Assembly: GCA_900290255.1 (NCBI GenBank)
Contig: OMOD01000111.1
Span: forward strand, 89,021-153,020
Direction of reading: 5' to 3'
DNA length: 64,000 nt
Source of the DNA: Candidatus Sulfotelmatobacter kueseliae
Lineage (GTDB): Bacteria > Acidobacteriota > Terriglobia > Terriglobales > Acidobacteriaceae
Shown here: positions 1-64,000 of the stretch, piece by piece
How positions within the stretch are numbered: the first letter of the stretch is position 1
How the letters are laid out: every line of letters begins with the position of its first letter
Notes under the pieces: generated by a model
Told to the model about the DNA's origin: nothing
Seen by the model: the letters and a program-made list of their open reading frames with translations, nothing else
The model's database searches: none
Program-made: the position numbers and the translations under genes

Positions 1-267
1 TCGGCGGGCACTGACACAGTGGATGGCCATGCCTGCAAGGTGGAGAATTTGACGGTCACTCCCCACAATGGCCAACCCTCCAAGATGAAGGTCTGGGAAG
101 CCGAGGACCTTAAGGGCTTTCCCATCAAGATTGAGATGCAGTCCAGCCATGGCCTGGTCACAATGGAGTACAAAGACGTGAGCTTGAACGAACCCGACGC
201 CTCGCTATTCACTCATCCGGAAAATTGCCGGCAAATGCCTACCATGCCGGGCGGCGGGCCACACTAA
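1..267 (+). CDS. C-terminal part of an exported LolA/DUF4412-like protein
   Basis: An open frame enters from the left edge without a stop and ends at TAA 265-267, so only the last 88 residues are present. They contain the phrase TVDGHACKVENL, then short alternating hydrophobic strands (KMKVWEAEDL, FPIKIEMQSS, VTMEYKDV) and a Pro/Gly-rich tail PTMPGGGPH. That arrangement resembles the end of DUF4412/LolA-like beta proteins that follow a signal peptide, but the N-terminus and any signal sequence lie outside the window. The family call is an inference from strand pattern only. No downstream partner on the same strand; the next gene is convergent. Confidence 0.45.
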   Translation, partial: SAGTDTVDGHACKVENLTVTPHNGQPSKMKVWEAEDLKGFPIKIEMQSSHGLVTMEYKDVSLNEPDASLFTHPENCRQMPTMPGGGPH

Positions 268-371
268 AGAACACGCCACCGGTTCGACGTAGCCAGGTGA
301 GAACTGCCCACGCTCAACACGATCCTTCGCGACAAAAAGCGCCGCTCAGGATGACAACACATTTGTGGTCC

Positions 372-1040
372 TCATTTCTTGATGCGCACCTGAACGCGCG
401 CGCTTTCCGGCAACGTTCCGTTTAACAATTCGACTTTGCCGTCGCGCACGATCCCTTCGAATTCCTGCGGCAGCTGAGCCGAAGGCTGCGCGGGCGAGCC
501 TGCCCTGAGCAAAGTCGAAGGGTCGCCCGCGCCCGCACGGTCCGCGGACAGGAGTGTCCGCGCCACACGCCCCATGCCCTTGTCCATGGCTTCGTTGGCC
601 AGTTGGTCGGCTTCCTGATTGTGCTCGCGCAGGGCGTGGCCGATGGAAAACCAATCGAGCTGGGCAATCAGCTCTTTGGCGCGCGCGTGCAGATCTTTCA
701 GTGGAGCATTCTTCACCTTGTAAATGCCTTTGATCTGGCGGACGAGCAATTCCGAGTCGCTGATCAGCTTGAGCGCTTTGGGGCCGTGCTGAAGCGCGTA
801 TTCAAGAGCGGCGATCAGGCCTTGATACTCGGCAAAGTTGTTGGTCTGGTGGCCGAGATATTCGCTGAGCGCGGCGACCCGGCGTCCGGCTTCGTCTTGG
901 ATGACCACACCGTAGCCGGCGGGGCCGGGATTGCCGCGTGCGCCCCCGTCGCTGTGAGCAATGAGGTAGCGCTGGGGAGGATTTTCGCGGGACTCGAAAA
1001 GATGGCGGGTGCCGCTGCTGCGGGAGGGATGAGAGGGCAT
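372..1040 (-). CDS. Ribonuclease HI family protein with a repeat-encoded insert
   Basis: 222 residues. The RNase H fold spans about residues 24-155, with the metal-binding acidic residues visible as D31 (SDGGARGNPG), E71 (NNFAEYQG), D95 (ISDSELL) and D145 (NQEADQLANEA). It would hydrolyse RNA in RNA-DNA hybrids. After residue 157 the conserved fold ends and residues about 158-189 (VARTLLSADRAGAGD onward) are encoded by GC-rich palindromic repeat DNA at about 475-575. A short tail (FEGIVRDGKVELLNG) follows and looks like a separate small beta segment. ATG at 1040 has no clear Shine-Dalgarno sequence, so a start inside the first 20 residues is possible. Oriented with the phosphoesterase upstream, with repeat DNA between. 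Confidence 0.85.
   Translation of the reverse strand: MPSHPSRSSGTRHLFESRENPPQRYLIAHSDGGARGNPGPAGYGVVIQDEAGRRVAALSEYLGHQTNNFAEYQGLIAALEYALQHGPKALKLISDSELLVRQIKGIYKVKNAPLKDLHARAKELIAQLDWFSIGHALREHNQEADQLANEAMDKGMGRVARTLLSADRAGAGDPSTLLRAGSPAQPSAQLPQEFEGIVRDGKVELLNGTLPESARVQVRIKK
475..575. repeat. GC-rich palindromic repeat inside the RNase HI-like gene
   Basis: Two nested palindromes lie within the coding frame: CGGGCGAGCC...GGGTCGCCCG at about 491-530, and GCGGACA...TGTCCGC at about 544-561 followed by CGCCACAC. The second matches repeat DNA seen near the end of the dihydrouridine synthase gene (GTGTGGCGCGGGCAC at about 11450). The insert carries no stop in the gene's frame. Confidence 0.7.
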
Positions 1041-1082
1041 GATCGAAGTTTACAACGGCGGGCGGGAACGTTGGCGCGGGCC

Positions 1083-1129
1083 GTCGAGCTTCGCTCGACC
1101 GGACAGCCGGGGGCGGCTGTCCCCACATG
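1083..1129. repeat. Composite palindromic repeat (GTCGAGC unit plus GGACAGCC unit)
   Basis: Between two minus-strand genes. GTCGAGCTTCGCTCGAC (1083-1099) is a perfect palindrome with a three-base loop; it is followed directly by GGACAGCC...GGCTGTCC (1101-1122). The same two units recur next to each other at 59101-59140. The region could fold into two hairpins in either strand's transcript. Confidence 0.75.
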
Positions 1130-1152
1130 GATGTGCTGGCCCCCTGCCCACG

Positions 1153-1923
1153 CTACCGCCCGGCGGCCAGGCGGGTGGCGAGGCGTGGCGGAAGCTTTGC
1201 CTCGAACATGCGGTCCTGCGCGGATTTCAAATTGTAGGGTGTGCGGTGGAAATGAACGACCTGCGCGTCGGTGTCGAACAGGGCGAAAGCGGCGCGCCAG
1301 TCGCCGTCGCGCGGCTGGCCGACCGAGCCCGGATTGATCAAGTAACGTGCGGAAGTCCTGAGCTGGAAGGCGACGGACTCGGCCTTGCCGACGGTGCGAT
1401 ACTCCGGGCGGAAACCGTCGGCGCCCGAGCCGTTGACGAAAAATCCGCCCTGCAGATGGGTGTGCCCAAAAAAAGTCAGGGAGACAGTAAGCGTAACCAG
1501 CGGAGCCAGGGCATCGCCTAGAGAAACAACATACTCATCCTCGTCGTTGGGAGAGCCGTGCACTAACTGCACCTGGGGAAAGTCCGGCAAGGAAACCGGC
1601 CCGTGGGGCAGAGCGCGCAGCCAGTCGAGATTCTCGGGCGTTAATTCATTGCGCGTCCAGATCGCCGCGGTGGCTGCCATAACATTGAAGTCTTCCAGGT
1701 CCATGAGACCGGTAGCCGCCTTGTCGTGATTGCCCCGAACAAAAACCTTGCCCAGGTCGCGGGAACGGTCGGTAACCTCGTTCGGGCTGGCGCCGTATCC
1801 GACGATATCGCCGAGATTGACGACCAGGTCATAAGCTGGAGCGACCGCCAGGCAGGCGTCGAGCGCCTCGAGATTGGCATGAACGTCGCTCAGCAGGAGT
1901 ATGCGCAAGGCGGCCCCGGACAA
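1153..1923 (-). CDS. Calcineurin-like metallophosphoesterase
   Basis: 256 residues. All metal-site motifs of the YfcE/MPP superfamily are visible: D13-x-H15 (SDVHAN), GDIVGYG with D39, GNHD at 64-67, H122 (VHGSP) and GHTH at 153-156. Expected to be a cytoplasmic phosphodiesterase/phosphatase using two metal ions; the substrate cannot be read from sequence. The frame begins with TTG at 1923; a second TTG at 1908 gives LRILLLSDVHANL, which is closer to the usual family N-terminus, so the start is uncertain by five residues. It lies 42 bp downstream of the peptide ABC ATPase on the same strand. Confidence 0.85.
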   Translation of the reverse strand: MSGAALRILLLSDVHANLEALDACLAVAPAYDLVVNLGDIVGYGASPNEVTDRSRDLGKVFVRGNHDKAATGLMDLEDFNVMAATAAIWTRNELTPENLDWLRALPHGPVSLPDFPQVQLVHGSPNDEDEYVVSLGDALAPLVTLTVSLTFFGHTHLQGGFFVNGSGADGFRPEYRTVGKAESVAFQLRTSARYLINPGSVGQPRDGDWRAAFALFDTDAQVVHFHRTPYNLKSAQDRMFEAKLPPRLATRLAAGR

Positions 1924-1965
1924 AGTGGGGATTATAGACCAACGACGACTGCCGTGGGTGTCCGG

Positions 1966-2997
<1,032 letters not shown>

Positions 2998-3050
2998 AGA
3001 CTCATGGTAGCAAGTCAAACCGCCGGCGGGTGGCCAAACTCACCGGAAGC

Positions 3051-3443
3051 CTAATGAAGGAACAATGCTACAGCCATCGCCACAATCGCGAGTTTTACGA
3101 ACCAGCCGGTCGCGTAAGAGGTGACAAACACACGGTGGAGTTTCATGAACGCCGCGTTCGTCAGGATCATGGGCAAAGGGCCAATCAACCAGACCGCAAC
3201 CGCCAGCTTCATCGCACCCGCGAAGGAATGCAGACCCAACCGCGCGCAGACACAGGCAAAGACTCCGCAGGTCAGAAATGGCAGCGGGCTCGTCAGGGCA
3301 ATCGCTTTCGCTTCAGCACCCTGCCGCCAGACTTCCGGATACGTGTAGCGGCGATGTAGCCAATCCCCGGCAAAGAACCAATCCGTCAACGACGTGACAA
3401 TGCCGGCTCCAATGATGATCAGAGCCAGCCGCATCCAGTTCAT
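3051..3443 (-). CDS. Small integral membrane protein (DUF1761-like)
   Basis: 130 residues with about four hydrophobic segments (residues 4-25, 52-68, 76-96, 108-128) and a short charged stretch DWLHRRYTYPEVWRQG after the first. AGGAG six bases before ATG 3443 supports the start. The layout and size resemble DUF1761-type membrane proteins of unknown function, but the family call rests on general appearance. Function unknown; flanked by the SPFH gene upstream and the peptide ABC ATPase downstream on the same strand. Confidence 0.7.
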   Translation of the reverse strand: MNWMRLALIIIGAGIVTSLTDWFFAGDWLHRRYTYPEVWRQGAEAKAIALTSPLPFLTCGVFACVCARLGLHSFAGAMKLAVAVWLIGPLPMILTNAAFMKLHRVFVTSYATGWFVKLAIVAMAVALFLH

Positions 3444-3506
3444 AGCGTGCTCCTATGGAACAGGCATTGTACGCCGCCCCTTCCGGAAGACGGCCCCTGC
3501 CGCCAC

Positions 3507-4358
3507 CTACTGTCCCAGGATTAACGGCAACCCGTTCTTGTTATTGCCGATCACGACAACTTTTGTATTTGCGCTCTTGGCCAGATTCTCGGTGGCCTCA
3601 ATTCCCTTCCACTCGAGGAGCGACGGTGTAATGCCCTGGGCCACGATCTGTTGGAAGTCGCGCACGCCGGCGGCTTCGATGCGCTTGCGCTGCGCCTCCT
3701 GCGTTTCCTTCTGCAGGCGGAAGTTCATGGCCAGAGCTTCCTGCTCGGCTTGCTGCTTGGCTTCAATCGAGGCTTTCAGCGTGGCGGGCAGCTGGATGTC
3801 GCGCAGTAGAACGTTCTCCACGATCAAGCCGCGCTGGTTGAGCTCGGCGGTTACCTGATCGTAGATCTGCTTGGCCACCATCTCGCGTTCGCCCGTATAG
3901 AGAGCGTTCGCGGTATGAGAAGCGGTTGCTTCACGGATGGCGGAGCGCAGCGTCGGTTCGACCACAACGTTTTCGTAGTCGGCCCCGATCTTCTGGAAGA
4001 CTTCTGCGGCCCGGTCGGGATTGAGGTGATAGATGAGCGAGGTGTCGAGGCTCATCATCAGACCTTCGCTGGAAGGAACACTGGCTGATTCCTTGAGGGT
4101 CTGCGTCTGGACGGAAAGCTCATTATTGGTTTTCAGGGGATTGATGAGGTGGATGCCCTCGCCCAGGGTTTCGGTGGATTGCACCTTCCCGAACAGCGTG
4201 AGAACACCCACGTGGCCTGTACCCACCTTGGTTACGGAACTGAAGAGCAGGATTACGAGCAGGAAGGCAAGGATGCCCAGGCCGATTAAGCGCAGGAGGC
4301 CGCCGCTGTGGCCGCCGCCGTCAATAACTCTGCCGCGAGATGGATCAAAGATCGTCAT
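3507..4358 (-). CDS. Prohibitin-like SPFH-domain membrane protein
   Basis: 283 residues. One N-terminal membrane segment (about residues 24-43, LIGLGILAFLLVILLFSSV) is followed by an SPFH/band-7 domain (VGTGHVGVLTLFGKVQ ... GIHLINPL ... VVVEPTLRSAIREATA) and a helical region rich in Ala/Glu (ASIEAKQQAEQEALAMNFRL). This is the prohibitin/HflK-HflC architecture: a membrane-anchored oligomer that scaffolds microdomains and can hold the FtsH protease in check. No hflK/hflC pair or ftsH neighbour here. Start ATG at 4358 with a G-rich tract upstream. Confidence 0.88.
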   Translation of the reverse strand: MTIFDPSRGRVIDGGGHSGGLLRLIGLGILAFLLVILLFSSVTKVGTGHVGVLTLFGKVQSTETLGEGIHLINPLKTNNELSVQTQTLKESASVPSSEGLMMSLDTSLIYHLNPDRAAEVFQKIGADYENVVVEPTLRSAIREATASHTANALYTGEREMVAKQIYDQVTAELNQRGLIVENVLLRDIQLPATLKASIEAKQQAEQEALAMNFRLQKETQEAQRKRIEAAGVRDFQQIVAQGITPSLLEWKGIEATENLAKSANTKVVVIGNNKNGLPLILGQ

Positions 4359-4403
4359 GATGGTTTTTCCCCCAGGCGATTATAGGCCGGGACGATGCGC
4401 GGG

Positions 4404-4507
4404 GGTTGTCTTGGGGGTTGGGTCTTGGGCTTTGAGCACCGAAGCTGATTCTGAAACCCAGTACCTAACACCAACGCCTAAGACCCAAGACCTACGACCT
4501 ACGACCC
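4404..4507. repeat. Intergenic inverted word repeat (TTGGGTCTTGGG / CCTAAGACCCAAG)
   Basis: A G/T-rich arm (GGGTTGGGTCTTGGGC near 4412-4430) faces a C/A-rich arm (CCTAAGACCCAAGACCTACGACC, near 4477-4500) that itself repeats the word ACCTACGACC. The whole lies between the divergent SPFH and MoaD-like genes and could form a long imperfect hairpin. No coding signal seen. Confidence 0.5.
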
Positions 4508-4553
4508 GGCTTGAATCTTGCCCGACAGCTGCCGCATCTCTTACAGTAAGTCT

Positions 4554-4832
4554 ATGAGCAAGATTCACATTCCTACACCCCTGCGGCAGTATGTGGGCAA
4601 GCAGACTGCGGTCGAAGTGCCTGGGACGACCGTCGGCGAGGCGATGAGCGCGCTGGTCGAACGGCATCCTGACTTGCGCAAGCACCTTTATACCGAAGAG
4701 GGCAAGCTGCGCGCTTTCGTGAATCTGTACGTCAACGATGAAGACATCCGCTACCTGCAGAAGGAGGCGACCGCGCTGAAGGAAGGTGATAACATTTCGA
4801 TTGTGCCTTCCATCGCGGGAGGCGCGGCCTGA
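4554..4832 (+). CDS. MoaD/ThiS-family sulfur carrier (CysO-like ubiquitin-fold protein)
   Basis: 92 residues with the beta-grasp pattern of MoaD/ThiS proteins: KIHIPTPLRQYVG, TVGEAMSALVERHP, LYVNDEDIRYL and the terminal strand ISIVPSIAGG. Such proteins are adenylated and thiocarboxylated on a terminal Gly-Gly by an E1-like enzyme and donate sulfur. Here GG is followed by two alanines, so the tail would need trimming before activation. The gene lies 119 bp before a MoeZ-type E1/rhodanese fusion, the arrangement seen for mycobacterial CysO-MoeZ sulfur transfer to cysteine. A longer reading from 4518 is possible, but the fold begins at ATG 4554. Confidence 0.85.
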   Translation: MSKIHIPTPLRQYVGKQTAVEVPGTTVGEAMSALVERHPDLRKHLYTEEGKLRAFVNLYVNDEDIRYLQKEATALKEGDNISIVPSIAGGAA

Positions 4833-4847
4833 GTGGGGATTTGGGGG

Positions 4848-4941
4848 CATTTCCGATTGTCAATTTCCGATTTTCGATTGAAAAAGCCAAATCTCTTGTG
4901 CACTGCCTAATCGGCAATCGGAAATCGACAATCGAAAATTC
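4848..4941. repeat. Intergenic inverted word repeat (AATCGGAAATCGACAATCG)
   Basis: The left arm CCGATTGTCAATTTCCGATT (about 4853-4872) is answered on the right by AATCGGAAATCGACAATCG (about 4915-4933), and each arm repeats the word TTTCCGATT/AATCGAAAA. AT content is far above the surrounding genes. It sits between the sulfur carrier and the MoeZ gene. Confidence 0.6.
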
Positions 4942-4951
4942 CTAAGAGTTT

Positions 4952-6115
4952 ATGGCCACCACTACAGAAATACCAGTCACGCTGAGCAAAGACGAAATCC
5001 TGCGCTACTCGCGGCATCTGATCATGCCCGAGGTGGGCATGGAGGGGCAGCAGAAGCTCAAGGCGGCGCGCGTGCTGTGCATCGGGACAGGCGGACTCGG
5101 CTCGCCGCTGGCCATGTATCTGACGGCCGCGGGCGTGGGCACGCTGGGGCTGGTGGATTTCGATGTGGTGGATTCCTCGAATCTGCAGCGGCAGATCATT
5201 CACTCGACGGCCGATGTTGGGCGCAAGAAACTCGACTCGGCGGCGGACAAGCTGAAGGGGATCAATCCCTATCTGAATCTGCGCCTGTTTGACACCAAGC
5301 TGACGAGCGCGAACGCGCTCGATCTGTTTCGCGAGTTCGACATCATCGCCGACGGCACCGACAATTTTCCGACTCGCTATCTGGTGAACGACGCCTGCGT
5401 GCTCACGGGCAAGCCGAATGTCTACGGATCGGTTTTCCGCTTCGAGGGACAGGCCAGCGTGTTCGCGACCAAGGAAGGGCCGTGCTACCGATGCCTGTAT
5501 CCTGAGCCACCGCCGCCGGGCGTGGTGCCCTCGTGCGCCGAAGGCGGCGTGCTGGGGATTTTGCCCGGGCTGGTGGGTGTGATGCAGGCGACCGAAGCCA
5601 TCAAACTGATTCTGGGCGTGGGCGAGCCGCTGATCGGACGGCTGCTGCTGGTGGATGCGCTGGGTATGCGGTTCCGCGAACTCAAGCTGCGCAAGAATCC
5701 CGATTGCCCGGTGTGCGGCACCCATCCCACGGTCACGAAGCTGATCGACTACAACGAATTCTGCGGCATTCGCGGAGAGGAGAAACCGGTGGCGAGCGGA
5801 GTTCCGGAAATCCAGGTGGAGGAACTGAAGCGGCGGCTGGATGCGAAAGAAGATCTCTTCGTTCTCGACGTGCGCGAGCCGCACGAATACCAGATCTGCA
5901 ACCTGGGCGGATATCTGATTCCGCTGAACGATCTGCCCAAGCGCGTGCATGAGCTCGATTCGAGCCGCGAGATCGTGGTGCATTGCAAGATGGGCGGCCG
6001 CAGCGCCAAAGCGGTGGCCTTTCTGCAGCAGGCAGGATTCAAGAAGGTGCACAATCTCGCCGGAGGGATCACGGCCTGGTCCGACCGCGTGGATTCGCGG
6101 ATACCGAAGTACTGA
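4952..6115 (+). CDS. moeZ: Molybdopterin/sulfur-carrier adenylyltransferase with C-terminal rhodanese domain
   Basis: 387 residues in two domains. Residues about 12-275 are an E1-like ThiF/MoeB domain: nucleotide loop GTGGLGSP (45-52), DVVDSSNLQRQ, zinc ligands C178/C181 and C252/C255, and the conserved PSCAEGG cysteine C195. Residues about 285-385 are a rhodanese domain with active-site C345 in VVHCKMGGRS. The fusion activates a MoaD/ThiS/CysO-type carrier by adenylation and then supplies sulfur from the rhodanese cysteine, as MOCS3 and mycobacterial MoeZ do. The likely carrier is encoded just upstream. The start is ATG at 4952 after AGAGTTT. Confidence 0.93.
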   Translation: MATTTEIPVTLSKDEILRYSRHLIMPEVGMEGQQKLKAARVLCIGTGGLGSPLAMYLTAAGVGTLGLVDFDVVDSSNLQRQIIHSTADVGRKKLDSAADKLKGINPYLNLRLFDTKLTSANALDLFREFDIIADGTDNFPTRYLVNDACVLTGKPNVYGSVFRFEGQASVFATKEGPCYRCLYPEPPPPGVVPSCAEGGVLGILPGLVGVMQATEAIKLILGVGEPLIGRLLLVDALGMRFRELKLRKNPDCPVCGTHPTVTKLIDYNEFCGIRGEEKPVASGVPEIQVEELKRRLDAKEDLFVLDVREPHEYQICNLGGYLIPLNDLPKRVHELDSSREIVVHCKMGGRSAKAVAFLQQAGFKKVHNLAGGITAWSDRVDSRIPKY

Positions 6116-6147
6116 GTCAGTTGCCAGTAGTCAGTTGTCAGTTTTTG

Positions 6148-6236
6148 ACGGGGAGTGCGAGAGCGCTCCCCGGTTCTTGTCCGTCGCCGAAACGGCGGGT
6201 TCGTATCAGGGCATCGCTTCAGCGATGCCACCAGCC
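6148..6236. repeat. Cluster of short hairpins between moeZ and the PEGA gene
   Basis: Three small palindromes follow one another: GGGGAGTGCGAGAGCGCTCCCC (imperfect, 6150-6171), CCGTCGCCGAAACGGCGG (6181-6198) and GCATCGCTTCAGCGATGC (6211-6228). The last type (word-tcag-word) recurs at 35554-35573 and 16311-16330. They could act as a transcription end for moeZ, but no T-run follows. Confidence 0.5.
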
Positions 6237-6334
6237 TAGATTGCCGTTGAACATCCTTTCTCCGGGGGACATAATAAGCGGTTCCCGGATTCTCTCCCCT
6301 GTTTATCCTTCAAACTAGACCCGGAGGGCCCCCC

Positions 6335-7234
6335 ATGAAGAGAATTCTATCGTTGCCATTCTTCCTGATGGTTTTGTCTCTAGTCGCAGCAGGTCAAACG
6401 ACAGCTAGTCCCCAAACCGCCGCCGCGCCACCTCAACAACCAACCGCGCCACCGGCCGCTCCGCAGGTTTCCGAGACGTCGAACTTTACCTCGGCAAAAG
6501 GATTTGTCCTCGAGGACGGGACGCCCGTGAGGATGCGAATCAACCGGACCATCTCCTCCGCCGATGCCCACGTGGGCGATACGGTGGACTTCGAGGTACT
6601 GCAGGACATCAGCCTAAACGGCACCCTTGTTATCCCCAAAGGAGGATTGGCTTTCGCGACGGTGACTGAGGCGCAACCCAAGCGGAGAATGGCCCGCGGC
6701 GGCAAGCTCGACATTAACATCGACTACGTGAAGCTGCTCAGCAGCGAGAAGGCGGCCTTGCGCGCGGTGAAGGATATGAGCGGTGGTGGTCACACCGGAG
6801 CCATGGTGGGCGGAATGGTGGCGACCAGCCTCGTCTTTTTCCCTGCTGCGCCATTCTTCCTGTTCATGCACGGCAAAGATATCAGCATTCCAAAGGGAAC
6901 CGAGGTCACCGCGTACGTGAACGGAGACATGAAGCTGGACATTGCGAAGTTTCAGCCGGCCCCCACCCCACAACCGACCGTAGCGGCTGGCGGCAGCCCG
7001 AATGCTGACTCCACGTCCGCCAAGATCCAGCTTGAATCGGACCCCACAGGTGCAGACATCGAGATCGATGGCAGTTTTGTCGGTAATACCCCATCCGATG
7101 TGCAGGTGCCCGAGGGCGATCATACGATCACCGTCAAGAAGGCCGGCTTCAAGGACTGGGAACGAAAGTTGAAGGTGTCTGCGGGCAGCAGCGTGCACCT
7201 CGACGCCGAGTTAGAGAAAGTGACGAGCCAGTAG
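6335..7234 (+). CDS. Exported PEGA-domain protein
   Basis: 299 residues. A cleavable signal peptide (MKRILSLPFFLMVLSLVAAGQ) is followed by a Pro/Ala/Gln linker, a beta-rich region (residues about 50-150, with FVLEDGTPVRMRINRTISS and GDTVDFEVLQDI), a hydrophobic stretch MVATSLVFFPAAPFFLFMHG near 165-185, and a C-terminal PEGA domain (residues about 229-297: IQLESDPTGADIEIDGSFVG ... VPEGDHTITVKKAGF). PEGA domains are cell-surface beta modules common in Acidobacteriota. Precise role unknown. CGGAGGG eight bases before ATG supports the start. Confidence 0.85.
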   Translation: MKRILSLPFFLMVLSLVAAGQTTASPQTAAAPPQQPTAPPAAPQVSETSNFTSAKGFVLEDGTPVRMRINRTISSADAHVGDTVDFEVLQDISLNGTLVIPKGGLAFATVTEAQPKRRMARGGKLDINIDYVKLLSSEKAALRAVKDMSGGGHTGAMVGGMVATSLVFFPAAPFFLFMHGKDISIPKGTEVTAYVNGDMKLDIAKFQPAPTPQPTVAAGGSPNADSTSAKIQLESDPTGADIEIDGSFVGNTPSDVQVPEGDHTITVKKAGFKDWERKLKVSAGSSVHLDAELEKVTSQ

Positions 7235-7337
7235 TAGGAGCTCGTCTCTTAGATTCCTCCAATCTCTACGGGCCAGCCGGCGCGCAATCCTCGGCAAGTT
7301 TCTCTCCATCCCGCCGATAGACACAGATGTGAGCCTT

Positions 7338-8600
7338 ATGTCCACCGGGCAGGGAGTAGCGCGCGCCAAAGAGAAGGGGAAAGAAAAAGACGCACGGCCG
7401 CTCCGCTATGTGGCGCGGCAGCCCATCTTCGACCGCGCGGAGAAGGTCTTCGGCTACGAATTGCTGTTTCGCGACGGGCTCGAAAACGCCTTCAGCGGAG
7501 ACACCGACGAAGCGTCGCGGGCGACCTTAGACCGTTCGCTGCTGATGGGGCTGGATGTTCTGTGTGATGGGCGGCGGGCGTTTGTGAACTGCACCCGGGA
7601 CACGCTGATCAAGGGACTGGTCATGGTGCTGCCCTCGGCCACGACCATCGTGGAGATTCTGGAAAACGTCCCGCCGGATCCGGAGGTGATCGCCGCCTGC
7701 CGGAATCTGAAAGAAGAGGGCTACCTGATCGCGCTCGACGACTATGTGGCGGGCGACGCGCGGGAACCGCTGGCCGAGATCGCGGACATCATCAAAGTAG
7801 ATATGCCGCTGACCACCGAGGAGCAGCGGGCCGAATTGATCAGGCTGTATGGGCCGTGGCGCTGCCGCATGCTGGCCGAGAAGATCGAAACCCAAACCGA
7901 CTTCGTACGGGCCAGAGACCAGGGGTTCGTCTACTTTCAAGGATACTTCTTCCGCCGTCCGGAGATGCTGAACACGCGCGACATGCCGGCCAACCGGCTG
8001 AACTACTTGCGCATGCTGCAGGAAGTGGGGCGGGAGGAACTGGACGTCATCAAACTGGAGAGAGTGATCAAGCCGGAGGCGTCGGTCTGCTACCGGCTGC
8101 TGCGCTATCTGAATTCGACGGTGTTCGGACTCAAAAGCGAAATTCATTCGGTGCGGCATGCGCTGTCGATGCTGGGAGAGCGGGAAGTACGGCGCTGGGT
8201 GCGGCTGGTGGCGGCGGTGGGCGCAGGACAGGAAAAGACCAGCGACCTGGTGCTCTCGGCGCTGGTGCGCGGGCGCTTTGGCGAACTGCTGCAGCCGCGC
8301 GTGACCCATGGGGAATCAGACCTGTTCCTGCTGGGACTGCTGTCGCTGATTGACGTCATGCTGGAAATGCCGATGGCGGAGGTGCTCGACCGGATTCCCC
8401 TGGATCATGAGACCAAGGCGGTGCTGCTGGGCCAGGCGAGCGTGCTGCGTCCGGTGTACCAGTTGATCCTGGCGCACGAGAGCGGGGAGTGGGAAGCGGC
8501 GGCGCAATTGAGCCACAGCCTGCAATTGGATTCTGAAGAGGTAGCCGGATACTACTGGCAGGCCCAGCGCTGGGCGCGCGAAGTGTCGGCGGCGGGATGA
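7338..8600 (+). CDS. EAL-HDOD signalling protein (YuxH type)
   Basis: About 420 residues; GTG at 7329 is an alternative start three codons upstream. Residues about 25-215 form an EAL-like domain: YVARQPIFDRAEKVFGYELLFR, FVNCTRDTLIKG, VEILENV, LDDYVAGDA, IKVDMPL, LAEKIET and YFQGYFFRRPE. Residues about 215-400 form an HDOD domain (LLRYLNSTVFGLKSEIHSVR, HALSMLGEREVRRWV). The EAL signature is ELL and the DDF motif is DDY, so hydrolysis of cyclic-di-GMP is doubtful and binding or protein-protein signalling is more likely. The charged Lys/Glu run near the N-terminus looks like a flexible leader. Confidence 0.88.
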   Translation: MSTGQGVARAKEKGKEKDARPLRYVARQPIFDRAEKVFGYELLFRDGLENAFSGDTDEASRATLDRSLLMGLDVLCDGRRAFVNCTRDTLIKGLVMVLPSATTIVEILENVPPDPEVIAACRNLKEEGYLIALDDYVAGDAREPLAEIADIIKVDMPLTTEEQRAELIRLYGPWRCRMLAEKIETQTDFVRARDQGFVYFQGYFFRRPEMLNTRDMPANRLNYLRMLQEVGREELDVIKLERVIKPEASVCYRLLRYLNSTVFGLKSEIHSVRHALSMLGEREVRRWVRLVAAVGAGQEKTSDLVLSALVRGRFGELLQPRVTHGESDLFLLGLLSLIDVMLEMPMAEVLDRIPLDHETKAVLLGQASVLRPVYQLILAHESGEWEAAAQLSHSLQLDSEEVAGYYWQAQRWAREVSAAG

Positions 8601-9042
8601 AACCGGCAGCGGGAAAGCTGGTGTGTGATACGGGTTCAGGGGAAGTGGCCGGAGCCGAGGCATCCTTCCGGTGCATGTCCTCCTGTGCAAAAGCAGTTAC
8701 CTGGGGGCCTTGCGCGACCGGGCCAGGACGAGTAGCATAGGGATGTTCTCATTCAGAGGCCTCGTTCCCGCGCAGGCCTCCTGCGCCAGCCGTTCCGAGG
8801 CGGCGCCCACGGATCCGATAAGCGGAAAATCGATACTAACTTTAAGTGGCAAGTTCGTTCACCAGTAGGCGGTTCGTTCAGTAGGTGGGGTTCGTTTCAG
8901 GGAGTGTCCAGCCGCAACCCGCACGCCAGCAGATTGGGATGGCGCACGCCAGGTGAGCCGTCCGTGCAACCGGGTTGAGGGCGCGGACCATCGCGCGACA
9001 TGCATAACTTTGCGACTCGTGACGCAATAGCTTGAGAGGACT
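8601..9042. other. Intergenic stretch with no gene seen
   Basis: No frame with recognisable coding character was found on either strand. A short near-direct repeat CAGTAGGCGGTTCGTT / CAGTAGGTGGGGTTCGTT occurs at about 8863-8895. A ribosome binding site GAGAGGA precedes the next gene at 9043. Confidence 0.5.
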
Positions 9043-9696
9043 ATGAACGCAGGACCAGGCAGGGCCTCCGGTGGAGGAGGAAGAAACAGACGGCGGCGCG
9101 GACGGCGCCCGCACAATCAACGGCATGGCCACAGCCAGACCCGCCAGAACCAGGACGGCATCTACACCGCGCCCATGGACCATAGCTACCGGGCCGCTCT
9201 GTCCGGAGGCAACAATGGGAGCAAGGGGCGGCAGCGGCCGGGGTTTGCCACCCAGTATCCGCAGCCGGAACCGGAACCTCTGCCCGCCAACGGGGACACG
9301 AACTCGCGCATTTTTGTCTTTATCGAGGATATGTTCTTCATGGCCAAGATTCAGGAGACCGCGCGCAAGCTCAACGTGAAGGTGGAGTTCGTGAAGACGG
9401 ACAAGGATCTGATGGAGAAGATGCAACAGAACGGGGAAGAAAAGCCGTCGCTGATCATCTTCGACCTGAACAACAACAGCGTGAAGCCGCTGACGCTGAT
9501 TCCGAAGCTGAAAAGCAAGCTGAAGAAGGGAACGTCCATCATCGGATTCCTGTCGCACGTGCAGGGCGATTTGAAGCAGAAAGCCCACGAGGTCGGCTGC
9601 GACATGGTGCTGCCGCGGTCAGCATTTTCCCAGAATCTTCCGCAATTGCTGCGCCGGCACGGCGCGCCCGAGGACGAGACACCGGCGGTGCAGTAA
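9043..9696 (+). CDS. Receiver-like domain protein with Arg/Gly-rich N-terminal tail
   Basis: 217 residues. The first 40 or so are basic and disordered (GGGGRNRRRRGRRPHNQR), followed by a Gly/Pro linker. Residues about 88-200 resemble a response-regulator receiver: IFVFIEDMFFMAKIQETARKL, PSLIIFDLNNNS with the possible phospho-acceptor aspartate, GFLSHVQ in place of the Thr/Ser switch, and MVLPRSAF in place of the conserved lysine. The acidic pair near the N-terminus is reduced and the switch lysine is Arg, so it is probably a pseudo-receiver. The basic tail suggests nucleic-acid or ribosome contact; that is inference. SD GAGAGGA lies just before ATG 9043. Confidence 0.75.
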   Translation: MNAGPGRASGGGGRNRRRRGRRPHNQRHGHSQTRQNQDGIYTAPMDHSYRAALSGGNNGSKGRQRPGFATQYPQPEPEPLPANGDTNSRIFVFIEDMFFMAKIQETARKLNVKVEFVKTDKDLMEKMQQNGEEKPSLIIFDLNNNSVKPLTLIPKLKSKLKKGTSIIGFLSHVQGDLKQKAHEVGCDMVLPRSAFSQNLPQLLRRHGAPEDETPAVQ

Positions 9697-9812
9697 CGAG
9701 GCCGGTTCAAACCCGGCGGCGTTCCTGCACTCTACGGCAGCGCGCTCCGCGTTGCCTTTCCGGCTTCGTCTCATCCAGCAAACTCAAACGTCCGACGCAG
9801 AATAGAGATTCT

Positions 9813-10169
9813 CTATCCCGGAGGCCACGTCAGCCTGCGGCCGCCCAGCAGATGCACGTGGAAGTGGAAGACGGATTGTCCGGATTCGGGCCCGACGTTG
9901 AGGACAGTGCGGTATCCGTTTTCGATGTTGCGCTGGCGGGCGATCTCGGCAGCGACGAGATGGCAGCGGCCGATCACTTCAGCGTCGGCGGCCTCGGCCT
10001 CTTTCAATCCCACAATGTGTTTCTTGGGAATGACGAGCACATGCGTGGGCGCCTTCGGATGGAGGTCTTCGAAGGCATAGACGTGGTCGTCTTCATAAAC
10101 TTTCTTCGAGGGAAGCTCGCCGCGCATGATGCGGCAGAAAAGGCAGTGAGGATCGGGCATAGTTGGCAT
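9813..10169 (-). CDS. HIT-family nucleotide hydrolase
   Basis: 118 residues. The histidine-triad signature HFHVHLLGGR lies near the C-terminus and the zinc-type N-terminal motif CLFCRIMRGELPSKKVYEDD near residue 9. Family members hydrolyse adenosine phosphoramidates and related nucleotides (HINT branch). An alternative start at 10160 removes three residues. Its start overlaps the upstream reach of the divergent dihydrouridine synthase gene, so the two promoters share about 50 bp. Confidence 0.93.
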   Translation of the reverse strand: MPTMPDPHCLFCRIMRGELPSKKVYEDDHVYAFEDLHPKAPTHVLVIPKKHIVGLKEAEAADAEVIGRCHLVAAEIARQRNIENGYRTVLNVGPESGQSVFHFHVHLLGGRRLTWPPG

Positions 10170-10216
10170 ACGGCTGGTCAGTTCGTCCTGACAAACTCAC
10201 CTGTAGAATAGACCAG

Positions 10217-11488
10217 GTGAAGAAGTTTTGGGACAACTCGGTCAATGCCACGTGCGGAGCAGGCACTCCTGTCGGCGAAATCGCGGCGCCGAGTGCGTGT
10301 GAGGCCGCGACGCTGAGACCGGTCCCGGCCAGCCTTTTGGTCGGCAGCGCGACCATCCGCCCGGCGACGGTGCTGGCGCCCATGGCCGGCGTGACCGACA
10401 CCGTCTTCCGCCGCTTCATTCGCAACCTCGGCGGATGCGGCCTGATCATGACCGAGTTCACTTCGGCCGACGGCGTTCTCCGCGCCGCTCGAACGAATAA
10501 CGACAAGAAGGCCCGTCGCTTTCTCCACTTCTACGAAGACGAACATCCCATCTCGGCGCAGCTTTTCGGCAGCGATCCGCGCGTGATGGCCGAAGCTGCG
10601 CGCATGGTCGAAGGACTCGGCTTCGATTTGGTTGACCTCAACCTGGGTTGCCCGGCGAAGAAAGTCGTGAAGTGCAACGGAGGCTCGGGCTTGCTGCGCG
10701 ATCTGCCCGCCATCGGCAAGATTTTCGAAGCGGTCCGCGCCGCCGTGAACATTCCCTTCACAGTGAAGTTCCGCGCCGGATGGAATGACGAAGAAATCGT
10801 CTGCGTTGAACTGGCCCGCATGGCCGAGTCTTGCGGCCTCGCGGCGGTCGCGCTTCACGCCCGCACGCGGGAGCAAGGCTACAGCGGCCAGGCACGCTGG
10901 GAATGGATCGCTGCGGTCAAAAATGCCGTGAAGATTCCGGTCATCGGCAACGGTGACATCCGCACGCCCGAAGACGCCTGCAGCATGGTCACGCAAACCG
11001 GATGCGACGCCGTCATGATCGGCCGCAGCGCGCCATCAAATCCGTGGATCTTCCGGCAGATCGAGCAGTATTGCGCTGGGAGCACCACGGTTCGTGCAGG
11101 GGCGGACGCCCTCGTCCGCCCGGTCGAGCAGAGTTCGACAGCCGCGGCTGGCAGCGTCTTCGATAGGCAGGAGTCGACATGGCCTTCGGCCACCCCGGAC
11201 GAGGGCGTCCGGGGCTCCACGAAAGCCTACGAGGAGCCTACCGAACTCGACCGCCACCAGATGATCCGCACCTACTTCCAGATGCTGATCGAAGAGGAAC
11301 TCCCCGACGCCTCCGGCAAGATGAAACAGTTTGCCTCGTGGTTCACCCACGGCGTTCCCGGCGGCGCGGGCCTGCGCAAGGCGATCTATGAATCGAAAAG
11401 CGCAGAGGAGATTCTGGCGCGGGTGGAACAATTCTTCGAAGCAGGATTGTGTGGCGCGGGCACTCTTGCCCGCGAAAGCTGTCCCTAA
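10217..11488 (+). CDS. dusB: tRNA-dihydrouridine synthase with repeat-encoded inserts
   Basis: 423 residues from GTG at 10217 (TTG at 10163 is also in frame). TIM-barrel FMN enzyme that reduces uridine in tRNA: LAPMAGVTDTVFRRF, LNLGCPAKKVVKCNGGSG with the catalytic Cys, TVKFRAGW, ALHARTREQGYSG, GNGDIRTPEDA and MIGRSAPSNPWIF. The helical C-terminal domain (RHQMIRTYFQMLIEEELPD, MKQFASWFTHGVPGGAGLRK) is present. Between them residues about 294-334 ([15 protein letters not shown] to EGVRGSTKAY) are encoded by two GC palindromes, and the last dozen residues (CGAGTLARESCP) by another repeat. The N-terminal 40 residues are also unusual and partly repeat-like (CGAGTPVGE). Confidence 0.9.
   Translation: MKKFWDNSVNATCGAGTPVGEIAAPSACEAATLRPVPASLLVGSATIRPATVLAPMAGVTDTVFRRFIRNLGGCGLIMTEFTSADGVLRAARTNNDKKARRFLHFYEDEHPISAQLFGSDPRVMAEAARMVEGLGFDLVDLNLGCPAKKVVKCNGGSGLLRDLPAIGKIFEAVRAAVNIPFTVKFRAGWNDEEIVCVELARMAESCGLAAVALHARTREQGYSGQARWEWIAAVKNAVKIPVIGNGDIRTPEDACSMVTQTGCDAVMIGRSAPSNPWIFRQIEQYCAGSTTVRAGADALVRPVEQSSTAAAGSVFDRQESTWPSATPDEGVRGSTKAYEEPTELDRHQMIRTYFQMLIEEELPDASGKMKQFASWFTHGVPGGAGLRKAIYESKSAEEILARVEQFFEAGLCGAGTLARESCP
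11100..11214. repeat. Bipartite palindromic repeat inside the dihydrouridine synthase gene
   Basis: GGGCGGAC-N6-GTCCGCCC (11100-11121) and CCCCGGAC-N6-GTCCGGGG (11193-11214) are joined by a spacer holding GTCGAG...TTCGAC. The same pair of palindromes, same order in the coding direction, occurs in clpB at 13893-13937. Both copies are read in frame without stops. Confidence 0.8.
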
Positions 11489-11560
11489 CGGCACAGGGAA
11501 CAGCAGGAATCCCAAGGCTGTCATTCCGAGCAACGCGAGAGATCCGCGCTGTTGCCTGCG
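11449..11560. repeat. Repeat DNA at the end of dusB and in the convergent gap
   Basis: GTGTGGCGCGGGCACTCTTG at 11451-11470 supplies the last codons of dusB; it matches the GTGTGGCGCGGACAC type repeat in the RNase HI-like gene (reverse strand near 575). Further on, GTCATTCCGAGCAACGCGAG (11519-11538) belongs to the CATCC/CATTCC-type repeat family also seen near 18366 and 31602. Confidence 0.55.
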
Positions 11561-12532
11561 TCATGACGCCCGGCTCTCTACCCCCCGCGCCACCATCTTC
11601 CCCGCCTCGTCCCTCTCCACATACGCCCACGGTGTCTTCGGATCGTGGGTAAAGACCGTCAGCCACCTCTCCGGAATCGCCTGCGCGTAGTACTGCTTCT
11701 TGCTCTCGATGGTATCGAGCGGATACAGGTCGAATCCCATGCCCCAGGTGAGGTCAATGTGCGCGGTCGTGGGGATCAGATCGGAAATGTAGCAGGCGGT
11801 GGCTTCATAGGGATGCTCGTCTCGCGCTTTATTGCAATCGCGTTCCGCGATTGCGCGCGGCGACTCGCCCAGGTCCTTCGGCGGCGAAAAACGAGCCGCC
11901 TCAGGATGACAACCGCGGATGATAATTCCCTGCATGTGCGCCGTGTGGCCGCGGAAGGTCTTGACCGAAATGCCGGGGACGATTTCCTCGCCGCCCTTGA
12001 GCAGTGTCATCTGCCCGCTCGCAACCAAAGGGCCGTAGTTGTCGGGGAGATAGCTGACGGCATCGCGTTCGCTCGGCCGCCGCGCGTATTGCCATTCGCC
12101 TTCGGGCGCATAATACTTCGCCCGCGGAAACGTGGCCACAATCTTGCCATTCTTGTCGCGCACCGTGTTCCATCCACAATGATCGAAGTGCAGATGCGAG
12201 TTGATGACGATGTCAATGTCTTCCGGCGCGATGCCTGCGGCAGAGAGATTGTCGAGCAGTTTGGCGGGCTGCCCGTAGAACTTGACCATGCGCTCGGAAA
12301 GCTTGTTGCCCATGCCGGTTTCTACCAGCAACGTCTGTTTGCCGGTGCGCGGATTTTCGGTGCGAATGACCAGCGAGTTGAGCCCGGCGGTCACATAGTT
12401 GCGCTCGTCCACCTCAACCTTGCGCGACCACATGACTTTGGGAATCACGCCAAAGAATGCGCCGCCGTCGAGCGGGTAGGTGCCGTCGGAGAAGATGCTG
12501 AGTTCGAAATCGCCAAGTGTGAGGCGGTGCAT
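11561..12532 (-). CDS. MBL-fold metallo-hydrolase with a repeat-encoded insert
   Basis: 323 residues. The metallo-beta-lactamase signature HLHFDHCG (near residue 113) and downstream metal ligands GHTAHMQG and the histidine in TTAHIDLTWG/FTHDPK are visible. Such stand-alone MBL hydrolases resemble quorum-quenching lactonases and related esterases; substrate unknown. Residues about 203-240 (CHPEAARFSPPKDLGE onward to NKARDEHPYEAT) are encoded by repeat DNA at 11815-11925 and interrupt the strand after GIIIRG, before ACYISDLIPT. Without that stretch the protein would be of normal size. It converges on dusB. Confidence 0.85.
   Translation of the reverse strand: MHRLTLGDFELSIFSDGTYPLDGGAFFGVIPKVMWSRKVEVDERNYVTAGLNSLVIRTENPRTGKQTLLVETGMGNKLSERMVKFYGQPAKLLDNLSAAGIAPEDIDIVINSHLHFDHCGWNTVRDKNGKIVATFPRAKYYAPEGEWQYARRPSERDAVSYLPDNYGPLVASGQMTLLKGGEEIVPGISVKTFRGHTAHMQGIIIRGCHPEAARFSPPKDLGESPRAIAERDCNKARDEHPYEATACYISDLIPTTAHIDLTWGMGFDLYPLDTIESKKQYYAQAIPERWLTVFTHDPKTPWAYVERDEAGKMVARGVESRAS
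11815..11925. repeat. CATCCTGA-family repeat inside the MBL hydrolase gene
   Basis: Contains the palindrome GCAATCGCGTTCCGCGATTGC (imperfect, 11834-11854), followed by CCTTCGGCGGCGAAAAACGA and GCCGCCTCAGGATGACAAC. The last phrase also occurs at about 335-353 (GCCGCTCAGGATGACAAC) in non-coding DNA. In the gene's frame it reads as CHPEAARFSPPKDLGE. Confidence 0.7.
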
Positions 12533-12562
12533 GCAGTTAGTGTGTGCGATCCGGGGCCTGTT

Positions 12563-13330
12563 CTAGTCCTCTTTCAGTCCACGAATCCAAATGTTGCGGA
12601 AGCGCACCGGATCACCGTGGTCTTGCAGCGCAAGCGGCAGCTTTTCCGGATGCAGCTTGTAAGGCGGACGTTTGCCGTGAGCGGTCGGACCGGTGAGCAA
12701 GACGTTGTCCTGCACCAGCACTCCGTTATGCACGACGGTCACGCGAGCGGGGTGCAGGAGCTTGCCGTCCTTGGTGAACCGCGGTCCGTGAAAAATGATG
12801 TCATAGGTTTGCCACTCGCCCGGCGGCCGCGAAGCATTGACCAGCGGCGGATATTGCCCGTAGACGGCGGCAGCCTGGCCATCGGCGTAGGTCTTGTTCT
12901 GGTACGAATCGAGAACCTGGATTTCGTATAGGCCCATCAGAAAAACGCCGCTGTTGCCCCGATCCTGGCTTTCTCCTGTGGGCGGCACTGGTTCGGCGAA
13001 TTCCACATGCAGCTGGCAATCGCCGAAAGCAGCACGCGTAAAAATGTATCCCGTCTCGGGCACGACCTCCATGTAGCCGTTCTCGACCTTCCACTTGGCC
13101 GGCTTGCCTGCTTTGTCGGTCCATTTCGAAAGATCTTTGCCATCGAAAAGCACGGTCGCGTCTGATGGAGCACGGCCGGGGACGTCCGGGGTGCTGGCTG
13201 TAGCGGGATCAATCACCGGCGGCAACGGACGGTTGAGATCGTGAATCTTCCACTGGGTGGAAACCTGCGCTGTGCAGAGTTGAGTGAGCAGCGTGACAAC
13301 TGCGACCAACAGCAGGTGATGTTTGTGCAT
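12563..13330 (-). CDS. Exported DUF1080 (3-keto-disaccharide hydrolase-like) protein
   Basis: 255 residues from ATG 13330 (ATG at 13357 is also in frame but would put ten residues before the signal peptide). Signal peptide MHKHHLLLVAVVTLLTQLCTAQ is followed by a concanavalin-like DUF1080 fold: DATVLFDGKDLSKWTD, YIFTRAAFGDCQLHVEFAEP, DRGNSGVFLMGLYEIQVLDS, WQTYDIIFHGPRF, VTVVHNGVLVQDN, LALQDHGDPVRFRNIWIR. Family members act on 3-keto glycosides in the periplasm. It stands alone here; a second DUF1080 gene lies at 25450 next to oxidoreductases that could make the 3-keto substrate. Confidence 0.88.
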   Translation of the reverse strand: MHKHHLLLVAVVTLLTQLCTAQVSTQWKIHDLNRPLPPVIDPATASTPDVPGRAPSDATVLFDGKDLSKWTDKAGKPAKWKVENGYMEVVPETGYIFTRAAFGDCQLHVEFAEPVPPTGESQDRGNSGVFLMGLYEIQVLDSYQNKTYADGQAAAVYGQYPPLVNASRPPGEWQTYDIIFHGPRFTKDGKLLHPARVTVVHNGVLVQDNVLLTGPTAHGKRPPYKLHPEKLPLALQDHGDPVRFRNIWIRGLKED

Positions 13331-13364
13331 GAGCGTGGCCTCGTCGGCCAACATCATAAACCTT

Positions 13365-13437
13365 TGCCACGGATTGGCACGGATTCACACGGATCAACTT
13401 CAAGTCATGGATCTATCCGTGGCAATTCGTGGCCGAG
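13365..13437. repeat. Intergenic word repeat (ACGGATT...CCACGGATT)
   Basis: The word CACGGAT is repeated (GCCACGGATT, GCACGGATTC, ACACGGATCA) and faces ATCCGTGGCAATTCGTGGC further on, giving an imperfect hairpin between clpB and the DUF1080 gene. No coding signal. Confidence 0.45.
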
Positions 13438-13440
13438 ATT

Positions 13441-16134
<2,694 letters not shown>

Positions 16135-16142
16135 GGGTTACT

Positions 16143-16235
16143 CCATTGTGTAATTTGGCAATTCGATAATTGAGTAATTGGAAACCCGCGGGGTTCAGTT
16201 GCGCAATTGCCAAATTTCCCAATTACAAAATTAAT
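16143..16235. repeat. Intergenic AT-rich inverted word repeat upstream of clpB
   Basis: TGTGTAATTTGGCAATTCG and GATAATTGAGTAATTGG (16146-16181) face GCAATTGCCAAATTTCCCAA and TTACAAAATTAATGG (16203-16235). The arms are imperfect inverses built from the words AATTTGGC/GCCAAATT. It sits right before the clpB start, so a promoter may overlap it, but no clear -35/-10 pair was found. Confidence 0.6.
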
Positions 16236-16267
16236 GGGAGGCGGGCATCTCTGCCGCCTCCCGTGGA

Positions 16268-16427
16268 GTTCAGGGGCTGAAGCCCGGGCTCTTTTTCGCA
16301 CTTGACGGCACGGCTGAAGCCGTGCCCTTCGCATTCGTGGCGCTTAACGCGGCGCTAAAGCGCCGCTCTTCCACATTGCCGCTCGGCTTCGCCTTCGCGG
16401 GGGCGGACGGGGGCGTCCGCCCCTACA
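16268..16427. repeat. Row of hairpins between clpB and hsp20
   Basis: Successive palindromes: GGGCTGAAGCCC (16273-16284), GGCACGGCTGAAGCCGTGCC (16307-16326), GCGGCGCTAAAGCGCCGC (16350-16367) and GGGCGGAC-N6-GTCCGCCC (16401-16422). The last is the same unit found inside clpB and dusB. The group could end hsp20 transcription; no poly-T follows. Confidence 0.6.
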
Positions 16428-16432
16428 CAAGC

Positions 16433-16939
16433 TTACGCGGCCTTGCTGGGCGCCTTGGCTTCGATCTGCTTTTCGCTGCCCTGCTTTTCCGAGCCAACGC
16501 TGACTTTGATCTGCTTGGGCTCGGCTTCGGCCTTCTTGGGCAACGCAATCTTCAGCACGCCCTTGTCGTAGCTCGCCGAGACGTTTTCGGTGTCCACGGT
16601 CGTGGGCAGGGTGAAGGTGCGGGTGAAGGCGCCGTACTGACGCTCCACGCGGCGGTAGTTCTCTTCTTTCTCTTCCTTTTCGATCTTGCGCTCGCCGTGC
16701 ACGGTGAGGGTGTTGTTCTCCACGCGAACGTCGATGTCTTTCTCGTCGATACCGGGCACTTCGATCTTCAAGGTGACCTTGTGCTCGTCTTCGTAGACGT
16801 CAACGGCGGGGGCAAAGGTGCTGGTGGTCAGGGACTCGTCCCGGCCCGCATCGTTGAAGGACTCGCGGAACAGGCGGTTCATGCGGTCCTGCAGAGTGGC
16901 GAACTCACGGAACGGCTCCCAACGGGTTAATACGGTCAT
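16433..16939 (-). CDS. Small heat-shock protein, Hsp20/alpha-crystallin family
   Basis: 168 residues. N-terminal arm with MTVLTRWEPFREFATLQDRM, alpha-crystallin domain about residues 43-135 (PAVDVYEDEHKVTLKIEVPG, NNTLTVHGERK, conserved GVLKIALPK) and a C-terminal tail carrying an I-x-V type motif (QIKVSV). ATP-independent holdase that keeps unfolding proteins soluble for ClpB/DnaK. AGGAGG eight bases before ATG 16939 is a near-perfect ribosome binding site. It has its own promoter in the AT-rich gap upstream and is followed by clpB on the same strand. Confidence 0.95.
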   Translation of the reverse strand: MTVLTRWEPFREFATLQDRMNRLFRESFNDAGRDESLTTSTFAPAVDVYEDEHKVTLKIEVPGIDEKDIDVRVENNTLTVHGERKIEKEEKEENYRRVERQYGAFTRTFTLPTTVDTENVSASYDKGVLKIALPKKAEAEPKQIKVSVGSEKQGSEKQIEAKAPSKAA

Positions 16940-17044
16940 GGCTAAATCCTCCTTCAGAATTTGGTGCTTCTTGATTTCGCAACCGGCCTGGAACCTTCTC
17001 TCAGGCTGCGGTCACATGATTAGACGCATAGTTATAGTAAATGA

Positions 17045-17073
17045 AGCATAAAATATGAGTGTATCATTGTCAA
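17045..17073 (-). promoter_or_regulatory. Sigma-70-type promoter of hsp20
   Basis: On the minus strand TTGACA (17073-17068) is followed after exactly 17 bases by TATGCT (17050-17045). Transcription would start near 17038, leaving a leader of about 100 bases before the hsp20 ATG. The region is much richer in A/T than its surroundings. No CIRCE element (TTAGCACTC inverted repeat) was seen. Confidence 0.65.
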
Positions 17074-17096
17074 TAAATGGATATGCTTATTTTACA

Positions 17097-18302
17097 TCAA
17101 CTTACAGTCGCAATTACGCACTTCAGGTAGGCTGTTTCGGGGACATTGAGGAGGATTGGGTGGTCCTTGGCCTGTCCGCGGACCTCGATCAGACGGAGAG
17201 CCCGATGGGCGTCAAGGGCCGCGTCGGCGAGCATTTCGAGGAAGCTGGGCTGGCTTACATGATAGGAGCAGGAGCAGGTGACGAGAATACCGCCGGGGCG
17301 CAGCATCTTCAGGGCGCGGAGATTGAGTTCTTTATAGCCGCGGAGGGCGGCATCGAGGTCGCGCTTGGTTTTGGCGAAGGCGGGTGGGTCGAGCGCGATC
17401 GTGTCATAGCGGCGGTTGGCGGAGGCGTAGTCCTTGAGCAGGTCGAAGGCGTTGGCCTCGATCCACTCAATTTCACGATGGTTGAGGGCGGCATTCTGGT
17501 CGGCGACTTCGAGCGCGGGGCGGGAACTGTCCACGCCGGCGACGTGCGGGCAGCACGCGGCGAAATGCAGGGCGAAGCCTCCCTGGTAGCAGAACACGTC
17601 GAGGGCCTCGCCGCGGGCGTACTGAGCGGCAGCAGCGTAGTTTTCGCGCTGGTCGAGGAAAGCTCCGGTTTTCTGGCCTTCCAGAGCGTCATAGTGGAAC
17701 TGGACACCGTTCATGGTGAAGATGGTGGACGTCTCATCGCCGTACAACAGGTCCGACGGGCGGCGTGGCAGCTTCTCCAACTCGCGCACGCGCGGATCGA
17801 CGCGCTCGACGATGGAGCGGGGGTTCGTGCGATGAATAAGTTCAGAAATAACCGCTTCGCGGACCAGTTTGTCGTCCATGGCCTGGGTGAGGATTTGCAG
17901 CGAGAGAATGTCGTTGTAGCGGTCGACGATGAGGCCGGGCAGGAAGTCAGCCTCGCTGAACACCACGCGGTAGGCATCGGTGTCGCGGACGATGCTGGCG
18001 CGATAGGCAAGGGCAGCGGCGATGCGCTGGCGGAGCAGCGCGGGGAAATCGGTAACCGGCTCGCGGGAAGTCGTTTCGCGGGAGATCAGTCGGATGGCGA
18101 TTTGCGACGCACTGGAGTAGAGGGCAGTGCCAAGCGGCTTGCCGCGCTGGTCGGTGACGGTGACCAACGAGCCGGGGTCAACGCCTTCCGCGGAAACAAT
18201 GTCGGAGCGGTAGACCCACACGTGGCCGTCTTTCAGGCGCGACGCGCCGCGGAGAGAGAGCTTCACTTTGGGCAGAGCTGAGGAACTGGGAGTCGGGGGC
18301 AT
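17097..18302 (-). CDS. rlmI: 23S rRNA m5C methyltransferase, RlmI type
   Basis: 401 residues. N-terminal PUA-like domain (about 10-90: KLSLRGASRLKDGHVWVYRS), central EEHEE-like region, and a Rossmann SAM-methyltransferase domain with ALDVFCYQGGFALHFA, GVDSSRPALEVADQNA, LDPPAFAKTK and the catalytic cysteine region VTCSCSYHVS. RlmI methylates C1962 of 23S rRNA in E. coli; the same target is likely. ATG at 18302. The gene is upstream of hsp20 on the same strand but hsp20 has its own promoter, so they are probably separate units. Confidence 0.92.
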   Translation of the reverse strand: MPPTPSSSALPKVKLSLRGASRLKDGHVWVYRSDIVSAEGVDPGSLVTVTDQRGKPLGTALYSSASQIAIRLISRETTSREPVTDFPALLRQRIAAALAYRASIVRDTDAYRVVFSEADFLPGLIVDRYNDILSLQILTQAMDDKLVREAVISELIHRTNPRSIVERVDPRVRELEKLPRRPSDLLYGDETSTIFTMNGVQFHYDALEGQKTGAFLDQRENYAAAAQYARGEALDVFCYQGGFALHFAACCPHVAGVDSSRPALEVADQNAALNHREIEWIEANAFDLLKDYASANRRYDTIALDPPAFAKTKRDLDAALRGYKELNLRALKMLRPGGILVTCSCSYHVSQPSFLEMLADAALDAHRALRLIEVRGQAKDHPILLNVPETAYLKCVIATVS

Positions 18303-18344
18303 GGGAACATCTTAAATGTTGGCTGCGCTAATGCTGGCTCCGCT

Positions 18345-18640
18345 GCTCAATGTTCATTTGCGTTGTCATCCTTCGCGAAGCGAAGGATCTGTGGACCCGT
18401 CGGCGGCTTCACGAGCCGTCAGTAAAGTCGGGCTGTGCCCGACCGGACAGCCGAGAGCCTGCCTTGAGTTTGCCGAAGGGGCGGCTGTCCCTGCATTGTC
18501 GGGGCGTCATCCCGAAGCCCCGCGCTTTCACCAGCGGGGCGAGGGATCTCGCGTGCGGCGCGCCGAGACAGCCCACGCGAGATCCTTCGCTCCGCCTGAA
18601 AAACGGCTGCGCTCAGGAGACGCCGCCGAAGGGAGATAGG
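18345..18640. repeat. Repeat-rich intergenic block
   Basis: About 300 bases without a gene, made of repeat modules: CCTTCGCGAAGCGAAGG (18370-18386), GTCGGGCTGTGCCCGAC (18427-18443), GGACAGCCG...CGGCTGTCC (18445-18490, with CCTTGAGTTTGCCGAAGG inside), a CATCCCGAAGCCCCGCGC to GCGCTCAGGAGACG arm pair (about 18509-18622), and GCGAGATCC/GGATCTCGC words. The CATCCCGA module is shared with the MITE-like element at 31563. Confidence 0.7.
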
Positions 18641-18673
18641 CAGTCTTCAAGAAAGGTAAGCCCTGGACAGCTT

Positions 18674-19801
18674 CTAGCTGGCGGCCTGCTCAGACGGGAC
18701 GGCGGGCGCCTCATGTTTGGCCGCCGCGCGCGAGGTCATTTCATAGCGGGCGGCTTCGAGATCAGCCAGCAATGAGTCGAGGACGACCATCGGCAGTTCC
18801 GCTCCCCAACCGTCGAGTTCCTCTTCGGTCCAGGCGCCGTTCAGGCGAATGGCGCCGGTGATGTCTTCCGGGAAGGCTAGCCGGAAGTCACCTTCGCGAA
18901 TCAAGATGTCGCCGATCATGCGGCCGGTGTGAATCTCGTAAACCCGGCGGCTGGCCTGGCTTCCTGCATTGGTCAAACATAGGTAAACTTCGCCGGCTTC
19001 GGCAAACTCGGCGCGGTAGTACCACGCCTGGGGCGCGTCGATTTTGGGATGATGGCGCCGCGGGTGGTGGACGGTTGGCTTCTGGTCGACGAGTTCATCG
19101 GCAGGATTCAGATAAAGAACGCGCTGACAGGAATCGCAATAGACAGTCTGCTGGCCGGAGCGGACCTCGTTGTAAGTCTGGGGCCGCAGCATAACCTGGC
19201 AGGCCATGCACTTGTGATCGCGGACTTCCGAGATGCCGGTGCCGCGGAACTTCGCCACGCGTTCGTAATGGCGTAGAAGATCGGCGTCGATGCCGGCACG
19301 AAGCTGGTCGCGTTTGGCACGCCATTCGGCGAGGAGTTTTTCGTCTTCGGCGGTGCGCTGGCGCGCCTGCTCCTTCTCTTTCTCAATTTCCGCGGCTTCG
19401 GCTTTGAGTTCGGCCTGCGCGGCCTTGACCTCATTGGCGCGAGTGTCGGCGTCCACCATGAGCTCGAGAATCTTGTCTTCGGTGGAGGCGATCTCCTTTT
19501 CCGCGAACTGAATCTCGTGCAGCAGCGCCTTGTATTGATCGTTGGTCTTTACGTCAAGCGACTGATCGCGATACTTGGAAATTTTGCTGCGCAAGTCGGT
19601 GATGGAAGTTTCGTGCTTGCGCCGGGCGGCATCGTCGGCCTTGGTGGCGGCCTGGGCCTTTTCGATCTGGGCCTTGGTGCCGGCAAGTTTCTGTTCGATC
19701 GCCGCGACGCGTTTGGGAAATTCGGCGATTTCGTCCTGCAGGCGGCGAATTTCCTTATCGGCTTCTTGCAGGCGCAGCAGGTTTTCGATATCAGGAAGCA
19801 T
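18674..19801 (-). CDS. Coiled-coil zinc-ribbon protein (CT398/C4-type) with C-terminal extension
   Basis: 375 residues from ATG 19801; earlier in-frame starts to 19858 would add residues before the conserved LPDIENLLRLQEADKEI. Residues about 5-175 are a long antiparallel coiled-coil hairpin rich in Lys/Glu/Ala, followed by a four-cysteine zinc ribbon (CMACQVMLRP ... YCDSCQRVLY, about 195-230). This is the family of DksA/GreA-like hairpin proteins such as Chlamydia CT398. About 130 extra residues follow (APQAWYYRAEFAEAGEVYLC ... RMIGDILIREGDFRLAF), giving a second folded domain of unknown role. Cytoplasmic. Confidence 0.8.
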   Translation of the reverse strand: MLPDIENLLRLQEADKEIRRLQDEIAEFPKRVAAIEQKLAGTKAQIEKAQAATKADDAARRKHETSITDLRSKISKYRDQSLDVKTNDQYKALLHEIQFAEKEIASTEDKILELMVDADTRANEVKAAQAELKAEAAEIEKEKEQARQRTAEDEKLLAEWRAKRDQLRAGIDADLLRHYERVAKFRGTGISEVRDHKCMACQVMLRPQTYNEVRSGQQTVYCDSCQRVLYLNPADELVDQKPTVHHPRRHHPKIDAPQAWYYRAEFAEAGEVYLCLTNAGSQASRRVYEIHTGRMIGDILIREGDFRLAFPEDITGAIRLNGAWTEEELDGWGAELPMVVLDSLLADLEAARYEMTSRAAAKHEAPAVPSEQAAS

Positions 19802-19947
19802 CCGGCATTGTGTCTGAATTGATTCTAGCATGTGGGCCGGACATCCACGGAAGGACACTGGCGGGACCGTCCGGACTGGCAGGCAGGTGTAAACTCATTG
19901 TTTTGTGCTGGATCGGTTCGCTGCTACTTCTCTTCTGTGAGGGTTTC

Positions 19948-22197
19948 GTGAAAGGGCATTCTTTTCTTCGCACTAGCCTTGCCTGGTTGATTTCCATTCC
20001 TGTTCTGGTCGCCGCGGGGTCGGCGCGGGGGCAAACCGCAACCACTAAGTCGCTGACCATCGAAGCGATCTACCAGCCCGGAGGATTGGCCGGCCGCGGT
20101 CCGGAGAACGTGGAGTGGAGCCCGGACGGAACCAGGCTCTCGTTTGTGCAGCGCGAGGAAAAAGGAGAGAAAGGCGAACTGTGGTACGTAGACACGGCCA
20201 CGGGCGAAAAGAGGGTACTGGTGAGCGCCGAGAAACTGGCATCGCTCGCCCCGGACGTCAACCGGGTCAGGAACGAGCGGGAAAAGGAACGGCTGACCCG
20301 TTACCACGTTGCGGCATATTGGTGGGCGCCGGACTCCAAACACCTGCTGTTCGACTCCGAGGGCCAGCTCTGGCTCTACGACCTGGCGACGGCGACCGCG
20401 GTGCAATTTACTTCCGCGCCCGATCCCAGCGGAGATCCAGAATTTTCGCCTGACGGCAGCCATGTGGCCTACGTGCGCAAGCACAATCTGTATGTCCGGC
20501 CGGTGAGCGGCAAGAGCGAAAAGCAGCTCACCAAAGACACCGGCGACAATCTTCTGAACGGCGATATTGACTGGGTCTACGCCGAGGAACTGGAGGTGCG
20601 CAGCAACTATTTCTGGTCGCCCGACAGCAAAGAAATTGTTTTTCTGCACATGGACGAGACCAAGGTGCCCACGTATCCCATCACTGACTGGATGCCGACG
20701 CACCCCAGCGTGGATCAGGAGAAGTATCCCAAAGTGGGCGATCCGAATCCGGTAGTCAAGCTGGGCGTGGTGGATGCCGGCGGCGGGAAGGTCCGCTGGA
20801 TTTCACTGGGCAGCGACGAAGATACCTATATTCCACGGTTCGGGTGGGTGCGCGAGGGAGTGATCTGGGCCGAAGTGCTGAACCGCATTCAGGACAAGAT
20901 GGACCTGTATTTCGTTGACGCTAAATCGGGGAAGTCGCGAATCGTGCTGACCGAGGCTACGCCGGGGGCGTGGATTGATTTTGAGCAGGTGGAAGTTCGC
21001 TTTCTGCCCTTTCGCGGCCAGTTCCTGTGGCCCAGCTGGCGCGATGGGAACATGCATCTCTATCTCTACAGTTTTGACAAACAGAATCCGATGGCAGCGG
21101 ACGCCAAGCTGGAGCGGCAACTGACGCAAGGCGATTTCGAAGTGGAGGGAATCGAGGGAGTGGATGAAGCTGCGGGCACGGTGTTTTTCGCTGCAAACAA
21201 GGATGATCCCCGGCAACAGCATATCTACTCGCTGCAGCTGGATGGCTCGGGGCTCAAGGTTCTCACCTCGGAGGAGGGAGAGCATTCCGCGGCCTTCAGC
21301 GATGACGGGAAGCACTACATGCACACATATTCCAGCCCGCAGACTGCTCAGCGCGTTTCCTTGTGCGCAGTCGGAGGCCCATGCAGCCCGGTATGGCAGG
21401 CGCGAGGGGCGCGAGACGAGATTACCGAATATGGACTGCGCCCGCCAAAATATTTGCAGTTCACGGCGGACGATGGGACGACGCTGTACGGAAAGTTGTT
21501 ACTCCCCCCGGATCCGCCGGCCGGCGCAAAGATTCCGGTGATTGTGAGCATCTATGGCGGGCCGACCGCGCAGGAGGTGAGGAAGAGCACGCCCGACGCT
21601 TTCGACGAAATCATGGCGCGGAAGGGCTTCGCCATTTTTACGCTGGACAATCGCGGCGCAGCGGGGCGTGATCGCAAGTTCCAGACGGCGATCCGGCACG
21701 AGTTCGGGGCGGTCGAATTAAAGGATCAGCTCACGGCGCTGGACCAACTGCTGGCGCAGTATCCGCAGCTTGACCAGGATCGCGTCGGCATTTGGGGCTG
21801 GTCCTACGGCGGGTTCATGACGCTCTATGCCATGACGCATTCGGACCGTTTTCGCGCGGGCGTATCCGTAGCTCCGGTGACCGAGTGGCAGAACTACGAC
21901 TCGATTTACACCGAGCGCTACATGGGATTGCTCAAGGACAACAAACAAGGCTACGACAAGTCGGATGTGACGAAATCCGCCGACAAGCTGCATGGGGCGT
22001 TACTGCTGGCCCAGGGCACGGGCGATGACAACGTGCACTTTCAGAACAGCGTCCAGATGGTAGATGCGCTGATCAAGGCGGGAAAGCAATTCCGCCTGAT
22101 GGTCTATCCCAACAAGACGCACAGCATCGCCGGCAAAGACGCACGCGTGCACCTGTTCACCATGATTGAGGAACATTTTGAGCGGGAGTTGAAGTAA
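19948..22197 (+). CDS. Exported dipeptidyl peptidase IV-type serine peptidase (S9B)
   Basis: 749 residues from GTG 19948, preceded by GAGGG; this start gives a clean signal peptide (SFLRTSLAWLISIPVLVAAG), whereas the longer frame from 19810 does not. The eight-bladed propeller is marked by repeated WSPDG/FSPDG phrases and contains the double-Glu substrate-docking motif in DWVYAEELEVR. The alpha/beta hydrolase domain has the nucleophile in GWSYGGFM, Asp in GTGDDNVHF and His in NKTHSIAG. It should remove N-terminal X-Pro dipeptides in the periplasm. Divergent from the zinc-ribbon gene with about 145 bp between. Confidence 0.92.
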   Translation: MKGHSFLRTSLAWLISIPVLVAAGSARGQTATTKSLTIEAIYQPGGLAGRGPENVEWSPDGTRLSFVQREEKGEKGELWYVDTATGEKRVLVSAEKLASLAPDVNRVRNEREKERLTRYHVAAYWWAPDSKHLLFDSEGQLWLYDLATATAVQFTSAPDPSGDPEFSPDGSHVAYVRKHNLYVRPVSGKSEKQLTKDTGDNLLNGDIDWVYAEELEVRSNYFWSPDSKEIVFLHMDETKVPTYPITDWMPTHPSVDQEKYPKVGDPNPVVKLGVVDAGGGKVRWISLGSDEDTYIPRFGWVREGVIWAEVLNRIQDKMDLYFVDAKSGKSRIVLTEATPGAWIDFEQVEVRFLPFRGQFLWPSWRDGNMHLYLYSFDKQNPMAADAKLERQLTQGDFEVEGIEGVDEAAGTVFFAANKDDPRQQHIYSLQLDGSGLKVLTSEEGEHSAAFSDDGKHYMHTYSSPQTAQRVSLCAVGGPCSPVWQARGARDEITEYGLRPPKYLQFTADDGTTLYGKLLLPPDPPAGAKIPVIVSIYGGPTAQEVRKSTPDAFDEIMARKGFAIFTLDNRGAAGRDRKFQTAIRHEFGAVELKDQLTALDQLLAQYPQLDQDRVGIWGWSYGGFMTLYAMTHSDRFRAGVSVAPVTEWQNYDSIYTERYMGLLKDNKQGYDKSDVTKSADKLHGALLLAQGTGDDNVHFQNSVQMVDALIKAGKQFRLMVYPNKTHSIAGKDARVHLFTMIEEHFERELK

Positions 22198-22260
22198 AAC
22201 AGGGGCAGTGGTCAGTGAAAACCAAAAGACTATGGCGGCTTCGGTTTCACCGGAGCTACT

Positions 22261-22638
22261 TTATTTGTGTCTGCCGGAACCTTTGCGCGGGGTTTCCTTG
22301 GAGGAGCTTTCTTTCGACGTGCTTTCCTTCGACGAACTCTCTTTGGACGAGCTTTCTTTCGAGCCGCTGTCCGGTTTGGATTTGTCGTCCTTCTTATCTT
22401 TCGAGGACGAATCGCGCGAGGAAGGATCACCGCTGCCGGCGGATCCGGGCGAAGAAGTTTTCTTCGCGTAGTCGGTCACGTACCAGCCAGAGCCTTTGAA
22501 CTGGACGGCGGGTGCGGAGATCATCTGCTCGACCTGGCCGCCGCAGTCGGGGCACTTCTTGACCATCTTATCCGAGAACTTCTGGATTTTTTCGAAGCGG
22601 TGGCCGCACTTCTTACACTGATATTCGTAAAGTGGCAT
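22261..22638 (-). CDS. FmdB-family zinc-ribbon protein with Ser/Lys/Glu repeat tail
   Basis: 125 residues. MPLYEYQCKKCGHRFEKIQK plus CPDCGGQ form the FmdB zinc ribbon, followed by APAVQFKGSGWYVTDYAKK. From about residue 64 the tail is low-complexity and includes five near-repeats of SSSKE/STSKE. FmdB proteins were first seen as putative regulators of amidase/formamidase genes; their true role is unclear. The highly repetitive DNA (GGACGAGCTTTCTTTCGA-type) makes this region prone to slippage. Convergent with the DPP-IV gene. Confidence 0.88.
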   Translation of the reverse strand: MPLYEYQCKKCGHRFEKIQKFSDKMVKKCPDCGGQVEQMISAPAVQFKGSGWYVTDYAKKTSSPGSAGSGDPSSRDSSSKDKKDDKSKPDSGSKESSSKESSSKESTSKESSSKETPRKGSGRHK

Positions 22639-22740
22639 GAGTGTGAGACGGTTAGGGGCTGTCTGCGTTCCGATTCTATGGGTGCGGGTTCGGTCGCGTC
22701 AATTTACGCTCGTCCGGCGGAATGATGATCGATCGGTCCC

Positions 22741-23277
22741 TTACCGATCCTGCCGGACCGCGATGGCTGAGGTGCATCCGGCGCAGGGATCGTTCTTGAT
22801 GTAGCGGTAGAAGCGAGGCTCGCCTCGCCCGATCCAGTAGCGGGAACGGTAGTCGTCGGTCCCGGGCCCTCGAGTCAGAAAGCTGAAGAAGACATGATGG
22901 GAAGGCTGGACGACAATCCCCGCATGCCCCGGCCACACGATCACGTCGCCGGGTTGCGGCTTTGAGACACGGCGAAATCCTTCCGCGCCGTCGTAGAGAT
23001 CGTCAGAACTCGCATAGATGTAAGGGAAACCGGCGCGACCGTAAATCTCATGAACCAGGTGAGAACAATCGTGGGCGGAATCGCGCCTCACTTTGGAGTG
23101 GAGCGCCACAGCGACCACAGACAGCCCGTCGTGGCGAGTGAGCGTCTTTCGGGCGTGGCTCAGGTTGGCGGTCGCTCGCGGAGGGCCGCTGTCTTCGAGC
23201 GCCTGCTGCGCTGACAAGAGATATAGAGCCAGGCTGCAGAAGACTGCCACGGCCGCCGTCTTTACCGTACTCCGCAT
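22741..23277 (-). CDS. Exported NlpC/P60-like cysteine hydrolase
   Basis: 178 residues. Signal sequence (about 1-22, VKTAAVAVFCSLALYLLSAQQ), then an NlpC/P60 fold with catalytic C71 (AHDCSHLVHEIYGRAGFPY) and H118 (GDVIVWPGHAGIVV). The family cleaves peptidoglycan stem peptides or related amide bonds. The C-terminal segment ends with DPCAGCTS, a possible metal or disulfide pair. Minus strand, 102 bp beyond the FmdB start. Confidence 0.82.
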   Translation of the reverse strand: MRSTVKTAAVAVFCSLALYLLSAQQALEDSGPPRATANLSHARKTLTRHDGLSVVAVALHSKVRRDSAHDCSHLVHEIYGRAGFPYIYASSDDLYDGAEGFRRVSKPQPGDVIVWPGHAGIVVQPSHHVFFSFLTRGPGTDDYRSRYWIGRGEPRFYRYIKNDPCAGCTSAIAVRQDR

Positions 23278-23359
23278 GGTTTAAAGTGTGATGCGGAAAT
23301 CGACGGCGCGGGTAGTTACGGTAGTGCAAGGCCGATTCGCAGGTCACCGGCGACTGCAA

Positions 23360-23689
23360 CTATTTGCCCAGCAGGCGTTTGGGCGCGGTGTTGCGCCAGG
23401 CGGCGTGAATGGCCTTCGTCAGCGCCTCCTTCTTGGCCGATTTCAGAATCACGCTGGTGGCGCCGCGGCGTCCCCACGCGCCCTTTACCGGGATGAACAC
23501 GTCGGGATAGTCCTTCGAAAAGTAATGCTGCTCTTCGGGCGAGAGCTTGACCATGCCGCGGGATTTATCGGGATACCCGAGTGTGGCGAAGATTTTTCCC
23601 GCGACGCGGAAGTCGGGGTGGTCCATGTGCGAGTGCTCCTCGGCCTTGGGCAGAGAGAGAGCGATTTTGCGGAAGTCGTTGGCGGTCAT
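23360..23689 (-). CDS. MmcQ/YjbR family DNA-binding-like protein
   Basis: 109 residues from ATG 23689, with AGGAG placed seven bases before. MTANDFRKIALSLPKAEEHSHMDHPDFRVAGKIFATL, then MVKLSPEEQHYF and WGRRGATSVILKSA are the family's CyaY-like fold. Members are small cytoplasmic proteins of unknown function sometimes annotated as DNA-binding. Alone, between NlpC/P60 and rsmI. Confidence 0.88.
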   Translation of the reverse strand: MTANDFRKIALSLPKAEEHSHMDHPDFRVAGKIFATLGYPDKSRGMVKLSPEEQHYFSKDYPDVFIPVKGAWGRRGATSVILKSAKKEALTKAIHAAWRNTAPKRLLGK

Positions 23690-23745
23690 GGGCGAACTCC
23701 TGGCGCGGGGTACGCTAGCATAACCGCGCAATCGGTCGAAAACCG

Positions 23746-23838
23746 AGATTTCAGATTGTAGATTTCAGATTGCATATTGGGAAGCCTTTTGGAATCTGCA
23801 ATCTTCAATCTTCAATCTGCAATCCAAAATTGGCAATC
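23746..23838. repeat. Intergenic inverted word repeat (GATTTCAGATTG / CAATCTTCAATC)
   Basis: GATTTCAGATTGTAGATTTC and AGATTGCATATTGG on the left face AATCTGCAATCTTCAATCTT, CAATCTGCAATCC and AAAATTGGCAATCC on the right. It lies between the divergent MmcQ-like and rsmI genes and is the same style of element as at 4848 and 16143. Confidence 0.6.
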
Positions 23839-23863
23839 CTCATGCGGTGATAGACTTCCGGTC

Positions 23864-24724
23864 ATGACGCAAGCTGGGCCAACTCTGTATCTGGTGGCGA
23901 CGCCGATCGGCAATCTCGAGGACATCACCCTGCGGGCGCTGCGCGTGCTCAAAGAAGTGGATGTGATTGCTTGCGAAGACACGCGGCAGACGCAGAAGCT
24001 GCTCAATCATTATGCGATCGCGACCCGCACCACCAGCTATCACGAGCACAACGAGATGACACGAGCGGCGGAACTGGTCAAACAGATGCAGGAGGGCGCG
24101 AGCGTCGCGCTGGTCACCGATGCGGGCATGCCCGGGATTTCCGATCCAGGGTATCGGCTGATTACGTTGGCGATCCGGCATCATGTGCCGGTGGTGCCGG
24201 TGCCGGGTGCGTCGGCGTTTCTGGCGGCGCTGGTGGCGAGCGGATTGCCTACCGATTCGTTTCGCTTCAGCGGATTCTTGCCCCCCAAGCGCGGGGAGCG
24301 GCGGGCGGCTCTCGAAGCGATCAGGAATTCGCCGCGGACGGCGGTCTTCTACGAGGCTCCGCACCGCATTATCGAGACGCTCACCGACGTTGTGGAAGTG
24401 CTTGGGATCGCCCGACACGTGGTGGTGGCGCGGGAGGTGACCAAACTGCACGAGGAATTTCTGCGCGGGAGCGCGAGCGAAGTGCTGACGGATCTGAAGT
24501 CGCGCGAGGCAGTGAAGGGCGAGATCACCCTGCTGATCGGCAAGGCGGAGCCGCAAGAAGCCCATGGAGCGGCGGACGCCCCCGTCCGCCCCAGCGTATG
24601 CGAGCGCGTGGCGCAGATCATGGCCGAAGAGAAGCTTGACGAGAAGTCCGCGCTGAAAAAAGTGGCAAAGGAGCGGGGGGTCTCGAAGAGCGAGGCGTAC
24701 CGGGAGTTGCAGCGCGGGAAGTAA
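23864..24724 (+). CDS. rsmI: 16S rRNA 2'-O-ribose C1402 methyltransferase with a repeat-encoded insert
   Basis: 286 residues. ATG 23864 gives the usual N-terminus TLYLVATPIGNLEDITLRAL. Tetrapyrrole-methylase fold with ACEDTRQTQKLLNHY, VALVTDAGMPGISDPGYRL, VPVPGASAFLAAL, FLPPKRGERR and FYEAPHRIIETL. Methylates the decoding-centre nucleotide C1402. Near residues 234-245 the phrase AHGAADAPVRPSV is encoded by the palindrome GGCGGAC-N6-GTCCGCC (24571-24590), splitting the linker before the C-terminal helical region (ERVAQIMAEEKLDEKSALKK). An intergenic copy follows directly downstream. Confidence 0.94.
   Translation: MTQAGPTLYLVATPIGNLEDITLRALRVLKEVDVIACEDTRQTQKLLNHYAIATRTTSYHEHNEMTRAAELVKQMQEGASVALVTDAGMPGISDPGYRLITLAIRHHVPVVPVPGASAFLAALVASGLPTDSFRFSGFLPPKRGERRAALEAIRNSPRTAVFYEAPHRIIETLTDVVEVLGIARHVVVAREVTKLHEEFLRGSASEVLTDLKSREAVKGEITLLIGKAEPQEAHGAADAPVRPSVCERVAQIMAEEKLDEKSALKKVAKERGVSKSEAYRELQRGK
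24571..24590. repeat. GGCGGAC palindrome inside rsmI
   Basis: GGCGGAC-N6-GTCCGCC, preceded by GGAGC, is read in frame as AADAPVRP. It is identical over about 24 bases to the intergenic copy starting at 24730 (GGAGCGGCGGACGCCCCCGT). Confidence 0.85.
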
Positions 24725-24728
24725 TTCG

Positions 24729-24836
24729 TGGAGCGGCGGACGCCCCCGTCCGCCGGGCATCTTTTGCCAATCGCCTTGTGCTTGTTGTGTCGAGCTGCGC
24801 TCGACCCGGCGGACGAGGCGTCCGCCTCTCCATAAT
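24729..24836. repeat. Composite palindromic repeat in the rsmI/yqeY convergent gap
   Basis: GGCGGAC-N6-GTCCGCC (24735-24754), GTCGAGCTGCGCTCGAC (24789-24805) and GGCGGAC-N5-GTCCGCC (24808-24826) follow one another. The outer phrases GTGGAGCGGC and GCCTCTCCA are roughly inverse, so the whole could fold as one cruciform. It fills the gap between two convergent genes. Confidence 0.8.
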
Positions 24837-25295
24837 CTATTTTGGTGTTAACTCCCGCTTCACCATCTCGCTGACCATCTTCCCATCCACGCGCATGCCG
24901 GCGGCGGAGAAGCGGGCCATGGCGTTCTTCATGACCGTGCCCATTTCTTTCATGGTGGGCGCGCCCATTTCCGTGATCACGGCTTTCACTCCGGCGGCGA
25001 CGTCGGCTTCGCTGGCGGCTTTGGGCAGGTAGGTTTCGATCAGGACGATTTCGGCGGCTTCCTTGTCGGCCATTTCCTGGCGTCCGCCCTTGGTGAATTG
25101 CTCGACCGATTCTTTGCGCTGCTTGATCAGCGTGGCCAGCACGGCCTGCGATTCTTTGTCGTCGAGCGGGGACATCTTCTCGACTTCGCGAAGCTTCAAC
25201 GCGGTCTTGACCATGCGCAGGGCGGACAGACGGGGCTCGTCCTTCGCCTTCATGGCGGCGACGATGTCTTTCTGAATCTGTTCGACTAGGCTCAT
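24837..25295 (-). CDS. GatB/YqeY-domain protein
   Basis: 152 residues from ATG 25295: MSLVEQIQKDIVAAMKAKDE, then LSALRMVKTALKLREVEK, IKQRKESVEQFTKGGRQEMA and the C-terminal ITEMGAPTMKEMGTVMKNAM. This is the YqeY helical domain shared with the tail of GatB amidotransferase, thought to contact tRNA; function of stand-alone YqeY is unsettled. The longer frame to 25649 is discounted because its extra sequence has no family match and crosses the upstream gene's promoter region. Confidence 0.92.
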   Translation of the reverse strand: MSLVEQIQKDIVAAMKAKDEPRLSALRMVKTALKLREVEKMSPLDDKESQAVLATLIKQRKESVEQFTKGGRQEMADKEAAEIVLIETYLPKAASEADVAAGVKAVITEMGAPTMKEMGTVMKNAMARFSAAGMRVDGKMVSEMVKRELTPK

Positions 25296-25318
25296 GCGGG
25301 AATTATAGACAGTCGTTG

Positions 25319-25359
25319 TTCCCACGTCTCGCGAAAGCGGCGAGACGTGGGGCACCCCA
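25319..25359. repeat. Hairpin between yqeY and the DUF1080 operon
   Basis: TTCCCACGTCTCGC and GCGAGACGTGGGGCA (about 25319-25356) are inverse with a short loop GAAAGCG. Lies between divergent transcription units and has no T-run. Confidence 0.5.
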
Positions 25360-25449
25360 AGTCCGACCTCCGATTTCCCTCCATTGATTCCCAGCGCCGG
25401 TGCGAGTAGATTGGTTTGTCCTAAAAAACCCTCATCCAGGGGATTCCCA

Positions 25450-26139
25450 ATGTTAAAACGTTTCATGGTCTGGGTTTTTGTGTTCCTCGGTCTGGCAGCG
25501 CTCGCGTTTGCCGCCGATGAAAACGTCTGCAAGGGAGATCCGGATAAGTGGCAGCAACTTTTCAACGGGAAAGATTTAACCGGCTGGAAACATGTCGGCC
25601 CGGGCAGCGACACGGTGGAGGACGGCCTCATCCGCACGCACGGTGGCATGGGCTTGCTCTACTGGACCGGGGGAAAGATTGGCGACTGCATCATCCATAC
25701 CGTCTACAAGATGCGCGACGAGGACGACAATTCTGGAGTGTTCATCCGCATTCCCATTGAGCCGCGCGAAGAGTGGATGCCGGTGCACTACGGCTACGAA
25801 GTGCAGATTCTGAACCATCCCGAGAAGTCCGGCGAGGATGAGTATCACGAAACTGCCATGCTGTACTCGCTGACCAAGCCTCTGGTGAAACAAGCGTGGA
25901 AGCCGGGCCCGGAGTGGAACACCATGGACATCACACTGGATGGGCCGCGAACGATTGTTGTGCTCAACGGGGTGAAGGTAACCGACTTTAAGGAGGGCGA
26001 TCCGGTGCCGGAGCGTAAGTTCGATTTCGAACCACAGCGCGGCCCCCGGCCTCTTGTCGGTTACATGGGACTGCAGAATCACAGCGACGAAGACATCGTG
26101 TTCTTCAAAGAAGTTGCCATTAAACCTCTCAAGAAGTAG
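25450..26139 (+). CDS. Exported DUF1080 (3-keto-disaccharide hydrolase-like) protein
   Basis: 229 residues from ATG 25450, preceded by AGGGGATT. Signal peptide MLKRFMVWVFVFLGLAALAFA. DUF1080 fold: WQQLFNGKDLTGWKHVG, DNSGVFIRIPIEP, YGYEVQILNHPE, WNTMDITLDGPRTIVVLNG, RPLVGYMGLQNHSDEDIVFF, ending in a conserved strand. It is the first gene of a tightly spaced run (gaps of 48, 19 and 36 bp) with two Tat oxidoreductases and a beta-lactamase-fold protein, which suggests it cleaves a 3-keto glycoside formed by those oxidoreductases. That pathway link is inference from neighbours. Confidence 0.88.
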   Translation: MLKRFMVWVFVFLGLAALAFAADENVCKGDPDKWQQLFNGKDLTGWKHVGPGSDTVEDGLIRTHGGMGLLYWTGGKIGDCIIHTVYKMRDEDDNSGVFIRIPIEPREEWMPVHYGYEVQILNHPEKSGEDEYHETAMLYSLTKPLVKQAWKPGPEWNTMDITLDGPRTIVVLNGVKVTDFKEGDPVPERKFDFEPQRGPRPLVGYMGLQNHSDEDIVFFKEVAIKPLKK

Positions 26140-26187
26140 TTGGGTTAGTAATAGCCGGTCGCAGTCAACTCATTCGGAGGGATTCGC

Positions 26188-27531
26188 ATGAAACGTCGTA
26201 TTTCGAGACGTGCATTCTTGCAAGGAAGCGCAGCCGCCGCTGGTGGCCTGCTGGTTTCAAAAACTATCCTGCTCGAAGCGGCGCCGTTGCCGCGGATGGT
26301 CGCTCCCAGCGACCGCATTCGTTTTGGCATGATCGGAATCGGGATGCAGGGTTCAGGCCTGCTGCCTGCGGCGATCACTCTTCCGGGCATCGAGTGTGTG
26401 GCAGCCGCCGATTTGTATGACGGGCGCCACACGCTGGCCAAGGAACTCACGGGCAACGCGAGTTTGCCCACCACGCGGCATTATCAGGAATTGCTCGATC
26501 GTAAGGATATCGACTGCATTATCGCGGCCGTGCCCGATCACTGGCACAGACGCGTCGTGGTCGATGCCTGCAACGCGGGCAAGGACATTTACTGCGAGAA
26601 GCCCATGTCGCACACCGTGGCCGACGGACTGGCCATGGTCGAAGCGGCGCAGAAAAACAATCGCATCGTGCAGATCGGCTCGCAGCGTGTCAGCTCCCAG
26701 CTCTGCGCCAAGGCAAACGAAATGTACAAGTCGGGCGCCATTGGCGATGTCGAAATGGTGGAGCTCACGTACGGCCGAAACGATCCCACCGGCGCGTGGG
26801 AATACCCGCCTCCGACCGATCTTTCTCCGGACACGCTCGATTGGGACACCTGGCTCAACGATGCTCCCAAGATTCCCTTCAACAAGCTGCATTTCGCGCG
26901 CTGGCGCTGCTGGAGAGCGTATGGCACGGGCGTGGCCGGCGATCTCATGGTGCACCTGCTGAGCGGCATGATGAGGACGTTGGGATGGAATGAGATTCCC
27001 CGCTCCGCAACCGCGCTGGGCGGTATCTTCCGCTTTAACGACGGCCGCGATATGCCCGACTTCCACACTGTACTGTTCGACTATCACGGCATCCCGGTGT
27101 ACGTGCGCCTGGACCTGGGTTGCGACACACCGGAAACCGCACGCTTCATGGGACCCAAGGGACTCCTCGAGGCCGGCGAATTCGACCTGAAGTATTCGCC
27201 TCAGGCCGGCGTGGATACCGATCCCAGCTATTATGCCTACAGCTTCCCGGCCAAGATGCGGGAAGAATACTTCAAGCAGTGGCATGAGGAGCACGATCCG
27301 CCGCTGGGCAAAGAACCTGTGCACGACGATGTCGTCTACAAGGGTCACGACTGGGACGACGTCAAGCCGCACCAGCAGACCTTCTTCCAGGCGGTGCGCT
27401 CGCGCAAGCCGGTGACCGAAGATGCGGTGTTCGGCAACAACGCCGCCATCGCCTGCCACATGGCCAATGAGTCGTATTTCCGCAAGAAAGCGGTCACCTG
27501 GGATGAGGCGTCAAAGACGCTCAAGTCCTAG
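26188..27531 (+). CDS. Tat-exported Gfo/Idh/MocA oxidoreductase
   Basis: 447 residues. Twin-arginine signal (MKRRISRRAFLQGSAAAAGG) followed by a Rossmann fold (IRFGMIGIGMQGSG), VAAADLYDGR, IIAAVPDHWHRRVVVDA, the Gfo signature CEKPMSHTVADG and QIGSQRVSSQ. Tat export implies the NAD(P)-type cofactor is bound before export, as in periplasmic glucose-fructose oxidoreductase. The C-terminal domain has H/D-rich loops (VAGDLMVHLLSGMMRTLGW). Likely a sugar or glycoside oxidoreductase working with the DUF1080 protein 48 bp upstream. SD GGAGGGA before ATG. Confidence 0.93.
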   Translation: MKRRISRRAFLQGSAAAAGGLLVSKTILLEAAPLPRMVAPSDRIRFGMIGIGMQGSGLLPAAITLPGIECVAAADLYDGRHTLAKELTGNASLPTTRHYQELLDRKDIDCIIAAVPDHWHRRVVVDACNAGKDIYCEKPMSHTVADGLAMVEAAQKNNRIVQIGSQRVSSQLCAKANEMYKSGAIGDVEMVELTYGRNDPTGAWEYPPPTDLSPDTLDWDTWLNDAPKIPFNKLHFARWRCWRAYGTGVAGDLMVHLLSGMMRTLGWNEIPRSATALGGIFRFNDGRDMPDFHTVLFDYHGIPVYVRLDLGCDTPETARFMGPKGLLEAGEFDLKYSPQAGVDTDPSYYAYSFPAKMREEYFKQWHEEHDPPLGKEPVHDDVVYKGHDWDDVKPHQQTFFQAVRSRKPVTEDAVFGNNAAIACHMANESYFRKKAVTWDEASKTLKS

Positions 27532-27550
27532 AGTAGACATGGGAGGGAGC

Positions 27551-28864
27551 ATGAACTCCTTGCACTTTTCAGCCGGGAAGAACCGGATCGTTCCGGTTCT
27601 TCCCGCTTTTCTTATTTTCGTCTTTCTTATTCTTGTCGTGGCCGCGGTCGCCCAGGACCTGCCCTCGGCCAAACCAGAGGCGGTCGGGCTGTCTTCCGAA
27701 CGGCTGGAGCGAATAGGCACGACCGTCCAGCGCAGCATTGATGACAAGCGGATCGCCGGCGCAGTCACGCTGGTGGTGCGGCACGGCAAAGTTGCCTGGT
27801 TCAAGTCGCAAGGCATGATGGACCGCGAAGCCGGCAAGGCAATGCGGCCCGATGCCATGTTCCGCATCTGCTCGATGAGCAAGCCCATCACCAGCGTGGC
27901 CGTCATGATTCTGTACGAAGAAGGCAAGTTTCTTCTCGACGACCCGGTGTCGAAGTACCTGCCCGAATTCAAGAATCCCAAGGTGCTGGTGAAACCCGCG
28001 TCGGGCGAGCCTTCTTCGATTTCGGCGACCAGAGAAATCACCATTCGCGATCTGCTTCGCCACACCTCAGGGCTGACCTACAACTGGAATGGCGACCTGG
28101 GCGCGATGTACGAGAAGGCCGACGTGGCCAGCGGCCTGCTTCAGTATGACGGCACGATTGGCGACAGCGTAAAGCGTCTCGCCGGCCTTCCCCTTCTGTT
28201 CAACCCCGGCGACCGCTTTGAATACAGCCTCGGCGTGGACGTGCTGGGGCGCCTGGTGGAAGTCGTTTCCGGCATGCCGCTCGATGAATTCTTCCGCACT
28301 CGCATCTTCGAGCCGCTGGGGATGAAGGACACCTATTTTTATCCGCCGGAAAACAAACTCGACCGCCTCGCCAACGCTTATACGTACTATCCGGACAAAG
28401 GACTGAATCGCTTTCCCGATACTCCCATCCGGGAAGGGACTTTTGTGTATTCTGCCGACTATCCTGCGCGCGGTCCGAAGAAACTGTTCTCCGGCGGCGC
28501 CGGCCTGGTCTCCACCGCGATGGATTATGCCCGCTTCTGCCAGATGATGCTCGATGACGGCAAGGCCGGCAACACACGCCTGTTGAGCCGCAAGTCGGTC
28601 GAACTCATGACCCAGGACGCGCTGGGAAAGATCAGCCCTGACCAGGGCTTCGGTCTCGGCTTCGGAATCGAAGGCATCAAAGCGTCGCTCTCTGAACTGG
28701 GATCGCCCGGCGAGTACAACTGGGGAGGATTTTTCTACACCGGTTTTACCATCGACCCGAAGGAGCAGATGATCGTCATCTTCATGGCGCAACTGCATCC
28801 TACAGGTGACTTGGCGCTGGACCACGAAGTCCACGTGCTGGCATATCAGGCGATCAGCGATTGA
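27551..28864 (+). CDS. Exported serine beta-lactamase-fold hydrolase
   Basis: 437 residues. ATG 27551 is favoured by GGGAGG placed five bases before; ATG 27539 is also in frame. Signal segment (VLPAFLIFVFLILVVAAVAQ), then the class C beta-lactamase/EstB fold with S108-x-x-K111 (ICSMSKP), a second motif in RFEYSLGVDVLG with Tyr, HTSGLTYNW, and the KTG-like strand WGGFFYTGFTID. Such proteins are usually esterases or peptidases rather than true beta-lactamases. Part of the run 25450-30241. Start lies 19 bp after the oxidoreductase stop. Confidence 0.9.
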   Translation: MNSLHFSAGKNRIVPVLPAFLIFVFLILVVAAVAQDLPSAKPEAVGLSSERLERIGTTVQRSIDDKRIAGAVTLVVRHGKVAWFKSQGMMDREAGKAMRPDAMFRICSMSKPITSVAVMILYEEGKFLLDDPVSKYLPEFKNPKVLVKPASGEPSSISATREITIRDLLRHTSGLTYNWNGDLGAMYEKADVASGLLQYDGTIGDSVKRLAGLPLLFNPGDRFEYSLGVDVLGRLVEVVSGMPLDEFFRTRIFEPLGMKDTYFYPPENKLDRLANAYTYYPDKGLNRFPDTPIREGTFVYSADYPARGPKKLFSGGAGLVSTAMDYARFCQMMLDDGKAGNTRLLSRKSVELMTQDALGKISPDQGFGLGFGIEGIKASLSELGSPGEYNWGGFFYTGFTIDPKEQMIVIFMAQLHPTGDLALDHEVHVLAYQAISD

Positions 28865-28900
28865 AGTGAGAAGCAGCGCTGATCGAGATCGGAGCACATC

Positions 28901-30241
28901 ATGCCTGAATCTTCACAAATGAACCGCCGAGACTTTCTGGGCAAATCTGCCGCAGTGATCGCCGGGGGCGCGGTCCTTCCCCGCACCGCGCTGTCTTACG
29001 CGAAGACCCTCGGGGCCAACGATCGCATTTCTCTCGCCCACATCGGTGTAGGGAACCGCGGCGGAGAACTCGAGGAGATCATCTCCAAACTGAAGACTGC
29101 TCACAACGTCGAGATGACTGTGGTTTGCGATCTATGGAAGGGGAACCGCGAGAAAGCTGTGGCCACCAATACCGGTTATTACGGCCGGGCCCCGCGCGCC
29201 GTGCAGTACCTGGAAGAAGTCCTCGCCATGAAGGACGTGGATGGGGTGCTGATCTCGACCCCGGAGCATTCGCACTCGCCCATCCTGAAAATGGCCGCGG
29301 AAGCAGGTAAGGACGCCTACGTCGAGAAACCTATGGGCAACGTGCTCGCGGAAGCCAAAGCCGCGCGCGACGCTGTGCTCCAAGCCAAGACCATCGTCCA
29401 GGTTGGCACGCAGCATCGCAGCGAGCCCTATCCGAACGCGGCGCAGGAGGTCATCCGCAGCGGCGTCCTGGGCGATATCAGCAAAGTTGAAATCGAATGG
29501 AACTACCACGGTCCGCGCTGGCGCGGTCGGCCCGAGGTAAAGCAAATTCGCGAGCAAGACACAGACTGGAACAAATGGCTGCTTACCAAACCGGCTCGCC
29601 CGTTTGATCCGCAACTGTATTTCGAGTTTCGCCTTTACCGGGAATTTTCCAGCGGTATTCCCGACCAGTGGATGAGCCACGCCATCGATCTGGTGCACTG
29701 GTTCATGGACGACTATTTCCCCAAGTCGGCTGTTTCTCATGGCGGCATCTTCGCGTGGCACGATGGCCGCGAAAATGCCGATACATTTCAAGCGCTGCTG
29801 GAGTATCCGAAGGGCTTCCTCGTCAGTTATTCCACCAGTTTCGGCAATGACGCGCCCAGTTTCACGCGCTACATGGGCAAGAATGCGACGCTCGTCAACA
29901 TCGGCGGAGAGGGCAGCCCGCGCTACCAACTGGTCGAAGAGAAAGGGACGCACGAAGACGACTCCGACATTGACCAGAAGAGAAAGTCGAGGTACATCCT
30001 CCTCCCTGGGCAGACGGAACTTCCACCGATGGGCATTGACGACCTGTCGCTGGAGCACATGGCGAACTGGTTCGACTGCATGCGTTCGCGCCGGCAGCCT
30101 GACTCCCCGGTGCACAATGGTTTTGCCCACTCTGCGGCCTGCATCATGGCTGCGCAGGCATACTGGTCGGGGGAAAAATTGTATTGGGATGCGAAGTCGG
30201 AAGCGATCGTGGATCAGCCGCCGAATCAGCCGGTGACTTAG
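28901..30241 (+). CDS. Second Tat-exported Gfo/Idh/MocA oxidoreductase
   Basis: 446 residues. Tat motif NRRDFLGKSAAVIAGGAVLP, Rossmann start ISLAHIGVGNRGGE, DVDGVLISTPEHSHSPI, signature VEKPMGNVLAEAKAA and QVGTQHRSEPYPNA. It shares the fold and signal type of the protein at 26188 but belongs to a different subgroup (WNYHGPRWRGRP, IPDQWMSHAIDLVHWFMDD). Two different exported oxidoreductases in one operon suggests oxidation and reduction steps on the same sugar. Its stop overlaps the convergent oxidase gene by four bases. Confidence 0.92.
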   Translation: MPESSQMNRRDFLGKSAAVIAGGAVLPRTALSYAKTLGANDRISLAHIGVGNRGGELEEIISKLKTAHNVEMTVVCDLWKGNREKAVATNTGYYGRAPRAVQYLEEVLAMKDVDGVLISTPEHSHSPILKMAAEAGKDAYVEKPMGNVLAEAKAARDAVLQAKTIVQVGTQHRSEPYPNAAQEVIRSGVLGDISKVEIEWNYHGPRWRGRPEVKQIREQDTDWNKWLLTKPARPFDPQLYFEFRLYREFSSGIPDQWMSHAIDLVHWFMDDYFPKSAVSHGGIFAWHDGRENADTFQALLEYPKGFLVSYSTSFGNDAPSFTRYMGKNATLVNIGGEGSPRYQLVEEKGTHEDDSDIDQKRKSRYILLPGQTELPPMGIDDLSLEHMANWFDCMRSRRQPDSPVHNGFAHSAACIMAAQAYWSGEKLYWDAKSEAIVDQPPNQPVT

Positions 30242-31437
30242 CCGGTACGCTCTAGATTCCACGCGCGCGGCACTTCAACATAGGAGCGGTCCAGTGCCTC
30301 AGCCGAACAGCAGCCGAGCAACCGGACGGTGCGCTCCACGTCCGCGTGGAGAATTTCCAGTGCCCGAGCGACGCCCGGTTGTCCTGCCGCGGCTAGTCCG
30401 TAGGCATAAGCCCGCCCAACCAGTACGGCGCGCGCGCCCAGGCAGAGGGCTTTCACAATGTCGGCGCCGCGCCGGATGCCGCCATCCATCAGCACTTCCA
30501 CCTGGCCTTTGACCGCCGCAACCACCTCCGGCAGCGCCCGCAGCGTAGGAGACACCGAATCGAGTTGGCGACCTCCATGGTTCGAGACTACGACCGCGGC
30601 CGCTCCTTCATCCACTGCACGCTTGGCGTCATCGCCGGTGAGAAGCCCTTTGACCACAATCGGACCACTCCAGGACTCGCGGATCCATCGCAGGTCGTTC
30701 CACGTTACGGCCGCCTGCGCCAAAGCCGCCGCCACATCAATCAGTTCCATCGGCCCCTTGCCGGGGACGACAATGTTCTCAAGCTTGGGCACACCGCCAT
30801 CGAGCAGAAACGAAGCCAGCCATCCGGGATGGGCAAGTATTTCGGGCAGATAGGGGATCTTCGCAAACAGTGACGGCCCGAGCAGCGGCTTCATGCCATT
30901 GCGCGGATCGCGTTCGCGCATCCCGGCCACCGCCGTATCCACCGTGATCACCAGGGCGGAAAAGCCGGCGCGGCGAGCGCGGTCCAGCGCGCCCTCGGCC
31001 GCTTCCCGTCCTCCCAACAAATACAACTGGTACCAGACGGGACCTTGCGATGCGGCTTTTACATTCTCTAGTTTGTGACCGGAAATCGTGGAGAGGATGT
31101 AGCCCGTCCCGGCTTCGCCGGCCGCGCGAGCGGCTGCCACTTCTCCCCCGGGATGCATCAGGCGGCTATAGCCGACGGGAGCAAGCATTGCCGGAAACGA
31201 AATTTGCTGTCCCACCACCTGCGTCTTCAGGCTGCAATCAACGCTAGCCACTGCTCCGCGCGGGCGAAACAGCACGTCGCCAAAAACCCGGCAATTCTCG
31301 CGAAGCGTCGACTCAGCTTCCGCGCCGCCGTCCAGATAATCGAAGACAGCCTTGGGCACCCGCCACCGTGCCATTCGCCGCAGGTCTTCAATGTTGACGA
31401 TTCGTTCAGCGCTCAGCGCGTGACTGGCAGCAGTCAT
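30238..31437 (-). CDS. FMN-dependent alpha-hydroxy-acid oxidase/dehydrogenase
   Basis: 399 residues with the full family pattern: VPKAVFDYLDGGAEAE, FPAMLAPVGYSRLMHPGGE, GYILSTISGHKLENV, QLYLLGGRE, VITVDTAVAG, VVKGLLTGDDA, the catalytic SNHGGRQLD and GGIRRGADIVKAL. Oxidises L-lactate, glycolate or a related 2-hydroxyacid. The residues that separate lactate dehydrogenase from glycolate oxidase cannot be settled by eye. No signal peptide. Single gene facing the sugar operon. Confidence 0.9.
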   Translation of the reverse strand: MTAASHALSAERIVNIEDLRRMARWRVPKAVFDYLDGGAEAESTLRENCRVFGDVLFRPRGAVASVDCSLKTQVVGQQISFPAMLAPVGYSRLMHPGGEVAAARAAGEAGTGYILSTISGHKLENVKAASQGPVWYQLYLLGGREAAEGALDRARRAGFSALVITVDTAVAGMRERDPRNGMKPLLGPSLFAKIPYLPEILAHPGWLASFLLDGGVPKLENIVVPGKGPMELIDVAAALAQAAVTWNDLRWIRESWSGPIVVKGLLTGDDAKRAVDEGAAAVVVSNHGGRQLDSVSPTLRALPEVVAAVKGQVEVLMDGGIRRGADIVKALCLGARAVLVGRAYAYGLAAAGQPGVARALEILHADVERTVRLLGCCSAEALDRSYVEVPRAWNLERTG

Positions 31438-31562
31438 TTCTGGACTCTTGGGGGAAAGTCGGTGGGCGACCTCAACCGAGGATCGCGAGGCAGCCCTCCA
31501 ACTGGCTGACGACCCTCGACCTTACCAGAATCGCCGCGCAAACGCACGGCCCGTTCAAGCTG

Positions 31563-31714
31563 GGTAGTGGGTCAGTTTGAGTTTTATCCTCATGTGAGGC
31601 GTCATCCCGAAGGCCCGCGCTTTCACCCGCGGGCCTGAAGAACGGCTGCGCTCGGGATGACGCCGTCGCAGAAGGTAAGGTGAGGATGGTCAGAATTCAA
31701 ACTGAGCCACTACC
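31563..31714. mobile_element. MITE-like element with terminal inverted repeats and 8-bp target duplication
   Basis: 152 bp bounded by GGTAGTGG at 31563 and CCACTACC ending 31714. The ends continue as imperfect inverse arms of about 30 bp (left ..GTCAGTTTGAGTTTTATCC, right ..CAGAATTCAAACTGAG). Inside is GGCGTCATCCCGA...TCGGGATGACGCC with AGGCCCGCG...CGCGGGCCT nested. TCAAGCTG stands directly outside each end (31555-31562 and 31715-31722), as expected for a target-site duplication. It encodes nothing. It sits 53 bp before the M64 peptidase start. Confidence 0.8.
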
Positions 31715-31766
31715 TCAAGCTGGCGCGACAGAATCAAGCTGGCTCAACAGCGGTACAATTTCTGCC

Positions 31767-33209
31767 ATGAAACCAAACGCTCGGATCGTGGTGTCCTTCT
31801 TCTGTTTTGGCCTTCTCATTTTGATTACTGGTTTTGCGCCCGTCGCTGCCCGTAGGCCCGGAGTTGCCGCCGCGGCCATGCCGCGAACCATGCGTGTGGA
31901 TTACTACCACACCGGAAACTCAACCAGCCAGTGGTTCAGCCTGGATCGCGTCGTCATTGAACCGCTGGATTGGCCGGGAAATCCCGGCCAGGCGATTGAC
32001 GAGACTCAACTCGGCAATTACCGATTTGACGTTCGGGACCAGGCGAGCGGAAAACTACTGTACTCGCGCGGTTTCAATTCCGTCTTCGGTGAGTGGAGCA
32101 CGACGGAAGAAGCGCGGCACGCCAACCGCACGTTTTCCGAGTCGCTGCGCTTCCCCACACCCGTCGTACCGGTCGAGATCGCTCTGGAAGAGCGCAAGGA
32201 GAGCGGCTTTCAGGACGTCTGGAAAATCGTGGTCGATCCCAAGGACAAGTTCGTGGACACGTCCCTCCCGCCCTCGCCCGGCCCGCTGCTGGAACTGCAG
32301 AAGATGGGTGCTCCCGCAGACAAAGTCGATCTGCTGGTTCTGGGCGATGGCTACACGGCAAAGGAGCGCGGGAAATTTGAGAGTGACGCGCACCGCTTCA
32401 TGGAAATGCTGTTCTCGACCTCACCCTTTCGCGAGCATCGCAAGGATTTCGACGTTTGGGGACTTTGTCCGGCGGCGGAGGAGTCAGGCATCCCGCGGCC
32501 CTCGAGCGGAATTCACCGGCGTTCGCCGCTGGGCACTTCCTATGACACATTCGGCACCGAGCGCTACGTGCTAACCACCGAAAACCGCGCGCTGCGCGAT
32601 GTGGCCTCATTTGCGCCCTACGAATTCATCGAGATTCTCGCCAACGGCGCGACCTATGGCGGCGGAGGAATTTTCAACCAGTTTGCCACGGTTGCCATTG
32701 ACAATCTCTGGGCCGGATACGTCGGCGTGCACGAGTTCGGTCACGAGTTCGCGGCGCTGGCCGACGAATATTACACCTCCGATGTCGCCTACTTGCCGCC
32801 CGAGCACAAGACCGAGCCCTGGGAGCCGAATGTCACGGCGTTGCTCGACCCCGATAAATTGAAGTGGAAGGACCTGGTGGAAAAAGGAACTCCTATTCCT
32901 ACGCCGTGGAATCAGGAGGAATTTGATCGCTTCGAGCGCGGCATCCAGCAGCAGCGCAAAGAACTGCGGGCCGCCGGGAAACCTGAAAAAGAGATGGAAG
33001 AATTGTTCCGCAAGGAACGCGAAAAAGAAGATGCCATGCTCGGCTCCGAGAAGTTCGCCGGCAAAGTGGGGGCGTTCGAGGGTGGCAACTACCAGGCTAA
33101 GGGCTATTACCGACCGGAGGTGAACTGCATCATGTTTACTCGCCACACTGCCTTCTGCGCGGTCTGCCGGCGGGCGATTGAGCGGGTGATCGGGATGTAT
33201 GCAAAGTAG
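31767..33209 (+). CDS. Exported IgA-type metallopeptidase, family M64
   Basis: 480 residues from ATG 31767. Signal segment IVVSFFCFGLLILITGFAPV, an N-terminal beta domain (TMRVDYYHTGNSTSQWFSLD, typical of M64 N-domains), then the peptidase: VDLLVLGDGYTAKERGKF, TSYDTFGTERYV and the zinc site HEFGHEFAALADEYY (H322, E323, H326). A Lys/Glu-rich insert (residues about 380-430) precedes FTRHTAFCAVCRRAIERVI. Secreted protease, target unknown. The longer frame upstream begins in the MITE-like element and is rejected. Confidence 0.9.
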   Translation: MKPNARIVVSFFCFGLLILITGFAPVAARRPGVAAAAMPRTMRVDYYHTGNSTSQWFSLDRVVIEPLDWPGNPGQAIDETQLGNYRFDVRDQASGKLLYSRGFNSVFGEWSTTEEARHANRTFSESLRFPTPVVPVEIALEERKESGFQDVWKIVVDPKDKFVDTSLPPSPGPLLELQKMGAPADKVDLLVLGDGYTAKERGKFESDAHRFMEMLFSTSPFREHRKDFDVWGLCPAAEESGIPRPSSGIHRRSPLGTSYDTFGTERYVLTTENRALRDVASFAPYEFIEILANGATYGGGGIFNQFATVAIDNLWAGYVGVHEFGHEFAALADEYYTSDVAYLPPEHKTEPWEPNVTALLDPDKLKWKDLVEKGTPIPTPWNQEEFDRFERGIQQQRKELRAAGKPEKEMEELFRKEREKEDAMLGSEKFAGKVGAFEGGNYQAKGYYRPEVNCIMFTRHTAFCAVCRRAIERVIGMYAK

Positions 33210-33263
33210 GAATCGGGGAAGCACATCCTTATCCCTTATCCCTTGAAGCGAAGGGAGCAAATC

Positions 33264-33857
33264 ATGAGCCAATTCATTCTCGATCCGCGAAGCACTGCGG
33301 TTGTGGTCATCGATATTCAGAAGGGTATCGTCGGGATGCCGGGCGCCCCACACTCCACGGCAAGTGTGGTGGCGAACTGCGCCCGCCTGGTCGAGGCAGC
33401 CCGCCGCCTGGCAGCCCAGCCCGTATTAGTGCACGTGGGCGGATCGCGAGACGGCGCCGACCGCTTGAAGTTAACCGTCGACCAGACTTGGTCAGGACCT
33501 GCGCCGCTCCCGGCTGACTGGAGCGACCTTGCGCCTGAAATCGGCAGCCATCCCCGCGACATCGTGATCTTGAAACGCCAGTGGGGAGCCTTCTACGGCA
33601 CCGATCTCGAATTACAGTTACGCCGCCGCAAACTTTCGACCATAGTTCTTTGCGGCATTGCCACCGAGTTCGGGGTGGAAAGCACCGCCCGCGACGCTTA
33701 CGAGATGGGCTATGAACAAGTGTTTGCTGAGGACGCTATGACCGGGCGCAATGCAGACAGTCACGCCAATTCGGTGACCCGGATTTTCCCCCGCATGGGA
33801 CGGGTGCGGCGTACAGAAGAAATCATCGCGGCGCTAGAGAACAGCCAGCGGACCTAA
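33264..33857 (+). CDS. yecD: YecD-like isochorismatase-family hydrolase
   Basis: 197 residues; AAGGGAGCAAATC before ATG 33264 supports this start over 33243. Aspartate D18 in VVVIDIQKG and the lysine in ILKRQWGAFYGTDLELQLRR are the first two triad residues. The third position, Cys in most family members (GVATxxCV), is Gly here (CGIATEFGVESTARDAY), exactly as in E. coli YecD, whose long motif KRQWGAFYGTDLELQLRRR is shared. Reaction unknown; without Cys it may act like isochorismatases of the EntB type. Confidence 0.88.
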   Translation: MSQFILDPRSTAVVVIDIQKGIVGMPGAPHSTASVVANCARLVEAARRLAAQPVLVHVGGSRDGADRLKLTVDQTWSGPAPLPADWSDLAPEIGSHPRDIVILKRQWGAFYGTDLELQLRRRKLSTIVLCGIATEFGVESTARDAYEMGYEQVFAEDAMTGRNADSHANSVTRIFPRMGRVRRTEEIIAALENSQRT

Positions 33858-33881
33858 GCGCTACCGGCGGCGGCGATCCTG

Positions 33882-34640
33882 CTACCTCGTAGTTGACTTG
33901 CCTGCCACCCCACTTCTTCGCCGCGCTTCCTCGCAGGCCTCGATCGGATCACGGCCGGTGACTTCCTTGTACCAGGCAGGATGAAACGTCCACGCCCAGG
34001 CTTCGCTCACTGCGCCGCGGATGATCGCCTGGAAAGTGCCTGGTTCGCCAATCGTGCTGAGGTATATGTGGATGAAAATTCCGCCCAGCATGATCAGCGC
34101 GGAAATGTCGTGCAGCACGTAACTGACGGCGACCGCCCAGCGCCCGAACGTGCGCGCGCCCATCCACAGGATGATTCCAGTGATCAGGTAAACCACGCAG
34201 CCGCCGACGATCTCCCAGAACTGCACTTTCTGCCCGGCGTTGAAAAAGCCGGTGTCGGGCGGGTCGTGCTTCTCCTTGCCGCCGACGATCTTTCCGAGAT
34301 TGCGCATCCAGCGGGTGTCCGCCGCCGTCCATTTCATCGGCTTGATCCAGTTCAACGTCTGCAACCCGAAGAAAATGACAAACCCCAGTCCAAACCAGGG
34401 ATGCATCTCGCGGCTGAGCGGGCCGCCTCCGAAAATAGGCGTAAACCAGCGGAAAAGCCATGGCATATAAATGCCAAACCCAGTGAACAATGCCAGGAAA
34501 AAGAAGAGGGCGACCATCCAGTGCAGGAAGCGCGTATAGACGCGGTGCCGCAGCAACTCGCCTTCGTAAACCTCGGTTTGCCCGATCTGATCAAATACCT
34601 GGCGAGTTTTGTCGTCGAAACGCTCGATAGCGGTGGACAT
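33882..34640 (-). CDS. fdnI: Formate dehydrogenase cytochrome b subunit (gamma)
   Basis: 252 residues. ATG 34640 overlaps the beta-subunit stop (TGATG), so translation is coupled; the longer frame to 34778 runs inside fdnH and is rejected. Four membrane helices (about residues 40-62, 80-98, 145-165, 180-205) and heme-ligand histidines in RFLHWMVALFFFLALFTGF, EMHPWFGLGFVIFFG and SYVLHDISALIMLGGIFIHIY match FdnI/FdoI cytochrome b556. It takes electrons from the Fe-S subunit to the quinone pool. Last gene of the alpha-beta-gamma operon. Confidence 0.93.
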   Translation of the reverse strand: MSTAIERFDDKTRQVFDQIGQTEVYEGELLRHRVYTRFLHWMVALFFFLALFTGFGIYMPWLFRWFTPIFGGGPLSREMHPWFGLGFVIFFGLQTLNWIKPMKWTAADTRWMRNLGKIVGGKEKHDPPDTGFFNAGQKVQFWEIVGGCVVYLITGIILWMGARTFGRWAVAVSYVLHDISALIMLGGIFIHIYLSTIGEPGTFQAIIRGAVSEAWAWTFHPAWYKEVTGRDPIEACEEARRRSGVAGKSTTR

Positions 34641-35545
34641 CAGCTTTCCTTCTCCGGCAGCGGCTTCGCGAGCGGCGGTTCCGGTTGCGGCCGGCGCGGT
34701 CCCACGGTCACGTAGTGCAGCAGAACTCCCAGCAAGCCGAACAGCGCAAACGTTCCCAGCACTGGCTTGAACAGCCACTTCCAGACGGTATAGCTCCAGG
34801 GAATAACCGGATTGCTCGGCAACCCGCCGTAGCGCTCGGGATCGGTCGCATCGTGCAAAACGTAGACAACGTGTGTACCGCCGATCGATTGCGGATCATA
34901 CACTCCGGCCTGCGCGAATCCGAAGTTCTCGCGAAGTTGCCTGGCCCGTTCTTCCGCGATGTATTTCATGTCGTCCTTGGTGCCAAACTTCAGGCATCCG
35001 GTCGGACACGCCTTGATGCACGCCGGTTCCAGGCCCTGGCCGACGCGGTCGGAGCACAGCGTGCACTTGTAGACCTTCTTGGTCGCGGGATTGAACTTGG
35101 GAATGTCATAGGGACATCCCGAAACGCAGAACTCGCAGCCAATGCAGTTTTCCTGCTGGAAATCGACGATGCCGTTGGTGTATTGCACAATCGCGCCGTC
35201 GGCGGGACAGGCCCTGAGGCAGCCGGGATCGGCGCAGTGCATGCACTGGTCTTTGCGCATGAGCCATTGCACCGTGCCGTCTTCGCGCTGGTGTTCGTTG
35301 AACTTGATCAGGTTCCAGAAATTCCAGCGCGTCTCCGGCATCGTCTGGTACGTGTTGTCGAAGGTGGTGGGACTGAACGGCATGTCGTTCCACTCGACGC
35401 AGGCGACCTCGCAGGCCTTGCAACCGATGCAGATCGTCGTATCCACCAGCTTGCAGACTTCCGGATCGCGCTGCACGCCGAAGCCGGCCGACGGCCCGGA
35501 GTGGCCTGAGATCTGCCTGATCTGAAGTGTCTTGCGGTCGCTCAT
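34640..35545 (-). CDS. fdnH: Formate dehydrogenase Fe-S subunit (beta)
   Basis: 301 residues. Four ferredoxin-type cysteine groups: CIGCKACEVACVEWN, CMHCADPGCLRACP, CIGCEFCVSGCPYDIPK and CTLCSDRV...CIKACPTGC, for four [4Fe-4S] clusters. A C-terminal transmembrane helix (WLFKPVLGTFALFGLLGVLL) anchors it. Passes electrons from the molybdenum subunit to cytochrome b. The gap of 70 bp to fdnG holds a hairpin. Confidence 0.95.
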   Translation of the reverse strand: MSDRKTLQIRQISGHSGPSAGFGVQRDPEVCKLVDTTICIGCKACEVACVEWNDMPFSPTTFDNTYQTMPETRWNFWNLIKFNEHQREDGTVQWLMRKDQCMHCADPGCLRACPADGAIVQYTNGIVDFQQENCIGCEFCVSGCPYDIPKFNPATKKVYKCTLCSDRVGQGLEPACIKACPTGCLKFGTKDDMKYIAEERARQLRENFGFAQAGVYDPQSIGGTHVVYVLHDATDPERYGGLPSNPVIPWSYTVWKWLFKPVLGTFALFGLLGVLLHYVTVGPRRPQPEPPLAKPLPEKES

Positions 35546-35551
35546 AATTTC

Positions 35552-35613
35552 GGGTGGCGCAGCGCTTCAGCGCTGCGATCAAGCCCAACTCCAAACGCGG
35601 CTTTAGCCGCTGA
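35552..35613. repeat. Hairpins in the fdnG-fdnH gap
   Basis: GCGCAGCGCTTCAGCGCTGCG (35554-35574) is a near-perfect stem and GCGGCTTTAGCCGC (35598-35611) a second. Intra-operon position suggests mRNA processing or a brake that lowers fdnH-I relative to fdnG. Same style as hairpins at 6211 and 16307. Confidence 0.5.
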
Positions 35614-35615
35614 GG

Positions 35616-38600
35616 TCACACCCTCTCAATCCTCACCAGAAATCCCTTGAACTCCGGCGTGAACGCATTCGGATCGATCACCGTTGGGGTCAGCTGGTTG
35701 GCGAGAGTCTTTGCCGTCTTGCCTTCGTCCTCCGCAATCCCGCGGAATCCCCAATGAATGGGTATGCCGATCTGAAACATCTCTTTGCCGTCAATCTGCA
35801 TCGGCCGGATTCGGCGCGTGACCATGGCTTTCGCTATGTATTGGCTGCGCGCGCTCGTGACCCGAACCTTCTCCCCGCCGCGAATGCCCATCCGGTCGGC
35901 CAGTTCCGCCGGCACTTCCACGAACGGCTCCGGCACCAGTTGCACGTTCATGGGATTGTTTTTTGTCCAGTAGTGATAGTGTTCGGTCAGCCGATAGGTC
36001 GTGCAGATGACGTTGAATCCCTGGTCGACCGTGCCGTACTTATCCATGTCGGTTTTGTATTTCTTGACGACCGGATTGGTCGACTGATTGGGATGCAGCG
36101 GATTCGCGATCGGGCTCTCGATCGGCTCGTAGAATTCAGGGAACGGCCCGTCCGCCATCGCGCCCAGCGGCACGAACAATCGCCCCACGCCCTCCGGATT
36201 CATAATGAAGGGGCCCATGTGGTCTTTGGGCGGGGAATCGGCCTTGAAATCGGGGATGTCGTTGCCGACCCACGACTGCTTGGCTTCGTCCCACCAAACC
36301 TGCCGTCGAGGCGGATCCCACGGCTTACCATTGACGTCGCACGAAGCGCGGTTGTAGAGCACACGCCGGTTCATCGGCCACGACCAAGCCCAGTTGGAAT
36401 AAATTCCCAGGCCGGAGGGATCTTCGGTTCCGCGCCGCTGCGTCATCGCGCCCGCTTCGGTCCACGAGCCGCAGTACAGCCAGTTGCCCGAGAGCGTCGT
36501 GCCGTCGTCTTTGAGCCAGGCAAAGCCGGGAAGTTGCTGGCCGGCCTTGATCGTGACATTCGTCTTCGGGTCGGTGAGATCGGCGAGCGCTTTGCCGTTG
36601 ATTTCCTTCGCAACCTCTGCCAGCGACGGATTGTACGGATTCGTGTAGGCAAACGACGCATTCAGGATCGGATCGGGAAACTTGCCGCCGTCCCTCTGAT
36701 AAAGCTCGCGCACTTTCAGGAAGATCGTCGCCAGGATTTCCTGATCCAGCTTGGCCTGCCCCGGCGGGGGCAGAGCGACGTTCTTCCACTGCAGCCAGCG
36801 GGCGGAATTGACAAACGTCCCGTCTTTCTCGGCAAAACCCGCACCCGGCAGGCGATACACAGTGGTGTTGATCTTCTTCATCTCGTCGGTCGAGATGCCC
36901 GGTGCGCGCCAGAATTCACTGGTTTCATCGGGATAGATTTCGCACACCACCAGCCAGTCCGCCTTCTTCAACGCATTAATGTTCTTCTCTGAATCCGGCC
37001 CGATCATCACGCCGTTCATGCCAAAGGCAAAAATGCCTTTCACTTTGCCTTCGTACATGTCGTTCCACAGGTTCACCCAGGAATAATTGCGGTCAATTTT
37101 CGGCAGATAGTGGAACGCCCAGTCGTTTTCTTTGGTCGCCGACGGGCCGTACATCGCTTTCAGAAGCGAAACCGCGAACTTCGGCGTGTTCGACCAGTAG
37201 TTGAACGAATCCCAGGGATCAGGTTTCGCCACGGTCGGGGTGATGCGCTTCAAATAGGCCGCAAGATCGGTGTCGGCGGGATTCGGCATCTTCAGGTAGC
37301 CGGGCAGAATGTCGAACACTCCCGCCATGTCGGTCGCGCCCTGAATGTTCGAGTGGCCGCGCAGCGCGTTGACGCCGCCGCCGGCGCGTCCCACGTTGCC
37401 CATCAGCAGTTGCAGAATCGCGGCCGTGCGGATGATCTGCGTGCCGAAGCTGTGCTGCGTCCAGCCCACGGCGTAAATGATTGTGGCGACCTTCTTCATG
37501 TCGCCGTCTTTGCGGATGGAAGTGAACAGGTCGGCGGCCTTCAGGAATTGATCCCGCGGAATGCCGGTGATTCGTTCGACCATCTCCGGCGTGTAGCGCT
37601 CATATTGTTTCTGCAGCAACTGGAACACGCAGCGCGGATGTTGCAGCGACAAATCGTAAGCCGTCTTCGGCGGAAGCATTGGCGGCGGAGGAGGCGCGCC
37701 TGGCGAGGCCTTCGGCACAGAGGAATGACTCGGTGGCGCTGCCACCTTCCCGTTTACATCCCCGCCCTCCTCATAGTTCCAGGTCGCTTTGTCGTAAACC
37801 TTCTTTTCCGGATCAAAGCCCGAGTACAAACCATCATCCGGCAGCTTGAATCCTTCCTTAATGACGAATGCGGCATTGGTGTAATTGACGAGATAATCGT
37901 GCGCGATGCGGTGGTTCTGAATGGCGTAGTTGATCAGACCACCGAGGAAGGCAATATCGGCCCCGGCGCGAATCTGCAGAAAAAGATCGGCGGTCGCGGC
38001 CGTGCGCGTCAGCCGCGGATCGACCACGATCATTCTGGCGTTGCGGTGCAGCTTGGCTTCAATCGCCCACTTGAAGCCGCAGGGATGGTTCTCAGCCGGA
38101 TTACCGCCCATGATCAACATCAAGTCGGTGTTCTTGATGTCAATCCAGCCATTGGTCATCGCCCCGCGTCCGAATGTTGGCCCCAAACTGGAGACCGTGG
38201 GGCCGTGTCAAACCCGGGCCTGGTTTTCCAGGTAGCAGACCCCCAGGCTGCGCATGCTCTTTACGACGAGATAATTGAATTCGTTGGTGTCGGTGCAGCC
38301 GCCGGTGAAGGCGATGCCTTCACAGCGGTTCACGGTGTGACCCGCCGCGTCGGTCTCGAGAAAAGTATCGTCGCGGGTCTTCTTCACTTTTTGCGCGATC
38401 TCGGCGTAGGCCTGCTCCCAGGAAATGTCTTCCCACTCGGTCGCCCCCGGCCGCCGCACCTGCGGTTTGAGCAGGCGGCGATCGTTCAGGATGTCCTGCT
38501 CGAGCGATGAGCCTTTGGGACAGAGCGTCCCGCGGTTGATGGGATGATCCGGATCGCCCTCGACGTGCACCACTTGCGGAATCGCGTTCTTCGCCTTGTC

Positions 38601-38789
38601 GCCCAGCGTGTAAATGATGACCCCGCAGCTCACCGAACAATACGGGCAGGTGCTGCGCGTTTCGCTGGCGCGCGAAATCTTCAGGCTCTGCGTTTGCGCG
38701 TAGACGGGCGTGAGGTCGAATCCCAGCGTGGACAGGCCTGCTCCACCGATGACTGCGCCCTTGAGAAACGTTCTGCGGGAGAATTCCAT
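35616..38789 (-). CDS. fdnG: Selenocysteine-containing formate dehydrogenase catalytic subunit (alpha)
   Basis: 1057 residues with TGA at 38208-38210 read as selenocysteine, Sec194. The frame continues on both sides with FdnG sequence: NQARV-U-HGPTVSSLGPTF. Tat signal MEFSRRTFLKGAVIGGAG, [4Fe-4S] cysteines C48/C51/C55/C90, then molybdopterin-guanine-dinucleotide-binding domains to the C-terminus. It oxidises formate to CO2 on the periplasmic side and passes electrons to FdnH-FdnI. A Pro-rich insert (residues about 349-374, with GAPPPPPMLPP) is unusual. GGAGG is placed six bases before ATG 38789. Conventional gene finders would split it into two genes at the TGA. Confidence 0.95.
38179..38207 (-). 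promoter_or_regulatory. Candidate SECIS hairpin after the selenocysteine TGA
   Basis: On the coding strand, three bases after TGA, GGCCCCA (38204-38198) pairs perfectly with TGGGGCC (38185-38179) around a 12-base loop CGGTCTCCAGTT. The loop carries GGTCT, the word contacted by SelB in E. coli SECIS elements. It lies closer to TGA than in E. coli fdhF, so a SelB of somewhat different register is implied. Confidence 0.7.
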
Positions 38790-38808
38790 CGAAACCTCCA
38801 GCACTCTG

Positions 38809-38831
38809 CCGCATGGGCGTTCACCATGCGG
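38809..38831. promoter_or_regulatory. Inverted repeat in the fdnG leader
   Basis: CCGCATGG (38809-38816) and CCATGCGG (38824-38831) are perfect inverses around seven bases. In the fdnG transcript the hairpin would end about 20 bases before ATG, next to the GGAGG ribosome site. It may be an operator or a translation-control hairpin. The rest of the gap to fdhE (38832-39185) holds a TTCGCG/TTTGCG word repeat at about 39019-39108 and no gene. Confidence 0.5.
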
Positions 38832-39016
38832 ACCTTGGGCAGCTGATCCCCAACTCAGGATGTGAAAGCGAAGTTGAAGGTTGCGGCCGCGGCGCCCCCA
38901 CGCCACACGGCCAGGTCACGTGCAAACCGATGCGGGAAAATATACCTCCAGTAAGGAGTCAAATGCAAATGGCCCTCGCATTAAGGATGGCGGACTTTTA
39001 GGATCTCGAAGGCCTC

Positions 39017-39108
39017 CTGCTTTGCGAACTTCGCGGCGCTTCTTCGCGAGCTTTGCGGTAGAAGATCTTAGACCGCAGAGTACGCCAAGGATTCGCGAAG
39101 GACGCGAA
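39017..39108. repeat. Intergenic word repeat (CTTTGCGAACTTCGCGG)
   Basis: CTTTGCGAACTTCGCGGC, CTTCTTCGCGAGCTTTGCGG on the left face GACCGCAGAGTACGCCAAGG and ATTCGCGAAGGACGCGAAG on the right, an imperfect inverse pair made of the words TTCGCG and CTTTGCG. It lies between the divergent fdnG and fdhE genes. Confidence 0.5.
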
Positions 39109-39185
39109 GAAGTCACCCGAAAAAACTCAAGCTGTACGACTACCCTCTCATTGCTCCTCCGGCTGGTTGCCTTGATAATGAGCCA

Positions 39186-39980
39186 ATGCCTGCCTCATCC
39201 TGGCAACGCCGCATCCAGCGTGCCCAAGAGCTCGCCGACCGGCGCCCTTTCGCGGCGGAAATCCTCGGCTTCTACATCCATGTTGCCCGTTTTCAGGAGA
39301 GCCTGCATCGTCAGCTGACCAGTTTCGTGCAACCGCCCTCAGCTTCCTTCGACCGTGAACTCAGCCAGGCCGAATTGGTGGAACTCAGCTCAAGATTTGA
39401 ATCGTTCCTTTCTCTAGCCGAGACTCACGGACCCCGGCAACTGTCCGAACTAAGCCGCGGTCTGCACGTCCGCGGCCCAAGCTTCTGGGAGGAACTCCTC
39501 AACGCCGCCTGGACCGCGCACGGCGCATCCGAAGCTCAGGACCTTTTGGCGCTGGCTGTTCTCCAGCCCTGGGCCGAGCTGCTGCGGGATCGTGCCACAC
39601 CGCGTCCGCCACTACATACCCTCGCGGTCTGTTCCTTTTGTCATCGCAAACCATGCGCGGGCGTGCTGCGGCCGATGGGCGATGGTGCCGCCCGGTCCAT
39701 GGTCTGTTCTTTCTGTTTGAACGAATGGGAATTTCGCCGCATTGTCTGCCCCGCCTGCGGCGAGGAAAACGATCAGAAGCTGCCCGTCTTTACCGCCAGC
39801 GATTTCGATCACATTCGGGTGGAGTGCTGCGACGCCTGCAAGACCTACATCAAGACCGTGGATCTCACCCAAGATGGTCACGCCGAGCCGGTGGTGGACG
39901 AACTGGCCTCTGCTCCACTCGACCTCTGGGCCCGCGACCGCGGCTATGCCAAGCTGCAAAACAACCTGCTCGGAATGTAG
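39186..39980 (+). CDS. fdhE: Formate dehydrogenase accessory protein FdhE
   Basis: 264 residues. Four CxxC pairs typical of FdhE: CSFCHRKPC, VCSFCLNEWEF, CPACGEEND and CCDACKTYI; iron-binding rubredoxin-like. FdhE is needed for maturation of respiratory formate dehydrogenases and interacts with the catalytic subunit. It is divergent from fdnG with about 400 bp between, supporting a shared formate regulon. No selA/selB genes are nearby. Confidence 0.93.
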   Translation: MPASSWQRRIQRAQELADRRPFAAEILGFYIHVARFQESLHRQLTSFVQPPSASFDRELSQAELVELSSRFESFLSLAETHGPRQLSELSRGLHVRGPSFWEELLNAAWTAHGASEAQDLLALAVLQPWAELLRDRATPRPPLHTLAVCSFCHRKPCAGVLRPMGDGAARSMVCSFCLNEWEFRRIVCPACGEENDQKLPVFTASDFDHIRVECCDACKTYIKTVDLTQDGHAEPVVDELASAPLDLWARDRGYAKLQNNLLGM

Positions 39981-40031
39981 CTCGCGACCGCAGGCGCGAA
40001 AATACGTATTATCTTTTCTCTTTACAATAAA

Positions 40032-40044
40032 TGACCATTGGTCA
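40032..40044. promoter_or_regulatory. Palindromic operator upstream of the TetR gene
   Basis: TGACCATTGGTCA is a perfect inverted repeat (six bases each side of one central base), 38 bp before the TetR ATG; a related word TGGTCA recurs at 40073-40078. The surrounding AT-rich stretch (TTTACA at 40021 and TAATGG at 40046) could be a promoter that the bound repressor would cover. TetR-family operators of this size and place usually mean autoregulation of the operon. Confidence 0.6.
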
Positions 40045-40081
40045 ATAATGGTTATTAGTCATAGTAGGACAGTGGTCACAT

Positions 40082-40750
40082 ATGCGCAGGAGTCAAACTG
40101 CAGCGCAACAGGATGATCGAGCGAAATGGCGGCCAATAAAGATGGGGCGCCGCGAGCGTCGTGCCGCCGAAACGCGGCTGCGGTTGTTCCGCTGTGCTCT
40201 GCAGCTCTTCTCCGAACGCGGCTTCTCCAATGTCACCGTGGAAGACATTACCGAATCTGCCGACGTCGGCAAGGGAACGTTTTTCAATTACTTCGACAGC
40301 AAGGAACACGTGCTTGGCGTAATGGCCGAGATCCAGATCGGCAAGGTCCGCGAAGCTCTCACGCAAGCCGAAGCCGGCGAGCGACCGATCCGCAGCGTTC
40401 TGCAGCATCTATTCAAGCATTTGGCAGAAGAACCTGGTCGCAGCCCCGATCTTGCCCGAACTCTCATCTCCTCCTTCCTGGCAAGCAAGAGGGTACGTGT
40501 TCTCGTGCACGAACACATGGCGAGAGGCCGCCGCAGCCTGGCTGCGATCTTTGCCATTGGACAACAAAGCGGAGAAATCGATCCGCGGCTCAAGAAAGAG
40601 AATCTGGCTCGGCTGCTTCAGCAGCAGGTGCTGGGAACGATTCTGCTTTGGTCGCTGCGCGGCGAGTTGCGACTCGAAAGCGCCATGGAAAATACCTTTC
40701 AACATTTCTGGAGAGCGATTGCTCGGCCCAGCGCAGAGGAAAGACAATGA
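40082..40750 (+). CDS. TetR/AcrR-family transcriptional repressor
   Basis: 222 residues. N-terminal HTH (about 25-70): RRAAETRLRLFRCALQLFSE, VTVEDITESADVGKGTFFNY, FDSKEHVLGV. The ligand-binding C-terminal domain is all-helical. It heads a seven-gene efflux operon and its stop overlaps the TolC start (ATGA), so it should control its own operon through the palindrome at 40032. In E. coli the equivalent regulator of ybhGFSR is CecR. ATG 40142 is a possible later start. Confidence 0.92.
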   Translation: MRRSQTAAQQDDRAKWRPIKMGRRERRAAETRLRLFRCALQLFSERGFSNVTVEDITESADVGKGTFFNYFDSKEHVLGVMAEIQIGKVREALTQAEAGERPIRSVLQHLFKHLAEEPGRSPDLARTLISSFLASKRVRVLVHEHMARGRRSLAAIFAIGQQSGEIDPRLKKENLARLLQQQVLGTILLWSLRGELRLESAMENTFQHFWRAIARPSAEERQ

Positions 40751-42084
40751 GGCAGGCGTGGCGTTTTCGATTGCTCTTTGTCGTTGCCTGCGTGTTTCAG
40801 GCGGCAGGAGTTGCGCAGAGCCAGGCCCCTTACCGCCTCACGCTCAAGGAGGCGATCGACAAGGCATTGCAGGCGAATCTTAGCGTTCTGGTTTCCGGTA
40901 CTCGCGTACACGAGTCCGAAGGCACAGCGGCTCGGCGTTTTTCCAATCTGCTTCCGCACGTGCGCACCGAGACTTACGCGAACTACCAGAACCGTAATCT
41001 GCGCGCTTTCGGCCTCTCCATTCCCGGCCTTCCCGTGCCCCAAGTGATCGGGCCGTTCTCGAATTACGATTTTCGGATCTACGCCGACCAGAGCATCCTG
41101 GATTTAGAGAGCTATCGATCGTGGAAAGCGAGCAAAGAAGAACTCGAATCCGGGAAGCTCGACTTCCAGGACGCTCGCGACCTGATCGTGCGCTCGGTCG
41201 CAAGTCTCTACCTGAACGGCCAGGCAGCGGAAGCCCGCATCGAAGCTGCGCACTCCCGGGTTCGGGCATCCGAAGCGCTCGACGCTCTGGCTCGTGCCAA
41301 GCATGATGCCGGCACAGCTACAGGAGTGGATGTACTGCGGGCACAAGTGCAACTGGCCAACGATCAGCAGGCTCTCCTGGTGGCTCAGAATCAGTACAAG
41401 CAGGCTTTGCTCGTGCTGGCACGAAGCATCGGCATTGATCCCGGCACGGAACTCGAACTGGCGGAGCCCTTGCAGTTTCAGCCGATTCCCACGTCGCAGG
41501 CGGAAACGGTGATTGCATCTGCCCTGTTCGCGCGATCCGATTACTTATCGCTCGCCAGCCAGCGCCAGAGTCTCACGGAGCAGCAGCGCGCCAACCGTGC
41601 CCGCTGGTATCCCAAGCTGAGCTTGAACGGAAACTACGGAGCCCTGGGGCGCAGCATGGGTGACCTGCGCGGCATCGGTCTCATCCAGGGCCAAATCGAT
41701 TTCACCATATTTGATCACGACCGCGAGGGCGAGGCGCAGGAACTCTCCAGCCGCATCGAACGTGTGGACGATCAACTGGCCGATCTTCGCCGCGGCATTG
41801 CAGAAGACATCCGCGAAGCACTGCTGAATCTTGAGTCTTCCTCCGATCAGGTGAAAGTCGCACAACAAGGCCGGGATCTGGCTGAGCGGGAGCTTGAATT
41901 AACGCAGGACCGCTTTCAGTCTGGCGTGACCAACAACGTTGAGGTCGTCACCGCGCAGGATGAGCTTGCCCGTGCCCAGGAAAACTACATTCTTGCGGTG
42001 GCCAGCTATTCCGACGCGAAATTTGCCCTGGCACGCGCGGCTGGAGGCACAGAGAAGAACCTGGGCCAGTACATGGCTCCGTAG
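40747..42084 (+). CDS. TolC-family outer-membrane efflux protein
   Basis: 445 residues. ATG 40747 overlaps the TetR stop. Signal peptide MRQAWRFRLLFVVACVFQAAGVAQ, then two long outer-membrane efflux repeats (LTLKEAIDKALQANLSVLVS; RARWYPKLSLNGNYGALG) rich in Ala/Gln/Glu helices. Forms the outer-membrane duct for the HlyD protein and ABC transporter that follow. The in-frame extension back to 40126 overlaps TetR and is rejected. Confidence 0.92.
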   Translation: MRQAWRFRLLFVVACVFQAAGVAQSQAPYRLTLKEAIDKALQANLSVLVSGTRVHESEGTAARRFSNLLPHVRTETYANYQNRNLRAFGLSIPGLPVPQVIGPFSNYDFRIYADQSILDLESYRSWKASKEELESGKLDFQDARDLIVRSVASLYLNGQAAEARIEAAHSRVRASEALDALARAKHDAGTATGVDVLRAQVQLANDQQALLVAQNQYKQALLVLARSIGIDPGTELELAEPLQFQPIPTSQAETVIASALFARSDYLSLASQRQSLTEQQRANRARWYPKLSLNGNYGALGRSMGDLRGIGLIQGQIDFTIFDHDREGEAQELSSRIERVDDQLADLRRGIAEDIREALLNLESSSDQVKVAQQGRDLAERELELTQDRFQSGVTNNVEVVTAQDELARAQENYILAVASYSDAKFALARAAGGTEKNLGQYMAP

Positions 42085-42130
42085 TTGTGAGGAGTACGCT
42101 CGACGCGAGTCACCGCGCAAGGACGAGGTC

Positions 42131-43189
42131 ATGAAAAAACGTCTTCCGCTGGTCATCGTTGTAGCTGCCGTAATCGTGGCAGTCATTTATTTCTATCCAC
42201 GCTGGACTGCAAAGCCTGCGCCGTCCAGCCATCTGATGCTTTCCGGGAACATCGAAGCTCACGAAAGCCTGGTCAGCTTCAAGGTGACCGGACGCATTAT
42301 CGAGTTGCCCGTCGAAGAAGGCCAGTGGGTACAGGCAGGCACACTGCTGGCGCGTCTCGATGATGCCGACTACCGCCAAAAGGTGGACATCGATGCCGCG
42401 AATTTGAAAGTGCGTGAGTCGAATCTTGCGCTTACCCTCGCCGGCAGCCGCGACCAGGAGATCAAAGCTGCGCAAGCCGCAATGCTCGATGCTCAGGCCG
42501 ACCTCCAGCAGAAGAAACTTGACGATGAGCGGGCGCAACGCCTTTTCTCAAAAGATGCGATCTCGGCGCAGGATCGCGATCTCTCCGCAACCGCCCTGAA
42601 GCGTGCCACTGCCGTTTACGAATCCGCACAGCAGCGCTACAACGAAGCCGTGGAAGGCAGCCGCAAAGAAGATATCCGTATTGCGCAGGCGAATGTCGGC
42701 GCGGCACGCCAGAGCCTCGGGCTGTCGCGCATCAATCTCGACTACACGCGTCTCATGGCTCCCAACCCGGGCGTGATCAGCGTGCGGCAAGCAGAACTCG
42801 GCGAGGTCGTTTCTCCCGGCACTCCCATCGTCACGCTCTCGGATCTGGATCACGTCTGGCTCCGCGCGTATGTTGCCGAGACCGATTTGGGCAGAATTCG
42901 CTGGGCTCAGGATGCCGCCATCACTACCGACACCTATCCGGGAAAGCAGTATCACGGACGAGTATCGTTCATTTCCTCCACTGCGGAGTTCACTCCGAAG
43001 AGCGTCCAGACTTACAAAGAACGTGTGACTCTCGTCTACCGCATCAAAATTGATGTGGACAATCCCAATCACGAATTGAAACCCGGCATGCCAGCCGATG
43101 CCTCGATCGACTTGTCTATCAACTCGGCTCCGCTGCCTGCGTCCCAGACTTCGAAACTCCAACCTCACTCGCGCACCGAGGGAGAGTAA
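42131..43189 (+). CDS. HlyD/YbhG-type membrane fusion protein
   Basis: 352 residues. One N-terminal membrane anchor (LPLVIVVAAVIVAVIYFY), a split lipoyl half (LSGNIEAHESLVSFKVTGRI, EEGQWVQAGTLLARLDD), a helical hairpin region (residues about 85-200) and the returning half (LMAPNPGVISVRQAELGEVV, LSDLDHVWLRAYVAETD). Links the inner-membrane ABC transporter to the TolC duct. GGACGAGG precedes ATG 42131. Its stop touches the next gene's GTG. Confidence 0.92.
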   Translation: MKKRLPLVIVVAAVIVAVIYFYPRWTAKPAPSSHLMLSGNIEAHESLVSFKVTGRIIELPVEEGQWVQAGTLLARLDDADYRQKVDIDAANLKVRESNLALTLAGSRDQEIKAAQAAMLDAQADLQQKKLDDERAQRLFSKDAISAQDRDLSATALKRATAVYESAQQRYNEAVEGSRKEDIRIAQANVGAARQSLGLSRINLDYTRLMAPNPGVISVRQAELGEVVSPGTPIVTLSDLDHVWLRAYVAETDLGRIRWAQDAAITTDTYPGKQYHGRVSFISSTAEFTPKSVQTYKERVTLVYRIKIDVDNPNHELKPGMPADASIDLSINSAPLPASQTSKLQPHSRTEGE

Positions 43190-44140
43190 GTGCCCGTTGA
43201 TCCCCAACCCGCGATTTTGGTGACTGGGCTGATCAAGAACTTCGGTGCGTTGTGTGCCGTGGATCGGTTGTCCTTTGACGTTCACGCCGGCGAAATCTTT
43301 GGACTCGTCGGTCCCGACGGAGCGGGCAAGACCACGACGCTTCGCATGCTGGCCGGAGTGATGCCACCGGATGAAGGTACAGCCATGGTCGCCGGCTTCG
43401 ACGTGGTTCATGACCCGGAAGGCGCCAAGCATCACCTCAGCTACATGCCGCAGCGTTTCGGGCTTTATGAAGATTTGACGGTGGACGAAAACATCGGCTT
43501 CTACGGCGATCTTTTTGGCGTGAGTCCGACGGAACGGCAGCAGCGTGCGAAGCAACTCTTGCAGGCCGCCGGCCTGAGTGAATTCCGCAGCCGGCTGGCC
43601 GGAAAACTCTCTGGCGGCATGAAGCAAAAGCTGGGACTGGTCTGCGCCCTCATCCATCGTCCCAGGGTGATTCTGCTCGATGAGCCCACAACGGGCGTGG
43701 ACCCCGTTTCCCGCCGCGATTTCTGGCGCATCCTGTACGAGCTGATCTCCGAAGGCGTCGCCATCCTCACCTCGACGGCTTACCTCGACGAAGCCGAGCG
43801 CTGCCATCGCGTTGCATTGCTGCACCAAGGCAAGTTGCTCTTCTGCGATACGCCCGCCGCGCTGAAATCCAGCTTCGGGAAGGACATCCTCTCGATTCCC
43901 TCATCCGCTGCCCGCCGCGTCCGGGTTGAACTTGAGCACGCGACCGGCATATCGAGCCTCGTCCTCTCGGGCGACAGCGTGCACCTGGTGGTGGACGAAT
44001 CCTCGCGCCGGATCCCGGAAATCGACTCGTTGTTGCGGAGAGCACAAGTGCCCTTTGATGCCATTCACCAGATCAAGCCGACGATCGAAGATTTATTCGT
44101 AGATGCGGTAACGAGCCAGGCCGCAGGGCGTAACCCATGA
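43190..44140 (+). CDS. ABC transporter ATPase 1 (YbhF N-half-like)
   Basis: 316 residues starting with GTG directly after the previous stop. Walker A GPDGAGKTTT (note Asp, as in E. coli YbhF), Q-loop YMPQRFGLYEDL, signature LSGGMKQKLG, Walker B VILLDEPTTGVDP. The H-loop reads ILTSTAYLDEAERC, lacking the switch histidine. C-terminal extension resembles DrrA-type tails. E. coli YbhF carries two fused ATPase domains; here they are split in two genes. Stop overlaps the next start by ATGA. Confidence 0.93.
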   Translation: MPVDPQPAILVTGLIKNFGALCAVDRLSFDVHAGEIFGLVGPDGAGKTTTLRMLAGVMPPDEGTAMVAGFDVVHDPEGAKHHLSYMPQRFGLYEDLTVDENIGFYGDLFGVSPTERQQRAKQLLQAAGLSEFRSRLAGKLSGGMKQKLGLVCALIHRPRVILLDEPTTGVDPVSRRDFWRILYELISEGVAILTSTAYLDEAERCHRVALLHQGKLLFCDTPAALKSSFGKDILSIPSSAARRVRVELEHATGISSLVLSGDSVHLVVDESSRRIPEIDSLLRRAQVPFDAIHQIKPTIEDLFVDAVTSQAAGRNP

Positions 44141-45084
44141 CCGGCGATCGCTCCGTCATCATCGACAATCTCGTGAAGCGGTTCGGCGATTTTGTCGCCG
44201 TCGATCACATCAGCCTGGAAACGCAGAAGGGCGAAATCCTTGGGTTCCTGGGGCCGAACGGCGCAGGCAAGTCCACCACCATCCGCATGCTTTGCGGCCT
44301 GCTGAAGCCGACCTCTGGAAACGCCCTGGTTGCGGGCTATGACGTTGCCAAGAAGCCGGAAGCAGTCCGCCAGAATATCGGGTACATGTCGCAGAAGTTT
44401 TCTCTTTACAACGATCTCAAGGTGATCGAGAACTTGCGGCTCTTCGCGGGGCTCTACAGTGTGCCTTCTCAGAACCTGAAAGAGCGCATCGACTGGTCGC
44501 TCGCAATGGCCAACCTCAAGGGACAGGAAGACCTGATCACCGGAACCCTGCCCGGCGGCTGGAAGCAGCGTCTGGCGCTCGGCTGCGCGGTTCTCCACCA
44601 GCCGCCCATCATTTTTCTTGACGAACCCACCAGCGGCGTCGATCCCATCTCGCGTCGCCAGTTCTGGGAACTCATTCACCACATGGCCGGCCAGGGAGTC
44701 ACTGTATTCGTGACCACCCATTACATGGAGGAGGCGGAATACTGCAATCGGCTCGCTCTGATTTTTCGCGGGAAGATGGTCGCCTTGGGCACGCCCTCCG
44801 AGCTCAAGCAGAAATACATGCGAGGCGAACTGCTGTTGGTTGAATGCGAACCGCTTGGCCGGGCGGTGGAGGCTCTCCAGCACGCTCCAAACATCATGGA
44901 CGCGGCCGTATTCCGCAACGCTCTCCACCTGGTAGTCCCCAATGCTACGTCGGCAATTCCCGAAGTGAGGAGCTATTTGCACGCGAAAGGCGTCACGGTC
45001 ACTCACGTCGAGAAGATCCGGCCTAGCCTGGAGGATGTTTTCGTCTCGCTCACGACGGACCGCTCGAGCAAGGAGGCCGCATGA
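44137..45084 (+). CDS. ABC transporter ATPase 2 (YbhF C-half-like)
   Basis: 315 residues. Walker A GPNGAGKSTT, Q-loop YMSQKFSLYNDL, Walker B IIFLDEPTSGVDP and an intact H-loop FVTTHYMEEAEYC. The signature motif is LPGGWKQRL instead of LSGG. It should pair with ATPase 1 to form an asymmetric dimer. ATG overlaps the preceding stop, and its own stop overlaps the permease start, so the block is translated together. Confidence 0.93.
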   Translation: MTGDRSVIIDNLVKRFGDFVAVDHISLETQKGEILGFLGPNGAGKSTTIRMLCGLLKPTSGNALVAGYDVAKKPEAVRQNIGYMSQKFSLYNDLKVIENLRLFAGLYSVPSQNLKERIDWSLAMANLKGQEDLITGTLPGGWKQRLALGCAVLHQPPIIFLDEPTSGVDPISRRQFWELIHHMAGQGVTVFVTTHYMEEAEYCNRLALIFRGKMVALGTPSELKQKYMRGELLLVECEPLGRAVEALQHAPNIMDAAVFRNALHLVVPNATSAIPEVRSYLHAKGVTVTHVEKIRPSLEDVFVSLTTDRSSKEAA

Positions 45085-46214
45085 ACCTGACTCGACTTCG
45101 AGCGATCGCGGCCAAAGAAGTCAGGCAGATTCTTCGCGACGCACGCAGCCTCATCATCGTAATCCTCATGCCCGTGGTCCTGGTTCTGCTGTTCGGATAC
45201 GGAGTCAGCCTTGATTTGAAGCATCTGCCGGTATATGTCTATGACCGCGACGGCAGCCAGCAGAGCCAGGACCTGCTGAAGCACTTCCAGTCGAATCAGT
45301 ACTTCCATGTCGTACAGGTGGTGGACAGCTATCCCGCGCTCGTTCGCGCCATCGATGACGGCAGCGCAAAGATGGGCCTTGTCATCCCCTGGGATTTCTC
45401 CCAACGCCTGCGCGACGGCCGCCCGGTCTCGGTGCAGGCTCTGATCGATGCCACGGATGACAACACCGCCAATGTGCTGATCAGTTACAGCCAGGCTGTC
45501 GTGCAAGGATTCTCCTCAGAAATCCAGGTGGACTGGCTGCAGCGTCGCGGCCTTCCTGCTCAACCCGCGCCAATCTCGGTCGAAGCTCGAACCTGGTACA
45601 ACGAGGATCTGGAGAGCAGCGCCTTCATCATCCCCGGCGTGCTCGCCCTGGTCATGTCGGTGATCGGAGCGTTTCTCACTTCGCTCACGATTGCGCGCGA
45701 ATGGGAACGCGGCACCATGGAGCAACTCGTCTCCACGCCGGTTACACCCCTGGAAATCATGCTGGGCAAATTGTTCCCCTATTTCGTCATTGGAATGTTC
45801 GACGTCATGCTCTCCGCGGGCATCGCGCTCTACTGGTTCCGTGTTCCATTCCGCGGTTCTTTCGGAGTATTGCTGCTCGCCTCGGCACTGTTCATGATCG
45901 TCGTGCTCGCGCTCGGCTTCTTCATCTCAGTGATAGCGAAGAATCAGTTCGCAGCCAGCCAGATCGCCCTCCTCATCACGTTTCTTCCCGCATTTCTGCT
46001 GTCCGGCTTTCTGTTTGCCATCGAGCAAATGCCCATCGCTCTGCAATACTTCACCCGCATTCTTCCGGTCCGCTATTACGTGGCCATCCTGAAGAAGATC
46101 TTCCTGAAAGGTTCGCCGATCCCCCTGCTGTACACCGAACTGGTTCCACTAGCCGTTTTCGCAGTCGTGCTGGCATTTCTCGCCACTCACTCCTTCCATA
46201 AGAGGTTGGCATAG
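45081..46214 (+). CDS. ABC-2 type permease (YbhS-like)
   Basis: 377 residues. N-terminal helix (SLIIVILMPVVLVLLFGYGV), a large extracytoplasmic domain (residues about 45-175, with IDATDDNTANVLISYSQAVV), then five C-terminal helices including FIIPGVLALVMSVIGAFLTS, REWERGTMEQLVSTPVTP and QIALLITFLPAFLLSGFLFA. This is the ABC2_membrane_3 layout. ATG overlaps the previous stop. Substrate likely a cationic or hydrophobic compound as for the YbhFSR system; not proven by sequence. Confidence 0.92.
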   Translation: MNLTRLRAIAAKEVRQILRDARSLIIVILMPVVLVLLFGYGVSLDLKHLPVYVYDRDGSQQSQDLLKHFQSNQYFHVVQVVDSYPALVRAIDDGSAKMGLVIPWDFSQRLRDGRPVSVQALIDATDDNTANVLISYSQAVVQGFSSEIQVDWLQRRGLPAQPAPISVEARTWYNEDLESSAFIIPGVLALVMSVIGAFLTSLTIAREWERGTMEQLVSTPVTPLEIMLGKLFPYFVIGMFDVMLSAGIALYWFRVPFRGSFGVLLLASALFMIVVLALGFFISVIAKNQFAASQIALLITFLPAFLLSGFLFAIEQMPIALQYFTRILPVRYYVAILKKIFLKGSPIPLLYTELVPLAVFAVVLAFLATHSFHKRLA

Positions 46215-46215
46215 T

Positions 46216-47349
46216 ATGTTTGCCCGCCTCAAACAGATGCTGATCAAGGAGTTCATCCAGACCTTCCGCGACAAGCGCACGCGCTTCGTGCTTTTTGGTC
46301 CGCCCATCATCCAGATGTTGGTTTTCGGGTACGCGGCAACCTTCGAGATACATCACGTCCCCACTGTCGTCCTCGATCTTGACCACAGCCAGGAAAGCCG
46401 CGAACTCGTTTCACGCTTTTCCTCCAGCCCCTACTTCGATGTGCAGCATCAACTCACCGATCAGCGCCAGATCTTCGATCGCATCGACCGCGGCCAAGCA
46501 ACCATCGCCATCCAGATTCGTGCCGGTTTCGCGCAGAATCTCCACAAGGGACAAACCGCTCCCGTGCAGGTCATTGTTGACGCCACAAACTCCAACACCG
46601 CGCTGATCGCGCTCGGTTACGTGAATCAAATTGCTGTAGCCTACGCGCGCCAATATCAGCAGGAACGGATCGGCCGCACCGCCCCGCAGTTGCTTTCGCT
46701 CTTTCCCGAGGTGCAGTTGGAACAACGCCCCTGGTACAACGAGGACCTGAAGAGCCGATGGTTTTTCGTCCCCGGGGTCATTGGCAGCCTGACGCTGGTG
46801 CTGGTGACGGTTCTGACGGCGTTCGCCGTCGTCCGCGAACGTGAGATCGGAACGCTCGAACAGATTATGGTCACCCCGATCCGTCCGAGCGAATTTATTC
46901 TGGGAAAGACACTGCCGTTTTTCTTGATCGGCCTGCTCGATGTTTCTCTGATCGCAACCGTTGGAACTTTCTGGTTTCAGGTGCCGTTTCGCGGGAACAT
47001 CTTCGTTCTCCTCACCGGCGCCGTGCTCTTCTTGCTCTGCATGCTCGGAGTGGGATTGCTCATCTCCACCGTGTCCTCGACGCAACAACAGGCGATGGTG
47101 ACGTCTTTCTTCTTCATCATGCCGGCGATCACCTTTTCCGGTTTCGGATTCCCCATCTCCACCATGCCCCAATGGCTGCAATATCTCACTTATCTGAGCC
47201 CGCTGCGATATTTTCTGGTCGTGCTGCGGGGTACATACCTGAAAGGCATCGGCTTCGACATTCTGTGGCCGCAAATGCTCGCCATGTTCCTTTTCGGTGC
47301 GGGCTTACTCGCGCTGGCGGTTTTTCGCTTCCACAAGGCTCTTGATTAA
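46216..47349 (+). CDS. ABC-2 type permease (YbhR-like)
   Basis: 377 residues. Same architecture as the preceding permease: KRTRFVLFGPPIIQMLVFGYAAT, an extracytoplasmic loop domain with NSNTALIALGYVNQIAVAYA, and the C-terminal helices (FFVPGVIGSLTLVLVTVLTA, REREIGTLEQIMVTPIRPSE, ITFSGFGFPISTMPQWLQYL). Starts two bases after the previous stop. Last gene of the efflux operon. Confidence 0.92.
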   Translation: MFARLKQMLIKEFIQTFRDKRTRFVLFGPPIIQMLVFGYAATFEIHHVPTVVLDLDHSQESRELVSRFSSSPYFDVQHQLTDQRQIFDRIDRGQATIAIQIRAGFAQNLHKGQTAPVQVIVDATNSNTALIALGYVNQIAVAYARQYQQERIGRTAPQLLSLFPEVQLEQRPWYNEDLKSRWFFVPGVIGSLTLVLVTVLTAFAVVREREIGTLEQIMVTPIRPSEFILGKTLPFFLIGLLDVSLIATVGTFWFQVPFRGNIFVLLTGAVLFLLCMLGVGLLISTVSSTQQQAMVTSFFFIMPAITFSGFGFPISTMPQWLQYLTYLSPLRYFLVVLRGTYLKGIGFDILWPQMLAMFLFGAGLLALAVFRFHKALD

Positions 47350-47458
47350 GTAATGTCGCAAAGTGCGTCCTGCGTACCTTATCGGACCCAAATCGGCCCC
47401 CAGTTTTGCTTTGAGGACGTCTAAGCTTCCAGGATTTGTTGGTGCAGAGGGAGTTGAT

Positions 47459-47535
47459 TGGTCGGGGCGAGGAGATTTGAACTCCTGACCCCCTGCGCCC
47501 AAGGCAGGTGCGCTACCAGGCTGCGCTACGCCCCG
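47459..47535 (-). tRNA. tRNA-Pro (anticodon UGG)
   Basis: 77 bases including the encoded CCA. Acceptor stem CGGGGCG with CGCCCCG, D-arm GCGCAGCCTGGTAGCGC, anticodon stem CCTGC...GCAGG with loop CTTGGGC (anticodon TGG), T-arm AGGAGTTCAAATCTCCT, discriminator A. All stems pair. Confidence 0.95.
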
Positions 47536-47578
47536 ACTCTAAACGACTTAGGTCACGTTCGACCCGTAGTTCAAGACT

Positions 47579-47593
47579 AAGGCAGGTGCGCTA
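47579..47593. repeat. 15-base copy of a tRNA-Pro segment
   Basis: AAGGCAGGTGCGCTA occurs inside the tRNA-Pro gene (47501-47515, the D-arm/anticodon-stem part) and again here, 44 bp before its 5' end. The flanks differ. It may be a remnant of a duplicated tRNA or of a recombination event. Confidence 0.55.
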
Positions 47594-47948
47594 TTCCTGC
47601 AAGGCGAAGTTGCACTGTGCAAACACACCGAAGCGAGCCCGTGCTGCTGCGTCATAGGCCAGTGCTGCCTGCACTTCGTCAGTGAAGTAGCCCAGATGCA
47701 CTGTCCTCTCTATCGCAATGCAGGCTCTCCACCTGCCTTTGCTTTTAGACCACGACACGCCCTTGTACTGAGAACTGCCACATACCTTCCTGCGGTTACC
47801 ATCATTCTCACCGCGTACACTCAGTGCCGAGAAACGTTAGAACCCTGTCGGGACTGCCCCAAAATGAAGAAACTGAGTGGTGCGCGACCTCTCCGACTCG
47901 GGGCACTCCGGGACCGGAATCCTGAGGCGCAAACCTCGACGAGAGATC
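47594..47948. other. Intergenic stretch with no gene seen
   Basis: A frame at 47696-47980 has no signal, domain or ribosome site and ends inside the next gene's operator, so it is discounted. No palindromes of the family seen elsewhere occur here. Confidence 0.5.
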
Positions 47949-47977
47949 TTGCGCGAATGAATGTATACGATTACATT
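47949..47977 (+). promoter_or_regulatory. Promoter with LacI-type operator before the glycosidase gene
   Basis: TGTATACGATTACA at 47962-47975, the exact reverse complement of TGTAATCGTATACA at 52541-52554. TTGCGC (47949-47954), 17 bases, TACATT (47972-47977) could be the promoter, in which case the operator covers the -10. TGTA...TACA half-sites around a central CG are typical of LacI-family operators. Confidence 0.7.
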
Positions 47978-47997
47978 TAGACTGAGGTGTCTCTCAT

Positions 47998-49623
47998 ATG
48001 CGCTTTTCCTGTCTTTTCCGCTTTTGCTTTCGGTTGGGTCTTCCGACCGCAGCAATTCTTGTTCTTTCGGCCCTCCCGCAGGCATTCGCCGTGGATGCAC
48101 CCAAAATTGTGCAAAAAGATGGCCGCTACGCCCTTATGGTCGAGGGCCGACCTTATCTGATCCTGGGAGGTCAGATTCACAACTCCAGCGCATGGCCAAA
48201 CGAACTGCCGCAGGTTTGGCAGTCGATGGCCGCATTGCACGCCAATACGATGGAGGCTCCGGTCTACTGGGAGCAAATGGAGCCACAGCCGGGGCACTTT
48301 GACTTTACCAATGTCGACCAACTCGTTGACGGCGCCCGCGCCCACGACCTGCACCTGATACTACTGTGGTTTGGCACCTGGAAAAACGGCAACATGCATT
48401 ACGTGCCGGCATGGGTGAAAGCCGATAGCAAGCGCTTTCCGCGCGTCATCCGGCCTGACGGCGAGCCGATCGACGTGCTCTCACCGCTTTCGCGCAACAC
48501 GCTGGAGGCCGATAAAGCAGCCTTCGCATCCCTGATGCGCCATCTGAAGCAGATCGACAGCGAAAAACATACGGTGCTGATGATCCAGGTGGAAAACGAG
48601 TCAGGAAACATCGGCAGCGTGCGCGACAATTCCGTGGACGCGAACCGCGAATTTGCCGGTCCGGTTCCGGCCGATTTGCTGGCTGCGGCGCACAAGCAGC
48701 CGGGAACGTGGCGCCAGGTGTTTGGCGGCGAGGCCGATGAGATTTTTCAAACCTACCATCAGGCCAAGTACATCAACGAAGTTGCCGCCGCGGGCAAGGC
48801 GGAGTTCGCCATCCCCTTGTACATCAACGTCTGGGTCAACTATCCTCCGCCGCTCGCGCCGCAGTTACAGCAGGATATGCCGGGCATCGACTACCCGAGC
48901 GGCGGCGCTTGGCAAAAGAACGTGGGCTTGTGGCGGACCCTGGCGCCGTCTATCGACGTAATCGGTCCGGATCTCTATTCGGATGATTCCGGGTTCTACA
49001 ACAGCGTGCTCGATACGTATCGCCGTCCCGACAACCCCTTGTGGATTCCGGAGACCGGCCGCGACGACAGCTATGGAAAGTTCCTGTTTCACGCCTTGGG
49101 AGACGGAGCGATCGGCTTCTCTCCTTTTGGAGTGGATAAGGACGGTTGGAACATTCTGGGCGATCAGCCGTTCAAGTCGCATTCCTATAACTTTGCCCTG
49201 ATCGGGCCGATGAGCCGCGAAATCGCGGAGCTTGAGTTTGAAGGCAAACTCAAGACTGCGGTAGAGGAACCGGGGCAGACGGCGCAGGAATTGGACCTTG
49301 GCGGCTGGCAGGCAACCGTGGCCTACGGATTTCCGCAGGCCGATGGGCGCAGGGCCCCCGGGACCAAGGACGCTCATGGCGTGGCTCTGGTGGCGCAACT
49401 CGGGCCGGATGAGTTCCTGGTGACCGGCATTGACGCCAGCATCAACTTTCACCTGCCGGGAAAGCTGCCGTGGGCGCATAGCGAGATCATTTCTGCCGAA
49501 CAAGGCGTTTATGAGAACGGCGTCTGGAAGCCGCTCCGACTCTGGAATGGTGATGAGAACGATCGCGGCCTCTGCTTTTACGAAAAGCCGGAAGTCGTGC
49601 GCGTTCGCCTGGGACGCTTCTAG
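47998..49623 (+). CDS. Exported GH35-like glycoside hydrolase with DUF5597-type C-terminal domain
   Basis: 541 residues. Signal peptide (about 1-31, LPTAAILVLSALPQAFA), TIM-barrel with PYLILGGQIHNSSAWPNELP, NTMEAPVYWEQMEPQPGHFD, acid/base Glu201 in MIQVENESGNIG and a candidate nucleophile Glu in WIPETGRDDSYG near 355. Residues about 400-541 form a beta domain of the DUF5597 kind. Such enzymes act as beta-galactosidases or related exo-glycosidases. It carries a LacI-type operator in front and a symporter gene behind, so it belongs to a sugar-use unit. GAGGTG lies before ATG 47998. Confidence 0.88.
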   Translation: MRFSCLFRFCFRLGLPTAAILVLSALPQAFAVDAPKIVQKDGRYALMVEGRPYLILGGQIHNSSAWPNELPQVWQSMAALHANTMEAPVYWEQMEPQPGHFDFTNVDQLVDGARAHDLHLILLWFGTWKNGNMHYVPAWVKADSKRFPRVIRPDGEPIDVLSPLSRNTLEADKAAFASLMRHLKQIDSEKHTVLMIQVENESGNIGSVRDNSVDANREFAGPVPADLLAAAHKQPGTWRQVFGGEADEIFQTYHQAKYINEVAAAGKAEFAIPLYINVWVNYPPPLAPQLQQDMPGIDYPSGGAWQKNVGLWRTLAPSIDVIGPDLYSDDSGFYNSVLDTYRRPDNPLWIPETGRDDSYGKFLFHALGDGAIGFSPFGVDKDGWNILGDQPFKSHSYNFALIGPMSREIAELEFEGKLKTAVEEPGQTAQELDLGGWQATVAYGFPQADGRRAPGTKDAHGVALVAQLGPDEFLVTGIDASINFHLPGKLPWAHSEIISAEQGVYENGVWKPLRLWNGDENDRGLCFYEKPEVVRVRLGRF

Positions 49624-49668
49624 GCACCGCGTTCCCTTAGAATCAATCTGCAATTCCGGCGTTCCGTT

Positions 49669-49702
49669 CGGATGAGGCTGCGGCGTTCCGCAGCCTCATC
49701 CG
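49669..49702. terminator. Strong hairpin between the glycosidase and symporter genes
   Basis: CGGATGAGGCTGCGG (49669-49683) and CCGCAGCCTCATCCG (49688-49702) pair perfectly over 15 bp around CGTT. No T-run follows, so it may be a factor-dependent end, an mRNA-stability hairpin or a partial attenuator before the symporter start 27 bp on. Confidence 0.6.
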
Positions 49703-49729
49703 CGACATGAGTGGAGGCACCTGCGGCGC

Positions 49730-51307
49730 ATGGTCTGGAATCCATTTCATATCGCGCTGGCGGTGGTCTACATCGCCAGCCTGTTGCTGGTTGGCGTCCT
49801 CACCGGACGCCGACGGCGCGACTCGAATCAGTTTCTGAACGCCACGGGCGCGTTCCCGCTCTGGGTCTGCATCGCGGCCGCGATCGCCGCCAACTGCGGC
49901 TCTCTGGATGTGATCGCCATGATGGCCCTGGGCGCACAGTATGGCATGCTGGCCTGCCATTTCTATTGGATCGGCGCGATCCCTGCGCTGGTGGTTCTGG
50001 TCTTCTGGCTGCTCCCGGCCTATGCGCGGGAACGCTTTCCGACAGTTCTCGACTTCATTTCCCGCTACTACGGTCCCGAAACGCGCGCTGCGGTTGCGCT
50101 CGGCATGGCGGCGATGATGCTTCTGCTGGCGGGCGTCTGCCTCTGTGCTACGGCTCAGGTAGCCACCAGCTTTCTGGGCTGGAATTTCTTGAGTGGAGTG
50201 CTGCTCACCGCCGCCCTCGTGCTGTTCTACACCTGGATGGGCGGGCTCAGAGCGACGGTGTATAACGAGTTGCTTCACTTTGCCGTGGTGCTCGCAGCCA
50301 TCCTCCCACTCGGGTATTTCGTAGTCCGTGACTTCGGTGGGGTTCGAAGCCTCATATCGAGCATTCCATCGGCGAAGTTCCACGTGTGGCAGACCCTGCC
50401 CTGGATTTCGCCGCATGCGGTCATGGACCGCTTCGGCGTGATCCTCGGACTGGGCCTTGTCCTCAGCTTCGGGTATTGGAGCACCGACTTCGTCCTGATG
50501 CAGCGCGCCCTGGCCGTCCGCCGTGCGGAAGATGTGCAGTATGTGCCCCTGGCGCTGGCTGCCGCCAAACTGATATTCGCCATGCTGATCGTGGTGCCGG
50601 GAGTGATTGCGCCGCTGGTGCTGCATTTGGGGACGGCGCCCAACTGGAACGCGACCCTGCCCGCAATGATGCTCCACTATTACAACCCCTGGTGGGTCGT
50701 GATCGGCATCACTGGACTGGCGGCGAGCCTGGTATCGACCTTTGCCAATAATGTTTCCGGATTCAGCGCGGCGTGGATGCAGGGCGTCTACCGGCCCTGG
50801 ATTTACAGCCGTGGCAGTGAGTCTCACTACTTGTGGATGGGCCGCATCGCCAACGCAGCGGCAGTTCTGCTGTCGATTGGCGGTGCGCATGTGGCCCTGG
50901 AATACCACAGCCTGATGGAATACATGCAGATGATTTTCGCCGCTTTCAATGGGCCGGTGTTTGCGCTGGTCGCTCTTGCCGCTCTGGCGCCGCGCCGAGC
51001 GGCCGGCGGTGGAGTGGCAGGATTCGTCCTGGGCTTGGCGAGCGCGGTGCTGCACCAGGCGCTGGTTCACGCCGGAGTCCTACGTTATGGCAGTCTGATG
51101 ACCGCGAATTTCTATGCAGCTGTCCTGAGCTTCGGCGTCGCCGCCGTCTCGACACTGATCGCTGCTCGGGTGAACAGGCGTAAGCGAAAGGAACCGGGCC
51201 TGATTTCCGAGCCAGTCCGCCTCTCCGGCCACTTCTCCGCTCCCATCGCGTTGGCGGCGCTGGCAATTCTTCTGGTGGGCATTGCCTGCAACGCGATCTT
51301 CAGATAG
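49730..51307 (+). CDS. Sodium:solute symporter family transporter
   Basis: 525 residues with about 13 membrane helices. SSF features: short N-terminal helix, GRRRRDSNQFLNATG loop, PTVLDFISRYYGPETRA, FYTWMGGLRATVYNELLHF and VGVLTGR. Probably a sodium-coupled sugar or sugar-acid importer for the product of the upstream glycosidase; substrate not set by sequence. ATG 49730 has GGAGG 13 bases before. Its 3' end overlaps the convergent LacI gene by eight bases. Confidence 0.9.
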   Translation: MVWNPFHIALAVVYIASLLLVGVLTGRRRRDSNQFLNATGAFPLWVCIAAAIAANCGSLDVIAMMALGAQYGMLACHFYWIGAIPALVVLVFWLLPAYARERFPTVLDFISRYYGPETRAAVALGMAAMMLLLAGVCLCATAQVATSFLGWNFLSGVLLTAALVLFYTWMGGLRATVYNELLHFAVVLAAILPLGYFVVRDFGGVRSLISSIPSAKFHVWQTLPWISPHAVMDRFGVILGLGLVLSFGYWSTDFVLMQRALAVRRAEDVQYVPLALAAAKLIFAMLIVVPGVIAPLVLHLGTAPNWNATLPAMMLHYYNPWWVVIGITGLAASLVSTFANNVSGFSAAWMQGVYRPWIYSRGSESHYLWMGRIANAAAVLLSIGGAHVALEYHSLMEYMQMIFAAFNGPVFALVALAALAPRRAAGGGVAGFVLGLASAVLHQALVHAGVLRYGSLMTANFYAAVLSFGVAAVSTLIAARVNRRKRKEPGLISEPVRLSGHFSAPIALAALAILLVGIACNAIFR

Positions 51308-52331
51308 TTGCCGCGACCGGTACTCGGGCCGGCACAGGTCCGGTTGACTGCCGGACGACCAGGCTTGTAGAAACGTGAAATTGTTGTCCCGCCCGGGAAA
51401 AATCTTCTTCTCCCGCGCGCAGGGCCTCAAATAACTTCTGCGCATATTCACGGCGGGAAATGCGCAACGTGGTGAGCGGCGGAAACACGATGTCGGCCAT
51501 GGCAATGTCGTCGCAACCGGCGACGGAGATATCTTCCGGAATGCGCAGCTTCCTCTCGTGAGCCGTGCGCAGCGCGCCAATCGCCGTGAGGTCGTTGACG
51601 GTCACGACCGCGGTCGGGATTTCCGGCTGGGAGAGAATCTTTTCCATGGCGCGTGCGCCACCATCGATGCGGTAATTCCCCTCAACCATCCACTCCTCCC
51701 GCGACGACAATCCCTGTTTGACCACCGCGTCGAGAAACGACTGCATCCGCACCCGCGAGGTAACCAGTCCAGCCGTGCCACCGATGAAACCCACCTGCCG
51801 GTGACCAAGATCCTTCAAATGGGCGACCAGTTGGGACATTCCGGGAGCGAAATCGACCAGAATGTCGCTTACCCCGCAGGCCGTGCGGTAGTGATCGGCG
51901 GTGACCACTGGAATCCGATTCTGCGCCAGCGACTCCAGCAGGCCGGCTTCGAGCTCCGAGGTCAGCAGAACGACACCATCCACACGCCGCAGTAACATAC
52001 GGTGCAGTGAATTCTGGGTGCGGCTGGAGTGAAAGTCCGTATTCGCGAGCAACAGCTCGCGTTCGTTCTCGACCAGTAATTCCGCGAAGATTTTGACCAG
52101 TTCGGTAAAAAAGGGATTGGTGAGATCGGGAATGATGATGCCGTAAATCCGGCTCTTGCCTTTCTTCAGGTGAATGGCGCTGCTGTTGGGAACGAAATTC
52201 ATGTCCTGGATGATCTTGCGAACTCGCCGGGCGGTCTCTTCGGTCACCAGGTTGGAACCGTTAATCACGCGAGATACGGTTGCGCTGGACACTCCAGCCA
52301 ACTTGGCAATTTCGCGCATGCTGGTCGGCAT
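51300..52331 (-). CDS. LacI-family transcriptional regulator
   Basis: 343 residues. LacI HTH at 5-24 (MREIAKLAGVSSATVSRVIN) with hinge helix (PNSSAIHLKKGKS) and a periplasmic-binding-protein-type sugar domain (GIIIPDLTNPFFTELVKIFA; AVVTVNDLTAIGALRTAHER). It is likely to bind TGTAATCGTATACA at 52541 (upstream of the TonB gene) and its copy at 47962 (upstream of the glycosidase), so it controls both. Convergent with the symporter, divergent from the TonB receptor. Confidence 0.93.
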   Translation of the reverse strand: MPTSMREIAKLAGVSSATVSRVINGSNLVTEETARRVRKIIQDMNFVPNSSAIHLKKGKSRIYGIIIPDLTNPFFTELVKIFAELLVENERELLLANTDFHSSRTQNSLHRMLLRRVDGVVLLTSELEAGLLESLAQNRIPVVTADHYRTACGVSDILVDFAPGMSQLVAHLKDLGHRQVGFIGGTAGLVTSRVRMQSFLDAVVKQGLSSREEWMVEGNYRIDGGARAMEKILSQPEIPTAVVTVNDLTAIGALRTAHERKLRIPEDISVAGCDDIAMADIVFPPLTTLRISRREYAQKLFEALRAGEEDFSRAGQQFHVSTSLVVRQSTGPVPARVPVAATI

Positions 52332-52484
52332 ATTGGCCCTCGAAAATGAAAATCAATCGGACATCTTGCGCCAATTCAACAGGATACTGCCCCGGGTCCC
52401 GGCGATGTACACGATTGCAACCGGATCAGGAAGCGCGATTCCCGCGGACTGGATCGAACCTGCAATCTCGCATAAAATTAGCGG

Positions 52485-52554
52485 TTGACAATGCTTTCCT
52501 GCTGAGGATAGTCTCATCAATGTAGTATTGTAATCGAAAATGTAATCGTATACA
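52485..52554 (+). promoter_or_regulatory. Promoter region and LacI-type operator before the TonB receptor gene
   Basis: TGTAATCGTATACA at 52541-52554, extended to AAATGTAATCGTATACA as in the copy at 47962. A partial site TGTAATCGAAAA lies at 52529-52540. TTGACA at 52485-52490 with GATAGT 16 bases later may be the promoter, placing the operator just past the start point. Confidence 0.6.
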
Positions 52555-52751
52555 AGTTGCACGGATCGCAATCCTACACAAACCTATAGCGCAGGAAGTC
52601 AGGTAATCGCGCGCTCCGGTATGTCCGACGATGCAATCGCATTACAGGTAATTTTCGAGAGGCCGATTGGCTCGTCCCCGGCCTCTTTCTGCGGCCTCTG
52701 CTGGTGAACAACAAACTTGAGGCGCCAATGTAGTTCTTCTGGAGACAATTC

Positions 52752-55700
52752 ATGAATTTCATACGCCAATGGACAATAGCTGCGCTTGCGCTGGTCGCTT
52801 TGCTTGCAACCGCGCCACTTCTGCTGGGCCAGGCAGATCAGGGCACCATCACCGGTGTGGTTCAGGACGCGTCGGGCGCCGTAATCGGCAGTGCCAGCGT
52901 CACGCTCACCAGCGTTGACACCGGCCAGGTGCTGAAGGCCACGACCGACAGCGCCGGCGTTTATGTGTTCTCGCCGGTGAAAATCGGCAACTATAGCGTT
53001 ACGGCCAGCTCACCGGGGTTTGAGACCACGACGCAGACCAACCTCCATCTGAGCCTGCAGCAGCGGCTCAACGTAGTCGTGACCCTCAAACCGGGCGCCA
53101 TTTCTGAGACCGTGACGGTCACCTGGGAAGCGCCGCTGATGCAGACGCAGGAAAGCTCGGTGGGACAAGTGATGGACACTCAGACCATCGACAGCGTGCC
53201 GCTCAACGGCCGCAACTGGGTCTTCATTGCTCAATTGGCAGCCGGCGCGGTTCCGCCGGAGGGTTCCCGCGGCGCCGGCAAGGGCGACTTCAACGCCAAC
53301 GGCCAGCGCGCCGAGCAGAACAACTTCATTCTCGATGGGGTGGATAACAACGTAAACGTCGTCGACTTTTACAATGGCGCGAGCTTTGTGGCCCTGCCCC
53401 CGCCTGACGGCCTGGCCGAATTCAAGGTTCAGACCAGCGACTATTCCGCCGAATTCGGACACTCCGCCGGCGCCGTGGTCAACGCCAGCTTGAAGTCCGG
53501 CACCAACGACCTTCATGGCAGCGCGTGGGAATACGTGCGCAATACCGCCCTCGACGCCACCGACTGGAACGCGACCGCGCCCCTGCCCTATCACGAGAAT
53601 CAATTCGGTGCGACCTTTGGCCTTCCGCTCATCAAGAACAAACTCTTTTTCTTCGGCGACGTGCAGGCCAACCGCATCGTCTTCGACGAAGCAAACACCA
53701 TGACGGTGCCCTCGCTTCTCGAGCGAACCGGTAACTTCTCCGAATTGTTGAACCCTGCGCTTACCGGAAATGCGGCACCGATTCAGCTCTACTACCAGGA
53801 TCCGGTCAACGGCCCGCAGGCGTACACCAACAACAACCTCTCTTCCATCAACGGAGTCGCGCCCAACGCAACCGCGTTGCAAATCCTGAACCTGTTCCCG
53901 AAGCCCAATGCCAACGCCGGTCTGCTGTACGACAACTACTTTGTCACCCGGCCCTCTACCGATAATACGTTCCAGTGGGATACCCGCATGGATTGGAACA
54001 TCGGCCCCAGGGACACGTCCTACGCGCGCTACAGCTACTGGAATGAGCTGGGCTACCGTACACCGCCCCTCGGGCCCATGTTGGATGGCGGGGGCTTTGG
54101 TGACGACGGAACGCAAAAGAACCTGGGCCAGAACTTCATGGTGAGCGAGTCCCACCTCTTCACCCAGACGCTGACCAACGAGTTCCGCGTCGGCTTCAAC
54201 TACTTGCATACGGGCTTTCAACAGCCCAATGCAACCAATCCCGGCTTTGCCGCAGGCATCGGGGTGGGCGGCATTCCGGCCGGCAATCTGAATGGCGGAC
54301 TGCCGCAAATTGTGCTCGGCGCCGTCTCAACCTTCGGCGGTTCCTCGTGGGCTCCGACCGACGAACATGAGAATGTTTATCAGATTCTCGACAACGTCAC
54401 AAAGATCGCAGGCAATCATGCCCTTAAGGCCGGGGTCAGCCTGCAGAGCATCCGCTTCTCCACTCTGCAACCTCAGTACTCCCGCGGCACTTACAACTAC
54501 ACCGGGGAATACACGAGCGACCTCAACCTTCCCAATACCGGCTTTGGGCTGGCCGATTTCGCAATGGACGACCAGTTCAGCGCCCAGCTCTCCAATGAAG
54601 CGACCACCCGCGACGCCCGCTGGTACTACGGCGCGTACTTCCAGGACGACTGGCGCGTCACGCAGAAGGTCACCCTGAATCTGGGTGTGCGCTGGGACTA
54701 TTACCAGCCCTACAAGGAAGTCGGCGGGATGCAGGCCTCCTTCAACACCACTGGCCCTTCTTCGATTGACACCAACCTTGCCGATCCCAACGTTGGCATC
54801 GGCACCGGTTCGGGGCAATATCTGGTCCCCAAGCAAGGAGAAGCCTATGCCAACAACATCTTCAATCAAACTGGCGGCGCATTCCCGGGCGTGCTTGCGG
54901 TCAATAACATCAATCTGGTTTACAGTTCCAATGCAAATCTCATCACGGCCCAGAAGGCGAACTTCGCGCCGCGGGTAGGCATCAGCTATTCCCCCAATCA
55001 GAAGTTTGTTGTTCGCGCCGGCTATGGAATCTTTTTTGGCGGTCTGGAGAGCCAGGGATATTGGCCAAACCTGGGCGAGAACTATCCTTTCCAGTACGCA
55101 GGTACGTTCCAGCCGACAGGGAGTTGCAGCTCGACGTCCTGCCCGACCGATGGCATCTCGCTCGCAACTGGGTTCTCGTCGATCATAGAAAACGGATTTG
55201 CCGACAACGTCTTCGGCCTTTTCATGCGCGGCTCCGATCCCAAGGCTAAGACGACCTACACCCAGGATTACAACCTCTCGATCGAGCAGAGCATTACCAA
55301 TAACATCGTTGCCACAGTCAGCTACGTGGGGAATTCTTCGCACCACCTGCAAGTCAATCCCGATCCCAACGCTCCGCTGGCTCTGGAAAATCCCAACAAC
55401 TGGGCGCAGTACGCGCGTCCGTTCCCGTACTTTGCTCCCGCCGCTTACACCGCCTACGCCGGCAACAGCAACTACAACGGGTTGCAGGCCAAGGTCGAGA
55501 AGCGCCTGGCCGGCGGCAACAGTCTTTTTGCCACCTATACCTGGTCGCATGCGCTCGATGATGCTCCCACTCCGCTGGGCACCAACGGCGATGGCGGATA
55601 TCGCCAGAGCAATCTGATTCCCATCTGGATGGACTATTCCAACTCCGGATTCGACACTCGCCACCGCTTCACTTTCAACGCCTTCTATCAGTTGCCGTTT

Positions 55701-56390
55701 GGCGCAGGCCGCAGATTCCTGAGCTCCCATGGCTTGGCCAACGCGATCGCCGGCGGATGGGCCGTCAACACAACCTTTGCCGCGCAGACGGTAAACCCCT
55801 TCACCGTCACCTTGCCGCCGACTTTCCCCCTGGCTTCGGGCGCCGGGCCCAATTACGGGCCCTACATCGCAGACGCGGTCATGATCAAGGATCCCTTCAC
55901 TGCGGGCGGAACCTTCACCTCTCCCAATCCGGCGAATCAAGTCACGTGCGCCCCCTCAACCCGCAACCGAAACAACTGGTATAACCCGTGCTCGTTCACC
56001 TTCCCCTGGAACCCCAACGACTGGGCGAATGAACCGCAGCACTACAACCCGATCGGGCCATCCGATCCGCACTTTGCGCAGGCGGTGCAACCTCTGTTCA
56101 TTACCAGCACCGGGGAGGCCGTTGGCTATATCGGCGACCCGCGCGACGAGGTCTACGGGCCGGGATACGAGCGCGTCAACATGTCCATCTTCAAGGATTT
56201 CAAGGTATATCGCGAACCGACGCTGCAGTTCCGGGCCGACATTTTCAACCTTCTCAACACGCCTTCGCTCGGCCAGCCGTCAGACTCCAGCCTCGACAGC
56301 AACGGAGGCCGGATCACCGGACCGAGAGGTTTCCAAAACCTGACGCCCGATGCGCGCTTCTTCCAACTGTCATTGAAGTACTCATTCTGA
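52752..56390 (+). CDS. Oar-like TonB-dependent outer-membrane receptor
   Basis: 1212 residues. Signal peptide (WTIAALALVALLATAPLLLG), carboxypeptidase-regulatory beta domain (about 28-115: GTITGVVQDASGAVIGSASV), plug (about 130-275: IDSVPLNGRNWVFIAQLAAG, NFILDGVDNNVNVVDFYNGA) and a long beta-barrel ending in the aromatic terminus RFFQLSLKYSF. Imports large substrates, probably oligosaccharides, with TonB energy. The LacI-type operator in its promoter region links it to the glycosidase/symporter unit. GGAGACAATTC precedes ATG. Confidence 0.93.
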   Translation: MNFIRQWTIAALALVALLATAPLLLGQADQGTITGVVQDASGAVIGSASVTLTSVDTGQVLKATTDSAGVYVFSPVKIGNYSVTASSPGFETTTQTNLHLSLQQRLNVVVTLKPGAISETVTVTWEAPLMQTQESSVGQVMDTQTIDSVPLNGRNWVFIAQLAAGAVPPEGSRGAGKGDFNANGQRAEQNNFILDGVDNNVNVVDFYNGASFVALPPPDGLAEFKVQTSDYSAEFGHSAGAVVNASLKSGTNDLHGSAWEYVRNTALDATDWNATAPLPYHENQFGATFGLPLIKNKLFFFGDVQANRIVFDEANTMTVPSLLERTGNFSELLNPALTGNAAPIQLYYQDPVNGPQAYTNNNLSSINGVAPNATALQILNLFPKPNANAGLLYDNYFVTRPSTDNTFQWDTRMDWNIGPRDTSYARYSYWNELGYRTPPLGPMLDGGGFGDDGTQKNLGQNFMVSESHLFTQTLTNEFRVGFNYLHTGFQQPNATNPGFAAGIGVGGIPAGNLNGGLPQIVLGAVSTFGGSSWAPTDEHENVYQILDNVTKIAGNHALKAGVSLQSIRFSTLQPQYSRGTYNYTGEYTSDLNLPNTGFGLADFAMDDQFSAQLSNEATTRDARWYYGAYFQDDWRVTQKVTLNLGVRWDYYQPYKEVGGMQASFNTTGPSSIDTNLADPNVGIGTGSGQYLVPKQGEAYANNIFNQTGGAFPGVLAVNNINLVYSSNANLITAQKANFAPRVGISYSPNQKFVVRAGYGIFFGGLESQGYWPNLGENYPFQYAGTFQPTGSCSSTSCPTDGISLATGFSSIIENGFADNVFGLFMRGSDPKAKTTYTQDYNLSIEQSITNNIVATVSYVGNSSHHLQVNPDPNAPLALENPNNWAQYARPFPYFAPAAYTAYAGNSNYNGLQAKVEKRLAGGNSLFATYTWSHALDDAPTPLGTNGDGGYRQSNLIPIWMDYSNSGFDTRHRFTFNAFYQLPFGAGRRFLSSHGLANAIAGGWAVNTTFAAQTVNPFTVTLPPTFPLASGAGPNYGPYIADAVMIKDPFTAGGTFTSPNPANQVTCAPSTRNRNNWYNPCSFTFPWNPNDWANEPQHYNPIGPSDPHFAQAVQPLFITSTGEAVGYIGDPRDEVYGPGYERVNMSIFKDFKVYREPTLQFRADIFNLLNTPSLGQPSDSSLDSNGGRITGPRGFQNLTPDARFFQLSLKYSF

Positions 56391-56395
56391 ACTAT

Positions 56396-56431
56396 CCCGT
56401 TCGCACTGAATCACGAGCAGGTGCGAACGGG
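56396..56431. terminator. Hairpin after the TonB receptor gene
   Basis: CCCGTTCGCAC (56396-56406) and GTGCGAACGGG (56421-56431) pair over 11 bp around a 14-base loop, immediately after the stop. No T-run, so it would act as a non-canonical or Rho-assisted end. Confidence 0.6.
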
Positions 56432-56470
56432 ACGCCATCGCTGTGAGCGCGGCTTATTCAGGAGATTCCA

Positions 56471-56608
56471 ATGAAGAATCTGTCGGACACTGATCGCAGG
56501 GGGTGTGCTTGGAGTACGCGCCTGGCGGCAGTTGCGCTCAGTCTGATTGCGGCAGGAATTTGCGGGCGGACGCAGCACGGATGCCCGCCTTCCGCGAGCA
56601 AGGTATAA
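56471..56608 (+). CDS. Small 45-residue ORF with hydrophobic segment
   Basis: ATG 56471 follows CAGGAGATTCCA, a strong ribosome site, and the frame runs 45 codons to TAA 56606. Sequence: basic start, hydrophobic run LAAVALSLIAAGICG, then a Cys-containing polar tail. It looks like a signal peptide or tiny membrane protein, or the remnant start of a gene lost by truncation. Below the size at which most gene finders report. Lies between the TonB receptor and the RNA-ligase-like gene. Confidence 0.4.
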   Translation: MKNLSDTDRRGCAWSTRLAAVALSLIAAGICGRTQHGCPPSASKV

Positions 56609-56620
56609 TTTTCAGTTGGT

Positions 56621-57172
56621 ATGCAGAGTCCGCGTTATGCGCTGGTCGCGTACGTAAAGAGCGCCGCGGGGGAGTTTGTCGAAAACCTCCGGCGCGAGCT
56701 GCATCCCGACCTTCCCCACCTGGCTGCTCATCTGACCATCCTGCCGCCGCGCCCGCTCGAAGGCACGGAAGGCTCCGCGTTGCAGTTCCTAGAGCGTATC
56801 TGCGGCGAGGAGGAGCCATTTGAGGTGAGCCTCGGAGCCGTGGAGACATTCATCCCGGTGACCCCGACGGTGTACATCCGCGTGGATGGCGCCGCCTCGC
56901 GCATGTGCGAATTGCACCGCCGGCTGAATATCGAGAAGCTCGCTTTTGAGGAGGAGTGGCCCTACATTCCCCATCTGACCATCGTGAAAATGAGCGCGGA
57001 ACAGTCCGCACAGAAGGCCTTCCAAATCGCCAGCGAGCGCTGGGCCAGCTACGCCGGGAGCCGGCGCATCCTGCTGGAAAAGCTGACTTTTGTCCGCGAG
57101 GACGCCCATAATCACTGGCTCGATTTGGCTCCGGTGCGCCTGGGCCGTCGGCTGGTTTCGCGCCATGCGTAA
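56621..57172 (+). CDS. 2'-5' RNA ligase/LigT-like phosphoesterase
   Basis: 183 residues with the two HxTx motifs of the 2H phosphoesterase fold, HLTIL (H37) and HLTIV (H118), 81 residues apart. Family members handle 2',5' or cyclic phosphates of RNA or nucleotides. ATG 56621. The neighbours give no clue to a specific substrate. Confidence 0.88.
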   Translation: MQSPRYALVAYVKSAAGEFVENLRRELHPDLPHLAAHLTILPPRPLEGTEGSALQFLERICGEEEPFEVSLGAVETFIPVTPTVYIRVDGAASRMCELHRRLNIEKLAFEEEWPYIPHLTIVKMSAEQSAQKAFQIASERWASYAGSRRILLEKLTFVREDAHNHWLDLAPVRLGRRLVSRHA

Positions 57173-57437
57173 CCACAGGATTGTTACTGAGCACAGCCAG
57201 AAAGTGGAGCGAAGATCACTGCGGCGAGATTCGGTTGCCGGAAAGCCTTTCTTTTACTCTTGGCAAGGTGTGCAACGATCTGCAGTTACTCCCGTCCGCC
57301 GAACATGGCCCTAAGTACATCACCCTCCCGTGTGTTGAAAAGCCTGGGGCGCGGCTGTAAATAAAGAAGAGGGCAATCCGGGCATCCCGCCAAACGCCTC
57401 TTCTGGCAAGGGTTTCCGGCAAGCGACGGGAGACAAC

Positions 57438-58706
57438 ATGCAAATCGGGGTTTATGGCTCGGGGTATCTGGGAACGGTGATTTCGGCCTGTCTGGCGGAT
57501 TTTGGCACCCCGGTTTCCTGCTGTCACCCCGACCGCTCGCGCATGGTGGAGATGGCCCAGGGCAATATTCCCTTCTTCGAAAAGAACCTGAAAGAGATCA
57601 TCCGGCGGAATGTGCGTGCGGGACGACTGGCTTACTCGACCGACATCGAATCGTTCGCCCGGCGGACGCATGTCATATTCCTGGCCGAAGACAAGGCCGA
57701 GCACCTGACCGATGTAGCCGTGCGCATTGCCCGCCTGGCGCCCAACCCTCCCATTCTTGCCATTGTCACTCCCGTGCCCGTGGGCACTGCCAATGCCCTG
57801 GAAAGGACTTTGAAAGACTCCGGCCTCGCGGCCACGATCGTTTCGCAGCCGATGTTTTTCACCGACGGTTGCGCGGTCGAAGATTTCAACTGGCCCGACC
57901 GGCTGATCCTGGGAGCGACCTCGAACGAAGCCGTGCAGGCTCTGAAACAGATTTTCCACCCCCTGGTGATGCGCGGCGTGCCCGTCATCGTGACCAGCCA
58001 GTCCACCGCTGAACTGGTGCGCGAAGCCGCTACCGCCTTCGTGGCCACAAAAATTTCCTTCATCAACGAAGTCGCGACCCTCTGCGAACGCGTCAATGCC
58101 GATGCCGTGAACCTGGCGCTGGCTCTGGGTCTGGACAAGAAGATCGCCCCTCGCTGCCTGCAGCCGGGAGCCGGTATGGGTGGGGTGTTCGCCGAGTCGG
58201 ACATGGATTCCCTGGCGCAACTGGCGGAGTCGCACGGAGTGTCGCTTAAAGTTCTGAGCGCCGCGCGCGACGTAAACCACCTGCTTGCCGACCGCTTGGT
58301 GGAAAAGATTGCGACGGCGCTGAATTCGGTTGAGAACAAGGAAGTAGGCATTCTTGGACTGGCGTTCAAGCCCAACACGAATTCAGTCGCGGGATCATCG
58401 TCGGTGCGGCTGGCCGAAACCCTGGTTTCGAAAGGCGCGCACGTGCGGGCTTACGACCCAGTCGCCATCCCCGAAGCGAAGTTGTGCCTGAACTCGTCGG
58501 TGCGCTACTGCGATTCCGCTTATGCCGCCGCGGAAGGCTCCGATGCGCTGGTGGTGGGAACCGGCTGGCCGGAATTCCGCGCCCTCGATTTCGACCGCAT
58601 CAAGCACCTGCTGAAGAAGCCGGTCATCGTGGATACAAAGAATCTGCTCGACTCCGTGCGCCTGCGCGCCCTGGGCTTCGAGTACGTGGGCGTTGGCCGC
58701 GGGTGA
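57438..58706 (+). CDS. UDP-glucose/GDP-mannose dehydrogenase homologue lacking catalytic residues
   Basis: 422 residues with the three UGDH-type domains: N-terminal Rossmann (VYGSGYLGTVISACLADFG), central helical region (ATKISFINEVATLCE) and C-terminal UDP-binding domain (VGILGLAFKPNTNSVAGSSS). The active-site set is altered: the Glu of the NPEF motif is Met139 (QPMFFTDG), the Lys is Arg195, the Asn is Thr199, the Ser-Cys of GGSCF is Val250-Phe251 (GMGGVFAESD); only Asp255 remains. The VGTP motif of the dinucleotide domain is also altered (FLAEDKAEH). It is probably not a normal four-electron dehydrogenase. GGGAG lies before ATG. Confidence 0.88.
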   Translation: MQIGVYGSGYLGTVISACLADFGTPVSCCHPDRSRMVEMAQGNIPFFEKNLKEIIRRNVRAGRLAYSTDIESFARRTHVIFLAEDKAEHLTDVAVRIARLAPNPPILAIVTPVPVGTANALERTLKDSGLAATIVSQPMFFTDGCAVEDFNWPDRLILGATSNEAVQALKQIFHPLVMRGVPVIVTSQSTAELVREAATAFVATKISFINEVATLCERVNADAVNLALALGLDKKIAPRCLQPGAGMGGVFAESDMDSLAQLAESHGVSLKVLSAARDVNHLLADRLVEKIATALNSVENKEVGILGLAFKPNTNSVAGSSSVRLAETLVSKGAHVRAYDPVAIPEAKLCLNSSVRYCDSAYAAAEGSDALVVGTGWPEFRALDFDRIKHLLKKPVIVDTKNLLDSVRLRALGFEYVGVGRG

Positions 58707-58877
58707 GAGCCAGTAGTGGTTGCTAGTAGTCTTGGTCTTGGCAAGATTTGACGGTAGCCCTCCCCAATATTTCCTTCCTCTCGACTGATTCCGCTCCGAT
58801 TCTGCGTTCAATCCGGACTATTGCGCGCGGGCAACCCCGTTGATTCGACCTCGGAGTTGCTATAATCAACAGGTTGC

Positions 58878-58954
58878 GGTGGGAATAGCTCAACTGGTAG
58901 AGCATCGGACTGTGGCTCCGACGGTTGCGGGTTCGATTCCCGTTTCCCACCCCA
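58878..58954 (+). tRNA. tRNA-His (anticodon GUG)
   Basis: 77 bases with encoded CCA. Acceptor GGTGGGAA with TTCCCACC (including the G at -1 pairing C73), anticodon stem TCGGA/TCCGA with loop CTGTGGC, T-arm GCGGGTTCGATTCCCGT. Confidence 0.95.
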
Positions 58955-58998
58955 AGTTTCGAAGCATCTCTCAGCCCATTCCGCTATCATCGAATCGC

Positions 58999-59075
58999 GG
59001 CCCCGTAGCTCAACTGGATAGAGCATCAGACTTCGGATCTGAGGGTTGGGGGTTCGACTCCCTCCGGGGTCGCCA
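58999..59075 (+). tRNA. tRNA-Arg (anticodon UCG)
   Basis: 77 bases with encoded CCA. Acceptor GGCCCCG with CGGGGTC (one G-U), anticodon stem TCAGA/TCTGA with loop CTTCGGA, T-arm TGGGGGTTCGACTCCCT, discriminator G. Lies 44 bp after tRNA-His. Confidence 0.95.
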
Positions 59076-59094
59076 CGTCTGTTCCGGCAAAGCC

Positions 59095-59223
59095 ATGTAG
59101 GGACAGCCGCCCTCGGCTGTCCGGTCGAGCGAAGCTCGACTAGGGTTGATACCGGCATCCACATGAATGGAGAGGACTCGGGCCTTCGGCCCGACGGACA
59201 GCCGAGGGCGGCTGTCCCTACAT
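59095..59223. repeat. Paired palindromic repeats as a 29-bp perfect inverted repeat
   Basis: The 29-base arms 59095-59123 and 59195-59223 are exact reverse complements; each starts ATGTAGGGACAGCC and contains GGACAGCC...GGCTGTCC. Between them lie GTCGAGC-GAA-GCTCGAC (59124-59140) and TCGGGCC-TTC-GGCCCGA (59179-59195). This resembles a REP/BIME pair and lies 20 bp after tRNA-Arg. Confidence 0.85.
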
Positions 59224-59300
59224 GGGCATATAACGCAGCCGAATTCCTCGTGGTGCCGGCATCCTGCCTAAGATAGAATTCAGCTTCAGTGTTTCCGCGA

Positions 59301-59768
59301 ATGAAACGCACCTTCCAGTTCCGCACACCGTCATCCCGGCTGGGCCCGCCCCAGATAGGGCCTCTCGAGGAGCGTCTGCTGGAAGCGTTATGGGAACGCG
59401 GTAACGCGACGGTGCGTGAATTGGTCGGAAGCGAGTGTCGGGATCTGGCCTACACCACGGTGATGACCACCCTCGACCGTCTGTTCAAGAAGAACCTGCT
59501 CGACCGCATGGCGGAAGGCCGGGCCTTTCGTTACTCGCCGCGGCTCACCCGCGAAAAACTGCACCGGGAACTGGCGAGTGAGACTTTCCGCCAGTTGCTG
59601 GATGCCAGCCCGACCGCATCGTTGCCGCTTTCCTACCTGGTCGAGGTCCTGAGCGAACGCGATACGCGGTTGCTCGACGACCTGCGGCAGATGGTCGAGG
59701 CAAAGCGGCGTGAACTCGAGGGCAGGGAACCGAGCGCGGCCGCGGAGACAGACAAGGAGAAAGAATAA
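59301..59768 (+). CDS. BlaI/MecI-family transcriptional repressor
   Basis: 155 residues from ATG 59301 (GTG 59289 also in frame). Winged-helix core: LEERLLEALWERGNATVREL, LAYTTVMTTLDRLFKKNLLD, FRYSPRLTREKLHREL. In the BlaI/MecI system the repressor is removed by a proteolytic M56 sensor; here the M56 gene starts within the stop codon (TAATG). The likely target is its own operon; no antibiotic-resistance gene is adjacent. Confidence 0.9.
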   Translation: MKRTFQFRTPSSRLGPPQIGPLEERLLEALWERGNATVRELVGSECRDLAYTTVMTTLDRLFKKNLLDRMAEGRAFRYSPRLTREKLHRELASETFRQLLDASPTASLPLSYLVEVLSERDTRLLDDLRQMVEAKRRELEGREPSAAAETDKEKE

Positions 59769-60724
59769 TGTTTGCCGCACGCGGCGTCGCGGTTTCTTTC
59801 TCCGTGTTTGTGATCGTATACACGATGCTTTCGCTGGCCGTGTGCCTGGTCTGGCGCTGTGTTTGGCGGTGCAGCCAGCATCGCCCGGCTCGCTGGATTG
59901 CCCATCTGCTGTTCGCTTTGCGAATGTCTCCTTTGGTCGCAGCCGCAGCAGTCACTGCCGCCGTTACCGTGCCTTCTTTTCTTCTGCTGGAACCACGGGG
60001 GATCGACGAACCGGTGGGCACAATTCCTCTGGTGTTGAGCGCCTGTGGCGTCTCGTTGGGGATATTTGGCGTCTTGAATGTGGGAATGGCAGTGCGCCGC
60101 GCTTCGCGGGCCATCTCGTTGTGGACTCGGGCGGCTCAACCAGTCCAGGCGAGCGCTGATTTTCCGGTACTGCGCATTCCACGCACCGCTCCGGCGATGG
60201 TGGCAGCGGGCATCGTTCGCCCCTTGATCCTCTTGTCGGAAGCGGCGGAATCGGCGCTGACTGCCGGGGAATTGGAGGCCGCGCTGCATCACGAAGTCGC
60301 TCATGTGCGGCAGCACGACAATCTGAAGAAACTGCTGCTGCGTTTGTTGGCCTTCCCCGGCATGGGTGGATTGGAGGCGGCTTGGGTAGAGGCAAGCGAG
60401 ATGGCCGCCGATGACTCAGCGGTATCAACCCCGTCCGAGGCGCTGGACTTGGCGGCCGCGCTCATAAAGCTCTCGCGTCTGGCACCGGCTTGCTCGACCG
60501 CAGATCTGACGGCTGCGCTGGTGCACAGTCACGGTGCGGCTTCCGCCATGAACGCCCGCATCGAGCGGCTTATCGCTTGGAGCCAGCGGCGCAATCAGCG
60601 ACCACGGCAATATTCCCCGTGGTATGGACTGGCGGCGGCTGCAGCCACGGTCGCGATTTTCAGCGTCACCTACAACCAGTTGCTGGTCCACGTGCACATA
60701 GCCACGGAGTGGCTGGTGCGCTAA
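59768..60724 (+). CDS. M56-family membrane metallopeptidase (BlaR1-like)
   Basis: 318 residues. Membrane helices near residues 8-28, 40-75, 85-110 and 275-305; zinc motif H175-E-V-A-H179 in LHHEVAHVRQHDN with a downstream acidic helix (EASEMAADDSAV). No penicillin-binding sensor domain, so it is shorter than BlaR1 (about 600). Translationally coupled to the BlaI gene. It should cleave the partner repressor when triggered. Confidence 0.9.
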   Translation: MFAARGVAVSFSVFVIVYTMLSLAVCLVWRCVWRCSQHRPARWIAHLLFALRMSPLVAAAAVTAAVTVPSFLLLEPRGIDEPVGTIPLVLSACGVSLGIFGVLNVGMAVRRASRAISLWTRAAQPVQASADFPVLRIPRTAPAMVAAGIVRPLILLSEAAESALTAGELEAALHHEVAHVRQHDNLKKLLLRLLAFPGMGGLEAAWVEASEMAADDSAVSTPSEALDLAAALIKLSRLAPACSTADLTAALVHSHGAASAMNARIERLIAWSQRRNQRPRQYSPWYGLAAAAATVAIFSVTYNQLLVHVHIATEWLVR

Positions 60725-60740
60725 AGCCTGCAGGTCACTT

Positions 60741-60790
60741 GTAGGGACAGCCGCCCCCGGGTGTCCGGCGGTGCGAAGCACCGCACCGCA
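60741..60790. repeat. GGACAGCC repeat in the convergent gap
   Basis: GTAGGGACAGCCGCCCCCGG (60741-60760), followed by GTGTCCGGCG and GGTGCGAAGCACC. The GGACAGCC arm is the same as at 59101; the second arm differs by one base (GGGTGTCC). Confidence 0.7.
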
Positions 60791-60817
60791 GTGCTCCTGA
60801 AAGTCCTCAACGGCGGC

Positions 60818-63800
60818 CTAGAACGTCACGCGCACGCCCAACTGCGCGGCGAATGGAATTCCCACGGTTGTCCCCGGTCCGAAGAAATCGCCCAACGCGC
60901 CCTCGGGGATTTCGAGCTGCTTCAGGCTGGTCAGGGGCACGGCGTTTGCCAGAGTGCAATTGCTGGCGTTTGCCCCCAGGCATATATCGCTGACAATGGT
61001 TTGGCCGATTGAGTTTGGCGCCATCTGGGATTGCGGAACCGGGAGCTGGACGACATTGACCGCGTAATTCGCGCCGGGATTATTACGGTTGAAGATGTTG
61101 AAGAACTCGACGAACGGATTGATCTGCCAGCGCTCGCCGATTTTGAAAGGACGCGTGACCCGCAGGTCCGACTGAATGTAAGGCGTGCCGCGGAATTCGT
61201 CGAGGCTGGTATACAAGGGCTGCGTCTGGCCGCTGAACTGAACATAAATGCGACCGGTGTTGTCGGCATTCGTGATCGTGATGGGACGGGCGCTCTCGAG
61301 CTGGTTGATCGTGCTCAATTCGATGCCGCCGGGGAGGTGCACGGTGCCGGCAAGCACGAAGCGCTGGCGAACGTCCTCGCCGGACGGGCCGTAATCGCCG
61401 GGTCCGAAAGCATTCAGCAACGGTGCGCTCGGCGGCTGTTGTTGGCAGACGCCATCCACATAGTCAAAGAGCTCGCCCAGCAGGCATCCCCAGGTCTGCG
61501 CCTTGGAGAGCTGGTAGTTCGCCGCCAGATTGAAGCGGTGCATATTGCCCTGCAGATGCAGCATCAGCGCGTTGTAGCTGGAACGGTTGTCAGACTCGAA
61601 CACATTGACATTGGGCACCACATCCGTCTGATCGGTGGCATAGTTCGGGTCCGCCGTGGAAACGAGCGGACTGAATATGTTGGTGCCGCTGGTATAGGGG
61701 AAGGCGCGGTGGCCGTGATTGCCCTGCTCGTGCACGTAGTCGGCGCTCATCAGCCAATGTTCGTTGAAAGCGTGCTGCACGCCGCCGGTGACATGGATCG
61801 CATAGGGCGTTTTGTAAGGCGAACCGACCAGATTACCCGTGACCGTGTTAGCAGGAGTTGGAACAGGCGCTAAAGGCCCAAGGCCACCCGCCATACAGCC
61901 CGAGCCCAGCAGCGAATAAGTACCTGGACCTCCCGCGAGGCCGCACGTTCCAGTAGTGAAGTTCGAATTGTTCACGCCCTGGAATGCGGTCGCCCATCCA
62001 TTCTGTGCCAGATCGTCGTAAAAGAGGCCGAAGCCAGCGCGAATCACCGTCTTCCCGCTGTCGCCGGGTGAGTAAGCGATCCCAAGGCGAGGCGCGATTT
62101 GCTTGCGGTAATTTTGCGGCACGCTGGGCACAATCGGAATCTGCAATGCCTGCAACGTCACATACGCGGCGTTATCGGCCTCGCTTCGGCCCGAACCTGT
62201 GAATAGCCCCCAGGTTGTCTGATAACGCAATCCGTAGTTGACCGTGAGCCGGTGCGAGACGCGCCAGGAATCCTCGGCGTAGAACGCGAGGCGCTGAACA
62301 TTCTGCGAAAAGCCGCCGTCGCTGGCGGGAGTGTAAGTGCAGGTTGAGCCGTCCGAAGGGCTGACGCCGAGACACTGTGGAGCGAAGGTTCCAAATACGC
62401 CGGGGTTCTGCACGTAATAGGTTGGATTATTGACGTACTCGGCAAGAGTCTCTGCCGTGGACGCAAACGCCCCGCTGAGCACCGGCTCGTGAATGAAGTC
62501 GATGCCGAACTTGAACGCATGGTCACGCACAACGTGACTCAGGTCGTAGCGGAATTGGTATTTCTCCTGATTGCGCCGGTCGGGGAAAAGCGTGATTGGC
62601 GTGGCGAACTGGTTGTCGCCGAAAGTTTCGAAACCGGAAATCGTAAGCGCTGTGGAGCTGAACGGGAATGCCAGTGCGAAGCCGAGATCTGAGTTCCGAG
62701 TCTGGGTAAGATGCAACAGGCTGGCGTCGACAACCAGATTGCCGAGCCAGGTTGAATTGAAAGTATAAGTATTGCTGAGCGCCACATTCCAGTAATTGTT
62801 GTGCGTGACCAAACCTGTCGATGGCAGTGTGCCCTGCTGCACCAGGGCGTTGTGCGTGAGGTAGCTGTCTTGGGATGCGCGCAAGAACCAGTTTGATTTT
62901 GACGACTGCGCCCAGTCAAAACGCACCGAACCGAGGTAGTCGCGAAAGGGAATCGGAACCGTGGCGGGAACCGCAATCGAAGCAACGCCGCTAATCAATC
63001 CCTCTGACGCTAATTGCGCCAGCGCGTCAAACTGCGCAATGCTGGCCGGGCTGTAGGCGATGCTCGCGTTTTCGTGCACGTTCTCGAACGAGGTAAAGAA
63101 CCAGGCCTTGCTTTTCGCGATGGGACCGCCGAGAGTTCCAACGTAGTTCTGGCGCGAGAACGGCTGCTTGGGATTCGGCGCGGGATTCTCAATCGGGAAC
63201 CGCGCATTGAGTGCGGCTTGGCGGTCATAGAATGCACCGCTCCCGTGCCATTCGTTAGTCCCACGCTTGGTGGTAATGATTACCGACCCAGCCGTGGTCC
63301 ACCCGGTATCGGCATCTTCATTCGAGATGTGCACGGCAAATTCCTGCACCCCATCCGGCGAGAAGTTTTCGAGGAAGCCGCCGATCCAGTCGTCGGAGTT
63401 GTCGGCGCCATCGACCGATAGTTCGTTGTTCAGACCGGAGCTTCCGCCGGTCGAAACCGCAGTGATGCGCGCCTTGGTGGGGTCGGAAGGCTCGACGGGC
63501 TCGGTTCCGGGCACGAGATAAGCAATATTGGCAAAACTTCGCGCCGGGAGCGGCAGAGTTTCCAGGTCCTGGCTGCTGACTACCCCTCCGCGCACCGCGC
63601 TCGACGTGTCCATCGCTTCGGTTGTAATGGAAGAAGAACTGCCCCGCACGCTTACGGTTTCCGTCCCGGCTGCAGGCTTTAGCGTGACCGTGACCTCACG
63701 AACCGTGCTGATGGCGACGGAGACTTCAGACTGCGCCTGCGCAAAACCCTGGGCGCTCACCGCGATGTGGTAAGTACCAGGGAGCAGATCGTCCAACCGG

Positions 63801-64000
63801 AACTCGCCGCGGTCCTCGCTGGTCGCCTCGCGCCGCAAAGAGGAATCCGCGGACTGCAACACAATCTTGGCGGAAGGAATGCGCGCTCCGGTTGCGTCCT
63901 GCACGGTGCCGCGGAGAGATCCCCTCGGGTTCTGCGCCTGCACCTCGGATAGGAGAATGATAACGACGGCTATAAGCGAAAAAAAAGCTTTCCTGTGCAA
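60818..64000 (-). CDS. Oar-like TonB-dependent receptor, cut by or starting at the right edge
   Basis: About 1060 residues are present. The frame starts at the window edge with TTG; whether this is the start or an internal Leu cannot be told. Signal sequence (FFSLIAVVIILLSEVQAQ), carboxypeptidase-regulatory domain (GSLRGTVQDATGARIPSAKI), plug (LETLPLPARSFANIAYLVPG, NNELSVDGADNSDDWIGGFL) and a beta-barrel ending in FAAQLGVRVTF. Shares its architecture with the receptor at 52752 but has little obvious identity beyond motifs. No operator seen in the window. Convergent with the M56 gene. Confidence 0.9.
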   Translation of the reverse strand: MHRKAFFSLIAVVIILLSEVQAQNPRGSLRGTVQDATGARIPSAKIVLQSADSSLRREATSEDRGEFRLDDLLPGTYHIAVSAQGFAQAQSEVSVAISTVREVTVTLKPAAGTETVSVRGSSSSITTEAMDTSSAVRGGVVSSQDLETLPLPARSFANIAYLVPGTEPVEPSDPTKARITAVSTGGSSGLNNELSVDGADNSDDWIGGFLENFSPDGVQEFAVHISNEDADTGWTTAGSVIITTKRGTNEWHGSGAFYDRQAALNARFPIENPAPNPKQPFSRQNYVGTLGGPIAKSKAWFFTSFENVHENASIAYSPASIAQFDALAQLASEGLISGVASIAVPATVPIPFRDYLGSVRFDWAQSSKSNWFLRASQDSYLTHNALVQQGTLPSTGLVTHNNYWNVALSNTYTFNSTWLGNLVVDASLLHLTQTRNSDLGFALAFPFSSTALTISGFETFGDNQFATPITLFPDRRNQEKYQFRYDLSHVVRDHAFKFGIDFIHEPVLSGAFASTAETLAEYVNNPTYYVQNPGVFGTFAPQCLGVSPSDGSTCTYTPASDGGFSQNVQRLAFYAEDSWRVSHRLTVNYGLRYQTTWGLFTGSGRSEADNAAYVTLQALQIPIVPSVPQNYRKQIAPRLGIAYSPGDSGKTVIRAGFGLFYDDLAQNGWATAFQGVNNSNFTTGTCGLAGGPGTYSLLGSGCMAGGLGPLAPVPTPANTVTGNLVGSPYKTPYAIHVTGGVQHAFNEHWLMSADYVHEQGNHGHRAFPYTSGTNIFSPLVSTADPNYATDQTDVVPNVNVFESDNRSSYNALMLHLQGNMHRFNLAANYQLSKAQTWGCLLGELFDYVDGVCQQQPPSAPLLNAFGPGDYGPSGEDVRQRFVLAGTVHLPGGIELSTINQLESARPITITNADNTGRIYVQFSGQTQPLYTSLDEFRGTPYIQSDLRVTRPFKIGERWQINPFVEFFNIFNRNNPGANYAVNVVQLPVPQSQMAPNSIGQTIVSDICLGANASNCTLANAVPLTSLKQLEIPEGALGDFFGPGTTVGIPFAAQLGVRVTF

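Follow-up and report, generated by a model that had tools for sequence, protein, structure and literature searches.

The window analysed here, a stretch of 64,000 nt from an Acidobacteriota genome, raises the question of which kind of palindromic repeat can lie in frame within conserved genes, and how such repeats persist and change there. A first-pass annotation had reported palindromic repeats inside six genes; all six are present at the positions given, and all six host frames are open (Table 1). The attribution of all six to one repeat family holds for the four hosts with REPs, namely the peptide ABC transporter ATPase, Dus, ClpB, and RsmI, but not for the metallo-beta-lactamase-fold (MBL) hydrolase, which contains a family D repeat, or the RNase HI-like gene, which contains a class E REP together with a family C palindrome.

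Table 1. Host genes and palindromic elements in the window (positions are those of the 64,000-nt stretch)
Feature	Position	Strand
RNase HI-like host gene, repeat-derived linker after RNase H domain	372..1040	-
GC-rich stem in RNase H gene, family C palindrome (499-521) in its loop	488..532	+
Class E REP in RNase H linker, GTGG foot, CTCC loop, in frame	543..566	-
Class B REP, intergenic	1101..1126	-
Peptide ABC transporter ATPase host gene	1966..3018	-
Class B REP in N-terminal variable loop of ABC ATPase, read as 10 residues	2891..2916	+
Dus (tRNA-dihydrouridine synthase) host gene	10217..11488	+
Class A REP, left of inverted pair in Dus, ADALVRP, foot GCAG	11096..11121	+
Class A REP, right of inverted pair in Dus, DEGVRGST	11193..11218	-
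MBL hydrolase host gene	11561..12532	-
Family D repeat (CATCC...GGATG type) in MBL, in frame	11815..11925	.
ClpB host gene	13441..16134	-
Class A REP in ClpB, CCCCGGACG arm	13889..13914	+
Class A REP in ClpB, GGGCGGACG arm, GGADALVRP	13916..13941	-
Class A REP, intergenic	16401..16426	-
RsmI (16S rRNA methyltransferase) host gene	23864..24724	+
Class A REP in RsmI linker, ADAPVRP	24566..24591	+
Class A REP directly past RsmI stop codon	24730..24755	+
Class B REP, left of intergenic inverted pair	59097..59122	+
Class B REP, right of intergenic inverted pair	59196..59221	-
Class B REP, intergenic, one arm mismatch	60741..60766	+

As a rule, the REPs consist of a GTGG, GGAG, or GTAG foot and a 9-bp hairpin with a CCCY loop. 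A pairing scan of 1.264 Mb of the source genome, a MAG with an estimated contamination of 8.46%, for a CG-CCCY-CG core with at least six of seven further arm pairs retrieved 120 hairpins, 12 of which are located in the window, versus a single one in the reversed sequence; chance palindromes are therefore ruled out as the source of the repeats. Class A alone has 157 matches with up to two mismatches in the whole genome versus 9 in the control. High copy number and dispersal are properties of GTAG-type REPs, as is the 5' tetranucleotide GTAG, GTGG, or GGAG at the foot, which is found on 111 of the 120 hairpins. The arms of the genome-wide REP classes are GGACAGC, GGGCGGA, CCCCGGA, and GGACGGG. 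Among neighbouring REPs less than 200 nt apart, 16 of 26 pairs are inverted with their feet outward. Such close inverted pairs are a feature of REPINs, yet 72 of the 120 REPs are singletons.

A further property of GTAG-type REPs is a RAYT gene that lies between inverted REPs of a single class, and such genes are present in the same genome. Of 11 matches to the Y1 transposase profile PF01797, 10 lie above the cut-off. When 10 ORFs were compared with NCBIfam, eight passed the profile for REP-associated tyrosine transposases (NF047646), one fell 0.3 bit short of it, and one was IS200-like. Inverted REPs belonging to one class lie on either side of five of the 11 Y1_Tnp loci: class A repeats flank a RAYT at C25:15400-15888, class B repeats flank a RAYT in C1, and three further classes flank one RAYT each, so that the flanking classes include both window classes, A and B. 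Rickettsia palindromic elements, which are palindromes inserted in frame within proteins, had been named as the nearest known kind. In-frame placement within proteins is indeed shared with the repeats described here, but the GTAG-type feet and the RAYT genes with one-class flanking hairpins led to the rejection of a pure Rickettsia-type element, and an origin of this kind, unrelated to REPs, is extremely improbable. Compared by description only, RPE-4 and RPE-6 are placed in the CGTC type in the parts of Di Nocera 2013 used here (PMC3733652), and neither the CGTC-type foot nor the lack of transposase association given for them there applies to the present repeats.

The distribution of REPs over coding and non-coding sequence shows that their presence in genes is not confined to the window. 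According to gene calls from a purpose-made codon model, which is not a standard caller, 34 of the 120 REPs in the 1.264 Mb are located inside genes, 82 are intergenic, and 4 lie at a gene edge. The 34 intragenic copies are spread over 24 genes, all of which have a Pfam match. The extragenic location implied by the name REP thus does not apply to these copies; however, it is part of the name rather than a criterion, and Table 1 of Di Nocera 2013 lists intragenic units for both superfamilies (PMC3733652). Among relatives, 11 of 59 REPs lie inside genes. A strict 28-mer search of 61 genomes, which gave few matches per genome, was used to choose 60 stretches of relatives; these were taken from contigs with REP or RAYT matches, and some late ones were placed on matches. 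Sampling of 400 kb from five relatives yielded only 3 REPs, all of them outside genes, so REP density varies among species.

Overall, REPs are depleted in coding sequence, with odds of 0.093 and 0.074 of expectation. The favoured frame holds 18 of 45 intragenic REPs where one in six would be expected, and 15 of 39 when the window's own copies are removed, although this bias is based on few REPs and the members of one pair are not independent. All six reading frames are used, and an orientation bias is absent. Accordingly, of the first-pass annotation's claim of one preferred orientation and frame, to be checked by a genome-wide search of coding and non-coding copies, the favoured frame is retained, while a strict single frame is rejected. 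Its broader proposal of a protein-invading repeat family kept in frame is supported.

In all six host genes, in-frame repeat-derived segments occupy positions at which orthologues have nothing or other content. In ClpB, 27 of the 29 genus loci covering the loop lack the insert, as do all of the 25 database loci (of 80) that were aligned. In MBL, 14 of 30 genus loci are without insert and one has a short loop. In Dus, the insert is missing from 5 of 19 genus members and from all 11 representatives of other genera. The loops of RsmI, ABC ATPase, and RNase H orthologues are variable in length and mixed in content. The inserts are located mostly, rather than always as had been claimed, in loops or linkers. 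For ClpB, the best match to a solved structure breaks at residue 727 and resumes at 762, i.e., at the insert, and an AlphaFold2 model (mean pLDDT 79, pTM 0.49) has pLDDT values below 50 at 733-751. RNase H is the weakest of the six cases and shows that decorated sites are not always kept whole: its frame terminates within the linker in 6 of 30 loci (G004, G006, G014, G025, G029, and G032), and its short C-terminal piece is therefore not universally kept.

The ClpB loci bear on the question of how a site comes to carry its REP. Both G000 and G010 carry a class A pair in ClpB, and the bases adjoining the two inserts differ. Together with the predominance of empty loci, this is what would be expected if loops were hot spots, or the sole tolerated places, for independent insertions by which each species acquired its own REP without any replacement. 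The Dus loop offers similar evidence, since empty sites occur even among near relatives (G004 is empty, G024 carries class A). The arrangement of the Dus inserts argues against this explanation: 7 of 12 carriers of A, B, or mixed pairs, including both class A and class B, share a distance of 7 residues from the QYC motif, and G022 combines a B left REP with an A right REP. In RsmI, for which 30 loops were read, three arm classes start the loop at the identical nucleotide in 9 genomes, on the same strand and in the same frame, and the preceding codons are alike across classes (GAT GCT CAC and similar). A fourth arm class with a nested repeat is offset by one nucleotide in 2 genomes. Independent insertion is regarded as rather unlikely.

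That species differ in the REP class they carry at a given protein site had not been foreseen in the first-pass annotation. In Dus, 14 of 19 genus genomes have A, B, a mixed pair, D, or another repeat, and the class at this site is without phylogenetic signal, requiring 11 changes on the concatenated tree versus 10.95 with shuffled labels. Such a scrambled distribution could result from homologous recombination between species, by which whole genes carry their REP class along. However, the class fails to track the Dus gene tree as well (12 changes versus a shuffled mean of 11.03), and a source of the class change would still be required, which makes allele transfer unlikely. RsmI classes show some tree signal when empty loci are counted: on the concatenated tree they require 13 changes versus 14.74 for shuffled labels (a number as low in 227 of 2000 shuffles), and on the gene tree built without the loop 12 versus 14.84 (85 of 5000 as low); the 9 changes obtained with loop columns kept (0 of 2000 as low) are circular. 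Among element-bearing genomes only, no RsmI class signal was found (2311 of 5000 shuffles as low). Another conceivable process is compensatory drift, in which paired mutations accumulate in one ancestral hairpin, for example when template switching at a quasi-palindrome uses one arm as the template for the other, with no other REP copy being involved. It would explain that the arms remain complementary though their sequence differs, but the arms at these sites are not arbitrary and mostly match the genome-wide REP classes; this process is judged improbable.

The class differences at one site fit an old insertion whose hairpin would later have been replaced in place. What appears to be new is that, at one protein site, the REP class differs between species of the genus while nucleotide, strand, and frame stay the same, both arms having changed together. 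Very probably, the elements are REPs, partly in REPIN-like inverted pairs, that are served by RAYTs of the same genome and of which a sizeable minority resides in genes. Non-autonomous hairpins would be moved by these transposases, and insertions would be purged if they disrupted the reading frame or fell into a folded core; such purging may account for the depletion in coding sequence. In-frame insertions in linkers and loops would survive, presumably yielding short, flexible stretches of protein. In the RsmI linker, the Dus loop, and similar old sites, another REP class may subsequently replace the hairpin, both arms together; because the hairpin would be replaced whole, the linker of a conserved enzyme would change in jumps. 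A more specific suggestion, put forward tentatively and with somewhat less than even confidence, is that another REP class displaces a resident intragenic hairpin as a whole while nucleotide position, strand, and frame are kept; hairpin exchange driven by RAYTs, or short gene conversion, might be the mechanism. Loops of conserved enzymes would then evolve by taking up pieces of the current mobile-element population of the genome.

Orthologous protein sites provide a fixed reference for REP change, unlike most intergenic copies. If in-place replacement is true, the turnover of REP classes, an old question, becomes directly testable, and mobile DNA would have a route for repeatedly rewriting linkers in conserved proteins, Dus and RsmI among them, while leaving these proteins intact. 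For practical purposes, alignments and annotations of such genomes include element-derived peptide segments.

REPs inside genes have already been described in several species, and different REPs have been reported at about the same recB site of two Xanthomonas species (Di Nocera 2013, PMC3733652). The repeats described here resemble these GTAG-type REPs in foot, hairpin, inverted dimers, and RAYT association, and also in the single and paired insertions into ORFs, in the kinds of host gene (for example, UvrD or enzymes related to tRNA), and in the suggested location in linkers or loops. In contrast to that work, in whose relevant parts Koribacter is mentioned only for TIR-flanked transposases, the present analysis concerns an Acidobacteriota genus, compares orthologues of six host genes in up to 30 genomes, and describes class differences in one register per site as well as a frame bias (PMC3733652). 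Related strains with different REP classes at orthologous places are also known from the 'orthoswitch' of Nunvar 2013 (PMC3686654). The 'orthoswitch', as presented in the sections of that paper considered here, concerns REPs flanking RAYT genes, whereas the class differences described here affect protein-coding sites.

The palindromes are REP/REPIN elements, because they combine a foot and a hairpin with inverted pairing and accompanying transposases. The genome of Candidatus Sulfotelmatobacter kueseliae comprises 5.39 Mb in 198 contigs, and its closest named relative according to ClpB is the MAG Acidobacteriaceae bacterium palsa_246 (88%), probably identical with genome G013 of this genus, whose ClpB gene has a matching contig position. 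Most of the copies initially described share a dominant design of a foot, 9-bp arms, and a CCCY loop. The two main arm classes in the window are class A, with the arms GGGCGGACG, CGGCGGACG or CCCCGGACG, and class B, with the arm GGACAGCCG; after several class A and B elements there is another small hairpin (GTCGAGCGAAGCTCGAC or a variant of it). An own-genome sample of 1.264 Mb, consisting of the window and 60 stretches, contained 120 hairpins with at least six of seven arm pairs vs one in the reversed sequence. The window holds twelve of these, including six within genes, and 111 of the 120 have the foot GTGG (51), GGAG (37), or GTAG (23). A general scan for the same feet followed by any hairpin gave 266 hits vs 76 in the reversed control and revealed further classes. 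Outside the genus, the strict-pattern matches listed (at least 13) show at most three of seven arm pairs; thus, none of the 13 is such a hairpin.

Singletons account for 72 of the 120 REPs in the sample, and 16 of 26 close pairs are inverted with their feet outward. Counted by eye, 11 of these 16 are mixed within class A, with one arm of the GGCGGA type and the other of the CCCGGA type instead of two equal arms. The genome encodes 11 ORFs matching PF01797, 10 of them above the cut-off, and all 11 contain the HxH motif. In an NCBIfam comparison of 10 of these ORFs (all except L090), eight passed the cut-off for REP-associated tyrosine transposases (RAYTs), the ORF at locus L095 fell 0.3 bit below it, and that at L089 was IS200-like. 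Inverted hairpins of a single class flank five of the 11 ORFs. At C25:15266-17826 (locus L329), the RAYT with class A flanks adjoins a gltX-like gene that has two in-frame class A REPs itself.

Transposase ORFs flanked by inverted hairpins of a single class
Feature	Location	Flanking hairpins
RAYT flank	C1:38400 (L095)	class B hairpins around
RAYT flank	C25:15400-15888	class A pairs on each side
RAYT flank	L097	class E hairpins around
RAYT flanks	L091, L096	two other classes around

Genes were called with a custom codon model (950 genes, 81.6% coding). Of the 120 REPs, 34 lie inside genes, four at a gene edge, and 82 between genes. The proposal of a protein-invading repeat is upheld, although the kind itself is already known. 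Most copies are intergenic. The same holds for 60 stretches of other genus members, which were chosen among the listed strict-pattern matches that looked palindromic, with a few omitted: 11 of their 59 REPs are genic, one is at an edge, and 47 lie between genes. Relative to the coding share, genic REPs are depleted about 11- to 14-fold (odds 0.093 and 0.074), and 400 kb from five relatives held just three REPs, all between genes. The genic share of other repeats is 8/26 for class E, 4/18 for family C, and 2/34 for class F. The 34 genic REPs are distributed over 24 genes, every one of which matches Pfam at an E-value of at most 1e-3 (at most 1e-5 in one case). Judged by these domains, the hosts include UvrD (three REPs), MutS, MnmE, GltX, MoaA, and two ThiE-like genes. 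Many inserts separate Pfam domains or adjoin the edge of one, while others appear as insertions within the Pfam model (UvrD, MutS, MoaA, MnmE, an aminotransferase). In the relatives, eight host proteins other than Dus and the ABC ATPase were scanned, seven of which have a Pfam match.

The first-pass annotation had suggested that the repeat is read in one preferred orientation and frame, of which only a frame bias stands. The favoured frame, reading ADALVRP or VGTAA, is used by 18 of 45 genic REPs (expected one in six, p 1.7e-4), by 12/34 in the own genome (p 0.007), by 9/28 in the own genome beyond the window (p 0.03), and by 6/11 in the relatives (p 0.005), with members of one REP pair not being independent in these statistics. 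With one REP per gene, the value is 11/24 (p 8e-4), and without the window copies 15/39 (p 9e-4), three of the 39 being at sites orthologous to those in the window's Dus or ABC genes. The frame is not exclusive, as the remaining five are used 5, 1, 9, 8, and 4 times, and both orientations occur (24 vs 21).

That palindromes lie in frame within conserved genes proved to be real at the individual sites, and insert-free orthologues were found for several of them. In ClpB, the loop after TSNIGSQFL carries an insert in two of 29 genus loci covering it, namely the window genome and G010, and in none of 25 aligned loci (of 80 database loci). Among solved ClpB structures, the top match is interrupted at the insert, and an AlphaFold2 model built from 19 sequences (mean pLDDT 79, pTM 0.49) has pLDDT below 50 at residues 733-751. 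In the ABC ATPase, about 13 of 30 loci read, by eye, a variant of one 11-residue peptide that corresponds to class B on the other strand. The MBL-fold hydrolase has inserts of several kinds in 15/30 loci, none in 14, and a short loop in one. The RNase H linker is variable throughout, and the open frame stops within it in 6/30 loci. Family C (CCTGCCCTGAGCAAAGTCGAAGG) sits in the loops of REPs or other hairpins at window 488-532, in RsmI of G001 and G018 (L137, L142), and in the ABC loops of G010, G011, G025, and G027; additional likely cases were seen by eye. In the own-genome sample, strong stems flank 3/22 family C copies vs 28/4200 control positions. A separate observation concerns a short protein at window 22261-22638, presumably resembling a zinc-ribbon protein, with a C-terminal tandem Ser/Lys/Glu repeat of 15-nt units.

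The Dus loop is readable in 19 genus members, and classes assigned by eye comprise six class A, five class B, one class B left with class A right REP (G022), one family D, one other repeat, and five without insert, among them G017 with a short loop. All 19 frames stay open across the loop and reach the conserved C-terminus, and 11/11 members of other genera lack the insert. The best match to solved DusB stops at residue 286, just ahead of the insert, and one other chain extends to 305. In the Dus orthologues (L100-L117) and at window positions of about 11450-11488, several tails like LCGAG.LARE resemble a class E REP read to the stop; in two orthologues a similar segment is present close to the N-terminus.

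The RsmI linker contains stems scoring at least 7 in 14/30 genomes, one of which, spanning the entire loop in G020, is likely due to chance; in 10/30 the stems exceed codon shuffles at 5%. A solved relative aligns across the linker with gaps. In nine genomes the hairpin loop, 3 or 4 nt long, starts at linker nucleotide 35, with the arms GGCGGACG in five, GGACGGGCG in three, and GGACAGCCG in one. Where the arms are GGACGGAC and a family C repeat is nested inside, as in two genomes, the loop starts at 34; in two more genomes it starts at 32, one codon earlier. As the start nucleotide is shared and the preceding codons are similar between genomes, strand, frame, and register are constant while both arms differ.

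What merits closer study is that, from one member of the genus to another, a fixed protein site can hold different classes of element. An old insertion that was later replaced in place is the simplest reading of the class differences; the main rival is repeated insertion at a tolerated place. On a concatenated tree of six proteins (19 genomes), Dus class requires 11 changes vs a shuffled-label mean of 10.95, and on the Dus gene tree 12 vs 11.03. For RsmI class, with remnants in G014, G022, and G036 pooled by eye into one class, the concatenated tree of 30 genomes, which includes some RsmI loop columns, requires 13 changes vs 14.74 (227/2000 shuffles as low). The RsmI gene tree without loop columns requires 12 vs 14.84 (85/5000), and eight for the 16 element-bearing genomes (2311/5000); including the loop columns gives nine (0/2000), a circular test.

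In the mostly open-access literature covered on Acidobacteria REPs and palindromic repeats, intragenic REPINs, in-frame REPs, and orthoswitch, no report of this case was found, and REPs within genes of this phylum are not discussed in the available text of RepRanger 2025 (PMC12306157). According to a 2018 HuH survey (PMC6006769), Solibacter usitatus has a structure linked to a transposase in about 600 copies. Di Nocera et al. 2013 (PMC3733652) reported REPs within genes, among them repair genes and a recB site that is shared, and also mention three TIR-flanked transposases in Koribacter. A 1988 review, cited in PMC3116915, refers in its title to REP evolution by gene conversion. A change of REP class at orthologous RAYT genes, of unknown mechanism, is termed 'orthoswitch' in the available portion of Nunvar et al. 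2013 (PMC3686654).
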